Source: Alviniconcha marisindica | Lineage: Eukaryota > Mollusca > Gastropoda > Provannidae | DNA length: 64,000 bases | Direction: 5' to 3' | NCBI GenBank assembly: GCA_018857735.1 | Contig: JABMCL010000953.1 | Location: 107,501 to 171,500, forward strand | The notes under the pieces: generated by a model | Seen by the model: only the letters and a program-made list of their open reading frames with translations | Database searches by the model: none | What the model was told of the DNA's origin: nothing | Shown here: piece after piece, positions 1-64,000 of the stretch | How the letters are laid out: each line of letters opens with the position of its first letter | How positions within the stretch are numbered: position 1 is the stretch's first letter | Program-made: the position numbers and the translations under genes

Positions 1-244
1 CCACACAGGATCGGCTGTTCCCGCACTGTACACTCAGCCACACAGGATCGGCTGTCCCCGCACTGTACACTCCGCATGGCCCACTTTCGTACTGAGGATG
101 ATTATGGCGGCTGGTGTTCATCTGCAGTCTGTAGCTTAACAAGCACTGCAAATCATTGATTTTCACTCCCTTGGAGAAAAAAAAAGTGCCGCCAAACAAG
201 CCACAGCTTCGGTGTATTTTGGGCCAGACCATTACATTACGATG

Positions 245-450
245 GCAGTCCGGGGCTGCGTGGGTAAGGCGCTGCACTGTGACTTCAGCGGCCAAGGTTC
301 CAGTCCTGGATGGTACGAGTGAAGAACTGTTTTTAAATTCTTCTGAATCCACACTTGTGCCCCTCGTCACTTCCCTTCTCGCTTTCGTGTGACGTCAACA
401 CTCGCTGACAGCATCGCACACGTTAAAGATCCCATGTCCACCTTTCTATG
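245..450 (+). mobile_element. tRNA-derived SINE-like insertion
   Basis: A box-A-like segment (GCGTGGGTAAGGCGCTGCAC) and a box-B-like GGTTCCAGTCCTGG lie about 30 bases apart. They are followed by a body ending CACGTTAAAGATCCCATG, which recurs at 11310-11335 and, diverged, near 40280. The boundaries are approximate. Confidence 0.6.
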
Positions 451-542
451 TGAGAAGGCCTGAGTGCTCACGGCTCGAAAGCACAGTAACGCACAGCAGT
501 GGCAGACTATTGACAACGCTGACCATGGCTGCTCCTGGTGCA

Positions 543-663
543 GGAAGGTGGAGGAAGGTGGAGGAAGGAGGAAGGTGGAGGAAGGTGGAGGAAGGTGGAG
601 GAAGGAGGAGGAAGGTGGAGGAAGGTGGAGGAAGGAGGAAGGTGGAGGAAGGTGGAGGAAGAC
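543..663. repeat. GGAGGAAGGT purine-rich tandem repeat
   Basis: About 120 bases of GGAGGAAGGT(GGA)-type units, pure purine on this strand. Confidence 0.9.
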
Positions 664-1007
664 GGACCTGAGCCCGTTTCCAGCAGTCTGACTACAGCGC
701 CAGCTCTGAAGAATCCGAACAGCCGAGCGTTGTGGGAGAGTGACACCTTCACGTACGTTAAAAACAGTCGTCTATTCTGAAACAACGCCGGACCCGTCCA
801 TCCGCACAGTTCGCCAATCAGTTCTTTAGACTGACGAGCTTTGGGATTTTTGTCAGTGGCCGGGCTTTTGGTATCCGTCTTCAAAGCACCCCTATGCATC
901 TGCTGGCCGGACACGGCGGGGTCAGGGGACCACGTGACCAGACAGACTGGCGGCCGAAGTAGCCGTCACAAGTGGCTTGCGTCTCGCGACGTCATGAGCA
1001 CGGAGCT

Positions 1008-2530
1008 GGGGACACCGCTGGCCTGACCACTGAGGGACACCGCTGGCCTGACCACTGAGGGACACCAAGGGGGGGGGGGCACCTCTGGCATGACCACTGA
1101 GGGACACCAGGGGGGACACCTCTGGCATGACCACTGAGGGACACCAAGGGGGGGGGGACCCTCTGGCTGACCACTGAGGGACAGACACCTCTGGCATGAC
1201 CACTGAGGGACACCAAGGGGGGGGGGACACCTCTGGCATGACCACTGAGGGACACCAAGGGGGGGGGGACACCTCTGGCATGACCACTGAGGGACACCAA
1301 GGGGGGGGGGACACCTCTGGCATGACCACTGAGGGACACCAAGGGGGGGGGACACCTCTGGCATGACCACTGAGGGACACCAAGGGGGGGGGACACCTCT
1401 GGCATGACCACTGAGGGACACCAAGGGGGGGGGGACACCTCTGGCATGACCACTGAGGGACACCAAGGGGGGGGGGACACCTCTGGCATGACCACTGAGG
1501 GACACCAAGGGGGGGGGGACACCTCTGGCATGACCACTGAGGGACACCAAGGGGGGGGGGACACCTCTGGCATGACCACTGAGGGACACCAAGGGGGGGG
1601 GACACCTCTGGCATGACCACTGAGGGACACCAAGGGGGGGGGGACACCTCTGGCATGACCACTGAGGGACACCAATCTGGCATGACGCACTGAGGGACAC
1701 CTCTGGCATGACCACTGAGGGACACCAAGGGGGGGGGGCACCTCTGGCTGACCACTGAGGGACCAGCCTCTGGCATGACCACTGAGGGACACCAACCCTC
1801 TGGCATGACCACTGAGGGACACCAAGGGGGGGGGACACCTCTGCATGACCACTAGGGACCCCACCTCTGGCATGACCACTGAGGGACACCAAGGGGGGGG
1901 GACACCTCTGGCATGACCACTGAGGGACACCAAGGGGGACACCTCTGGCATGCCTGAGGGACCAGGGGGGGGGGACACCTCTGGCATGACACACACACAC
2001 CCGCAGACCACTGAGGGACACCAAGGGGGGGGACACCTCTGGCATGACCACTAGACACAAGGGACACCTCTGGCATGACCACTGAGGGACACCAAGGGGG
2101 GACACCTCTGGCATGACCACTGAGGGACACCAAGGGGGGGGGGGACACCTCTGGCATGACCACTGAGGGACACCAATTGGATGAGAGGACAGGGGGGGGG
2201 GACACCTCTCAGGCACTGAGCCACTGAGGGACACCAAGGGGGGGGGACACCTCTGGCATGACCACTGAGGGACACCAAGGGGGGGGGACACCTCTGGCAT
2301 GACCACTGAGGGACACCAAGGGGGGGGGGACACCTTGCATGACCACTGAGGGACACCAAGGGGAGGGGGGGACACCTCTGGCATGACCACTGAGGGACAC
2401 CTCTGGCATGACCACTGAGGGACACCAAGGGGGGGGGGGGGGGACACCTCTGCATGACCACTGAGGGGACACCAAGGGGGGGGGGACATCTCTGGCCAGC
2501 CTGCTGGCCCGACTCCACTGAGGGACACCC
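1008..2530. repeat. G-run minisatellite, unit about 41 bp
   Basis: The unit is ACACCTCTGGCATGACC plus ACTGAGGGACACCAA plus a run of 8-12 G. There are about 35 copies, with regular units at 1200-1660 and more deletions later. The G-runs vary in length, so frames shift and no coding function is supported. Confidence 0.95.
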
Positions 2531-2615
2531 ATCGCTCCATCCCTCAGCACGGGGCAAGGGGGCAACACCGGCAAAGTGGCGCTCCCTGCCCATCCTCCTC
2601 CCTCCCCCCTCCCTC

Positions 2616-2717
<102 letters not shown>

Positions 2718-2955
2718 GGGCCCAGGGGCACTCGTGGTATTCATGTCCCGTACTTTTCTTCTTTCAACTCAGTTTTGATGTCGTTCTTTATGTGCTTTTT
2801 ATTTTGTCTTGTTTTTAATTATTCCCTTTTGCCCATCTATGTGCCTGTAAAACGTATATTCTCTTATTTTCGGATGCTGTAGGCCTTGGGGTTTGTTTGT
2901 TGTTGTTTTATTGTTTTTTGTTTTTTGGGGGGGTTCATTTATGCTAATACTGTCT

Positions 2956-3105
<150 letters not shown>

Positions 3106-3289
3106 GTTAGTGTTAGTTACATCTACGTTCTATCAGCCAGCGTTTGTAAGTAGACTACATTATGTGCGATGGAGAGACAGTTGATGTGTACGTCCAGTCT
3201 GTGCAGTATCCTACACGTGCAGTATCCTACACGTGCAGTATCCTACACGCCACAGAGAGATACTTCATGTAGCTGTCCAGTATTTCACT

Positions 3290-3770
3290 CACCTATAGTT
3301 ATGTGCGATATGTCCTGTTTTTGTAGTAGACTATAGTTATGTGCGATATGTCCTGTTTTTGTAGTAGACTATAGTTATGTGCGATATGTCCTGTTTTTGT
3401 AGTAGACTATAGTTATGTGCGATATGTCCTGTTTTTGTAGTAGACTATAGCTATGTGCGATATGTCCTGTTTTTGTAGTAGACTATAGCTATGTGCGGTA
3501 TGTCCAGTCTTTATAGTAGACTTTGTAGTGGACTATAGTTATGTGCGATATGTCCAGTCTTTCTGATAGACTATAGCTATGTGCGATATGTCCAGTCTTT
3601 ATAGTAGACTATAGCTATATGCGGTATGTCCAGTCTTTATAGTAGACTATAGCTATATGCGGTATGTCCGGTCTTTATAGTAGACTATAACTATATGCGG
3701 TATGTCCAGTCTTTATAGTAGACTATAGCTATATGCGATATGTCCAGTCTATGCAGTGTTTCTATAGCTA
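3290..3770. repeat. minisatellite, unit about 38 bp
   Basis: The unit is ACTATAGTTATGTGCGATAT followed by GTCCTGTTTTTGTAGTAG. An early block with the CCTGTTTTTG form (3300-3490) changes to a CCAGTCTTTATAG form (3490-3740), so two subfamilies sit head to tail. Confidence 0.93.
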
Positions 3771-3997
3771 TGTGCATCTAGATGTCTGCTTGATATTCCC
3801 AGGTCCAGGGCTTGTCAGACGAAGCAAGAGGGCCAGCGAGCCTTCAGGTGTGTCGTTCGCTCCCTTTGGAATGTCCTCCTGACAGCACCAAGGACAAGGA
3901 CGCCAGTCAGGGCCTCGCTGAACACACTTTTTACACAGGCAGGGAGGTCGCTGGGATGACGGTGCCGATGCGATGTGTGTGTATGTGCGCTCGCGCT

Positions 3998-4103
<106 letters not shown>

Positions 4104-4304
4104 ATGAATGTGCGCCGCCTCTGTGGGCTTTTGTAAGCGCTCCGGGCTGTTAGAAGATGGAGCGCCATAAATAGTCTGTCGTTGTTATCATACAGCCCAC
4201 AGCCAGAGCAGCTTCAGCTTGCGACGTCTTGCGTGTCTGGCAATTAGGCTGCCTGGCTGCCTGGCCACCTTACACAAACAGTCAGTGATTACATGTAATT
4301 AATG

Positions 4305-4950
4305 TTGCGTGTCACCCAGACTTAGACAAGCAACAGGTGCATTCACCTGTCTAGGCCACGTGTCACCCAGACTTAGACAGGCAACAAGTGCATTCTGTCT
4401 AGGCCACGTGTCACCCAGACTTAGACAGGCAACAAATGCAGTCACCTGTCTAGGCTACGTGTCACCCAGACTTGGACAGGCAACAAGTGCATTCTGTCTA
4501 GGCCACGTGTCACCCAGACTTGGACAGGCAACAAGTGCATTCTGTCTAGGCCACGTGTTACTCAGACTTGGACAGGCAACAAGTGCAGTCACCCGTCTAG
4601 GCCACGTGTTACTCAGACTAAGTGGTTCACCTGTCTAGGCTAGGTGTTACTCAGACTAACTGGTTTCACCTGTCTAGGCTAGGTATTACTCAGACTAAGT
4701 GGTTTCACCTGTCTAGGCTAGGTGTTACTCAGACTAAGTGGTTTCACCTGTCTAGGCTAGGTATTACTCAGACTAAGTGGTTCACCTGTCTAGGCTAGGT
4801 ATTACTCAGACTAAGTGGTTCACCTGTCTAGGCTAGGTGTTAGACTAACTGGTTTCACCTGTCTAGGCTAGGTGTTAGACTAACTGGTTTCACCTGTCTA
4901 GGCTAGGTGATAGTCAGACTAACTGGTTTCACCTGTCTAGGCTAGGTGTG
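4305..4950. repeat. compound minisatellite
   Basis: Units of 48-60 bases (GTGTCACCCAGACTTAGACA ... TGTCTAGGCCAC) at 4309-4620 shorten to 36-41-base units (TTACTCAGACTAAGTGGTTT ... TCTAGGCTAGG) at 4620-4950, by loss of an internal segment. Confidence 0.93.
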
Positions 4951-5169
4951 GGACTGAGACTGCGAGGAACGTGGCTACACGACGTGGCAGCCAGAGACTG
5001 ATCGCCTCGTTGTGCCACTCGAAGTGTGGCGTGATGCAATGGGTCCACCCCATTTCCGCCTGCACGAAGGCAGGTCACAAACTGCCTGTCACACGTAGGC
5101 CCACACTCTAACCTACGACAGCTACTGGCTAAGGTGCCCGCTACCCCTCACCCCTCCACCCCACACCCC

Positions 5170-5400
5170 CCTTACACCACACACACACACACACACCACA
5201 CACACACACACACACCACACATAGGCGCGCCCCCCCCCCACCCACACCACACTACACCACACACACACGCACCCACCCCCACACGCACCACCCACCACAA
5301 CCACACCCCCCACACACCACACACACGCACGCATGTATACACCCCCCCACACACACACACACACACACACACGGGCGCGCGCGCGTACGCACGCAGGCAC
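5170..5400. repeat. imperfect CA-rich low-complexity tract
   Basis: CA repeats interrupted by C-runs and a GCGCGCGCG segment near 5374; no fixed unit. Confidence 0.9.
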
Positions 5401-5534
5401 GCACGTGGGGCAGACACTGCTTGGTGTGTGACGTAGCGTAGCCTGTGACGGATTTGGGCGCACGGATCGAGACGGATGGAATTTCAGGTGCCGGTCCAAA
5501 CAACTAACCTGTCGGTAATCATATGGGTGCCGGT

Positions 5535-5535
<1 letters not shown>

Positions 5536-5622
<87 letters not shown>
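5536..5622. repeat. (GT)n microsatellite
   Basis: About 43 perfect GT units. Confidence 0.97.
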
Positions 5623-5625
<3 letters not shown>

Positions 5626-5929
5626 TTACTACCTGGGGCACCTTGTGTGGCTGACCGAACGTCCTGCCCGGCCCCCGAGTCATCGTCAATAGCGTGACGC
5701 AATCTTCAGTCTGGGCAGGACTGTGACTTTGGCCTTCATTCAGCAGACACCTGTCCGATACTTGGGCCAGTCCCTCTTTGACAAGGCAGCCAGACCTGTA
5801 GCGGGAAATACTGATTTGTTGCTGCAAAATCGTCGGTACACACTAGCAGCTAGCTGCAAATTTGCGTTTGTAACGACAGCTTCACTTTCGCAAAGCAGCA
5901 AAAACGGGATGCCGATTGTGAAGACTCAG

Positions 5930-6868
5930 TCAAGGGCCTGTAGCAGACAGCCTGCCTTCCCTCTGTAGGCTACAGACAACAATCAACGTGTAGCAGACAG
6001 CCTGCCTTCCCTCTGTAGGTCTACAGACAACAATGTGTAGCAGACAGCCTGCCTTCCCTCTGTAGGCTACAGACAACAATGTGTAGCAGACAGCCTGCCT
6101 TCCCTCTGTAGGCTACAGAACAATCAAGTGTAGCAGACAGCTGCCATCCCCTGTAGGCTACAGACAACAATGTGTAGCAGACAGCCTGCCTTCCCTCTGT
6201 AGGCTACAGACACAATGTGTAGCAGACAGCCTGCCTTCCCTCTGTAGGCTACAGACAACAATCAACGTGTAGCAGACAGCCTGCCATCCCTCTGTAGGCT
6301 ACAGACAACAATGTGTAGCAGACAGCCTGCCTTCCCTCTGTAGGCTACAGACACACAATGTGTAGCAGACAGCCTGTTCCTCAGTTCAACCTCAATGTGC
6401 AGCCTGTCCTAGCTAGACAACAATCAATGTGTAGCAGACAGCCTGCCTTCCCTCTGTAGGCTACGCACATGTGTAGCAGACCCCCAACAGCAACATGTGT
6501 AGCAGACAGCCTGCCTTCCCTCTGTAGGCTACAGACACAATGTGTAGCAGACAGCCTGCCTTCCTCTGTAGGCTACAGACAACAATGTGTAGCAGCACAG
6601 CTTCCCTCGTAGGTACAGACATCAGTGTGCGCAGCCTGCTTCCCTCTGTAGGCTACAGACAACAATGTGTACAGACCGCCTCCTGAGGTACAGACCAAGT
6701 GTAGCAGAGCCCCTCCCTCTGTAGGCTACAGACATGTACAAGTGTTTGTAGCTAAGAACAACAATGTGTAGCAGACAGCCTGCCTTCCCTCTGTAGGCTA
6801 CAGACAACAATGTGTAGCAGACAGCCTGCCTTCCCTTCTGTAGGCTACAGACAACAATCAATGTGAGG
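5930..6868. repeat. minisatellite, unit about 45-50 bp
   Basis: The unit is TGTGTAGCAGACAGCCTGCC then TTCCCTCTGTAGGCTACAGA then CAACAA. Roughly 18 copies, many with small deletions in 6360-6740. Confidence 0.93.
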
Positions 6869-7061
6869 TCGCGGGAAGAGACTTAAGGCATGACGTCACG
6901 CCACAGGTCGCTGTTTCAGTCGGTGCAATTTCCGTCCCACGAGTGTTGCAGCTTCAACTGTCGCTGCGTGAATTCATTTCGTCGGTCATTGCAGAAACAT
7001 AGCCACTTGCAGTGTGCGCATGCGCACTGCAGCTGATGAGTCACTGACCAAATGACTGAAT

Positions 7062-7440
7062 CTGGCTGCATGTTGACAAGTAGACTATGTACATGTGCCG
7101 GCTGGGCTGCATGTTGACAAGTGTAGACAAGAGCCGGCTGGCTGCATGTTGACAAGTAGACTATGTACATGTGCCGGCTGGCTGCATGTTGACAAGTAGA
7201 CTATGTACATGTGCCGGCTGGGCTGCATGTTGACAAGTGTAGCCGACAGGAGCCGGCTGGCTGCATGTTGACAAGTGTGGACAGGAGCCGGCTGGCTGCA
7301 TGTTGACAAGTGTAGACAGGAGCCGGCTGGCTGCATGTTGACAAGTGTAGACAGGAGCCGGCTGGCTGCATATTGACAAGTGCACACAGGAGCCGGCTGG
7401 CTGCATATTGACAAGTGTAGACAGGCGCCGGCTGGCTGCA
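7062..7440. repeat. minisatellite, unit about 34 bp
   Basis: The unit is GGCTGCATGTTGACAAGTGT then AGACAGGAGCCGGCT. About 10 copies, with early units carrying an ACTATGTACATGTG variant. Confidence 0.94.
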
Positions 7441-7744
7441 GAGATTGCTCGTGGCACCAATTCGCTAATCCGGGTCTTAGAACTGGAGTGACGTAACCTG
7501 TTACGAGTTCCGTTGCTGGATATTACAATATTATAATCTGCCTATCGGAGACTGCAGTACAGTGAGCATATAACGTTACGGTGCGTGAGTTCAGTACCTA
7601 GGTCGGGTCTCACCTCCACCTGCCAACCTGCCAGAGGTGGGCACACGGTGCAATCCAAGGTTATAGATAAACAGAGCTTGTCTCAGTTTGGTGCTGTACC
7701 AGCTGCCGGGCGGCGTCAGGGGGGAGCACTCTGCCTGCTTTCTG

Positions 7745-8740
7745 CAGGGGAACTGAAACACACCCTGAACTGCAGTTCCCCACTCACTACCCACGTCACA
7801 AACACTGAAACACACCCTGAACTGCATCTCTCCACTCACTACCCACGTCAAAAACACTGAAACACTACCAGAACTGCAGTTCCCCACTCACTACCCACGT
7901 CACAAACACTGAAACACTACCAGAACTGCAGTTCCCCACTCACTACCCACGTCACAAACACTGAAACACTACCAGAACTGCAGTTCCCCACACACTACCC
8001 ACGTCACAAACACTGAAACACACCCAGAACTGCAGTTCCCCACTCACTACCCACGTCACAAACACTGAAACACACCCAGAACTGCAGTTCCCCACTCACT
8101 ACCCACGTCACAAACACTGAAACACTACCAGAACTGCAGTTCCCCACTCACTACCCACGTCACAAACACTGAAACACTACCAGAACTGCAGTTCCCCACT
8201 CACTACCCACGTCACAAACACTGAAACACTACCAGAACTGCAGTTCCCCACTCACTACCCACGTCACAAACACTGAAACACTACCAGAACTGCAGTTCCC
8301 CACTCACTACCCACGTCACAAACACTGAAACACTACCAGAACTGCAGTTCCCCACTCAATACCCACGTCACAAACACTGAAACACTACCAGAACTGCAGT
8401 TCCCACTCACTACCCACGTCACAAACACTGAAACACTACCAGAACTGCAGTTCCCCACTCACTACCCACGTCACAAACACTGAAACACTACCAGAACTGC
8501 AGTTCCCCACTCAATACCCACGTCAAAAACACTGAAACACACCCTGAACTGCAGTTCCCCACTCACTACCCACGTCACAAACACTGAAACACACCCAGAA
8601 CTGCAGTTCCCCACTCACTACCCACGTCACAAACACTGAAACACTACCAGAACTGCAGTTCCCCACTCACTACCCACGTCACAAACACTGAAACACTACC
8701 AGAACTGCAGTTCCCCACTCACTACCCACGTCACAAACAC
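7745..8740. repeat. minisatellite, unit 52 bp, about 19 copies
   Basis: Very homogeneous 52-base units (CACTGAAACACTACCAGAAC, TGCAGTTCCCCACTCACTAC, CCACGTCACAAA). The homogeneity suggests recent expansion. Confidence 0.96.
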
Positions 8741-9068
8741 CGCCGATAGCCTGCCTTCTGCAGTTCTGGGTCTGTTTCAGTTCACATGCAACAATCACAA
8801 CAATCACAACAATCACATTTTTTCCAGTTATTCTCTGCATAAGTCTCATTTTTTTATCTTCCCATTTCGAGCAGCATTTTCGTTTACTACATCATAATAT
8901 AATTTGCAACCCATATCTGTTTCATACAGTTTCCGCAAGCATACTAACATTCATAACACTGTTATTACATAATTCCAAACCACTGGTTTCTTTGTTGCAA
9001 GTTTACAACCAGAATATGTAGACAAAATCAATTGGTTTGTTTGTTTGTTTTGTTCTGTTCTTCTAGCG

Positions 9069-9430
<362 letters not shown>

Positions 9431-9584
9431 GTGAGTGGTGTATGTTGTGTGTGGTGCAGTGTCTGATGGATGGAGTATCTATTGTGATCAGCAGCCTTCA
9501 CACTTGGCAGAGTGAGTGGCGAGTCACTGTGCTCTACACGTTGGACGGAGTAGTGAGCCTATCACATTTGCTGTGCATTCTGCA

Positions 9585-10765
9585 GACCCCCTCTCACACT
9601 GAGGAGAGGAGCTATCATCATTTGTGATCACTGCAGCCCCCTCTCACACTGTCGTGATCACTGCAGCCCTCTCTCACACCGCCGTGATCACTGCAGCCCT
9701 CTCTCACACCGCTGTGATTACTGCAACCCCCTCTCACACCGCTGTGATCATTGCAGCCCTCTCTCACACCTCGGTGATCACTGCAGCCCTCTCTCACACT
9801 GCGGTGATCACTGCAGCCCTCTCTCACACCGCCGTGATCACTGCAGCCCCCTCTCACACCGCTGTGTTAGCTGCAGCCCTCTCTCACACCGCTGTGTTGG
9901 CTGTCAGCCCTCTCTCACACCGCTGTGTTGGCTGTCAGCCCCTCTCACACCGCTGTGTTGGCTGTCAGCCCCTCTCACACCGCTGTGTTGGCTGTCAGCC
10001 CTCTCTCACACCGCTGTGTTGGCTGTCTCTCACACCGCTGTGTTGGCTGTCAGCCCTCTCTCACACCGCTGTGTTGGCTGTCAGCCCTCTCTCACACCGC
10101 TGTGTTGGCTGTCAGCCCTCTCTCACACCGCTGTGTTGGCTGTCAGCCCTCTCTCACACCGCTGTGTTGGCTGTCAGCCCTCTCTCACACCGCTGTGTTG
10201 GCTGTCAGCCCTCTCTCACACCGCTGTGTTGGCTGTCAGCCCTCTCTCACACCGCTGTGTTGGCTGTCAGCCCTCTCTCACACCGCTGTGTTGGCTGTCA
10301 GCCCTCTCTCACACCGCTGTGTTGGCTGTCAGCCCTCTCTCACACCGCTGTGTTGGCTGTCAGCCCTCTCTCACACCGCTGTGTTGGCTGTCAGCCCTCT
10401 CTCACACTGCTGTGTTGGCTGTCAGCCCTCTCTCACACGCTGTGTTGGCTGTCAGCCCTCTCTCACACCGCTGTGTTGGCTGTCAGCCCTCTCTCACACC
10501 GCTGTGTTGGCTGTCAGCCCTCTCTCACACCGCTGTGTTGGCTGTCAGCCCTCTCTCACACCGCTGTGTTTGGCTGTCAGCCCTCTCTCACACCGCTGTT
10601 TTGGCTGTCAGCCCCCTCTCACACCGCTGTGTTGGCTGTCAGCCCCCTCTCACACCGCCGTGTTGGCTGTCAGCCCTCTCTCACACCGCTGTGTTGGCTG
10701 TCAGCCCTCTCTCACACCGCTGTGTTGGCTGTCAGCCCTCTCTCACACCGCTGTTTTGGCTGTCA
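9585..10765. repeat. minisatellite of two subfamilies, unit about 30-31 bp
   Basis: The GTGATCACTGCAGCC plus CTCTCTCACACCGC form (9610-9880) changes to GTGTTGGCTGTCAGC plus CCTCTCTCACACCGCT (9880-10765). About 38 copies; the second block is nearly identical from copy to copy. Confidence 0.95.
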
Positions 10766-11114
10766 GCGCGGCCCGCGGGGCGGAGTGTCATCAGCTCCAC
10801 TCGGCCCATCACCTTCCCTCTTGCGAGTCGACAGCAGGCCTATGCATCAACTGCCGGATCAGTCAGCCCGACTGACGGACCTACGTGTGGACCCCACTGA
10901 CCAGCGCGCCCCGAGGGGCGGGTCAAGAGGGGGGACTGTCGGCCTTGACCTTGAGGCTGTCAGGCTGGGTGAAGTCAGTGGCTGACACCACGGGCCTGTA
11001 CACACATAGAGGGTGTGTGTCGATCCATGGCTAACACTGCGCACCAGCCGCCTGCCGGCCGTGTCGGCCTGCATTCACACACTTTACCGTTGGGGGGGGG
11101 GGGGGGGTGCTGAG

Positions 11115-11350
11115 AGCTGCACTGTGGCCCAGTAAAGCGCCGGACTGAGCAGCTAGCCCGCGTGGCCAGGCTGGTTGGACTCCCGGTCGAGACAGAGTGA
11201 GGACGTATTCCCTGCGGTTCTGCCGGGTGGCCTGACTGGTGTCTGAGAGACTGGTCCGTAGCTCCGTGTCTCGCTGTCCACGCAGCCTCACGCACCCTGT
11301 CGGCCGGACGGCGCACGTTAAAGATCCCGGCATGTCCACTGTCACTGTGG
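11115..11350 (+). mobile_element. tRNA-derived SINE-like insertion, same family
   Basis: The box-A-like GTGGCCCAGTAAAGCGCCGG, box-B-like GGTTGGACTCCCGGTCGA and shared body motif GCACGTTAAAGATCCCGGCA match the copy near 245-450. The element sits just after a run of about 15 G. Confidence 0.6.
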
Positions 11351-11454
11351 CGTTCCGGTGCCGAGGGATTGGGACTGAAGTCCTTTCTTTACAGCGGGTC
11401 TGCATGCAAAGTCACTGCCGCTGGCCTCACAGTCCCGTCACATCCTCTAGTGAC

Positions 11455-12665
11455 ACACACTGAGCTGTCTTTACTGGCACACAGCTGTCTTTACTGACAC
11501 ACAGCTGTCTTTACTGACACACACTGTGCTGTCTTTACTGGCACACACTGAACTGTCTTTACTGACACACATTGAACTGTCTTTACTGACACACATTGAA
11601 CTGTCTTTACTGACACACACTGTGCTGTCTTTACTGACACACAGCTGTCTTTACTGACACACACTGTGCTGTCTTTACTGACACACACTGAACTGTCTTT
11701 ACTGACACACATTGAACTGTCTTTACTGACACACATTGCTGTCTTTACTGACACACACAGCTGTCTTTACTGACATACAGCTGTCTTTACTGACACACAC
11801 TGACTGTCTTTACGACATACAGCTGTCTTTACTGACACACACTGAGCTGTCTTTACTGAAAATACAGCTGTCTTTACTGACACACACTGAGCTGTCTTTA
11901 CTGACACACACTGAGCTGTCTTTACTGACATACAGCTGTCTTTACTGACACACACTGTGCTGTCTTTACTGACATACAGCTGTCTTTACTGACACACACT
12001 GAGCTGTCTTTACTGACACACACTGGCTGTCTTTACTGACACACAGCTGTCTTTACTGACACACACTGTGCTGTCTTTACTGACATACAGCTGTCTTTAC
12101 TGACACACACTGAGCTGTCTTTACTGGCACACATTGCTGTCTTTACTGACACACAGCTGTCTTTACTGACACACACTGTGCTGTCTTTACTGACACACAC
12201 TGAACTGTCTTTACGGACACACACTGAACTGTCTTTACTGGCACACATTGAACTGTCTTTACTGACACACAGCTGTCTTTACTGACACACTGTGCTGTCT
12301 TTACTGACACACACTGAACTGTCTTTACTGACATACAGCTGTCTTTACTGACACACACTGTGCTGTCTTTACTGACACACAATGAGCTGTCTTTACTGAC
12401 ACACACTGTGCTGTCTTTACTGACACACATTGAACTGTCTTTACTGACACACATTGAACTGTCTTTACTGACACACAGCTGTCTTTACTGACACACACTG
12501 AGCTGTCTTTACTGACACACACTGAGCTGTCTTTACTGACACACACTGTGCTGTCTTTACTGACTGTCTTTACTGACACACATTGAACTGTCTTTACTGA
12601 CACACAGCTGTCTCATATACTGACACACTGAGCTGTCTTTACTAACACACAGCTGTCTCATATAA
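11455..12665. repeat. minisatellite, unit about 18-26 bp
   Basis: The unit is CTGTCTTTACTGACACACA with an optional CTGAG, CTGTG, TTGAA or nothing. More than 50 copies. It ends where the LINE tail begins. Confidence 0.95.
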
Positions 12666-12753
12666 TAATAGTAATAATAATTTGATAGGTATTTTTAAAG
12701 CGCAAAATCATGTCCCTAGATACTATTCTAAGCGCGTAGACACGCGCGCGCCG

Positions 12754-12847
<94 letters not shown>

Positions 12848-13735
12848 CACCCGCACACACAAGCATTCTGACTATACAAAGCTAAATATACACAGCTCAA
12901 AACGGTCAGCAAAAGCCCGGGAGACTTGGAATGGATAAAGACACCAGCACGGAACAGAAAACATGGCAGGTCTACAATTTTGGGAAAAGAAATGTTTTCA
13001 GATTAGATCTGAATGAGTCCAGAGAGGGTTTCTGTCGGAGAGGAAGGGCAAGGTCACTCCATGTTGATGGACCGAAAACAGAAAAGGCCGGGAACCAGCA
13101 GTGGAGAGTCTGGTGCCAGCAATCTGGAGGCTGAGAGTATCAGAAGCGGAGCGGAGAGTACGGGAGGGTGTGTAAAGTTGAAGACAGTCACAGAGATAAG
13201 ACGGAGCAGTGCCCGTGATACATTTATAGCAGAGAGTGTTTATTTTGTACTGAATTCTTTGCTGGATTGGGAGCCAGTGGAGAAAGTGAAATAGGGGTGT
13301 TATGTGGTCAGTTTTACGCCGTTGTTTGGGTATGAGGCGAGCAGCACAATTCTATATGCGACGAAGGCTTTGGACAGAGGAAGCAGGCAACCCAGAAAGG
13401 AGAGAATTTCAGTTGTCGAGGCGTGACAGAATGAGTGAGGTGACCAGTTTCAATGTAGCATCAGTGGAAAGATACTATAGTTTCGAATAGAACTAATTCG
13501 ACAGAGCTGGTAGTAGCAGGATTTGGAGGTTTGACCGATGAAGCTGTCCATGGATAGTGTGCTGTCGAGGAGAACGCCGAGGCTTTTGACAGTCAGAGGG
13601 AGGGACTGTGGTATCGTCAAGCTGAAGGGCTGTGTTGACGGATATGGACGGACAGTTTTTGTCAGTCTTGTTTCGATGAGCATCGCTTCTGTCATAACAA
13701 CACTTGTCAATAAACTGCACCAAAATAACAACTTT
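12663..13735 (-). mobile_element. 3' part of a LINE (non-LTR retrotransposon), reverse transcriptase C terminus, broken
   Basis: The minus strand reads KSLGVLLDSTLSMDSFI, SKSCYYQLCRISSIRNY (13730-13450), then after a frameshift CNSLLSGLPASSVQSLRRIQ, AARLIPK, HITPLFHFLHWLPIQQRIQY and SAGSRPFSVFGPSTWSDLAL-like sequence (the window shows TAGSRPFSVF). It ends SLDSFRSNLKTFLFPKL-stop near 12972. This is the well-known C-terminal region of non-LTR reverse transcriptases. A short 3' tail ends in a TAATAA-type run at 12663, and a (CA)n tract has expanded within that tail. The 5' part of the element is missing. Confidence 0.85.
12757..12850. repeat. (CA)n microsatellite within the LINE 3' tail
   Basis: About 45 CA units preceded by an alternating CG tract (CGCGCGCGCCGCGCGCGCG) at about 12740-12761. 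Confidence 0.96.
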
Positions 13736-13932
13736 TTTTAAAATCTTAAAGTCGCGGAAAAACATACACACGTATAGGCCCTATTTTCATCCATGCACAT
13801 GGTTATTTTCACCTGATCAGTCTGAATCTCATACACGCAAATACACAGGCCTAGCAAGGCACGATGAGTAAAAGGCAGAATGCTGCATTATTAATTATTA
13901 GTATCATCATCGTCATCATTATTATGCAGCCC

Positions 13933-13985
13933 TCCCCCCCCCCCCCCCCCCCCCCCCCCCGTGACCCCCCGCCCCCTCCCCCCGG
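13933..13985. repeat. poly-C tract
   Basis: About 26 consecutive C followed by further C-rich sequence, immediately after an ATCATCATTATTAT run. Confidence 0.95.
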
Positions 13986-14269
13986 GCGACCCGCCCCTTT
14001 GTCACTGGCGGGGCACCGAGCGACCAGCAGACCTAGGCCGGTAACATGACCAGTATTTTCGGGGCTGGAAAAAGCAGTGTGAGAATCGTCTTGCCTTGGT
14101 TTCACGAGCAGTAAGCATGCCATTTGCCACAATAACCCACGTACTGTTTCCTTTGTGTGGAAGCTCATCAGCTAATGTCCTATCGGTCTTCACAGCCAGC
14201 CAGCCAGCTAGCCGAGGTCGCCACACACACATGTGCGCAATGTTTATGTTGCTGTGCGACCCTCTGTGT

Positions 14270-14447
14270 CACGTGACATGTCGTCATCATCCGCCCGCAA
14301 GCGAAAGATAAACAGACGATCTCGCGCCTTCAGTTGAGACCCAACGGACAATTTTGCTAGTGCATACTGTTGAACTGACGTGACGTTTCTAGACGGATTT
14401 CCTAAGTGTTTTCTTGGTGTACTGGTTTTCCTGCCTAGGTTAGAAGG
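14270..14447 (+). other. possible untranslated first exon and promoter region of YPEL
   Basis: After 14 kb of repeats this stretch is unique in character. It contains CpGs and CRE-like TGACGTGACG, and ends with a strong donor, AGAAGG followed by GTAAGT at 14448. The next good acceptor feeding the YPEL 5' UTR is at 19369. No TATA box was identified. This is inference from composition, donor strength and position; a start site further downstream (15.0-15.3 kb) is equally possible. Confidence 0.25.
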
Positions 14448-15292
14448 GTAAGTTTCCATGATTTTGTTCTCATAGAACGTGTTTCTTTTCCTTTTTCAGT
14501 TTCTGTTTATGGCTCAAGCCCACATGTGTCGTCTGCATGCAAATGGCGCTTACACATTACAGTGGCTGTTTACAAAGGATTTTTATTGACTGACGTCTTA
14601 GGGTGAATATTGCAGTAATTTCAATGAATTTTTACAGCAGAATAATTCTCACTCATAAGAAATTTAAACAGCAGACAGATAATTTTTCTGACCAAGATCG
14701 TCAAAGTGCTCACAGCGACCGACTTTCAAAACAAAGACCTTCACAATGTGGCGCACGGGGAAAACGCGGATATCGCGAAAGACACATGGAATATAATGAT
14801 TTTAAATAGGTACAGTGACAGTACGTCGAAGGTTCTTGTCAGTGTATTCCATTATACCTTTGTAAGTCAAGGATTTCTGTGTGTTTTCTTTGTTTGGAAT
14901 TTGCCCAAGGCGACGTGACGTGAGGCCATCTGCCCGATCAATATGCAGTGTTAGGCTACGTGCCCCGTTCATCTTCATCCATGCTCTGTTTCATATCTCA
15001 GCAGTCTGTCTGTGTAGCGCTAGTACTTTGGTATGACCCAGTGCCAGACTTTGTGCTGTTGCGGGCTTTTTTGCATCGTGAGCCAGGTCTTGCTTTGTGA
15101 AGTGGTTCGCGGGAGCTGCGAGCAAAACAATCAACCATGGTTGTTAGCTATTTTTGGAACTGGGCTGTGTGTGGAATATGGCGGTTGGGGGTTGCAGATT
15201 TTTCTCTCCTTGCCACCACGTTTCGTCTTGCTACCGTCTTGTTTCGTGACGACCTAAGTCAACGTATTTTCTGCCTGCCATTCTTCTTCCAG

Positions 15293-15471
15293 CTTGTGTG
15301 CAAGTTGCAAAGTCTGTCGTTGTGGAAACGCCGACGGTTGTCGACGAAATTCTACGATCGCAAAGTGGTGACTGTCCGGACTTTCTTCGCAGTGAAAACG
15401 AGTCCATCATAACAAGCGATAGGATACGTGAACTACAACAAGGAAGTTGCGAGATTGACGCAGCCGTTCGG
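15293..15471 (+). other. possible exon of unknown affiliation
   Basis: This 179-base stretch is flanked by a polypyrimidine tract ending CTTCTTCCAG and by a GTCACC donor-like sequence. One frame is open throughout and has a balanced, protein-like composition (for example SGDCPDFLRSENESIITSD), unlike the neighbouring simple sequence. I recognise no family. It may be an alternative 5' exon of YPEL or chance. An upstream stretch at 15060-15250 is also open in some frames. Confidence 0.2.
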
Positions 15472-15559
15472 GTCACCAGTGCACGTGTTTCGTTGTCCTG
15501 CAGGCAACCGTGTGGTTTGTTTTTGTTCAGCCGTTGGTGTTTGTTTCAATGAGAGATAT

Positions 15560-16600
15560 AATGACTAGTGTGTCTGATATTTTCCTGTTCCCCATACCTT
15601 GACCCCACCTCCATGGAGTGTGATCTTGACCCTCAGCAGTGGTGACCTTTGTCTTTTCGGTGTTCCTTAATGGACTTTCTTTACTTTGTCGGTGTAAAAT
15701 GTGTTTGTTTGTCATTGTTTTGGGGGTGCTTTTTGTTGTTGTTGTTGTTTTCAGGGGGAGGGGTTTTTTAAGTTTTTTTGTGTGTGTGTGGATTGAAACT
15801 TTAGATAAGACTGCAGTGTAAGTCACTGACATACAAATTGAACCATGCCCTCACTCAGTAACACAATTGTGCATGCATCCACCACACATACACACATGCG
15901 TGTGCACGCACGTGTGCGCAAACACATGCACGTACACACACATTCACACACATACACACTAACAGTGAATTGCTTTAATCTGTTGACTGAAGGCGTTTCT
16001 TGACCTTTTTTATTTTATTTTTTAACAGAATTGTGCACAGCATAGTTCTTGTACAGAGAACTCTGTATTTAAAAGAAATGTTCTTTCCACCATACTGTGA
16101 CAACCAAAATGTCTGATGTTTCTGTTTGCTGAGTTGATGTAACTCCATTAGCTGATCATTTGACATCATAATCAGACAACTTCCGAAAACCTATTGTTTT
16201 GTGTGTGTAGGGAAATGGTCATACACATGTTGACAGCAGATGCTTGACTGTAGTGTGATAGCAGCCATCAGGTTACACCAGTGACAAAACAAAGTGATAA
16301 ATAGAATGTAGGTATGTGTCTGGTAATCATTCTGTGCATCAGTTGAATTGTGAGTGAACTGACCAAACCGCTTGTGACTGTAGTTCTCACACACCAACAC
16401 AGTGACAGTCTGCAGAGTGGTCAGTGTCTATATAAGGCAACTACTGAAGTAGAAGCTTTCAGAGTTTTTTTGTTTCTTTGTCTTTTTGTTGTTGTTTTTC
16501 CAAGAAAAGCAGTCTTAAATGAACAATCCAAACATTTCAGCATTTAAGAGTTAAGACTGATCATTTGAAGTTTGTGTTCTCTCTTGGCTTGTGTCATGCT
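15560..16600. other. unannotated intronic or intergenic DNA
   Basis: AT-rich DNA with short T and GT runs and a small CA-rich patch at 15870-15960. I see no exon, RNA gene or clear mobile element here. Confidence 0.5.
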
Positions 16601-17215
16601 GACAGCAAGAGAGATTTGAGTATGCTGCTCATACTGAGAGAGATTTGAATGTACCACTCATACTGAGAGAGATTTGAATGTACCACTCATACTGAGAGAG
16701 ATTTGAATGTACCACTCATACTGAGAGAGATTTGAATGTGCTACTCATACTGAGAGAGCATTAAGTGTGATACTCATACTGAGTGTGATATTCATATTGA
16801 GAGGGAGATTTGAGGGCTGGCAAGCACTGACATTGCTTTGTGTTGTGTTGACAGTGGCAGAGACTGAGGGAGATTGGATGTGATACTGAGAGAGATTAGA
16901 GGGCTGGTGCATGGGAGATTGGATGTTATACTGAAAGAGATTAGAGGGCTGGTGCATTCTGTTGTGTTGACAGTGGCAGAGACTGAGGGAGATTGGATGT
17001 GATACTGAGAGAGATTAGAGGGCTGGTGCACTCTGTTGTGTTGACAGTGGCAGAGACTGAGGGAAATTGGATGTAATACTGAGAGAGATTAGAGGGCTGG
17101 TGCACTCTGTTGTGTTGACAGTGGCAGAGACTGAGGGAGATTGGATGTGCTACTGAGAGAGATTAGAGGGCTGGTGCGTTCTGTTGCTATATGTTGACAG
17201 TGGCAGGAACAACAT
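16600..17215. repeat. minisatellites in YPEL upstream intron
   Basis: Units of about 36 bases (ATACTGAGAGAGATTTGAAT type) at 16610-16800 lead into units of about 72 bases (GGGAGATTGGATGTGATACT ... TGTTGACAGTGGCAGAGACT) at 16850-17200. Confidence 0.92.
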
Positions 17216-17439
17216 CCGTTGCATTGGAGCTACATCAGTTGAAGCTCTCTTGAGCTTGTGAGCTCTCTTGCTTTTAGCCATTTGACAGAGACTGAAAATG
17301 AGAGAGATTTTGAGGGGTCCATTCCTTTGAAGTGAGAGTGTGTGGCGATGACGTACATATGTTTTTGTGAGTGTGTGTTTGTTGGTGAATGTGCGTCAGT
17401 GGGTGGAAGTGAGTGACTGAGTGAGCACATATGCACATG

Positions 17440-17443
17440 CGCA

Positions 17444-17477
<34 letters not shown>

Positions 17478-17780
17478 AAGGCATTCAAGTACACACAACT
17501 CACACACACACACACACACACATGCATGCACACACATACCTACATGCACATGCATGCACACACACATAAGCACACATGCTCATACACAATACACATACCC
17601 TTCCCACACGCATACACACAACACACACACACACACTTCCAACCTACATGTGTGCACACACACACACACTTCCCACTGACACATACATGCACGTACAATG
17701 CACACATTCACACACACAACATACACTACCCATCCACTCACCTACATATGATACACACACAGAAATGTGTTGGAGCACAT
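17440..17780. repeat. CA-rich low-complexity tract
   Basis: Imperfect CA repeats with ATG-containing interruptions, followed by a short CACAACACCTCGGCCACATG-type triplicate at 17860-17935. Confidence 0.9.
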
Positions 17781-17999
17781 GCACACACAACACAGCCATC
17801 ACCATGCCCCCTGCATGGGCCCCACTCACACCAGCTAGTTCTGCTAGCAACACATCAGCCACATGCAACAAGCTCACAACACCTCGGCCACATGCAACAA
17901 GCTCACAACACCTCGGCCACATGCAACAAGCTCAGGACAAAGTCTCTCCAGTGAATGTTGCTTCAGGGATGTCACTCCAACAATGGATGTCATCACTCC

Positions 18000-18560
18000 A
18001 CCGCCAGGTGTGTCGCGCTGACAGAGACTGTGAGAAAGTTCTGAGGAATGGTGAGCTCTGTTGCTTTGTCAGTGTATGTTGTACTGACAGAGACTGAGAA
18101 AGATTTGAGGACTAGTGAGCTCTGTTGCTTCGTCAGTGTGTGCCATGCTGAGAAAGATTGGAGAGCTGGTGAGCTCTTTTGCTTTGTCAGTGTATGTTGT
18201 ACTGACAGAGACTGAGAAATACTTGAGGTCTGGTGAGATTTGTTGCGTTGTTAGTGTGTGTCGTGCTGACAGACTGAGAAAGATTGGAGGGCTGGTGAGA
18301 TCAGTTGCTTTGCCAGTGTGTGTCATGCTGACATACTGAGGAAGATTGGAGGGCTGGTGAGCAGTGTTGCTTTGTTTGTGTCATGCTGATAGCAACTGAG
18401 AGAGGGTTGAGGAGGTTATGTTGCCTTGTGTCATGCCGAGGGAGGATTGGGGAGCTTCTGATGCTTTGTGTGATGTCTCCGAGAGAGTCTGTTGGCTGGT
18501 GAGCTGTGCTGCTTTCTGGTCATGCTGACAGTGTTAGAGACTGAGAAAGGTTTAACTTCA
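18000..18560. repeat. degenerate minisatellite related to the 16.9-kb array
   Basis: Units of about 60 bases with GAGAAAGATTGGAGGGCTGG, TGAGCTCTGTTGCTTTG and GTGTCATGCTGACAG are diverged copies of the 72-base family at 16850-17200. Confidence 0.85.
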
Positions 18561-19128
18561 AGGAGCTTGGTTGCTTTGCAGTAGGTTGAGAGGAGGAGAG
18601 AGTGGGGGAAGGGCAGGGGCCTGGGGAGGTGTGTCTGTGTGTTGTGTTGACAGAAACTGCCACAGCTGAGTGTTTGTTGGACTAGGGAGGAAAGGTGAAC
18701 TGAGTGTGTCACAGTCTTCCCACCAGGCCAGGCTGTTGTGGAAAAAGATGTCTCTAGCTGGCATGGCTGGCCTTTAAAACAGGACAAGAAATGCCTGCTG
18801 ATTGATATACTGTATCAGTAAGCTTTGAAATGTTTGACATTTTTAGCCCACACGACTGCATCATTTGAACTCCTTAGTTAAATGTCACAGGAATCTGTCT
18901 ATTGATTTTCATACATGTACTTGTGTATTTTGGTGGGCGCACATAATACAGTATGCAACAGCAAGTACTTCAGTTTCATGCTCATAGAGACAAGGAGAAG
19001 ATGTTTGTGCTCAGCTCTTGTCTGTCATAAGATCTGCTATTAAATTACTAAAGGTTGTGTTGTGTATAATACTAATAGATGTATATATACACAGTGTAAA
19101 AAGTATAATATATATATAGATATTGTTT

Positions 19129-19130
<2 letters not shown>

Positions 19131-19203
<73 letters not shown>
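19131..19203. repeat. (CT)n microsatellite
   Basis: About 36 perfect CT units, about 165 bases before the YPEL 5' UTR acceptor. Confidence 0.97.
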
Positions 19204-19205
<2 letters not shown>

Positions 19206-19369
19206 ATGCATGATACCATAATAGCACAGGCTGAGAATATCTTCAGCATTAGCTGCCTTCAGATTATTCCTTCAGTTTTTGTCTATTTGATGACTTTTCT
19301 CAGTAGTTTATCTCTTCTGCTTTTGATTTTGGCATCATATATACATGTCTGTCATCCTGTGTCCTACAG

Positions 19370-19796
19370 ATTTGGCTCTGACCCACTGTGACGGAGGACC
19401 TGGCTGCCCTGGGCAAACTGAAAGTGCAGCTTGACTTTGGGATCGACAGGGATTAACATCTGTACACAAGGCCCGTCTTAGACTGGCCTCCAGCCTGCAC
19501 ACCTCCACTGGGGTGGCTGTCCTTAGCCTTTAGCCTGCACACCTCCACTGGGGTGGCTGTCCGTAGTCCTCCTGGAGCCCAGCCTGCATCCCGCTGGCAA
19601 GACGGGTTGTTCATTCGTTTGCTTGTTCGGCCCCCTCCTCAACCTCAAAATTCCCCGCCAGTCCATTCGATGTCTGTCCAGCTCGGCCACCATGGTGAAA
19701 ACGTTCCAGGCTTACCTGCCCAACAAGTGCCACCGCACCTATAGCTGTGTCCACTGCAGGGCCCACCTGGCCAATCACGATGAGTTGATCTCCAAG
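19370..19796 (+). CDS. YPEL: YPEL exon with 5' UTR and first coding segment
   Basis: A CCTACAG acceptor ends at 19369, so about 320 bases of 5' UTR probably precede the ATG at 19692 in this exon. The coding part is 105 bases (residues 1-35) and ends phase 0 at a GTCAGT donor. It carries the first zinc-ligand pair, C19 and C22. The acceptor is inferred from consensus only; the coding part is certain. Confidence 0.8.
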
Positions 19797-22700
19797 GTCA
19801 GTGACTTCTTTTTCCCTGCTCAGCAGTTGCTGATACTAGTGATAGTGGTGAAGCAGGTGTTCCTAAAGGTGCAAGTCCGTTTTGTATCCATGGATACAGA
19901 TAAAGATTGAATTACCCCTTTGTTAATCTGTAAAGCATGGCATAGATTACACGCTGCATGGTCCAGTCAAAATAAGTGTTTTCAGATCAGAATCTGGATC
20001 CATGTCAGTGCACAGGTATGGAATCATGCACCACTTATTTCCACTTTCGTGATTTTTTTTTACTGTGCCTGTATTCATACAAAGGGAATCACCACTTAGT
20101 AAGTGTAGGACACATTGTTTAGAATTAGATATTAGCGCCCGCAGGTCTTCCATGTTCTCAAAGTGTCAGAAGTGTGTGATAGTGCCTGTGTATACTGTGA
20201 GCATACATGTCTGTGTATGCAATCAGGGATTCAAGACTACTTTATTATCTCATTAGAGAAGTTAAAACATGGCTGAACATTAACCACACATGTGTTGTAT
20301 GTTTTGTGTATACATGTATGCATGCACTGCAGAGTGTATAAATGTGCATTCATTCATGAATACATGCATGTGTGTGTTGGCGGGGGGTGGTGGTTGTGGT
20401 GGTGGTGGACGGGGGGTACTGATGAGAGAAGGGGAGGAGGAGAGGTGAGAGTGGTATGGATAGATTTGAACAGGCAGAGTTCGGTTCGATCTTCACACGC
20501 AACTGCTCCTATACAACTGAACAGTTAGGCCACACAATTAAAATGCATAGTATCAGAAAGGGAGAGGTGGCATGGATATATTTGTCTTGCCAAGTAATGC
20601 TGAACGGAAACTCCTCGATGAGGCTTGATACAGTAAAGCTAAGCATCCACTACCGAGTACCCAGTACCATGGTTATAGTTACAGTGCAGTGATGGCAAGT
20701 CCCTTTGTTGCCCATTTACACAGCAGTAAGTGCTGAAGGGTTGGCCCCCATGGCCACCTTGGGCTGAGCATGCCAGCAATCTGGGACTACCTGGTAACCT
20801 GTGGATGGGTCTGGCAGAGTGATGTGGAGTCCACAGGTGACCCTGTACATGACATCACAATCCAGTGACTAATGGGGATTGGCATACCACCCAGGTGACA
20901 CGAGCTTGGGTACAACTGTAGGTTCCAAACTGGCCTGATTTGTTGATTAACAGCTTCACACCAAAAAGAAGCAATACCTGTAAACTGGTCTGTGGAGTTA
21001 GGCATTATGGCACTTACACTCCTGAATGCTTTGTTATTTTTGACATGGCCCATGTCTCTCTCTGGCTAGGGGAGCTAATAGGTTATCCACTGTGGTAAGA
21101 GACTGTGGTTAGATAACCTGTCCTGTAGTAAGAGACTAGTAAGATAACCTATCCTGTAGTAAGATAACCTGTGAAGTGGTGTGCTCCAGCCATGCAGACC
21201 CAAGCACTGGGACCCACACATCTGGGATTTAGTGTATCCAACTGGAGAGGTTGTCTAGTTGAACCACTTGCACTATCTGAGTGAAAGCGATCAACAACAA
21301 CATTTCGGTGTCCTTTGCCATCTGGGAGTCAACAGCGTCACTGTTCGGATCACCACTGACTGCTTTGAAAGCCTAATAAGAAACACCCAAACATTTCTTC
21401 AAACTGTTCACACATTATGCCTGTTGGGTTTGATCGTGCCTATTATGTTCACAAGTTTGATGACACTGAATAAAGAATTGCCTTGAGCAATGGGTTGAAC
21501 GAGTTCCGGTTTTACGAGTGATAATGTACATAAAAGTGGTGGAGTGAGAAAGGGTGAAACAACTCTGCTAAACTCGCTCTACCAAGGCCAGACAACTCCA
21601 CTAAACTCACTCTACCAAGGCCAGACAACTCCACTAAACTCACTCTACCAAGGCCAGACAACTCCGCTAACTTGACTCTACCAAGGCCAGACAACTCCAC
21701 TAAACTCACTCTACCAAGGCCAGACAACTCCGCTAAATTGACTCTACCAAGGCCAGACAACTCCGCTAAATTGACTCTACCAAGGCCAGACAACTCTGCT
21801 AAATTGACTCTACCAAGGCCCGACATGGCAGTGCCCTTGCATTAAGACATGTCACATGGACAGGGTGTGGGGCTGCTTGCTTGCTTGCTTGCTTAGTGTT
21901 CCCCTCCTAAATCTGAGGTTCATCCTGCAGTAGTGACAGTGTCAGCAGTCTGTGTGTGATCAGGGCCACAGAGCGTGGTCAGAAAAGTGTTCATCCTGCA
22001 GTAGTGACAGTGTCAGCAGTCTGTGTGTGATCAGGGCCACAGAGCGTGGTCAGAAAAGTGTTCATCCTGCAGTAGTGACAGTGTCAGCAGTCTGTGATCA
22101 GGGCCACAGAGCGTGGTCAGAAAGGTGTTCTTCCTGCAGTAGTGGCTCGTTGATCCACTGCTGCAGATGTTGGAAGCATGTGAACTGTGTTGTGAGGATT
22201 TTATCTGACAAACTGTTTTTGTTTGTTTCAGTCGTTCCAGGGCAGTCAAGGGCGTGCCTACTTGTTCAATTCAGTGTAAGTAGTATGTATATAAATATGC
22301 ATGTCTCTTCATCTTTTTCCGTCCATCATGAGTCAATGAAATTTACACAAACTTCGTTTTCTGAATATTTGTACAATGCTTTGTCTTCTTTCTCTTCTGT
22401 GTAGGTGATGAACTTCTTTATACAGAAGTTTATGTTCACACTGAGTGAGAGGGCATGTGTTTGTTCAGCTGTCAAATTATATATTGGAAATAAGATTTGT
22501 GTGTGTGTGGTTTTTTAACTAGGGGGGAAATCACTGGCCAGCAGGAATTCTTTCAGGCTGGTGGGCAGGGAGAAAAGGTTCAACTTGGTCAGGCTTGGTG
22601 ATATGCATAGTGATGGTGGTGTGGCAACTGTGGGTGTTGTTGCAGAGTGAATGGTGGTGACTGTGGTGTGGCAACTGTGGGTGTTGTTGCAGAGTGAATG

Positions 22701-23709
22701 GTGGTGACTGTGGTGTGGCAACTGTGGGTGTTGTTGCAGAGTGAACGGTGGTGACTGTGGTGTGGCAACTGTGGGTGTTGTTGCAGAGTGAATGGTGGTG
22801 ACTGTGGTGTGGCAACTGTGGGTGTTGTTGCAGAGTGAATGGTGGTGACTGTGGTGTGGCAACTGTGGGTGTTGTTGCAGAGTGAACGGTGGTGACTGTG
22901 GTGTGGCAACTGTGGGTGTTGTTGCAGAGTGAATGGTGGTGACTGTGGTGTGGCAACTGTGGGTGTTGTTGCAGAGTGAATGGTGGTGACTGTGGTGTGG
23001 CAACTGTTGGTATTATTGCAGAGTGAATGGTGATGATGGTGGTGTGGCAACTGTGGGTGTTGTTGCAGAGTGAATGATGGTGTGGTAACTGTGGGTGTTG
23101 TTGCAGACTGAATGGTGGTGATGGTGGTGTGGTAACTGTGGGTGTTGTAGCAGTGTGAATGGTGCTGTGGTAACTGTGGGTGTTGTTGCAGTGTGAATGG
23201 TGCTGTGGTAACTGTGAGTGTTGTTGCCGTGTGAATTGTGCTGTGGTAACTGTGGGTGTTGTTGCAGTGTGAATGGTGCTGTGGTAACTGTGGGTGTTGT
23301 TGCAGTGTGAATGGTGCTGTGGTAACTGTGGGTGTTGTTGCAGTGTGAACGTTGGCTGCGGTCCTGCAGAGGAGCGGGTCCTGCTGACTGGTCTTCATGC
23401 TGTGGCTGACATCTACTGTGAATGCTGCAAGACCACACTGGGCTGGAAATATGTAAGTGTTGGCCATTAGCAGTCCTTTTCCTCCCAGTCTTCTCATGCA
23501 CACTTCGCCCAGTGCTTTGTGCAGCTGTCTCATTATGTGCTACACATTTTGTCTGGGCTTTTCTTCTTCTTTTTTTCTGTCCTTTTTTCCCCCTTGCATT
23601 TTACTTTTTGCCTTGATTTAATGGTCTTGGTTGACTGGGCATTAAAAACCAGTAATCATTCTATCTTGTATTTTATTTAATTACATATCCTTCCTGCCCC
23701 AGTGTCTCC

Positions 23710-23764
<55 letters not shown>

Positions 23765-24031
23765 CTCTCTCTTCTCTCCCCTTCTCCCTCCCCCCCCCCC
23801 CCCCCCTCCCCACTTTGCCTCACTCGTTTTCCACTCTCGCACACTACTCTGTCTGCCAGCCCCACCTTTGTGTCCCACAGTACATAGGACTGGCTTATTG
23901 AGACCTGAAACTCTGAAATGCTGATGCTGATTGTTTTGCAGGAGCACGCCTTCGAGTCCAGTCAGAAGTACAAGGAGGGCAAGTACATCATAGAGCTGGC
24001 CCACATGATCAAAGACAATGGTTGGGAGTGA
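19692..24031 (+). CDS. YPEL: Yippee-like zinc-binding protein (YPEL1-4 type), complete, 4 coding exons
   Basis: The coding sequence joins 19692-19796, 22232-22275, 23344-23452 and 23942-24031 and gives 115 residues, against about 117-121 in vertebrate YPEL1-4. All introns are GT-AG and phases agree. The start ATG sits in a strong Kozak context (GCCACCATGG). The family zinc motif C-X2-C-X52-C-X2-C is intact (C19, C22, C75, C78). Recognisable blocks are [32 protein letters not shown], the [20 protein letters not shown] block and a C terminus ending KDNGW-E. YPEL proteins are small, extremely conserved Yippee-fold proteins found in the nucleus and at centrosomes or the mitotic apparatus; their biochemical role is not settled. 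Oddities: the N terminus is shorter than in vertebrates, there is a one-residue insertion near residue 12 (PNKC where relatives have PNC), and residue 77 is Cys where relatives have Asn (CECC rather than CENC). The paralogue (1, 2, 3 or 4) cannot be assigned; it is clearly not YPEL5. Confidence 0.95.
21555..21828. repeat. minisatellite, unit 31 bp, in YPEL intron
   Basis: The unit is CTCTACCAAGGCCAGACAAC then TCCACTAAACT. Nine copies alternating between ACTCA and TTGA variants. Confidence 0.94.
21917..22140. repeat. minisatellite, unit about 78 bp, 3 copies, in YPEL intron
   Basis: The unit is TTCATCCTGCAGTAGTGACA ... CAGAGCGTGGTCAGAAAAGTG, lying about 90 bases upstream of coding exon 2. Confidence 0.94.
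22232..22275 (+). CDS. YPEL: YPEL coding exon 2
   Basis: This 44-base exon encodes [14 protein letters not shown] plus two bases of a split Val codon. It is flanked by TTTGTTTCAG and GTAAGTAG. Its size, phase and content match the family exactly. Confidence 0.93.
22608..23343 (+). repeat. minisatellite ending in the YPEL exon 3 acceptor
   Basis: Two subfamilies. Units of 45 bases (TGTGGCAACTGTGGGTGTTG, TTGCAG, AGTGAATGGTGGTGAC) lie at 22620-23000; units of 38 bases (GTAACTGTGGGTGTTGTTGC, AG, TGTGAATGGTGCTGTG) lie at 23090-23343. The last copy is the real acceptor and exon start. About 17 copies. Confidence 0.95.
23344..23452 (+). CDS. YPEL: YPEL coding exon 3
   Basis: This 109-base exon completes the split Val codon and carries the second zinc-ligand pair (C75, C78). 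It ends at a GTAAGT donor after GWKY. The acceptor TTGTTGCAG and the first bases of the exon (TGTGAAC) are also the repeat unit of the minisatellite that fills the preceding intron. Confidence 0.93.
23716..23812. repeat. (CT)n and poly-C tract in the last YPEL intron
   Basis: CT repeats interrupted by TTCTCC segments, then about 20 C. Confidence 0.95.
23942..24031 (+). CDS. YPEL: YPEL terminal coding exon
   Basis: The exon follows a TGTTTTGCAG acceptor, encodes residues 87-115 and ends in TGA. It begins [13 protein letters not shown] and ends in the family-typical MIKDNGWE. The 3' UTR continues in the same exon. Confidence 0.94.
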
Positions 24032-24455
24032 GGGGTGCTCAGCCTCCCACACCCCTGGCCTACACCCACCCTATGGAGCACTCACTCTCACACCTAGCTA
24101 CAATGTAGGCCCTGGCTTGGCTGGCTGCTCGGCCCACGGGGGCTGCTGGTCGGCGGCTCTGTCGCCGTCCCTCCTGGCCAGCTTCACTCGGACTTCCCCT
24201 GCAGCCGCCAGTCGGCGGTGAGCGGGCCCCGTTACCAGCGCTGGCTTTGTGCTGCCTGTGACGCTGGGAGAGTTTCCCGCAGTTGTTCTTGTTTTCTGCC
24301 TTTTTTCCGTTTCCCTGGACACACAATGCCTAGTCCTGCCTGAAGCAAGCTGTACGTGGGGAGAGGGAAGCTAGATCAGAACATGAAGAACATCTGTAGA
24401 GTTGGGGGGAAAGCAAGTTTTCTTGAAATTTTTTGAAGAAAAACAAAAAAAGTTA

Positions 24456-24461
24456 AATAAA
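24456..24461 (+). promoter_or_regulatory. polyadenylation signal AATAAA, first after YPEL
   Basis: A canonical AATAAA lies 425 bases after the YPEL stop codon in an A-rich context. Further AATAAA hexamers in the same orientation occur at 26920-26925 and 32106-32111; the last is followed by a GT-rich stretch. Which site is used cannot be told from sequence. Confidence 0.5.
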
Positions 24462-26697
24462 TATACCCGCCAGTGCTTTCAATTCAAGATGGTTGGTTCT
24501 CAGTTGGGTTTTTTTTATATAATATTATTTGACCTAATAATTATTGTCTCATAGTCATATTCATCTCATTCTTCATTGCAGTCTGTATATTGGCCTACCA
24601 ATTGGTGTGAGTGTCCCACACATTCACACAAAATGGGAACTACTTGAAAAGAGTAAATGTTTTTGTGTGGCAAGAAAAAGCCTGGGAGTCTGTGTAGTGA
24701 TGAGTGTTTGTCTGGCCCTCCATTACTGAGGCCATCCATGGCCAAGCCTTTGACAGTGGCTGCTTTTCACACGCTGTAATCCGGGTCTTTGGAACTTGCT
24801 GTCAGGCTGTCCACTTTTGTACCAGTTTTGGTGACCTTGACTTAGCTTCAAGGGTCCTGGGGTGATCTGAAAGGTAACATCAAAAGAGTATTTTTTCAGT
24901 AAGTTCTTTTTCATTGCAGTTCAGACTGTGTGTGTGTAATTGTTTCCCATGTTGACAACATTGCACCCAGACCTGCCTTTGGTGGCCTTGCCCTCCATGG
25001 ACGGAGCCAACTGGTCTGTCTGCAGGCTTTGCACAGCCAGTGGATGGCCTTTGCTCAAAGACTGCTATTTTAATGAGTTCCTTCAAACTTTGCTGGCCCT
25101 GATATAACCCTACTGGTTGACTGGGCATACAAAACCAAGCCACTACTGCTACTTCAAACTTTGCCTGGTGATAACCTCCACTGAGCTTTAGGTTTTCATA
25201 TTCTCAGTGGAGTGTTAAGGCCACAGTTGTGTTTGAAGGTCAAGCTGACAGTTGTGTTTCCTTGACATGTTGTTACCATGTCAGTGGAAACTTTGCACAT
25301 GTGGACATAATCGTCAATGTAACACTGTCAGTAGAGCCATGGTCCAAGGGAGGTAATTGGCCTTGGCCTGCAATGCTCTCTAAAAAGCAAGCTCTTTGAA
25401 AATGTCATAATAATCTCTACCATTACCAAGCTGGATGACCTTTGACCCATTTTCTAGGCTGCAGGAAAGTTGGAAAAAGTGTGTGATTATTCCTGTGAAT
25501 GTGAGTCGGCTGAACAGTGGCTTTTCTTGTCGGTCCTTTTTCCCAGTCCCACCGCCCACTGCATGCCCTCTGTGTCAGAGACTGTCAGCTTGTCACCAGA
25601 GATGTTTGCCAGCATCACAGCTTTTGATACTGATGGGTGCTTCACAGCCCCGGCTGACTACACTTTCAGCCCACACACATGGTCTCCAGCGCCATCCTGC
25701 AGCGTGGCACCGTCGTGGAGAGCTGGATTAGGACCGTGGCCCTCACGCGCTGGGGCAGCGGAGTGCCTGCGTCAGTTTGCTCTCTGGTCAGCTTTGCCAG
25801 CCACTAGCACCAGATTTAACTCTGTAGTCCTGTGAGGATTCCCATCATCAACTTCTGTGGCTTCAGAACACTGATGACCACGGTTCCCTCGTGAACTCTT
25901 TGTAACCTTCACCAAGCCAAGTAGATTCCGTTGTTTGGTATCCGAGCAAAGCGGTGCGTGTTGGCATTGATGTCATCAGTGCAGCGCACAGTGTGCTTCT
26001 TGTTGCATCCGTTTGATGACTGTGTGTCATTATTGAAAGACTTGACTGCATTCACGAAAGGAACTGTTGCTGCCTTTTGGAAGTCCTGTGACTTGAGTGG
26101 CATATCTCAGAGTGTGCAAACACAGACTGCAGACTTTCCAAGTATTTGAAATTTTCACGATCTCACTTTTTCCAGAAAGGGAGAGAGAAGACAGCTGACT
26201 GCCGTTAGTTAATTGCGACTGACGTTTGTTGGCTGCTGGGTCACTGGTGTTGTGACTGCGTCTTCAGCAAGGAAGGACTGAGAAGCGTTGTCGGCAGCTT
26301 GCTAAGTGTGCTGGGGAAAGGCATGCGGCAGGGCCTGTTCCGGTGGAGAAGTCTTTGCTGGAAAAGCCCCTGTCTCTGCTCCCTACCATTGCATGCTTGC
26401 CCTCCAGAGTTCTTTCCCCTTGCCTTGCTTTGAGGACGCTCGCTGTCCTGCACCACCGTCTGTTTTGTTTCGGGGACCGGAGCGGACTTGTGTCGGGTAC
26501 CAACACTGGTCATGGTCCAGAGCAAAGCCCGATGTTTTCTGTGATCCGTTTTGCATTTGAGTCATTGTTGAAAAGCGAGATAGTTCAAGTTTTGTTTGAA
26601 AATTATTCATCTTTGCCAAAAAATATTTTCTGTTATAATTGTTACACCCATACCTTAAGTTTCTGACAGATGTGGTTTTGACTGAAGGTGAAGTTGG

Positions 26698-26953
26698 GGA
26701 GGGGGGGGGGGTGACCAGAGGGGGAGGAGAGCTGGTTTTGTGGGGGGGGGGGGGGGTGAATGACCAGAAAGTTGGGGGGGGCTAGTGTTCAGTCTGGTGC
26801 AACAATTCAAGCTAAACCTGTCTTTTTGTTTTGAAGTTTGCATTAAATAACAAGTGCATGCCTTGAAAAGAGAGGTGAACATCTGTGAGATGCACTGAAG
26901 TTTCAAAATGGTGGCTCATAATAAAGGTGAAACGGGGGGGGGGGGGGGGGGGG
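26698..26953. repeat. G-run cluster
   Basis: G-runs of about 10-14 at 26700, 26741 and 26773 (shorter) and about 20 at 26933-26953, separated by GTGACCAGA-type sequence. Confidence 0.9.
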
Positions 26954-27737
26954 AGTAGGTTTTGTCACAGTTGTCACTGTCCATGTGCTAGCCTGATGTC
27001 CAAAAGACTTCAGTCAAGCACTGTGTGAGTGGACCAGTCTCCAGTTTGTGACAGTTGAACTAAATGGGCTGGGGAAATGATCCCACGTTCATAAGACACC
27101 ACCAGTTGTTTGTGTGTTCAAACAAAATGAATATGCCCAGAACAAAGCCACCTAACCTTTTTTAGAGAGTTTGTGGTAAACTGTAGAAAAGTGAAACACC
27201 TTGCTGAAAAATGATTGTACACACCTGTAATGACATATCATCATTGTTCTTGAACAGTTCCAGGCAACGAAAGACAAATTCTGTCCTGTAACAGTGCAGA
27301 CAAATACTCTAACTGTAAGGAAACGGATCAGATCTATTGGTCAGCAGACCCTTGGGGCATGGGTGTGGAACTGTTTTAACATGTAGCCTGGTAGAGCAGG
27401 CAGGCTGCAGGACTTAGCCTAGACTGGATGAAAGCAGAATGAGAAGGTTGTGCCAACAGGCATTGGCGTTGAAGTTCCGGACCTACTGCCAGCACTATCA
27501 TCTACAGTGGATGTTCCAATCCATCAGGTATAAACTGGTGTTTGGTGTTGCTGTTCTGGCCCGCTGGGACACACTGCTGTGGTTTCTGTGGTGCCTACAA
27601 ACACCAGGCATGACGACAGAGAAAATGTAGCTTAAGAATGACACTGTTACTTGGATTAAGTCAGGAGAGTGACAAAGAGTGGGATGGAAAATTTCTGGTT
27701 TCACATTCCGGTCAAGTGGCTGCAGTGCCAGGGAAAG

Positions 27738-28140
27738 AAGAGACTGTGCAGAGCAGTGCTGACAGTGACAGCTGACTGTGCACAGCAATGCTGACAGTGA
27801 CAGCTGACTGTGCACAGCAATGCTGACAGTGACAGCTGACTGTGCACAGCAGTGCCGACAGTGACAGCTGACTGTGCACAGCAATGCTGACAGTGACAGC
27901 TGACTGTGCACAGCAATGCTGACAGTGACAGCTGACTGTGCAGAGCAGTGCCGACAGTGACAGCTGACTGCACAGCAATGCTGACAGTGACAGCTGACTG
28001 TGCACAGCAATGCTGACAGTGACAGCTGACTGTGCACAGCAATGCTGACAGTGACAGCTGACTGTGCACAGCAATGCTGACAGTGACAGCTGACTGTGCA
28101 CAGCAATGCTGACAGTGACAGCTGACTGTGCAGAGCAGTG
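27738..28140. repeat. minisatellite, unit about 33 bp, 12 copies
   Basis: The unit is GACTGTGCACAGCAATGCTG then ACAGTGACAGCT. Homogeneous apart from GAGCAGTGC variants. Confidence 0.95.
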
Positions 28141-30744
28141 ATGACAATGGCTGTGGGCCAAGCTTCCAACACAGACGTAGTACAGATAGCATTGAAATTT
28201 ATGGCAAATACCCCCTCCCCGCCCCCCCTTCAACTTTTGTGTCTAAGAGGCAGAGTTAGTGATGAAGGATCCTTCTCCTAAAACAGAACATTGGTGTCAC
28301 GTATGATGTTGTGTTGGAGAAAAGGTTGTGAAGACGCTAGCTTGTAGATTCAGTACCCCAGACTTTTGTGGATGCTTTTGTCACCTTGACTTGCACACAA
28401 CAATGGACCCTGGATTTCCCACCCCAGCCCCCAACCCACTCCCCATGTCATTTGAGTATTCTCAGTTGTTTGGCTTTTGTCCTTTTGAGTCCGGTTAGTT
28501 AGCCATTAGATTTTAACATCCTGTCAAACATTTGCACATGGTCACCTCAGGGTGATTTTCAATAGAGTATACAAAAATAACTTGCTTGTTTTTTGTTTTT
28601 GTTTTTTCACACTTAACCTCAAATTTAAAAAGAAAGATATGATGGATGCCATTTGTTTTGCGGGCCCCAAGCCTCTTTGCCTGGGCCGTTGTGAGAGCTG
28701 AAATGGGTGTCGGAGTTTGGATGCAGCACTGTGGGATTGCACAGGCAAGAGATGGACACACACACTGTTATGAGAATTAGCTTTTTTCTTATGTTCAGTT
28801 TTCAATTCTGTCATTGTATGTAGATGTGGAGGATACACAATGATAGCTTTGTCATGAAAAGTTGGTTTTAAGCTTTTGTTTAGTTCTTATGTGAGGTTAA
28901 CATTGCAATATGTGGCACACATGGGCCAAGACATTTTCTGTTACCTTCAGCTACTTTGCACTTTTTATAAGAAACGATTTTATGTAAGGAATTTTCATCC
29001 CATAATTATGTGAGACTATTAATGATACATAATATATATTTGCCTTGGATTTGCAATTTTGAAAACACTGGATGCATGAGTGCGTAAATGTTTTGGCGAT
29101 GCTTTGCTTGAGAACTGTACATTTGTGTGCCTGTGTTTATGTGTGAGAGAGGTTTCAAAACAAAGGTGTGTGTTCATTATTTTACAAGTCATGAAGTTCT
29201 GTGTCAAGTTTGCCCTCACTAAAGCTGGCTCTGTATCTGGCTGTGTAGGCCCACATGTTTTTCATTTGTGTACAAACTTGAAATCTCATTTTGTTCAACA
29301 TGCGTCAAGTATGACTTTGCTGTACATTTTCTTGTGGAGAACTTGTTGATTGTCAGTTCACAGTTCCATGTTTTCACTCTGTGAGTGGTGAGTCAGTGTC
29401 ACAAATCATATCTTTATCATGCTTGTGGAGTTGGAATCATTCATTCATCGCGCGGTTGGTCAGTGTCGGACAATTTCTGCTTCCTGTATTTGACTTGCAG
29501 AATGATATTTGATAGAAAGTGAGTAGGTAATGATCAGTGTTAGGCCAGTCCGCCATCTGTCCATCTCTTCTTCCCTGGCAAAAGCCTGGATGTTGATGCT
29601 GGGATTTTGTGGCTGACTGTAAATGTCACCAGTTCAAAGAGTGCGCCATCATCACAACCATCCTGAGTGACACTGTGTGTAATCCAAAAGACCACACAGA
29701 CCTGGTACGATGGCTGCACATTTATTGCTGACTGCACTTTACGCCAGGATGCTAGTTTCTTGACCTTGGGCTTCTTCAAGGGTGTGATACAAACAGTTCA
29801 GACTGAGATATTTCAGTGAGGTTTCATCCAATCAAGTACCTCGTGTGATTTTTATTTTACATGAACATGGTTTATGTTCAGACATCTTTCCCCAAACTCC
29901 ATTTTCAACCAAGAAATCAATATTGTCCTGGAGTGTTGATCAGAAATGAATGTTACTTAATTTCGGCCGCCCCCAGCCTCTCATTTTTATTTCAAGAGCT
30001 CTGTGTTTCAGTTGGAGTGTCCATCGTTCTGCCCCATACTGCATAGGCCCAGTTGACTAAGCATTGAAAACCAGAGAGTGTCTCTTCTTCAACACAAACC
30101 ATTATGGGGCGTTTGGGGAACACTGTAGAAGTGACCTGTTTTCATGGTCACAGCTGTGGATGGATGAAACTGGAAAGAAGCATTATCATAGCGTACTATT
30201 ATTCCATCCGATTCAAACGTATATTGATGAGAGCACATATTATGTGTGTGCTATTATGTCACTGTGGCCTATATTCAGTGGAGATGATCAATCGGTACAT
30301 TTCAGATTTAAACCAGCACCATTGTCCTGTTCTTGGATGCCATTTTAGTGAGGTCTGAATTTTGACCTGTACCCGTTTTTGTCAGTTTTGTTGACAATGG
30401 CCCATCTCTAGATAACCAAAATTACAGTTGAAGATTGTATTATCTTGAACTATATTGTTTTGAATGTGAGTCTAGGCATTTGTTTTTCATGTGTTCTGTT
30501 TGTTTTACCTGGTTTTCTGTCAGTTACATGTTTCTCTGTTTTGAGCATTACCTAGTTGTTTTTTCATTGTGGAGGAACGATTGTTTGGTTCCAGTACACA
30601 CTACCGCTCAGTGGAGCAAGAGAAACACAATGCTGGTTGTTGTGGGGGGTTTTCACAGCTTAGAAATTTATCAGGGTTTTTTGGTTTTTGTTTGTTGTTG
30701 TTGTTTTATTTATTGTTTTTCTTCAAAGCTCTCCAAGCTTAGAG

Positions 30745-30865
30745 AATCATTCTGCACCCCACCCCACCCTCCCTCTCTTAGAGATTCATTCTGCACCCCA
30801 CCCCACCCCACCCTCCCTCTCTTAGAGATTCATTCTGCACCCCACCCCGCCCTCCCTCACTTCCT
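30745..30865. repeat. C-rich minisatellite, 3 copies
   Basis: The unit is AGAGATTCATTCTGCACCCC then ACCCCACCCTCCCTCTCTT, about 39 bases with CCCCA length variation. Confidence 0.9.
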
Positions 30866-33789
30866 CCACCCTGACACATATACAGATGTGTATGAAAATT
30901 TAGAATTTTATAATGCCCCCCAGAATCATTTATGTTCTGCCATTGACAGAGGTAGGGAAAGTAAGTGACTGTTCAGCTGTTTCCTCCTTGTTGCACAGGG
31001 ACAGTAGGACACCAGGATATTCCCACCGGTTTGTAAGTCTAGCGGGACTGATGGCAACAGCAGCACACTTGTGTGTGATTGTTAGCTCATGGACTTGCTG
31101 TCGGTTAATGTAGTCGGGTGTGAATCATTTGCAAAACTGCTTCAATCTCTCCCTCAAAAGTTCTCTTTCGTTTCGTTGCTAGTCAGAATTTTGGGGTGAT
31201 AAATGTACATTCTGGCTGTGTTAAATAACCCCCTTGTGTATACTCTTCACCCCCCCACCCCCCCACCCCCCCACCCCACCCCCCTGTCTCTCTTCTCCCC
31301 CCCACCTCCGCCCTCGTTTTCTCCATCTTGAGCCTTTGTTGGCACATGCACCCATGGTTGGCATACAGTTTGAAAGACATGGGTAAATTATTGACAGATT
31401 AGAATTTTGTTTCATTGTGTTGATGATTGTGTCATTTTTTAAACCGCCTGGTCTTGCTGCCAGTTGAGGATAGTAAGCCATGAAGTACAGACTGAAACGT
31501 CAGAGCTCTGTGAACTGGATAAAAAAGCAGTCAGTGTGGAAGCTGCTTATTGGCTACTTTGTCCTTCAGTAGCAAGTTTTTTGTTGTTGTTGTTATTGTT
31601 GTTTGTGGGTGTTTCTTTCTTTCTTGTTGGTTGGATGGTTTGTATACAGACAGTGCTAATTGGGTGTGTGTTTTGTTTTGTTTTATTGTTTTACAATCCA
31701 TCTATTGTGTTCGGGAGGAAAATCCTGTGGTTTGAAATATGAGTGCATGTGTGTGTGTATTGTTGATACATTCTGGGGTTTTATTGTTTTTATTTTGTTT
31801 TAGTTTTTTGTTTTTAACTTGTGATAGTTCTGATGCCAAGTTTCTCTCCTTTGTTTTTTTCTGTGACTTGCAATGTCAGCTGTGTCTTTGCAGTTTGTGA
31901 AATTGCTGTGGAGTTATCATATTTTGCTGCAATTTCTGAATCATAAACATTTTCTTAACTACACAAAAGCATACCATTTCATTTCTTGAGGTATTTTTCT
32001 TTATCAAAGCAACAATCCTCACCAATCCATGTTTCACCATTTCATGTACATACAGAGTTTAATTTATACATTTTCTCTACTGTAAGCTTTCATTGCTGTA
32101 TGAAAAATAAAAAACGTGGATGTAGCACTTTGTTTGTGGTCTGTCATAGCGTGCGATGCAGGCACGTGGTGTGTTCCACGAACTTTTTCTTTCTAGCCTT
32201 TTTGTTTTGTTTTTTGGGTGGGGGTTATGTTGCTGCCTTTCGTTTGTACTTTCTGTCCTGCTGTCTGTCAGTTTTTACCGTGTGAGAGCGATGATGTCAT
32301 ACACGTAGCCTTTTTGAGCTCTAAACACAATGGGAAGAGGACACTGGGTTTGATCTGCAAGGGAGATAATCGCGGGACACGCAAGTTTTTTGCCAAGTAC
32401 GATAGTTGCTTCCCCTGGTTTGCTGTCTTGCAATGGATGAGCGCTCATACTGCAGTGGTAAATATACAGCATATTTAGGTCAACAAAAAAACTGCGCTTT
32501 TAACTCAATACGCACAATGTTTGCGTAACTCTGACTACATACGACAGTGTGCATTAGTTTAAACAGGCGACAGGTTTGCTTTGTGCAGCAAGCATAGGTA
32601 GCCTGTGCTGGAACTCTTCCGGAACGGTTAACGGACTGAACTGCCCTCTCACAGATCCGTTCCAAAAATGGTCCCTGCCGTGCATGAATCCAGATCCAGA
32701 CCGACGGTTGTTGAACAGCGGTGGTTTCACTCAGGAGCATGCTGACCATGGACTAGGAAAGGCATGGGTTCAAACCTCTGCCGGCAAGGTGTCGAGGAGA
32801 GGCAAGTGATGGTAGTTGAGTGACAGAAAGGCAAAACCGTGTATGTCTAAAAAGCTTCGATTGTCCGCTCGGGGGGCGTGAAGAACAAGCCTGAGGACTA
32901 TGAGTTTTTAAAACGGTACGATGTGGGGCAGTTTAGAAACATCCCCAAACCAGCCGTCACTAACAGGCAGCCACTGCTGACCGACATGTAGTCCTCCCCG
33001 CTTGGGGTCATTGGGAAGAGACAACTCCGTGTGCGAGTACGTGCATGCGTTTGTGTGTGTGTGCGCGCGCTCGCGCTGTGCATACATGCGCTGTGCATCC
33101 GTGTGTGTGTGTGTTTGTCAGTGCGTGCGTGTATGTGTGTGTGTGTGTGCGTGCGATTGCATAATCTTGAAAAAATGTCCCGTCCCGTGTTCTCTTGTTG
33201 TGTACATATTCCTAGTCATTCTTTTCAGTTTTATCATTCTTGCCATCAGTAACTACTTCTAGAGCCATTGTTTCCTTCGACTCTTCCTTCTCCCTTCCTT
33301 AAACTTGCGTCATATCATTGATATCGTAATGACGTCTGAAAATGATTTTGCCATCATTTCGTTGAGCCAAACACGTAGGGTGGCATGGGGGGAAATTCGT
33401 CCACTCGCTCGGTTGGGGGAACTTCGGCCACCCAAACACCTTGTGAACTGCACTCAATACTACGCATCGACCCCTACAATTGAACTTTTCCAAACTGTAA
33501 CATCAGCTTCATAATGGATCAGTCTACAAACAAAACAACAAACGAGAGATTGTTACAAGTAGCGTACGGGAAAACCTGTTCTACTTTGGGAGCCTTGCTA
33601 TTCGTTTGGCAAAAAAGAAAGAAAATAAAAAAAGAAAACAAATAGTGTGGGATGTACAAAAAGCAAGGACCGAATACTGTTGGCAGATCTTGTTTGTTTT
33701 GAAATTAAGTGTTTGCCACGATCTGCCCACTTAAAAATCTTCCAATTTTGTCATTTTGATGACGTCGTTTCAAATCTGCGTATCCATTC

Positions 33790-35269
33790 TTAAAGGAAAA
33801 GTCCAAGGTTTTTAAGTATGTAAAATGACCATGGAAATGATTCACAAATGAGTCACTAGTTTGAGATTTAATGAAATAAAAAATTGGAAGAAAAAAAATG
33901 TTTATGTTGGTTTTTAATCGATTTTATTTTCTGTTGGCTGGCCGAGACTGCTGTCTCGAGTTCTCCATCAGTCACGTGACTTTCTCGGAAGTGACGTCAG
34001 TCTGGGGAGTCAGTGCGGTTGCCATCTTAGATTGTTCATTGAATGTGTATGCGTGTGGTCGACAAAAAGCTCTAACCATGCCGGCCTACTGTACTGCAGC
34101 AAACTGTAACAACTCACAAGCAACCCAAACATAACTATGCACGAGTTCCCGCGGAATCGACCCGCTGTGAGGCGAAAATGGGTCAAATTTGAGTGCGATT
34201 TCGTAAACTTTATGGCGGAATACCAAATGGGGTTTGCTTCAAAGCGGAATTTGTAGAGATGTCCACAGGGTAACCGACTTGGGGAAAAAATCCAGTTCGA
34301 ATCTCCAAGGATGAAGCTGACGAGCAGCAAGCGCACAGCGTGATACCAAAAACTGAGATACAATGATACCCTGAAACAAGCGCTAACAAGGCAAAGACAA
34401 AAAGTCTAACATGAATGCCTACGGCAGAAAAGGCCGTGAAAGAAAGAGACCGTACACAAATGCCTGTGGCAAAGAAAGAAAGAATAGACCACAAATGCCT
34501 GTGGCAAAGAAAGAAAGACCAAACCACAAATGCTGGTGGCAAACGAAAAATGGCTGCCCTAATCAGTCAAGCAAACAGCCGACACCAAATGAAAGAAACA
34601 AAACAGCTTAAACCACCTCAAAATCCAAAACGGTTGCCTACCTGCAAGCATAAGGTGGAAAACACACACAACCCCCCCCCCCCCCCCCCCCCCCTCCACA
34701 GTGAATGGCAAGAACTAGCCCAACCCCAAACCCAGGGAGGCCACGAAATCGCTAGTCTATTGAACTAGAACGAACAAAACTTTTTCATTTTTACATATGA
34801 TGAAACAAACAAGAATAAATTGGGAAAATAAAATAAAACACCCAATAAAAAGCAGGCTCCCTGATGAGGTCCAGCCTGTTGTGAAAGCTAGAGTAAACAG
34901 AACGAAAAAGACTGAAACGCCACGCACCTAACAAGGTTCGAGAAAGATGAAATAACAAGGAGGAAATAAACAAAGGCCCAACTACTGACAATGCGTCGGA
35001 GCTTATCCTTGGAGATTCGAACTGGATTTTTTTTCCAAGTCGGTAACCCTGTGGCTACTAGCCATTTTGCAGCGACTCCCCAGAGTGACGTAGTGCGCAT
35101 ATGTGCACATGATTTTTAGCGTCATGGCGACGCTTTCAGTACGACAGAAAATGCCTGTTTTCGTGCATTTATAACCCTCATATCACAATTTCGCCTACAT
35201 CATTGTTCTAGGCAAACTTTAACGGAAATCGTGTCAAAAATCACCCCAAACCTTGGACTTGTCCTTTAA
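33790..35269. mobile_element. TIR transposon remnant with TTAA ends and a THAP relic (non-autonomous)
   Basis: The left end TTAAAGGAAAAGTCCAAGG and the right end (inverse complement TTAAAGGACAAGTCCAAGG) form terminal inverted repeats of about 22 bases with one mismatch. TTAA lies at both outer edges. Subterminal blocks at about 34000-34320 and 34990-35110 are also inverted copies (shared GTTACCGACTTGG and TTCGAATCTCCAAGGAT). A poly-C run lies at 34672-34694. The TTAA ends suggest piggyBac-type target choice, while the THAP relic would suit a P-element relative; the superfamily is unresolved. Confidence 0.75.
34079..34300 (+). pseudogene. broken THAP domain inside the TIR element
   Basis: The segment starts MPAYCTAANCNN, the N-terminal C-x4-C zinc pair of a THAP domain. 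After a frameshift near 34133 comes MHEFPRNRPAVRRKWVKFEC, the typical H-x-FP...RRKW block. A later VCFKAEF segment in another frame may correspond to the C-x2-H pair, with a Glu where His is expected. No downstream transposase core is present. Stops and frameshifts exclude a working gene. Confidence 0.65.
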
Positions 35270-36390
35270 CATTTTATAACATCAGCCTCTTTTTGTCTGT
35301 CTTCTTCTTTGCTTCCTTCTTCTTTTATTATTATCTGTGTATTTTTCTTGCACTCAACGAAGACAATTTTCTGTCGAAAGCGCTGGGGTTTCCTTGTTTC
35401 CTTGTATTACGTCGTATAGGTGAATACATTTACCTAGTTCTGTTCTATCAGTTTTGTCAATCTCACCAGTAGTTGTTCACTCATTCCTCAGAAAAAGAAT
35501 GTTTTCTTTCATATTCATGAAATCACACGGGTAGTTGTGTTGTATACTAGTCTGCGATTGGTCGAAGGTGTCTACAAACCACAACGAGCTTGTGTTGGTT
35601 GAGCCAGTGTGACAGAATCGCCGTCTCGAAGCGTGCATGGGAATCAAACGTACCCGCTGTTTGGATGAATTTCTCCCAGGCCACCCTAAAAACATGATGT
35701 TCGAAAAAACGCTAGACATCATTTCATTGTTTGTCTTGGCAATTTCAAACATTATCAATTTATTTCCGATTTTTTTTGTGCTGTTCCCTATGAAAACGTT
35801 AGGAAAATGAAACTATTTCACACAGACTGTCCAGATTTAAAAATTGACAAAAATCATTTATACATGGCATATAATACACAAAACTGAGAAGTTCCGGTAT
35901 CCTATCAATGATGTCATACTGAAACGCGGGAAAGAGCTCGTGAAAACGGTGTTAGTAACACTGTCTGGGAAAGTCCTCTTCTAAAATCGTTATCAAATCA
36001 ACGGCACGTTCAATCACAGAACTTTTAACTCTGATCCTGTTCGTTTAACCTCCTCTAAGCACACGACTCGAGAAGTTTAGCCGCCGAAGGAGAGTTCCTT
36101 TAAAGGAAGAGGAAGAAGAATTTGCTGTACAAAATAATACCCTCAGGATATGCGCATGTTTTGTATTGTTCTATTAAAATCAGTGTCACGTGTTCCGCTT
36201 TTTAACCTATTGCCGGCATAAGTGACGGGAGTCATTATTACCGTGGGACCGCCACTGAACGGTTAGCCTATTCAATCGAACTGAAATTTAAACGACACAT
36301 CGGCTATTTGACGATCAACAGGAGTTGTGAGAAACACGATCTTGGTCTTGATCTTGATGCGCACTACAACTAGTGTATGTGCGATACGCT
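35270..36390. other. unannotated AT-rich DNA
   Basis: A 94-codon open stretch on the minus strand (35477-35758) has balanced composition (for example FWF-like WFVDTFDQSQTSIQH) but no recognisable family; it may derive from a repeat. I see nothing else to annotate. Confidence 0.4.
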
Positions 36391-36392
36391 GA

Positions 36393-36560
36393 CAGAGTTC
36401 AGGAGCTGTGTGAAAGTGGAGGTGGGCGTCCTGGGCTTTCCGTCCTAATGAGCCTTACGGTTTCTGTGGACGTAAAGCAACACTGAACCATGCTTAGGCA
36501 CTGGTCACAGTTTGTCCCTAATATGTCAACCGACATCCGAGGACATGATGCTCTACCATG
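36393..36560 (+). repeat. dispersed repeat, copy left of the transposase relic
   Basis: The segment runs from AGTTCAGGAGCTGTGTGA through GGACGTAAAGCAAC to TGTCAACCGACATCCGAGGA. Close relatives lie at 40350-40440 and 40474-40620 in the same orientation, so the family brackets the transposase region. Confidence 0.7.
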
Positions 36561-37121
36561 CATCATCACTGATCAACGCTGACAGGACCCGATCTTGGGT
36601 ATAACGTCAGTGGACAAGGGGGGAGCACCCGATGTTTTAGGGGCAGCCGAAATTTGTGTCTTAAGTAACACCTCGCTTCTTGTTGTCGGTGATCAAGTTT
36701 CTTAGAGCTGTGCCCATTGTTTTGGAGACATGACTGACGCACTCTTCTCAAGTTTCTTTATTAAGACGTCTCAGTATGGCCTTTCATTCTGGAGCACACT
36801 GAAGGTCTTGCAGTCACCGTCAGAGAGAATGGTCGTGTAGCGAAGCTTGTGCTGTGCCACAGACCGTGTCCACAGCTGCCGAGCACCTTCCACTTCCATC
36901 ATTCCTGATGACCCTTCAAAATTCTTTTTGCAGTCTGGTTGATGTTCTCTAAACCACACCTCATAGGCATTTGGACCAAGTTCTTCCATCTTCTTGCCAG
37001 TGGTCTCGCACTTTTGGCAGTATTTTGACATGACATGGTAGTCAATGCAGATTCCTGTCAGCAGATCGGCAATGACGCAAGCAACACCAAGCTTTGAACT
37101 GTGTCCTCTGGTGTGCCATGT

Positions 37122-37520
37122 GCCATCATAGCTTACAGCAATGTCACGTCAATGATGCCCCCATCTCCAACACAATGTGCCATCATAGCTTACAGCAATG
37201 TCACGTCAATGATGCCCCCATCTCCAACACAATTTGCCATCATAGCTTACAGCAATGTCACGTCAATGATGCCCCCATCTCCAACACAATTTGCCATCAT
37301 AGCTTACAGCAATGTCACGTCAATGATGCCCCCATCTCCAACACAATTTGCCATCATAGCTTACAGCAATGTCACGTCAATGATGCCCCCATCTCCAACA
37401 CAATGTGCCATCATAGCTTACAGCAATGTCACGTCAATGATGCCCCCATCTCCAACACAATTTGCCATCATAGCTTACAGCAATGTCACGTCAATGATGC
37501 CCCCATCTCCAACACAATTT
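37122..37520. repeat. 57-bp minisatellite, 7 copies, inside transposase reading frame
   Basis: Near-perfect 57-base units (19 codons) contain the transposase sequence for GDGGIIDVT and the SYDG motif. Units differ mainly by AATGTG versus AATTTG at the junction. Because 57 is divisible by three, frames stay open across the array. Confidence 0.95.
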
Positions 37521-38099
37521 GGTAGCATGTCTTTGTGAGCTTCCCTAACTGCTTGGACAGCAAGCTCCACAACGTGTTCTTTTAGTCTTGGTGTTAGTTC
37601 ATACAGCGCATCACAATGGGTTTTGAATGTTTCTGAACTAAGTCCAGGGAGATTTAGGTACTCACAGAATTTGTTCAGTTTTCTAGCAGCAAAACCACAA
37701 AGAACACTTGCTGTAACAGTTCTCCTGATAACTTCGAATGAGCTGTTTTCTGCTGGCATTGTTGCAGAGGTATAGTTAGTACTTATCAAAGTGTCGCAGT
37801 TTGAACATGTTACCTCAGTTCAAATGCACAGTCATTCCCCTTTACCGAGACTCCTCTGACTGTAGACGCACAGCTGTTTGTCCACAAACAGGGCAGGCAC
37901 ACGCTGCAAAAAGGCCTGCAATTTCGTTGAGATCGCAAATGGTTGTTGGGAGTGGCGTGTTGTCCACTGGCCCTTGAACATCTGAGTTGGTCGGATGATC
38001 GATCCTGGCAGTTCACAACTACCCGATTCACTTCCATCTTTCTTGTGGAACGCTTTGAACTTTTTACCGCTAGCTCCTATGACGTGTTCAGAACAAGCT

Positions 38100-39345
38100 G
38101 CGGCAGAAGTAGAACTAGAAGCGACTGGACTGGAGTCGGATAGAAGATGGTACAGAAGAGACTGGACTGGAGTCGGATAGAAGATGGTACAGAAGAGACT
38201 GGACTAGAGTCGGATAGAAGATGGTACAGAAGAGACTGGACTGGAGATAGAAGATGGTACAGAAGCGACTGGACTGGAGTCGGATAGAAGATGGTACAGA
38301 AGAGACTGGACTGGAGTCGGATAGAAGATGGTACAGAAGAGACTGGACTGGAGTCGGATAGAAGATGGTACAGAAGAGACTGGACTGGAGATAGAAGATG
38401 GTACAGAAGCGACTGGACTGGACTGAGTCGGATAGAAGATGGTACAGAAGAGACTGGGCTGGAGATAGAAGATGGTACAGAAGAGACTGGGCTGGAGATA
38501 GAAGATGGTACAGAAGAGACTGGACTGGAGTCGGATAGAAGATGGTACAGAAGAGACTGGACTGGAGTCGGATAGAAGATGGTACAGAAGAGACTGGACT
38601 GGAGATAGAAGATGGTACAGAAGCGACTGGACTGGAGTCGGATAGAAGATGGTACAGAAGAGACTGGACTGGAGTCGGATAGAAGATGGTACAGAAGAGA
38701 CTGGACTGGAGATAGAAGATGGTACAGAAGCGACTGGACTGGAGTCGGATAGAAGATGGTACAGAAGGACTGGACTGAGAAGAAGACTGGTACAGAAGAG
38801 ACTGGCTGGATGTAGAAGATGGTACAGAAGAGACTGGACTGGATGGATAGAAGATGGTACAGAAGAGACTGGACTGGAGTCGGATAGAAGATGGTACAGA
38901 AGAGACTGGGCTGGAGATAGAAGATGGTACAGAAGAGACTGGACTGGAGATAGAAGATGGTACAGAAGAGACTGGACTGGAGTCGGATAGAAGATGGTAC
39001 AGAAGAGACTGGACTGGAGATAGAAGATGGTACAGAAGAGACTGGACTGGAGATAGAAGATGGTACAGAAGAGACTGGACTGGAGATAGAAGATGGTACA
39101 GAAGAGACTGGACTGGAGATAGAAGATGGTACAGAAGAGACTGGACTGGAGATAGAAGATGGTACAGAAGAGACTGGGCTGGAGATAGAAGATGGTACAG
39201 AAGAGACTGGACTGGAGATAGAAGATGGTACAGAAGAGACTGGACTGGAGATAGAAGATGGTACAGAAGCGACTGGACTGGAGATAGAAGATGGTACAGA
39301 AGAGACTGGGCTGGAAATAGATGGTACAGAAGAAACTGCAAGTGC
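38100..39345. repeat. 33-45-bp minisatellite in the N-terminal part of the transposase frame
   Basis: The basic unit is GAGACTGGACTGGAG plus ATAGAAGATGGTACAGAA (33 bases), with a longer variant containing TCGG. On the minus strand it encodes repeated SSVPSSISSPV. The regular 33-base form dominates 38990-39300, and mixed longer units lie at 38110-38900. Confidence 0.95.
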
Positions 39346-39495
39346 AAGTTCGCAGCCGCGAGATACGTCGCTTTCATGTGGCTCGATTTCCGGCTCCCGG
39401 TTTCGCTTTCTACTCTCTCTAGCACTCTGCAACTGTTGCTTTCTTAAAGACCGTGCAGTATAACTGCGAATGGTGGCTTGCTTTGTTGGAGGCAT

Positions 39496-40120
39496 CTTTA
39501 TTTATTGAAAAATCTCAGACACTGAGAAACGATGGCATCACGATTCGACAAAGAACGTCGTTCGCCGGAAGTTTCAGTTCAAATTTTCGGCCAATCAAAA
39601 CCCAAGAACCAAGAGTCGGAAGTTGTAATGTTACTATATATAGTAACACCCGTACTTTGCAGTCATGTGACATCCATTTATGGGCATTTTCGGCAATCCG
39701 GTGGGGTCAGAGTTTGCTTAATAAAGCTCCGGAGTCTTCCGAAGGTGCTTCGGCACTTTGATTAACGAACAGGGGAGAGAATTCTGCGTACGCCAGTAGC
39801 TAACACTCTATGATTTCTTGGCTGTTGCTATGTGCATCCACGGCCTGAAAATGACGATTTTTTCAGCGCAGAAAACTTTGTTGAGCTCATATGTCTGAGA
39901 ATATTTTTTCTCGTGTCATTTATTTCAACAAACAGCAAATTGTGAGACTAACAGCTGTGCAAAACTGATAAAAGATACACCAAAGAAGACAAAAAACAAC
40001 ACACACAAAAAACTAAATTAATGATTTTGCACAAAAAATGGGGCAAAACATCACCTTAAAACTTTCTAATATCTTGCTACTATTTCCTGTTCTAAGTCAA
40101 GTTGTTCCAGTACAAGAGGC
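39496..40120. other. spacer right of the transposase relic
   Basis: AT-rich DNA with TATATATAG near 39633 and a short AAGGTGCTTCGGCAC palindromic core at 39740. No terminal repeat of the transposase could be recognised, and no gene is seen. Confidence 0.4.
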
Positions 40121-40350
40121 AGGAATAGCTCAGCGGCCGAATTCTGATCCGAACCGGGTCAGTCAAGTTCCAGTCACCGGAGCGGAGGAGGCGGCAAAAT
40201 ATTTCGTCGTGTGACTTTCTGTGCTGACTTTTCAATTTCCTTTCACCCCTGTCGCCGCAGCCGAGGCCCAACTGAGTAAAAGATCCCGGTCATTCTGCCA
40301 CTTAGGTGGCAGGTTACAACCAAACATGCACTGATAACTCCCTTTCCCGT
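40121..40350 (+). mobile_element. tRNA-derived SINE-like insertion
   Basis: GGAATAGCTCAGCGG fits the tRNA A box well and AGTTCCAGTCACCGG resembles a B box. The body contains AAAAGATCCCGGTCATTCTG, related to the other two copies. It lies between the broken transposase and GCN1. Confidence 0.6.
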
Positions 40351-40640
40351 GGACGTAAAGAATTATTGAACCGTGCTTCGGCATTGGTCACAACTTGTCC
40401 CTAATATGTCAACTGACATCTGAGGACATTAAGCATCACTTCATCAGTCATCATCAAGAACAAGAGCCATCAGAGTTCAGGAGCTGTGTGAGACTGAGAG
40501 ACGAGGTGGCCGTCCTGGGCTCCCCGTCCAACATCAGTCTGAACCATGTACGCGGCATTGGTCACAGTTTGTCCCGCCTAAGATATGCCGTCAACCCGAC
40601 ATCCGAGGCGGACACTCAGTGATCATAGAACAAGAGTCCA
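40350..40640 (+). repeat. dispersed repeat, two adjacent copies right of the transposase relic
   Basis: The first copy (40350-40440) matches the second half of the 36393-36560 repeat. The second (40474-40620) matches its whole length, starting AGTTCAGGAGCTGTGTGAGA and ending CCGACATCCGAGG. The family is unknown to me. Confidence 0.7.
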
Positions 40641-41195
40641 GGCGAGATCAAGAGGGGGGAGGTGAGCTGGACGCTCATGAAGAAGTTAGACACTTTTGCG
40701 GGTCCAGGCGAGACTGATCACTGAAGAGGAGGGAGGTGGTGCTGAACCGGCCTCAACTGACTAGCCCAGACGAGATCATGAGCAGGGAGGCGGTGAGAGC
40801 TGGGTTCTAAAAAAGTTGGACTTCTTTTTTGCTTCAAGTTGTTACTTAACAGCGGTGCAACGGCGGACATTGACTCTCGCCCACTTCCCCTTATAGTAAG
40901 CATCATTGCTTCTGCAAAATGTTTACTTACTTAGAACAAGAAAAGCTTGATTTCGGTGCAGTAGAGTGTTTAGATACGTAGCAGACGAAAAACTGTACCG
41001 AGATTATATGGATTACCAAAACTATAATTTCCAGTTTATTAACGTATTTCAGCCCCAAAACTGTCCAGAATCAAAAATTCATGTTGTTTCTTTAAAATTA
41101 ATCAATAATTATTTGCCACAATACAAGATTTTCATTCAAATGGGAGAAGAAATGAAATTCAATAAGAGTGTATCGTTACACATTGCACCATCAAA

Positions 41196-41216
41196 ATGGC
41201 GGAGCGCAGCAGTTCT
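41196..41216 (+). CDS. GCN1: GCN1 exon 1, coding part
   Basis: Seven codons, MAERSSS, followed directly by GTAAGT (phase 0). The 5' UTR upstream is not delimited. A short first coding exon ahead of the LKRFA block fits the family N terminus. Confidence 0.75.
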
Positions 41217-44200
41217 GTAAGTTTCCCACGTGGAAGACGCTTATTTTAGTGATCTAATTTTGTATAACATTTCTTTCAGTTTGAATGAAAAATCTCATTT
41301 TTGCATTTGCTTGCAGAGCGCTGATGCTTTAAAGCGGTTTGCGGCGAAAATAACATCATCTAGCACCAAAGAGCGAATTGGTGTTGTACAGGATGTCACC
41401 AGTCATGTCAGAAATGGAGGTTAGTGTTTCCCAGCCTTCTTCTAAAGTTCGGTTTTGGCATTTTGGGAGGCGGATTTGAGGGGGGCACCAGAAGTTTGTT
41501 TGAAATAGATAGCTCCACGACTAGAAGCCGACGTACGTAACATTTAATGTCAGACTAACCCTCGAAGTAAGTAGCTCTATCTGGCTTACGTTAAAACATG
41601 ACCAAAAACCGTCTGCTACGTAACGGTTCAAGCAAACCATGATCAGGTTAACGTAATCAGTTCCTGGTCAGAGCTCACTTCTAGTTCTGCTCTCTCAGTA
41701 TCTGAACAGCCACATCGTTCAACAGGTTGACTGTCCCTGCCTGGGAGTTGCACTAATAGTATAGTAATACACAACCCAAAAGGGACGATCTACAACTGTA
41801 TTTAAGTAGATAATTGTGATATAACATTAACAGTAACACTAACACACTGACACCATCACAAAATGATGATGTGGGGTTTAATCTTTTCAGATGTGGGGCT
41901 GGACATCACAAGGTAGGCCAGCACCACTCTGATCACAAGATGTGCTGTGTTGTCACCATTCTTAGCTACATGGAATTGGGGAGGGAGGTGCACACTGCAG
42001 AATTACCCAATCTGTTTCCGTATTTTTCAACAGAATTGCCGGAACAAGCGGTCAAAGGTATTTTTCGATTCCTGTCCTCCACCATCGGACGATACCAAGA
42101 TGCGGGGTCAAGACGAGCAACATACAAGTTGGTGGCAGCTGTGGTTCGAGCCTTTCCAGAGTCCAGTGTGAAGAATGTTGTGGCTGCCTTGTCTTCCTTT
42201 GCTGACAGCTGCAAGAAGAGATGTGCACCTTGGTAAATCACAGCTAAGAATGACATGTGATGGGATGTTCTTTCAAAATGATACTGATATTGATAATAGT
42301 GATATGACAAATGTCTGGGCCATACAATATGAATAGGACATTTGACATTTGTTCTTGTCAGCAATAGCTTAGTAGTACTAGTAGTAGTGATGTGATAGTT
42401 TTCAGGTTGAGGCTGTTACCACTGATCAAAGTGTATGACTATATCAGAGTATGTCACTGCAGCACAGGTATGTACAGACATTTGTTTTCAAGGGAGTATA
42501 AAGTTCTATAAAAGTATAAGGGCATATGCTCACAAAGAACATCCCCCCCAATATGCTCACAAAGAACCCCCCTCCCCGCCCCCCTCCACACACACACAGA
42601 GACACAAATATATATATATATATATACATACACACACTCATCAGAGGGATCTCCCTTTGACATTATGATTATTTTGTGCAACTTCTCCTTTTCTGCATTT
42701 TTGTTGTTGTTGTTATTCTTTTCCTTTGTCACAGGTACTTTCAAACTTCATTTTGTGCATAAAAATATCTAGTATCATTTCTGTGGCCAGTGTTTTTTAG
42801 CTGTAATCTGTGATTTGACTCCTGGATGTGCCTTTACTTCTTACTCTCCCTCAGCCCCATGACTGGAATGATGTTTTTGTCTTCTTCGCATTGTTCCCAG
42901 CCCTGCCACAGCTGAAATACACAATATCATAAAGCCAGGGAAACAGTCATGGGTTATAATGTCTTATGAATGACAGTGTCAGTGAGGGTTGAAAGCATGG
43001 CTGCTTGCATCACTGGCCACAGAATCCAGGAGTCCAGGGGTCTTTGACTTTGTGACATTCTGCATACAGTCATGACATGTCCATACACACACACAAAGGT
43101 GTTGGATGAGACAGTCTCAGAATTATTGTGATCTTGGATAAAAGCTTCAGCTGCTGCCTTGTCCATTTTACATAAACATGTTTGCTTGCTTCTGCATTTG
43201 TTCCATTGGCTTCCAATCTGTTGGTGAATCAACCACAGACTTTCTTTCACCTGTTTCGCTTCTGTTACCTTGCTGACATCCTCAAAACTGATGTTCCTTC
43301 CCAACTCTGTTCCTCCTGACGCTTGTTTCATCTCCCTTCTGTCAAAACAAGGTCATCTAGCCAATGCTGTTTTGCTTACCAAGGTCCTACACTCTGGAAC
43401 AAACTCCTGTACAACATCAGGCATGCTTCTGCCATCACTCTTTCAAAGCAGCTCAAAAAACGGAACTTTTCCATCAGCAGAATGCATAATTTTTCATTCA
43501 AGGAATGGAGATAGGGATATTCACACTGCTACTTGTACATGTATGTGTTTGTGTGTGTGTTGGGGGGTGGGGGGTAGGTACTAAATTAGAAAATACCTGT
43601 GTGTGTGCAGTGGCATTGTATAATTACCATATTATATATGAATGTAAATTGTTTGTGTAGTACTTAGCAGTAGTAATTCTCCTTGACTAGTGTATTCTTT
43701 GATTGTTGCCATTGTGAAGTGCTTACAGCTCATCTTGAGGTGATGCACATGACAAGTGTTCATTATTACTATATTAGACTATGTTATTGCTGACTGCACA
43801 TTCAGTGAATGGAGTGGTATTGACTGAAAATCTTGGAGTCTGACATGTTCCTCTTGCTTCTGTTTTCAGCAAGAGCTCCTCTGGTGATGCTCTGTATGCA
43901 TTGTCGTGGACATGCATCGTCTTCAGAGAAGTCCTGTCTTCACAGAGTAATGTGTCAGAGGATGCTTTACAACAGCTGGTCAGTGTTGCTTAGCTTTGTT
44001 TGAGTTCAACTGACAGCGATGCACTTTAAAATCAACTCTGTATTAGCAAACTACCTACCCCTTAAGTGACTGCTGTCAGGAATGTTTGTTTTAATGGGAC
44101 CATAGAAATCAGGCACATTTTGCGGGTCGACCCCACACATTTTCACATGTTTTGTATTGTCCCATCACAATAACTCGAGCATTCTTCTCAACCTTTTATG

Positions 44201-47200
44201 TGTTTTCATTCACAGAAGAAGAAAAGTCTAAAAATCATTCACACATGTATATGCTTGCACATACACACATATGCATGCATACATATAAACACAGACGTAT
44301 GCATATGCTTGCATGCACATTCATGCATGCACACATACACACCCAGTACACTTGTGTTAAAATTTTGTTTTGTTGAGAGACCAAGTGGAGATGAAAGCTG
44401 ACGTTGCGTTGTGGTGCCTGTGACAGGTGGTGCTGCAGTCTGTGCTGGTATACGGGGCTGCTGCTGTCGACAGGAAGGTTCTCAACCAAGCCATTTACCG
44501 GAAACTGCGCCTCGTCTGGATCTCAGTAATACCCCTTGTCACCCCACCAGCCCCTCCTGAAGGGTTCAGCATCATCTTAGTATCACCCTTTGTCATCTCA
44601 CCAGCCCCTCCTGAAGGGTTCAGCATCATCTTAGTATCACCCTTTGTCATCTCACCAGCCCCTCCTGAAGGGTTCAGCATCATTTTAGTATTGTACAAGC
44701 TGTTGCTTCTTTGTTCTGGTTGCAGGCAAATTTTAAAGCCTGTCTGCACGATTTGGAGCTTTCTTGTTTTTGCTTCCTTGTTTCTTTATGAAACAGGGTT
44801 ATACTGTAATTGGTGGAAACCTAACTGAGTGTGAAATACCTTTAAGTTTAAAGATCATGGGACATACTCATTGCAAATTTTGCATAAATATTGCATTTGT
44901 AGGGTGCCGTACACATTTTGGTCATATTGCTGTGTCACCGTACACAAAATGACTGAACACCAATTAGTATGAAACCGAATCCTAATGAACCCATATCTGG
45001 AAGAAGAATCGGTCCCCGTATCAGACTGGCCAGAAATCGCAAACTGATCAGTAATAATTTCCAGTCAGCTGACTGAGGACACGTTCCCAGACATGGAATT
45101 TGGAACGATCCATTGTGCCTAGTAAAATTGTCAGTGTTTATCATAATTTACTCAAAGGCAGAAGACTACAAAACCAAAAACAAAATGTATGTTGACACCA
45201 AATACGAAAGAGAGAAAATGGCGGCAGCCTCAGTTTCAACTTCTTCTCAATACTAGATCCCGCAGTAGACAAGAACTGTGTTTGCCAACATCATCTGCTG
45301 CACAGTTATCTTCAGGAAAATGATGCCGTGTATGATGTTTCAATCTATTCAAACTTTTTGGGAACTGCAAATTTACTGAACGTTTCCACTTTTTTAGTTG
45401 TGCACGGGTAGACTTCCGCTTAACTATTTTCGTCCGCTCACTTTATAGATCATGAGTTACACTCAAGTTACTCCGTCATTTTGTCTTTGTGAACTAATTC
45501 TAGGTTATGCTGTACGCATTTTTTGTACCACTGACACAAAATATGTAATGTTTCGCGTCAGTTGATGCAAATCTCTAAAAGGCAGCATGACCCCTGAAAG
45601 ATGTAGTGAACCATCATACTTTTTTCCCCATGTAACTTTGGTTGCTGCTTGGCCACTTGTGCAGTACACTGCATAGTATGGCTGTATCACAGTTTTGTTA
45701 CCAGTGACCACGTGAGCAGTATACTGCTTAGAGTGGCTGTATCACAGTTTTCATACCAGTGTCCATGTGTGCAGCATGCTGCTTATTGTGGCTGTATCAC
45801 AGTTTTCATACCATTCACAGCATTGTGCGGCTATATGACAGTTTTGTTTTGATCCTGTAACGGTGTTTTGTTGGTGGTGCTGCAGGTTCCCGGCTCACTG
45901 GAGAAGTACCTGACGCTGATGGAAAAGGTGGAGGGCTCTGCCTTCAGCGTGTGCTGCGTGGCCGTAGTGCTGCGCTACCTCGCAGCCACCAAGAACAAAG
46001 CTCTCATCGACAAGTATAAGGTGCTTGCATCTTCCCATGCTTTTGAGGACTGACATGAAAATGTGTACTTGCATGTAGGAATTGGGATTTATTGGACCTC
46101 TCCAAACATCCCAGATTTACTGGAGGCAGTTTGTTTACCTTTGAAATTGAGATGAGTGCTGCATGACAGTGGCTTGAGGTCAATTCACTGAGACAGTTCG
46201 TGTGCAGTGAGACAGTTCATGTGCAGTGAGACAGTTCATGTGCAGTGAGGCAGTTCATGTGCAGTGTGAGACAGTTCATGTGCAGTGAGGCAGTTCATGT
46301 GCAGTGAGCAGTTCATGTGCAGTGAGGCAGTTCATGTGCAGTGAGGCAGTTCATGTGCAGTGAGGCAGTTCATGTGCAGTGAGGCAGTTCATGTGCAGTG
46401 AGACAGTTCATGTGCAGTGAGGCAGTTCATGTGCAGTGAGATGGTTCAGGTGCAATAATAGCCTTTATTGATTTTAGTGAGAATATTAATGTAGGACCCA
46501 GCACATGTTGAAGTCAGTGATGTATGATGATGATAGCCCATGTTGAAGTCAGTGATGTATGATGATAGATAGCCCATGTTGAAGTCAGTGATGTATGATG
46601 ATAGACAGCCCATGTTGAAGTCAGTGATGTGTGATGATGATAGCCCATGTTGAAGTCAGTGATGTGTGATGATGATAGCCCATGTTGAAGTCAGTGATGT
46701 ATGATAGACAGCCCATGTTGAAGTCAGTGATGTATGATGATAGACAGCCCATGTTAAAGTCATTGAAGTGAGGTTTGTTACTTTGTGCAGGGAGCATACC
46801 TAGAGCTGTACCTGAAGCAAGTCCTTGCCAGTCGCACGAGACCCCCGCATGCTGTTGTGGTGAGTGCTCACGCTGGCCCCCGTGTCACCTCCACGCTTGA
46901 CGGGCTGTGAAAACCACACTTAATTACTCATCAGACACATTATTGTCACCTCCACACTTGACAGGCTGTGAAAGCCACACTTAATTACTCATCAGACACA
47001 TTATTGTCACCTACACACTTGACGGGCATTAAAAACCACAATTACTCATCAGACACATCATTGTTACCTACACACTTGACGGGCATTAAAAACCACACTC
47101 ATCAGACACATCATTGTCACCTACATGCTTGACGGGCTGTGAAAGCCACACTTAATTACTCACCAGACACATTGTCACCTACACACTTGACAGGCATTAA

Positions 47201-50200
47201 AAACCACAATTACTCATCAGACACATCATTGTTACCTACACGCTTGATGGGCTGTGAAAACCACACTTAATTACTCATCAGACACATCATTGTCACCTCC
47301 ACACTTGACAGGCGTTCAAAAACAATTACTTGTCAGACACATTGTTGGTGTCGCCCACATGCTTGTTTAGACTTGCCTGTGCCATATCCGGCTTCCAGTA
47401 GTTGTTGAGCTAGTCCTTCTGCACATGCTGTTCCCATGGAAAAGACTTGAATATGAAGGTCTCCACTTGATACAGTTCGGTTTGCTACAGAGAGTGGTTT
47501 GGTTTGTGTGAATATGAAGGTCTCCACTTGATACAGTTCGGTTTGCTACAGAGAGTGGTTTGGTTTGTGTGGATATGAAGGTCTCCACTTGATACAGTTC
47601 GGTTTGCTACAGAGAGTGGTTTGGTTTGTGTGGATATGAAGGTCTCCACTTGATACAGTTCGGTTTGCTACAGAGAGTGGTTTGGTTTGTGTGAATATGA
47701 AGGTCTCCACTTGATACAGTTCGGTTTGCTACAGAGAGTGGTTTGGTTTGTGTGAATATGAAGGTCTCCACTTGATACAGTTCGGTTTGCTACAGAGAGT
47801 GGTTTGGTTTGTGTGAATATGAAGGTCTCCACTTGATACAGTTCGGTTTGCTACAGAGAGTGGTTTGGTTTGTGTGAATATGAAGGTCTCCACTTGATAC
47901 AGTTCGGTTTGCTACAGAGAGTGGTTTGGTTTGTGTGAATATGAAGGTCTCCACTTGATACAGTTCGGTTTGCTACAGAGAGTGGTTTGGTTTGTGTGAA
48001 TATGAAGGTCTCCACTTGATACAGTTCGGTTTGCTACAGAGAGTGGTTTGGTTTGTGTGGAACAGGAGTCGTCACATGAGATACTGCGCCACTGCAGTCA
48101 CGAGGACTTCAGGGGGCAGGTGTTACCAGCTGCACAAAAGGCCATGCTCAGAAACCCAGAAATCATCCTCAGTAGTGAGTATGCCACCACTTGTCTTCCA
48201 CAGATAACCAGCCCCACAGTGGTGTTCCTTTTAAAAAATAGCTCTCTTTCTGTCATTGGTTGTTTTTTTGGCCAAGGTTCACATTCTGTTCTGGGTTCAT
48301 GTTGACAGGATAAATGGCAGATAGCTTGGTGTTCTGCTGTGTCCCACACCCCCTCCCACCCCTCCAGCAGATAGCTTGGTGTTCTGCTGTGTCCCACACC
48401 CCTTCCCACCCCTCCAGCAGATAGCTTGGTGTTCTGCTGTGTCCCACACCCCTTCCCACCCCTCCAGCAGATAGCTTGGTGTTCTGCTGTGTCCCACACC
48501 CCCTCCCACCCCTCCAGCAGATAGCTTGGTGTTCTGCTGTGTCCCACACCCCTTCCCACCCCTCCAGCAGATAGCTTGGTGTTCTGCTGTGTCCCACACC
48601 CCTTCCCACCCCTCCAGCAGATAGCTTGGTGTTCTGCTGTGTCCCACACCCCTTCCCACCCCTCCAGCAGATAGCTTGGTGTTCTGCTGTGTCCCACACC
48701 CCCTCCCACCCCTCCATTTTATAGTTTTTGTTTTTTAGTACTTCATTGACTTGTTGGAAATTTGGGTTGCCATACTAGGGTAAGAATGCAGGGCATGTGT
48801 TGGAATTTGATGATTTCATTGCTCATGATGGTCTTTCATCAGGGTGGTCTTTCATTGTTTGGTCTCTCATCATGATGGTCTTTCATCAGGGTAGTCTCTC
48901 ATCAGGGTAGTCTTTCATTGTTTGGTCTCTCATCATGATGGTATTTCATCAGGGTGGTCTCTCATCAGAGATGGTCTTTCATCAGGGTGGTCTTTCATTG
49001 TTTGGTCTCTCATCATGATGGTCTTTCATCAGGGTGGTCTCTCATCAGGAAAGTCTGTTATCAGGGTGGTCACTCAACAGGGTGATCTGTGGTCTCTCAT
49101 TATGGTGGTGTTTTATTGGGGTGATCTTTAGTCTCACATCAGGGTGGTCTTTGATCAGGGTGGTCTTTGGTCTTTGATCAGGGTGGTCTTTGGTCTTTCA
49201 TATTTCATAGGGGTTCCGTATGGTAAAGATCCTGTTTTCATAATGAACTGTACTCATGACAATTTCTGTACTTTCAGCTGTGGGCAAAATGCTGAGTCAT
49301 GTGAGTGTGGACCTTAGTCAGTATGCTGCTGACATTGGAAAGCTTTTTGGGGGTAAGAGACCAGGCTTTGGATTTAAGTCTAATTGTGTGTGTAGGGGGG
49401 AAGGTTATGCAAGTCTACAATACAAAAATATGTTACACTAGAGTCTGAGCCAGCCACCAGTGCATTCCACCATTTGGTGATCTGTCCTTGGCAGAAGAAG
49501 GCAGAACAGTAATACAGATAAGATTGGCCATAAAGAATATATATAACAATTGGAAAATGCATATTTAACGCAGGCACTAGGGGAGGTACTAGCCATCCCT
49601 ACCTGATCCAGTTTACGTGCGTCCTGTTGTAACAAAACAGTTTCTGTATTTACAGTGGATAGTTTGTTGTTTGTTTGCCTTAGTTTCTGTGTTTACAATG
49701 GATAAAAAATCTGAAACAGAATGAGGCCCAGAGCACTCATGCAGAACCAACCCACAAGGGAGGGAGTTAGTGCTTGAAATACCGAACACAAGTACAACAA
49801 GACGTGAGTCACCTATAGTAACTCACCTGGCATGTGTGTAAATACAAGGTACAGAAACTCCACCACAGGTACAACAAAGACCTGAGTAACCTATGGTAAC
49901 TCTCACCTGGCATGCATGTAAATACGGTGTACATAAACTTCATATATACCTTGCATTTACACGCACGCCAGGTGAAAGTTACCATAGATGACTCGGGTCT
50001 TTCTTGTTGTACTTATGTATTTCAAATGCTAATTAACCCCCTTTGTGTTCATTTTACAGTGGAGAGTTTGTTGTTTGTTTGTCTTAGTTTCTGTGTTTAG
50101 AGGTTGTTGTTTGGTTGCCTTCCTCAGCAAAATCCTGAGGTTTGCCCAGTGTTGGGTGAAGAGGTAGTGTGTGCAGCTGTTTCCCCACACCTGTACCAGT

Positions 50201-53200
50201 ATACTGTAATACATACAAGTGCTCTGCTGCCTGCCACTCCAACAGCTGCACTCTCACTTGAAGGGTTTTAGTAAAGCAGTTCACTTTGTCCTGCAGATTA
50301 CTGTAGCTGAAAGTAACCTGGACATGGACTGTTAACAGATACTGCTTTAGCTCCAGCACTGCGTCTACTGACAGTAAGGTGTCAGTGATGACAGTGTCGG
50401 TAGCCTCAGATGGGGGCCATGCGGTGGATAGTAAAAGTGGATGTGTGAAGTGAGCGCGTCTTGTTGCAGCCCCCATTGTGTCCAAAGATGAAGGGACACG
50501 CAGAGAGGCTGTGGAGGGTGTGAAGAACCTGGCCGTGCAGTGCAGCGACCCCGGGGCAGTGGAAAAGCTGGTCAAGTACTTCTTTGCTGTTCTCAATGGT
50601 AACACATCCTTGCTGTTCTCAATGGTAACACATCCTTGCTGTTCTCAATGGTAACACATCCTTGCTGTTCTCAGTGGTAACACATCCTTGCTGTTCTCAA
50701 TGGTAACACTTCTTTGCTGTTCTCAATGGTAACACATCCTTGCTGTTCTCAATGGTAACACTTCTTTGTTGTTCTCAATGGTAACACTTCTTTGCTGTTC
50801 TCAATGGTAACACATCCTTGCTGTTCTCAATGGTAACACATCCTTGCTGTTCTCAGTGGTAACATGTTCTTGCTGTTCTCAATGGTAACACATCTTTGCT
50901 GTTCTCAATGGTAACACCTTGCTGTTCTCAATGGTAATGCTTCTTGTTGTTCTCAGTGGTAACACATCCTTGCTGTTCTCAATGGTAACACATCCTTGCT
51001 GTTCTCAGTGGTAACATGTTCTTGCTGTTCTCAATGGTAACACATCTTTGCTGTTCTCAATGGTAACACCTTGCTGTTCTCAATGGTAATGCTTCTTGTT
51101 GTTCTCAGTGGTAACACATCCTTGCTGTTCTCAGTGGTATTGGTAACACTTCCTCGCTGGTCTCAGTGGTAACACATCCCTGCTGTTCTCAGTGGTAACA
51201 CTTCTTTGCTGTTCTCAATAGTAACACCTTGCTGTTCTCAATGGTAACACCTTGCTGTTCTCAATGTTAACACTTCCTTGCTGTTTTCAATGGTTACACC
51301 TTTTTGCTGTTCTCAATGGTAACACTTCTTTGCTGTTCTCAATGGTAACACATCCTTGCTGTTCTCAGTGGTAACACTCCCTTGCTGGTCTTAGTGGTAA
51401 CACTCCCTTGCTGGTCTCAGTGGTAACACTCCCTTGCTGGTCTTAGTGGTAACACTCCCTTGCTGGTCTCAGTGGTAACACTCCCTTGCTGGTCTTAGTG
51501 GTAACACTCCCTTGCTGGTCTGCATGGTAACACTTCCTTGCTGGTCTCAGTGGTAAAACTTCCATGCTGGTCTCAGTGGTAACACTCCCTTGCTGGTCTT
51601 AGTGGTAACACTCCCTTGCTGGTCTCAGTGGTAACACTCCCTTGCTGGTCTCAGTGGTAACACTTCCATGCTGGTCTCCGTGGTTACACTTCCTTGCTGC
51701 ACTCAGAAGGTTCTCCTTGTTTTTATGTAAAAGAGCTGATCGTCCAGTTGTTTCTTGTAAAATTCTCACATTGATTTGGGCCTTTATTTATATATAGAAG
51801 TGTTGTTAGTTAAATCATTTGTGTGTTTGGCTCTGCTATATTGCCTGTCCTTTTGTGACCTTGAGGTTCGGAAGGGAAGCTGACAGTGGTAGATCAGAAG
51901 ATGAGTGTGCTACAAGGCATCGGGAACTTGTTCTACAACACGGTCAGTGGGACATCCACACTCCAGGACTTGGCCTCCAAGGTCGTCGAACTCTTCCTGC
52001 CAATGCTGCAGCAGGAAGGTGAGTTATACCCCTTCTCCACCATCGCTTTCCCCAGTGGTGTGGCTGTATCGGGTCACTGTGTGTGTTTGTGACTGACTGC
52101 CCTCGCTGTCCCCACTGGTGCAGCTGTATCAGGTCACTGTGTGTGTTTGTGACTGACTGCCCTCGCTGTCCCCAGTGGTGTGGCTGTATCGGGTCACTGT
52201 GTGTGTTTGTGACTGACTGCCCTCTCTGTCCCCACTGGTGGGCTGTATCGGGTCACTGTGTGTGTTTGTGACTGTGACTGCCCTCGCTGTCCCCACTGGT
52301 GCGCTGTATCAGGTCACTGTGTGTGTTTGTGACTGTGACTGCCCTCACTGTCCCCACTGGTTTCGGCTGTATCAGGTCACTGTGTGTGTTTGTGACTGTG
52401 ACTGCCCTCACTGTCCCCACTGGTGCGCTGTATCAGGTCACTGTGTGTGTTTGTGACTGTGACTGCCCTCGCTGTCCCCACTGGTGGCTGTATCAGGTCA
52501 CTGTGTGTGTTTGTGACTGTGACTGCCGTCACTGTCCCCACTGGTGGCTGTATCGGTCACTGTGTGTGTTTGTGACTGTGACTGCCCTCGCTGTCCCCAC
52601 TGGTGCGCTGTATCAGGTCACTGTGTGTGTTTGTGACTGTGACTGCCCTCACTGTCCCCACTGGTGCAGCTGTATCAGGTCACTGTGTGTGTTTGTGACT
52701 GTGACTGCCCTCGCTGTCCCCACTGGTGCGTATCAGGTCACTGTGTGTGTTTGTGACTGTGACTGCCCTCCTGTCCCCACTGGTGCGCTGTATCAGGTCA
52801 CTGTGTGTGTTTGTGACTGTGACTGCCCTCACTGTCCCCACTGGTGCAGCTGTATCAGGTCACTGTGTGTGTTTGTGACTGTGACTGCCTCCTGTCCCCA
52901 CTGGTGCGCTGTATCGGTCACTGTGTGTGTTGTGACGTGACTGCCCTGTCCCCACTGGTGCGGCTGTATCGGTCACTGTGTGTGTTTGTGACTGTGACTG
53001 CCCTCACTGTCCCCATGGTTGCGCTGTATCAGGTCACTGTGTGTGTTTGTGACTGTGACTGCCCTCGCTGTCCCCACTGGTGCGCTGTATCAGGTCACTG
53101 TGTGTGTTTGTGACTGTGACTGCCCTCGCTGTCCCCACTGGTTGCAGCTGTATCAGGTCACTGTGTGTGTTTGTGACTGTGACTGCCCTCGCTGTCCCCA

Positions 53201-55029
53201 CTGGTTGCGGCTGTATCAGGTCACTGTGTGTGTTTGTGACTGTGACTGCCCTCGCTGTCCCCACTGGTGGCTGTATCGGTCACTGTGTGTGTTTGTGACG
53301 TGACTGCCTCCTGTCCCCACTGGTGGCTGTATCGGGTCACAGTGTGTGTTTGTGACTGTGACTGCCCTCGCTGTCCCCACTGGTCGGCTGTATCGGGTCA
53401 CTGTGTGTGTTTGTGACTGTGACTGCCCTCGCTGTCCCCACTGGTTGCAGCTGTATCAGGTCACTGTGTGTGTTTGTGACTGTGACTGCCCTCGCTGTCC
53501 CCACTGGTGGCTGTATCGGGTCACTGTGTGTGTTTGTGACTGTGACTGCCCTCGCTGTCCCCACTGGTGGCTGTATCGGGTCACAGTGTGTGTTTGTGAC
53601 TGTGACTGCCCTCGCTGTCCCCACTGGTTGCAGCTGTATCAGGTCACTGTGTGTGTTTGTGACTGACTGCCCTCGCTGTCCCCACTGGTGTGTGAGGTGA
53701 TTGTACTTTCAGAGTCTGCTGTTATGTAGTTATAGGTTAACAAGGATAGACAGCACAAATAGCACAATACATTTCAGCAATCCATAAGTTTGGGCAGCAG
53801 TCACTAGAATGCACAGATGCAGACAGGGACCCAATACAGCAGACTCATAGTGCAGTCACCTACCACACCACTGGGGACAGTGAGGGCGGGCCCAGTGACA
53901 AACACACACAGTAACCCGATGGAAAAAGTTGTCTTAGCAGAAGGGTGGTTCTAAAAAAAAGGGAGGGGAGGGGTCTTTAAATTCTGTGAGGGATTCCACT
54001 GGACCTCCAGCATAATGTTAGGTGTAGACTGGATAGTGTGCTGTTGTGTTGTGATTCAGTCCAAGAGGGGACACTGGGTAATGTGGTACACTGTTGTGAT
54101 TCAGTCTATGAAGGGACACTGGGTAATGTGGTACACTGTTGTGATTCAGTCCAAGAGGGGACACTGGGTAATGTGGTACACTGTTGTGATTCAGTCCTTG
54201 AGGGGAAACTGGGTAATGTGGTACACTGTTGTGATTCAGTCTTGAGGGAACTGGGTAATGTGGTACACTGTTGTGATTCAGTCCAAGAGGGGACACTGGG
54301 TAATGTGGTACACTGTTGTGATTCAGTCCTTGAGGGGAAACTGGGTAATGTGGTACATGAAGTGGTGTGTATGTTGTGATTCAGTCCAAATGGGGGGACA
54401 CTGGTGTAATGTGGGTTTTTTACACAGGGTTTGGGGTTGTGATTCAGTCCTTGAGGGGAAACTGGGTAATGTGATACACTGTTGTGATTCAGTCCTTGAG
54501 GGGAAACTGGGTAATGTGGTACACGGTTGTGTTGTGATTCAGTCCTTGAGGGGAAACTGGGTAATGTGATACACTGTTGTGATTCAGTCCTTGAGGGGAA
54601 ACTGGGTAATGTGGTACATCTGGTTGTGATTCAGTCCATGGGGAACTGGTAATGTGGTACACAGTTGTGTTGTGATTCAGTCCATGAGGGGAAACTGGGT
54701 AATGTGGCACATGTTGTGTTGTGATTCAGTCCATGAGGGGACACTGGGTAATGTGGCACACTGTTGTGTTGTGATTCAGTCCATGAGGGGACACTGGGTA
54801 ATGTGGCACACTGTTGTGTTGTGATTCAGTCCATGAGGGGACGCTGGTGCATGCTCTGGCCATGATGTCTCTCTGGTGCAGCAGGTTCTACACACAAGTA
54901 CCTGACAAACTTATCCTGTGGTTTGAGGTCAGTCCACCTGTCTAGCCACCCTGGATTTCTGCCTCCCCCCCCCTCTCTCTCTCTCTCTTTTCTCATCTCT
55001 CTCTCTGTGTATCTGTCTCTCTCTGTCTG

Positions 55030-55094
<65 letters not shown>

Positions 55095-58000
55095 CCCCCT
55101 CTCTCTCTCTCTCTCTTTTGACTGGCAAGAAAATGTTTACTGACCAGTATTTCATGTTCAGTTTACTCACTTGCTGTCCACTCAAACCTGTTTTTAGCTT
55201 TGTTGAAACATTTTTGAGGAAATACAATGTTGCTGTATTAGAAACTCTGTGTGATTGTTTTGTTTATGCAATGACAAGATCACATTCACAATGCTGTGTG
55301 GTCAAGGAAAGTAATTTGTTTCCTGATTCTACAACAACCTTAACATTGCAAGGCTGTGTGGTTTGTTTTTTGCATAAGGTTAGCCAGGTGTTTCAGACTT
55401 TGGTGACAATCTGTAACTAGCTTCACCCCGTCATACTTCTTATGGCCTTTGTATAAAGTGTTTCAGACGTTGGTGACAATCTGTAACTAGCTTCATCCAG
55501 TCATACTTTTTATGGCCTTTGCGTAAAGTGTATCAGACGTTGCTGACAATCTGTAACTAGCTTCACCCAGTCATACTACTTATGACCTTTGTGTAAAGTG
55601 TTTCAGACTTTGGTGACAATCTGTAACTAGCTTCACCCAGTCATACTTCTTATGGCCTTTGTGTAAAGTGTTCAGACTTTGGTGACAATATGTAACTAGC
55701 TTCACACAGTCATACTTCTTATGGCCTTTGTGTAAAGTGTTCAGACTTTGGTGACAATATGTAACTAGCTTCACACAGTCATACTTCTTATGGCCTATGT
55801 GTAAAGCCAAGGTCTCATTGGCATGGGAAAGTTAAAACTGACAGTTGATTTGATTTGATTTTTGGTTGCAAGGTATTGCCGGATTGACTTTAAAGTTTAT
55901 TTGGACAGTATACATAGTGATTAGTCCTGTGTCCTAGCAAGAAAATATTGATATGGTTTAGTCTTGGCTAAAGATGTGATTAGAGTGATTTCCCCTCCTC
56001 ATTGCAGAAAGGGATAACCCTCAAATCAGCCACCTCTGCTGTACGCAATGCCTACCTTCTCTGCATCAACGCCTGTTTCCATGGTAACAGTGGCTCTTTT
56101 ACCTCTTCTGCGTTGTTTTATGAATGAGGAAATTGCTGGAGCATGCATTGCTTTATGTCATGTCATCAAATTTACTGGGTCATGTCATTGATGTTACTGT
56201 GTCCCAGTAAATTGTGTCATGTCATTAATGTTAGTGTCCAATGAATTATGCCATGTCATTAATATTACTGTGTCCAAGTGAATTATGTTAGGTCATTAAT
56301 GTTGCTGTATCTAAGTGAACTTTGTTATGTCATTAATATTACTGTGTCCAGGTGAACTTTGTCATGTCATTAATATTACTGTGTCCAGGTGAACTTTGTC
56401 ATGTCATTAATATTACTGTGTCAAGTGAATTTGGTCTGCAAGGGAAACGCATGTATATTTTCCATCAGTAACTGAGCTTTGACTGGGATACAGGAGAATG
56501 GGTGGAAAACGGCACTCTCTCTCTCTCTTGCAGTGGACGACGTGAACTGACTGAAACACAGCGACAGCAAGTCAGAGAGGACAGCAAGGGTTTGCCCTCA
56601 GCTCAGTGGAACAGGACATAAACAACACGCATGAAAGTGAAGGTCGGGCTAAGACTGCACTGTTGTTGTTTTCAGGGGACACCATGCAGCAGGCGACACG
56701 CGTTGTGCCGTTGTTGCTGCAGACGATCGAGAGGGCCAGCAAGCAGACGGGGCAGCCGGCGCTTGTCACGGAGGTGGTGTCCGCCTCACGCACCCTCGTC
56801 AGGCTCGCCTCCGTTGACATTGAAGCTGGTGAGGGCCTCCTTTTTTTCTGTTTTTAATTCACTTCATGATGATGGTTGTTATTACTTGTTTTAATTTTGT
56901 TTGATGTCCCATCTCAGGCGATGCAAGCGGCAAAAAACCAAACATTCAGGCAGCAGAATGAATAATAAAAGAAAAGCAAACGCAAGCACCACCAACTACC
57001 ACATGCCTTCTCAGGAACCCGTCAAAAACTGTCTTTACGCAGAGGGGAGAGAGTTACTGTGGTGTGAGCATGCCATAAAATTACATCCTTTCCTTGTAAC
57101 GCATGCTACATTGTTTTCTTGCTGTCCGCTAAGCAAGACTCTTCAGTCCCACCCTTTGGGGGTTGTGGCTTAAAGGTGCTGTGCACTCAGTAAGACCCTT
57201 TGGGAGTTGTGGCTTTAGCAGTAGGGTTTAAAGGTGCTGTGCACTCAGTAAGACCCTTTGGGAGTTGTGGCTTTAGCAGTAGGGTTTAAAGGTGCTGTGC
57301 ACTCAGTAAGACCCTCTGGGAGTTGTGGCTTTAGTATTAGGGTTTAAAGGTGCTGTGAATGGGAGTCATGTACCGGGTCACTTCAGGGATAGTTGCTGGG
57401 AAGTGTGTGGCCAGGGGGTAAAGACACTGCACTGTGGACAACATCATTGCCCCCTGTTCACATCAGTTCATGTCAATATGGTATCCACATTCCTGCCCCT
57501 GTTCACATCAGTTCACGTCACTGTGGTATCCACATCATTGCCCCCTGTTCACATCAGTTCATGTCACTATGGTGTCCACATTCCTGCCCCTGTTCACATC
57601 AGTTCACATCACTTTGGTATCCACATCATTGCCCCCTGTTCACATCAGTTCACATCACTGTTGTGTCTGCATCCCTGCCCCCTGTTCACATCATTGCCCC
57701 CGGTTCATGTCACTGTGGTATCTACATCATGCCCCCTGTTCACATCACTTCTCCTGGTTCATGTCACTGTGGTATTTACATCCCTTCCCCCTGTTCACAT
57801 CACTGCCCCCGGTTCATGTCACTGTGGTATCTGCATCATGCCCCCTGTTCACATCACTGCCCTCGGTTCATGTCGCTGTGGTATCTACATCCCTTCCCCT
57901 GGTTCACATCACTGCTCCCGGTTCATGTCACTGAGGTATCTAAATCCTTTCCCCTGGTTCACATCACTGCTCCCGGTTCATGTCACTATGGTATCTACAT

Positions 58001-61000
58001 CATGCCCCCTGTTCACATCACTATAGTATCAACATCCCTGCTCCCTGTTCATGTCACTGGTATCTACATCATGCCCCCAGTTCATGTCACTGCCCCCGGT
58101 TCATGTCACTGTGGTATCTACATCATGCCCCCTGTTCACATCACTATAGTATCAACATCCCTGCCCCCTGTTCATGTCACTGTGGTATCTCCATCCCTAC
58201 CCCCTGTTCATGTCACTGTGGTATCTAACCCCCCTTTCCCTAACCCCCCCCGTTCATGTCACTGTGGTATCTACATCCCTACCCCCTGTTCATGTCACTG
58301 TGGTATCTACATCCCTACCCCCTGTTCACATCACTATAGTATCAACATCCCTGCCCCCTGTTCATGTCACTGTGGTATCTACATCCCTGCCCCCTGTTCA
58401 TGTCACTGTGGTATCTACATCCCTGCCCCCTGTTCATGTCACTGTGGTATCTACGCAGTGGGGAAGACCCACAAGCACTCCACCCTATATCTCAAGAGTT
58501 TTCACAGGACCGAAGTGGAAACGCAGCATGCGTGATAACTGTGTACATTGTGATGATTGCAGATTTCCAGTGGGGCCATGTCCCAGGATAGTAATGTGTA
58601 TGATAACTGTGTACATTGTGATGATTGCAGATTGCCAGTGGGGCCATGGCCCAGGACAGCAGTGTGTGTGATAACTGTGTTCATGTTGATGATTGCACAA
58701 ACCAGTGTGGTGATGATTGCAGAAACCAGTGTGTGTGGTAACTGTGTTCATGGTGATGATTGCAAAAACCAGTGTGTGTGGTAACTGTGTTCATGGTGGT
58801 GATTGCAGAAACCAGTGTGTATGGTAACTATGTTCATGGTGGTGATTGCAGACACCAGTGTGTGTGGTAACTATGTTCATGGTGATGATTGCAGAAACCA
58901 GTGTGTGTGGTAACTTGTTCATGGTGATGATTGCAGAAACCAGTGTGTGTGGTAACTGTGTTCATGGTGATGATTGCAGAAACCAGTGTGTGTGGTAACT
59001 GTGTTCATGGTGATGATTGCAGAACCAGTGGGGATTGCAAACCAGTGTGTGTGGTAACTGTGTTCATTGTGATGATTGCAGAAACCAGTTTTGGTGATGA
59101 TTGAAAGAAACCAGTGTGTGTGGTAACTGTGTTCATGTGATGATTGCAGAAACCGTTGTGGACTGTGTTCAGGTGATGATTGCAAAAACCAGTGTGTGTG
59201 GTAACTGTGTTCATGGTGATGATTGCAGAAATTGTCCATGGTGATGATTGCAAGAAACCAGTGTGTGTGGTAACTGTGTTCATGTGATGATTGCAGAAAC
59301 CAGTGTGTGTGGTAACTGTGTTCATGTGTGATGATTGCAGAAACCAGTGTGTGTGGTAACTGTTTCATGGTGATGATTGCAGAAACCAGTGTGTGTGGTA
59401 ACTGTGTTCATGTTGATGATTGCAGAAACCAGTGGTGATGATTGCAGAAACCAGTGTGTGTGGTAACTGTGTTCATTGTGATGATTGCAGAAACGTGTGT
59501 GTGTGGTAACTGTGTTCATGGTGATGATTGCAAAAACCAGTGTGTGTGGTAACTGTGTTCATGTTGATGATTGCAGAAACCAGTGGTGATGATTGCAGAA
59601 AACCAGTGTGTGTGGTAACTGTGTTCATGTGATGATTGCAGAAACCAGTGTGTGTGGAACTGTGTTTAATGTTCAGGTGTGATGATTGCAGAAACCAGTG
59701 TGTGTGGTAACTGTGTTCATGGTGATGATTGCAGAAACCAGTGTGTGTGGTAACTGTGTTCATGGTGATGATTGCAGAAACCAGTGTGTGTTAACTGTGT
59801 TGTGATGTCATGGTGATGATTGCAGAAACCAGTGTGTGTGGTAACTGTTCATGGTGATGATTGCAGAAACCAGTGTGTGTGGTAACTGTGTTTATGGTGA
59901 TGATTGCAGAAACCAGTGTGTGTGGTAACTGTGTTCATGGTGATGATTGCAGAAGCCAGTGTGTGTGGTAACTGTGTTCATGGTGATGATTGCAGAAGCC
60001 AGTGTGTGTGGTAACTGTGTTCATGGTGATGATTGCAGAAGCCAGTGTGTGTGGTAACTGTGTTCATGGTGATGATTGCAGAAGCCAGTGTGTGTGGTAA
60101 CTGTGTTCATGGTGATGATTGCAGAAGCCAGTGTGTGTGGTAACTGTGTTCATGGTGATGATTGCAGAAGCCAGTGTGTGTGGTAACTGTGTTCATGGTG
60201 ATGATTGCAGACACCAAGCTGGGCCCGTTCTGGGCCATGATTCTCGACAGCAGCAAGCAGTGGATAGTCAGTGACAAGTTTCTGGCCTCCGCCGCCGATG
60301 AGAGTAAGTGGTTGTCAGTCTTGGTCAGGGTTAGGATTAGCATGCTGTAATTATGTGAGGGGGACATTCTGAAAGACATGGTAAGCAGCTGCAGCTGGGT
60401 ATTTTGGGCCATGAATTTCAGGATGGAATGTTTCAGTGGTTGGTCAGAGAAAAAAGTCATTTGTGCTCAGTCTTCTTCTTCTTCTTAACCTCTGTGTGTG
60501 TGTTTTTGTTGTTTTTGTCATTTTCCCCTGCTGTTCAGCCCTGTGCAGTCTGTCTTCAGACCTTCAGCTAACACGGTCACCTTTCAGTTCTACTGGACTG
60601 TCTGGTGTCGTAAGACCATCACCAAAAACAGTCACTTTCCCCTTGCTGTCTAGTCTGGTGTCTTCAGACCATCACCTAACCACCTTTCAGTTCTACTGGG
60701 CTGTCTGGTGTCTTCAGACCATCACTAACATTGTCTCTTTCCCCCTGCTGTCCAGCCCTGTGCAGTCTGGTGTCTGTGGCCCAGCGCCTCATCCTGGACT
60801 TCCCCAACAAAATGACGGAGGCCACATCACAGCCGTACTACCACGCCCTCATCTTCACGCTCACTCGTCGCTCCAGCACGGTGCGCGTGCATAGCATCTC
60901 TGCCGTTCGCAAGCTGCTGTCTATGCTGGGGGGCGCCCAGATCTCGCTGGCCCTCATCTCCGAGTTCAAGTCCGTGCTGGACACACAGAATGTGAGTTGC

Positions 61001-63732
61001 TGAGCGCTGGGGTCAGTGTACATGGTGTTCAGGCAGTAGGCTTGTTGATGGGTTGGTTTGTAGATGGTCGGTCCATGCTGTGTGCAGCGTGCTGCCATAA
61101 CACTGCTACTTGCTGTGACACATTCAGGTCATTTGTTTTTTAAAATTCTTTCTGTCCATTCCTTTTCTTCTTTTCTGTCTTCTTTTTTATAATTTAAACT
61201 CAAATTGATAAATAGATAGGTTGACGATACCAGCATGACTTTGCATTGTATGCTTTTTTAACAAGGAAAGTATCAAAGAGACTAATTCTTTGAGTATTTT
61301 GGTTTGATGTTTGTGTTTCACTGTATGTATTTTATATAAATTTGTTTGGACAGGTTTATAGGTTTGGCTTGATAATTTTATACATGAAAAGGGATGATAG
61401 TTTTATATATGAAAATGGATTTAAAGTGTGTGTTTACACATGACGGAGTTTGATTATCCTGTAGTGACCCAGCGTGGTCTACAGGGCATTCAGATACAGA
61501 TGAGTACCTGGCGAAAAGCAGATCAACTTTTTATTCAGGGAGAGACTGGTGAAACCAAGAGGAATCATAAACTTGCAGTTCAAAGGCACCAAAAACAGCA
61601 ATAAAAAAAGTGAATCCTTCACAAATATTAGCTAAACCAGCATAACAGAGCAGGCACAACAGAAATCATCATTTCAGAAATAAAAGCAAAAATCAGTATT
61701 TCAAACAGCCATTACCGCAACAACAACCCCAACAAAAACACTCAAACAAAAATGAACATTTCAAAAAGAGCAGCTGAAACAAGGGCAGTGAGTGCAAAGA
61801 ATGGAAAGGAGTATGCTTCTCCTGCTGTTGTGAATTCTGCCCTTCTCATTTCTGCCTTAGTGGTACATTCAGCTTCATTTTGTTCCCGATCAACTTCCAT
61901 TGTTTAGTGCTATTTGACTCTGATGTGAATGTTTAGTGCTGTTTGCCCCTGATGTGATTGTTAAGTGCTGTTTGCCCCTGATGTGATTGTTAAGTGCTGT
62001 TTGCCCCCAATGTGAATGTTTAGTGCTGTTTGCCCTCGATGTGAATGTTTAGTGCTGTTTGCCCCTGATGTGATTGTTAAGTGCTGTTTGCCCCTGATGT
62101 GAATGTTTAGTGCTGTTTGCCCCTGATGTGAATGTGTAGTGCTGTTTGCCCCTGATGTGAATGTTTAATGCTGTTTTCCCCCGATGTGAATGTTTAGTGC
62201 TGTTTTCCCCCAATGTGAATGTTTAGTGCTGTTTGCCCCTGATGTGAATTTTAAGTGCTGTTTGCCCCTGATGTGAATGTTTAATGCTGTTTTCCCCCGA
62301 TGTGAATGTTTAATGCTGTTTTCCCCCGATGTGAATGTTTAGTGCTGTTTGCCCCTGATGTGAATTTTAAGTGCTGTTTGCCCCTGATGTGAATGTTTAA
62401 TGCTGTTTGCCCCTGATGTGAATGTTTAGTGCTGTTTGCCCCTGATGTGAATTTTAAGTGCTGTTTGCCCCTGATGTGAATGTTTAATGCTGTTTGCCCC
62501 TGATGTGAATGTTTAGTGCTGTTTGCCCCTGATGTGAATGTTTAAGTGCTGTTTGCCCCTGATGTGAATGTTTAATGCTGTTTGCCCCGATGTGAATGTT
62601 TAGTGCTGTTTGCCCCTGATGTGAATTTTAGTGCTGTTTGCCCCTGATGTGAATGTTTAGTGCTGTTTGCCCCTGATGTGAATGTTTAGTGCTGTTTGCC
62701 CCTGATGTGAATGTTTAGTGCTGTTTGCCCCTGATGTGAATGTTAAGTGCTGTTTGCCCCTGATGTGAATGTTTAGTGCTGTTTGCCCCCAGTGTGAATG
62801 TTTAGTGCTGTTTGCCCCTGATGTGAATTTTAAGTGGTGTTTGCCCCTGATGTGAATGTTTAGTGCTGTTTGCCCCCAGTGTGAATGTTTAGTGCTGTTT
62901 GCCCCTGATGTGAATGTTTAGTGCTGTTTGCCCCTGATGTGAATGTTTAGTGCTGTTTGCCCCTGATGTGAGGAAGTGCTGAGGTTGGCGGGCATGGACT
63001 ACCCATAATTTCTTGATCCCTCAGGTGTCGGACCTGCGCCAGCAGCTGGAGAGAGAGGACGAGGGGAAACCCAGCGAAGAGTCTAAGGTCATCAATCCCA
63101 AGTTCCTTTGCGATGCGCTGCTGGCCATCTGCACTGTAGAGAAGGTGGATGCCAAGGATGCAGAAGCCATTGCCATGGCAACACTGCTTCCAGCTCACCA
63201 CCCCTACATCAGTTAGTACTCGATCCCCTTTTTGTCAGCACTCCATTTGGTGCTAATGGCATCATCAACCTCTTAAAGGCAACTGTGAAAGTGAAACTGT
63301 CTCGTGATAGACTTGAAACATGTTAGTGTACTCTGTGAATGATTTGGTTCAAACATGGTGATGTACTCAGTGAATGACAGTTAAACCCAACACTTCAACA
63401 ATTGTATGCTCTCTGGTGGTAGGAGAGACGCAGCACCCCCCCCCCCCCACTCCTTTACAGCTGCTTCACTTTGTTTTGGGGCTACTGTACAGTGCTGGGT
63501 CAGATAGAGGTAAGCCATGGTGAGGTACTGCATGTTGTATGTGGTGTGCTGTACATGGTGATGTACTACATGTTGTACATGGTGATGTTCTATGTGTGTT
63601 ACACCAGTGTACTGCAACCAGGACATGTGGGTGGAGATACTTCAGCGGTTGAAGCTGGACCCTCACAGCTTTGTTCGCAACCATGTCACTGAGTGCCTTG
63701 CTTTTGCCAAGACTGGGGACATTCTGTCTGCT
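41196..63732 (+). CDS. GCN1: GCN1, eIF2-alpha kinase activator, 5' part of gene (18 exons, continues past window)
   Basis: Eighteen coding exons with compatible phases give about 723 residues, the first quarter or so of a protein usually near 2,670. GCN1 is a giant cytosolic HEAT-repeat protein that rides on ribosomes. With GCN20/ABCF3 it activates the kinase GCN2 when tRNAs are uncharged or ribosomes collide, leading to eIF2-alpha phosphorylation. The match is by colinear family blocks from memory: DALKRFAAKI near the start, a TVDLSQYA-like block (VSVDLSQYAADI), SEGKLTVVDQKMSVLQGIG, VHEGTLVHALAMMSLWCSRF, TSAVRNAYL and LKLDPHSFVRNHV. Together they cover the N-terminal helical repeats. The eEF3-like region and the C-terminal RWD-binding region lie beyond the window. 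The start ATG (MAERSSS) is the only reasonable one before a GTAAGT donor. Introns range from 100 bases to about 3.4 kb and are dominated by minisatellites. Confidence 0.95.
41317..41419 (+). CDS. GCN1: GCN1 exon 2
   Basis: Begins after CTTGCAG and encodes SADALKRFAAKITSSS onward to NG, ending phase 1 before GTTAGT. It matches the N-terminal LKRFAxK block of GCN1. Confidence 0.88.
42034..42232 (+). CDS. GCN1: GCN1 exon 3
   Basis: Begins after TTTTCAACAG and encodes ELPEQAVKGIFRFL through SFADSCKKRCAP, ending with two bases of a codon before GTAAAT. The LPExAVKG...RYxDAxSRRA pattern is diagnostic of GCN1. Confidence 0.92.
43130..43785 (+). mobile_element. LINE 3' fragment in GCN1 intron 3
   Basis: Broken frames contain FHWLPIC, SFTCFASVTLL and then CFAYQGPTLWNKLLYNIRHA with SKQLKKRNF, the C-terminal signature of a non-LTR reverse transcriptase of a different family from the copy at 13 kb. 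The tail (43680-43785) has the AAGTGCTTACAGCTC...TTCATTATTACTAT character of molluscan LINE 3' ends. The fragment is truncated and frameshifted. Confidence 0.75.
43870..43978 (+). CDS. GCN1: GCN1 exon 4
   Basis: Begins after TGTTTTCAG, completes the split Cys codon and encodes KSSSGDALYALSWTCIVF through LQQL, phase 0 before GTCAGT. The ALxWTC block matches GCN1. Confidence 0.9.
44427..44525 (+). CDS. GCN1: GCN1 exon 5
   Basis: Begins after TGTGACAG and encodes 33 codons, VVLQSVLVYGAAAV to LVWIS. The donor ATCTCA/GTAATA is itself the start of a 51-base unit tandemly repeated into the intron. Confidence 0.85.
44520..44690 (+). repeat. 51-bp minisatellite starting in GCN1 exon 5 and spanning its donor
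   Basis: Units begin at 44520, 44571, 44622 and (partial) 44673. The first starts ATCTCAGTAATACCCC, where ATCTCA is exon and GTAATA the donor; later ones start ATCTTAGTATCACCC. Each unit also contains CACCAGCCCCTCCTGAAGGG. Confidence 0.93.
45640..45840. repeat. minisatellite, unit about 60 bp, in GCN1 intron 5
   Basis: About three copies of a unit with TGGCTGTATCACAGTTTTCA and CCAGTGTCCATGTGTGCAG, ending about 45 bases before exon 6. Confidence 0.9.
45886..46020 (+). CDS. GCN1: GCN1 exon 6
   Basis: Begins after GTGCTGCAG; 45 codons, VPGSLEKYLTLMEKV to DKYK, phase 0 before GTGCTT. The donor is weak but is supported by the phase match to exon 7. Confidence 0.88.
46190..46775. repeat. two minisatellites in GCN1 intron 6
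   Basis: A 19-base array (CAGTTCATGTGCAGTGAGG, about 13 copies) at 46193-46455 is followed by a 34-40-base array (GCCCATGTTGAAGTCAGTGA ... TGATAGACA, 8 copies) at 46505-46770, about 20 bases from the exon 7 acceptor. Confidence 0.93.
46791..46859 (+). CDS. GCN1: GCN1 exon 7
   Basis: Begins after CTTTGTGCAG; 23 codons, GAYLELYLKQVLASRTRPPH to VV, phase 0 before GTGAGT. It matches the family segment with a helix followed by RxRPP/KPP. Confidence 0.88.
46875..47345. repeat. minisatellite, unit about 60 bp, in GCN1 intron 7
   Basis: The unit is TCACCTACACACTTGACGGG, CTGTGAAAACCACACTTAATT, ACTCATCAGACACATCATTG. About eight copies begin 20 bases after the exon 7 donor. Confidence 0.93.
47445..48060. 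repeat. minisatellite, unit 61 bp, abutting the GCN1 exon 8 acceptor
   Basis: Ten near-identical units (AATATGAAGGTCTCCACTTG, ATACAGTTCGGTTTGCTACA, GAGAGTGGTTTGGTTTGTGTG). The array stops five bases before exon 8. Confidence 0.95.
48066..48174 (+). CDS. GCN1: GCN1 exon 8
   Basis: Begins after TGGAACAG and encodes ESSHEILRHCSHEDFRGQ onward to RNPEIILS, phase 1 before GTGAGT. It corresponds to the LSHxEFKDxxLP...LLRSPE block. Confidence 0.88.
48310..48716. repeat. minisatellite, unit 50 bp, 8 copies, in GCN1 intron 8
   Basis: The unit is CAGATAGCTTGGTGTTCTGC, TGTGTCCCACACCCCTTCCC, ACCCCTCCAG. Every copy ends in a pyrimidine tract followed by CAG, so each looks like an acceptor. Copies are nearly identical. 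Confidence 0.95.
48825..49205. repeat. minisatellite, unit about 24 bp, in GCN1 intron 8
   Basis: Variants of TGGTCTTTCATCAGGGTGG and TCTCTCATCATGATGG alternate; copies are diverged. Confidence 0.9.
49278..49352 (+). CDS. GCN1: GCN1 exon 9
   Basis: Begins after GTACTTTCAG and encodes VGKMLSHVSVDLSQYAADI and KLFG, phase 1 before GTAAGA. The VxLDLSQYA core is highly conserved in GCN1. Confidence 0.92.
49765..50030. mobile_element. palindromic MITE-like element in GCN1 intron 9
   Basis: The left arm (49768-49846) and right arm (49951-50030) are inverted copies of about 80 bases, sharing GAAATAC...GTACAACAAGA...CACCTGGCATG-like blocks. A second left-arm copy lies between them (49850-49925). Direct repeats of about 45 bases (around 49652-49698 and 50053-50099, with TTTGTTGTTTGTTTG) flank the palindrome. 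Confidence 0.7.
50470..50598 (+). CDS. GCN1: GCN1 exon 10
   Basis: Begins after CTTGTTGCAG and encodes a HEAT-type segment from PIVSKDEGTRREAVEG to KYFFAVLN, phase 1. Its last bases and the donor GTAACA form the unit of the minisatellite that follows. Confidence 0.9.
50576..51712 (+). repeat. minisatellite starting in GCN1 exon 10 and spanning its donor
   Basis: The unit of about 26 bases is TTGCTGTTCTCAATG followed by GTAACACATCC or GTAACACTTC. The first copy is the 3' end of exon 10 plus its donor. About 40 copies; late copies (51360-51690) shift to TTGCTGGTCTCAGTG. Many copies read TTCTCAG just before TGGTAAC. Confidence 0.95.
51866..52018 (+). CDS. GCN1: GCN1 exon 11
   Basis: Begins after GACCTTGAG and encodes SEGKLTVVDQKMSVLQGIG through LFLPMLQQE, phase 1 before GTGAGT. 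This is a near-identical family block. The acceptor lacks a strong pyrimidine tract but the reading frame demands it. Confidence 0.92.
52030..53697. repeat. minisatellite, unit about 61 bp, about 27 copies, in GCN1 intron 11
   Basis: The unit is TGACTGCCCTCGCTGTCCCC, ACTGGTGGCTGTATCGGGTC, ACTGTGTGTGTTTGTGACTG. The array starts about 12 bases after the exon 11 donor but shows no exon sequence. Open frames through it encode Cys-rich strings and are not genes. Confidence 0.95.
54040..54850 (+). repeat. minisatellite ending in GCN1 exon 12 and spanning its acceptor
   Basis: The unit of about 44-48 bases is GTAATGTGGTACACTG, TTGTGATTCAG, TCCATGAGGGGACACTGG (or TCCAAGAGG/TCCTTGAGG). About 16 copies precede the real acceptor at 54829. 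The last three copies before exon 12 match its first 18 bases with one difference. Confidence 0.95.
54830..54927 (+). CDS. GCN1: GCN1 exon 12
   Basis: Begins after TGTGATTCAG and encodes VHEGTLVHALAMMSLWCSRF to LWFE, phase 0 before GTCAGT. It aligns residue by residue to the family block VHEGTLVHA. The acceptor and the first 18 or so bases recur throughout the preceding intron. Confidence 0.93.
54970..55120. repeat. (CT)n tract in GCN1 intron 12
   Basis: About 140 bases of CT repeats with TGT and C-run interruptions. Confidence 0.95.
55385..55808. repeat. minisatellite, unit about 67 bp, 6 copies, in GCN1 intron 12
   Basis: The unit is GTTTCAGACTTTGGTGACAA, TCTGTAACTAGCTTCACCCA, GTCATACTTCTTATGGCC plus TTTGTGTAAAGT. 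Confidence 0.94.
56008..56083 (+). CDS. GCN1: GCN1 exon 13
   Basis: Begins after CTCATTGCAG and encodes KGITLKSATSAVRNAYLLC to CFH, phase 1 before GTAACA. It matches the LKTSTSAVRHAYLQC block. Confidence 0.92.
56160..56430. repeat. minisatellite, unit about 37 bp, in GCN1 intron 13
   Basis: Variants of TGTCATTAATATTACTGTGT then CCAGGTGAACTTTGTCA; about seven copies, the last ones nearly identical. Confidence 0.9.
56676..56828 (+). CDS. GCN1: GCN1 exon 14
   Basis: Begins after TTGTTTTCAG and encodes GDTMQQATRVVPLLLQTIER through RLASVDIEA, phase 1 before GTGAGG. It matches the family LLPLLIQTVEKA...LLKLSV segment. Confidence 0.92.
57165..58456. repeat. two minisatellites in GCN1 intron 14
   Basis: A 60-base array (TGTGCACTCAGTAAGACCCT ... 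AGCAGTAGGGTTTAAAGGTG, 3 copies) at 57170-57355 is followed by a long array at 57440-58456. That array has units of 30-50 bases built from GTTCATGTCACTGTGGTATC and TACATCCCTGCCCCCT. Confidence 0.93.
58535..60216 (+). repeat. minisatellite ending in GCN1 exon 15 and spanning its acceptor
   Basis: The unit of about 43 bases is GTAACTGTGTTCATGG, TGATGATTGCAG, AAACCAGTGTGTGTG. About 40 copies precede the true acceptor at 60210. The last six carry AAGCC in place of AAACC; one at 58844 reads ACACCA, identical to the exon start. Confidence 0.95.
60211..60303 (+). CDS. GCN1: GCN1 exon 15
   Basis: Begins after TGATTGCAG and encodes TKLGPFWAMILDSSKQWI to ASAADE, phase 1 before GTAAGT. It matches the family segment with FWxxIxDxxKQxFxSEKFL. 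The acceptor and first six exon bases recur about 40 times upstream. Confidence 0.93.
60527..60770 (+). repeat. partial tandem duplication of the GCN1 exon 16 acceptor region
   Basis: CTGCTGTTCAG followed by CCCTGTGCAGTCTG at 60530-60552 copies the true junction at 60745-60769. In between, CTTGCTGTCTAG at 60643-60654 and several TCTGGTGTCTTCAGACCATC blocks are further diverged copies. Confidence 0.88.
60756..60991 (+). CDS. GCN1: GCN1 exon 16
   Basis: Begins after CTGCTGTCCAG and encodes 78 codons from LCSLVSVAQRLILDFPNK through SVLDTQN, phase 0 before GTGAGT. It is a HEAT-like segment with VRxHSxxAVRKLL, matching the GCN1 VRRQAQQTVRKLL block. Confidence 0.92.
61905..62972. repeat. minisatellite, unit about 34 bp, about 31 copies, in GCN1 intron 16
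   Basis: The unit is TGTGAATGTTTAGTGCTGTT then TGCCCCTGA. Variants TTAAG and CCCCCA are spread through the array. It stops about 55 bases before exon 17 and does not include the acceptor. Confidence 0.95.
63025..63211 (+). CDS. GCN1: GCN1 exon 17
   Basis: Begins after GATCCCTCAG and encodes an acidic segment (VSDLRQQLEREDEGKPSEES) followed by KFLCDALLAIC and LLPAHHPYI, phase 1 before GTTAGT. It corresponds to the family stretch ending ISHHPSL. Confidence 0.9.
63608..63732 (+). CDS. GCN1: GCN1 exon 18, last exon in window
   Basis: Begins after TACACCAG and encodes YCNQDMWVEILQRLKLDPHS through GDILSA, phase 0 before GTAAGT. It matches the family LWPALLARMKIDPEAF block. The following exons lie outside the window. 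Confidence 0.9.
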
Positions 63733-64000
63733 GTAAGTTGGTGTGTGTGTTGGAGGGGGTGGTGGTGGTGGTTACATGCATAATCAGATGGCCTGTTACA
63801 GTAACATTGGGCATTTCTGCAGCATGTCAGCTGGGATGAGCATGCTGTAGCTGTGTGCACTAAGGAAAATCATGAAGGGAATTGGTTGATGGGGGGGGGG
63901 GGCAAGCTGTAACACCAAAGTCTGTGACAAAATACAGCATACAGCAACCCTTTAACTTGCATACTTTCCCAATCAGTTGAGTGATATTTATGTGGTGCAA

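What the first reader, a model, noticed from the sequence alone, without database searches (positions are those of the whole stretch)
22608..60770. Minisatellites repeatedly nucleated on splice junctions: tandem copies of a gene's own splice sites
In six introns of two unrelated genes the repeat unit includes the adjoining splice site plus 6-19 exonic bases. These are YPEL exon 3 (acceptor), GCN1 exons 5 and 10 (donors) and GCN1 exons 12, 15 and 16 (acceptors). Other minisatellites in the same introns do not include exon sequence, so both kinds occur; I could not compute a chance expectation. In animals, decoy splice sites next to real ones would normally be selected against. Known mechanisms such as tandem AGGT duplication leading to new introns could start such arrays, but a genome-wide habit of growing arrays from exon edges would be new to me. 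It may reflect repair slippage at exon borders, or selection keeping exons intact while the intron side expands.
Basis: partly seen in the sequence, partly recalled or inferred. Interest (0 to 1): 0.9.

Follow-up and report, generated by a model that had tools for sequence, protein, structure and literature searches.

The report
Intron minisatellites overlapping exon edges
In two genes of an unnamed organism, six tandem-repeat arrays in introns carry copies of a real splice site plus a few coding bases; the copies are real, but chance placement in once-short introns may be enough to explain how often this happens.

Summary
Of 40 splice junctions in YPEL and the start of GCN1, six have copies of their junction-spanning 24-mer inside the adjoining intron; the other 34 have none. 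They are YPEL exon 3 and GCN1 exons 13, 16, 17 (acceptors) and GCN1 exons 6, 11 (donors) in my numbering. Exon depth is about 6 nt in three arrays and 14-21 nt in three. Of 118 copies, 109 keep the splice dinucleotide.

Nucleation on junctions is not established. That ignores that an array grows from one unit in a once shorter intron. Placing single units in collapsed introns gives 3.2-3.3 expected (P 0.09). Only if exon overhang beyond about 20-30 nt is taken as not tolerated does expectation fall to 1.4-2.1 (P 0.002-0.014). The 17 other arrays are compatible with uniform placement.

Most likely these are ordinary minisatellites from random tandem duplication, with the coding edge kept as innermost copy. 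Genome-wide and literature checks could not be run (tools unanswered).

The parts
22616..23349 (+). YPEL intron 2 minisatellite (units 38-47 bp), about 16 copies carrying ttgttgcag|TGTGAA or AGTGAA; the last copy is the real exon 3 acceptor
22232..22275 (+). YPEL coding exon 2
23344..23452 (+). YPEL coding exon 3 (acceptor inside the array's last unit)
44427..44525 (+).
44520..44691 (+). 54-bp minisatellite, 3.2 copies, starting on the last 6 nt of exon 6 and its donor; two decoy donors, in frame and open
50470..50598 (+).
50578..51699 (+). 26-bp minisatellite, about 43 copies; unit = last 21 nt of exon 11 + gtaac
54047..54847 (+). 45-50-bp minisatellite, about 17 copies; unit carries gattcag|TCCATGAGGGGACACTGG = exon 13 acceptor + 18 nt
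54830..54927 (+).
58533..60216 (+). 43-bp minisatellite (68-bp units at 58533-58697), about 35-39 copies of gattgcag|A..CCA; the last copy is the real exon 16 acceptor
60211..60303 (+).
60524..60774 (+). degenerate array delimited by eye, period about 105-115: two upstream copies of the exon 17 acceptor region, then the real one; 14 exon nt exact, up to 19 by reading
60756..60991 (+).
47448..48059 (+). 61-bp minisatellite that stops 6 nt before exon 9 (near miss, not counted)

Best explanation
These are ordinary intronic minisatellites. A stretch of some tens of bp was duplicated in tandem at an essentially random place in an intron that was then much shorter than today, and the copies multiplied by slippage or unequal repair. 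In six of 23 cases the first duplicated stretch straddled an exon edge, so each new copy carried the splice site and some coding bases. Coding selection keeps one intact edge, which is necessarily the innermost copy; all extra copies lie on the intron side. Shown: the arrays, the shared unit, intact decoys, placement compatible with random seeding. Inferred: the duplication mechanism, the shorter ancestral introns, and that the splicing machinery uses the innermost site because that gives the normal-length exon (exon definition and proximity).
For: Unit-level null expects 3.2-3.3 straddling arrays of 23 and six are seen, P 0.09; automatic calling gives 5 of 24-30 with P 0.13-0.21; for arrays with 14 or more exon nt, 3 are seen and 2.6 expected without a cap. 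The 17 non-straddling arrays fit uniform spread over collapsed introns, KS P 0.35, and all 23 do too if overhang up to near the unit length is allowed, P 0.35. Arrays fill 52% of intron sequence (12,524 of 23,874 bp) in 14 of 20 introns, and the non-array part is 163-491 bp in 9 of those 14 and 661-1,866 bp in the other 5. The array units do not form one related family: among 33 hand-entered units (e17 not among them) the best pair, YPEL e3 and GCN1 e16, scores 38, which 2 of 20 shuffled sets reach over all pairs, although only 2 of 300 shuffles of that pair itself do.
Against: All six overhangs are 21 nt or less (P 0.006 under uniform depth). If deeper overhang is truly not tolerated, the expectation falls to about 1.4-1.5 and six becomes an excess (P 0.002-0.0025); with that cap even the three deep cases are in mild excess (0.72 expected, P 0.034). 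The positional test with overhang capped at 10 or 20 nt also rejects uniform placement (P 0.008 and 0.028). Using decoys would be harmful: 26 of 28 tested decoys, in five of the six arrays, give a frameshift or an early stop, so tolerance needs accurate site choice, which is not shown. Predicted RNA accessibility does not explain it: the real site is more open than 39 of 42 decoys in e11 and 14 of 16 in e13, but less open than all 17 in Y3 and all 29 examined (of 39) in e16. The e17 real acceptor scores low (2.2) while other AGs in its array score up to 9.5.
Confidence: 0.6

Rival explanations
1. Exon-anchored arrays. Seeding is random, but arrays that include an exon edge last longer, because one unit is held constant by coding selection and keeps acting as a master copy for re-expansion or conversion, while purely intronic arrays decay or are deleted.
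For: Excess under a capped overhang. In e13, copies nearest the exon match it best (rho 0.56; far-end reference -0.59; median over copies 0.23); in e11 rho 0.41.
Against: No such gradient in Y3 (0.02; the far-end reference gives 0.57) and a weak, non-significant one in e16 (0.20); in e11 the far-end reference also gives 0.33. Homogeneity of straddling arrays does not differ detectably from others (P 0.40, on TRF match percentages copied by hand for 5 of 6 and 15 of 17 arrays).
Confidence: 0.2
2. Exon borders are a preferred start for tandem duplication, for instance through repair or slippage at exon edges.
For: Array-level shuffle P 2e-4; capped-overhang P 0.002-0.014.
Against: The array-level shuffle is a poor null for arrays that grew from one unit; the 17 non-straddling arrays do not crowd exon edges significantly.
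Confidence: 0.13
3. The arrays have an RNA role: units with acceptor and donor-like sites act as micro-exons, recursive sites or decoys that tune output of the two genes.
For: Y3 and e16 units carry both a strong acceptor (best 10.6 and 9.7) and a donor-like GTG|gtaact (7.5); decoys are not eroded.
Against: In five arrays, 9 of 10 splice-dinucleotide bases lie above the mean conservation of the unit, but they rank in the middle and one (e16, 0.865) lies below it, so there is no clear constraint; donor-like sites are common here (15% of window GTs score 4 or more); most decoy use would cause a frameshift or early stop.
Confidence: 0.05
4. Assembly artefact.
For: No reads available to exclude it.
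Against: Copies differ from one another in all five arrays examined (mean column conservation 0.90-0.96), and the junction copies merge into intact coding exons.
Confidence: 0.02

Closest known systems
Human CBS 31-bp VNTR across an exon-intron boundary (exon 13/intron 13); recalled, no paper seen
   Same: A minisatellite whose unit contains a donor site and exon bases, with many decoy donors on the intron side
   Different: One locus in one gene; here six junctions in two neighbouring genes, four of them acceptors
Human CBS 844ins68; recalled, no paper seen
   Same: Tandem duplication across an intron-exon acceptor; one copy is used and the variant is nearly silent
   Different: A single duplication, not an array
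Intron creation by tandem duplication of AGGT-containing segments; recalled, no paper seen
   Same: Tandem duplication copies splice signals
   Different: No sign found here that introns were created: the arrays sit beside intact exon edges in a continuous reading frame. Age of the introns was not tested

Membership tests
Intronic minisatellite (VNTR) | Head-to-tail units of about 10-100 bp, several to many copies | tested here: met
   periods 26-54 in five arrays, 3 to 43 copies; e17 is degenerate with a period of about 108 set by eye
Exon-boundary VNTR of the CBS type | The repeat unit spans an exon-intron boundary | tested here: met
   firm for e11, e13, e17, shallow (about 6 nt) for Y3, e6, e16
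Exon-boundary VNTR of the CBS type | Length varies between individuals | not testable with these tools
   One sequence only
Introner or other mobile source of introns | The arrays share a related sequence | tested here: not met
   best pair of 33 units within the range of shuffled sets (2 of 20 reach it); e17 not included
Genome-wide nucleation at splice junctions | More straddling arrays than unit-level chance | tested here: inconclusive
   P 0.002 to 0.21 depending on overhang cap and array calling; one window only

The most novel reading that the evidence does not exclude
In this lineage exon edges act as permanent master copies: arrays that catch a splice junction cannot decay, so they accumulate, and introns fill with dozens of intact decoy copies of their own splice sites, which the splicing machinery reliably ignores, even in a conserved gene such as GCN1.
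Probability: 0.22. Interest if true: 0.75.

Novelty: new member of a known kind. Interest (0 to 1): 0.42.

Why it matters
If the excess is real genome-wide, these introns are natural experiments on splice-site choice: in four of the arrays 15 to 41 intact copies of one site stand in a row and only the innermost appears correct. They would show directly how much proximity and exon definition contribute. If the excess is not real, the case is a useful warning that shuffling whole arrays overstates overlap with exon edges.

Tried and rejected
Array-level shuffling as sole null: set aside, since array length is a product of growth. A shared repeat family or introner: not supported (the 13-mer TGTGGTAACTGTG common to the Y3 and e16 units is within the range of shuffled sets; one neighbouring pair in the 5' YPEL intron, u5a and u5b, does look related, 0 of 300 shuffles). 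Hiding of decoys by RNA structure: mixed, rejected as a general rule. Exon 9 as a seventh case: its array stops 6 nt before the exon and has no junction 24-mer copy. A deeper exon 16 copy in the 68-bp units at 58533-58697: alignment score 19, below the best unrelated intron (22), not claimed. Homogeneity difference of straddling arrays: none detected. More genes in the window to enlarge the sample: I read an ORF listing for 1-19000 and 24100-41000 and could place no further multi-exon gene; no family search was run on those frames apart from the two Mutator-like pieces. Organism: guessed to be a mollusc, looked up one name, no evidence gained.

Limits: the null uses a hand-made list of 23 arrays, in which the e17 array (60539-60774, period 108) and the intron 17 array (61900-62972, period 31) were set by eye because the printed repeat table was cut. 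The null requires 6 intron nt, which the e11 unit (5 intron nt) does not meet; relaxes this to 5 with the same result. The overhang-depth P entered e11 as 20. The automatic check (24-30 arrays) finds 5 of the 6 and includes a 5' YPEL intron whose ends were placed by eye. The splice-site scores come from small matrices trained on 18 donors and 16 acceptors of this window; only the top sites were printed. The e17 array is absent, and e6 from 29's significance step and 43. The exon 9 and 13 acceptors were chosen partly by recalled resemblance to human GCN1; the frame supports both.

Full report
What is there. The window carries YPEL (4 coding exons, 19692-24031) and the first part of GCN1 (18 exons from 41196, the last cut short in my model) on the + strand. 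That the organism is an animal, perhaps a mollusc, is my inference; it was not tested. The 18 GCN1 exons join into one open frame of 679 aa with the GCN1 N-terminal domain PF24993 (E 3e-40). The only solved-structure match is a 2,898-residue chain found in 15 entries (8i9x_LR, E 6.4e-11, labelled 'Ribosomal protein L19'); I read nothing more from that label. YPEL matches PF03226. I count 23 minisatellites in 14 of the 20 introns, filling 12,524 of 23,874 intronic bp (52%).

The observation. I took a 24-mer across each of the 40 junctions and looked for it in the adjoining intron with up to 6 mismatches. Six junctions have copies: Y3 acceptor 16, e6 donor 2, e11 donor 40, e13 acceptor 15, e16 acceptor 37, e17 acceptor 2. 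The other 34 have none, and shuffled introns give at most 0.05. With a looser copy count (up to 9 mismatches), the splice dinucleotide is intact in 15 of 17, 2 of 2, 41 of 42, 16 of 16, 33 of 39 and 2 of 2 copies (Y3, e6, e11, e13, e16, e17), 109 of 118 in all. On the exon side alone, e11 (21 nt exact), e13 (17 of 18) and e17 (14 exact) stand clear of matches to other introns; Y3, e6 and e16 share only about 6 exon nt and do not.

Chance. But an array starts as one unit and grows afterwards, so its present length should not enter. Collapsing every array to one unit and letting a unit fall anywhere as long as 5 or 6 nt stay in the intron gives 3.2-3.3 expected (P 0.09). For overlaps of 14 nt or more, 3 are seen and 2.6 expected. 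An automatic repeat call at four score thresholds finds 5 straddling of 24 to 30 arrays, 2.8-3.2 expected (P 0.13-0.21). The 17 other arrays are compatible with even spread between exons (KS P 0.35, mean 0.41 where 0.5 is expected), which argues against strong general attraction to exon edges.

Against this reading: the six overhangs are all 21 nt or less, which is unlikely (P 0.006) if depth were uniform. With a 21-nt cap the three deep cases alone give P 0.034. With the automatic array calls and a 20-nt cap P is 0.005-0.012, and the positional test with overhang capped at 10 or 20 nt gives P 0.008 and 0.028. The cap was set after seeing the data, and the window was picked for this feature, so I treat the excess as unproven.

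Do decoys matter? I followed 28 decoys through the coding sequence (six nearest each for Y3, e11, e13, e16; two each for e6 and e17). 26 shift the frame or meet an early stop; only the two e6 decoys are in frame and open. By small matrices from this window, the best decoys score like or above their real sites in Y3, e11, e13 and e16; the real e6 donor (0.4) and e17 acceptor (2.2) score low themselves. In the five arrays examined, 9 of 10 dinucleotide bases lie above the mean conservation of their unit but rank in the middle; the tenth, the last G of the e16 acceptor, is at 0.865. So no cleansing of decoys is visible, and no clear extra conservation either. Predicted local pairing gives opposite answers in different arrays. 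How the right copy is chosen is therefore inferred: in every array the real site is the innermost one, which is what exon definition and proximity would favour.

Precedents (recalled, no paper could be opened): a 31-bp VNTR across an exon-intron boundary and the 844ins68 acceptor duplication, both in human CBS. If recalled rightly, they show that single cases of both kinds exist and are tolerated. What might be new here is the frequency, six of 40 junctions in two genes, and that rests on one window; whether it is in print could not be searched.

Verdict: real, unusual to look at, and a member of a known kind. The evidence does not yet separate random seeding in short, repeat-rich introns from a modest true preference for, or persistence at, exon edges.

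Noticed in passing
36774-37148 and 37478-37819 (- strand), array 37121-37521: Decayed Mutator-like transposase in two pieces (PF20700, E 3e-25 and 6.3e-7) with seven near-identical 57-bp repeats between them that, by reading, carry its own coding sequence: another array that begins on coding sequence, here in a mobile element.
   Followed up: partly
38117-39338: 33-bp minisatellite of about 35 copies (1.2 kb) on a long minus-strand open frame (SSPVSSVPSSI repeats).
   Followed up: no
YPEL unit 22616-23349 and GCN1 unit 58708-60216: The two arrays share TGTGGTAACTGTG, which looks donor-like and branch-like; 2 of 20 shuffled sets score as high over all pairs, but only 2 of 300 shuffles of this pair, so probably chance.
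   Followed up: yes
54047-54847: The 45-bp unit of the exon 13 array is open in the exon's frame, by reading; the six nearest decoys tested nevertheless meet early stops.
   Followed up: partly
13001-13351 (- strand): Open frame that reads like the end of a LINE-type reverse transcriptase (recalled resemblance, not searched).
   Followed up: no
1-12900: Very dense minisatellites and microsatellites upstream of YPEL, with no gene that I could place by reading the ORF list.
   Followed up: no
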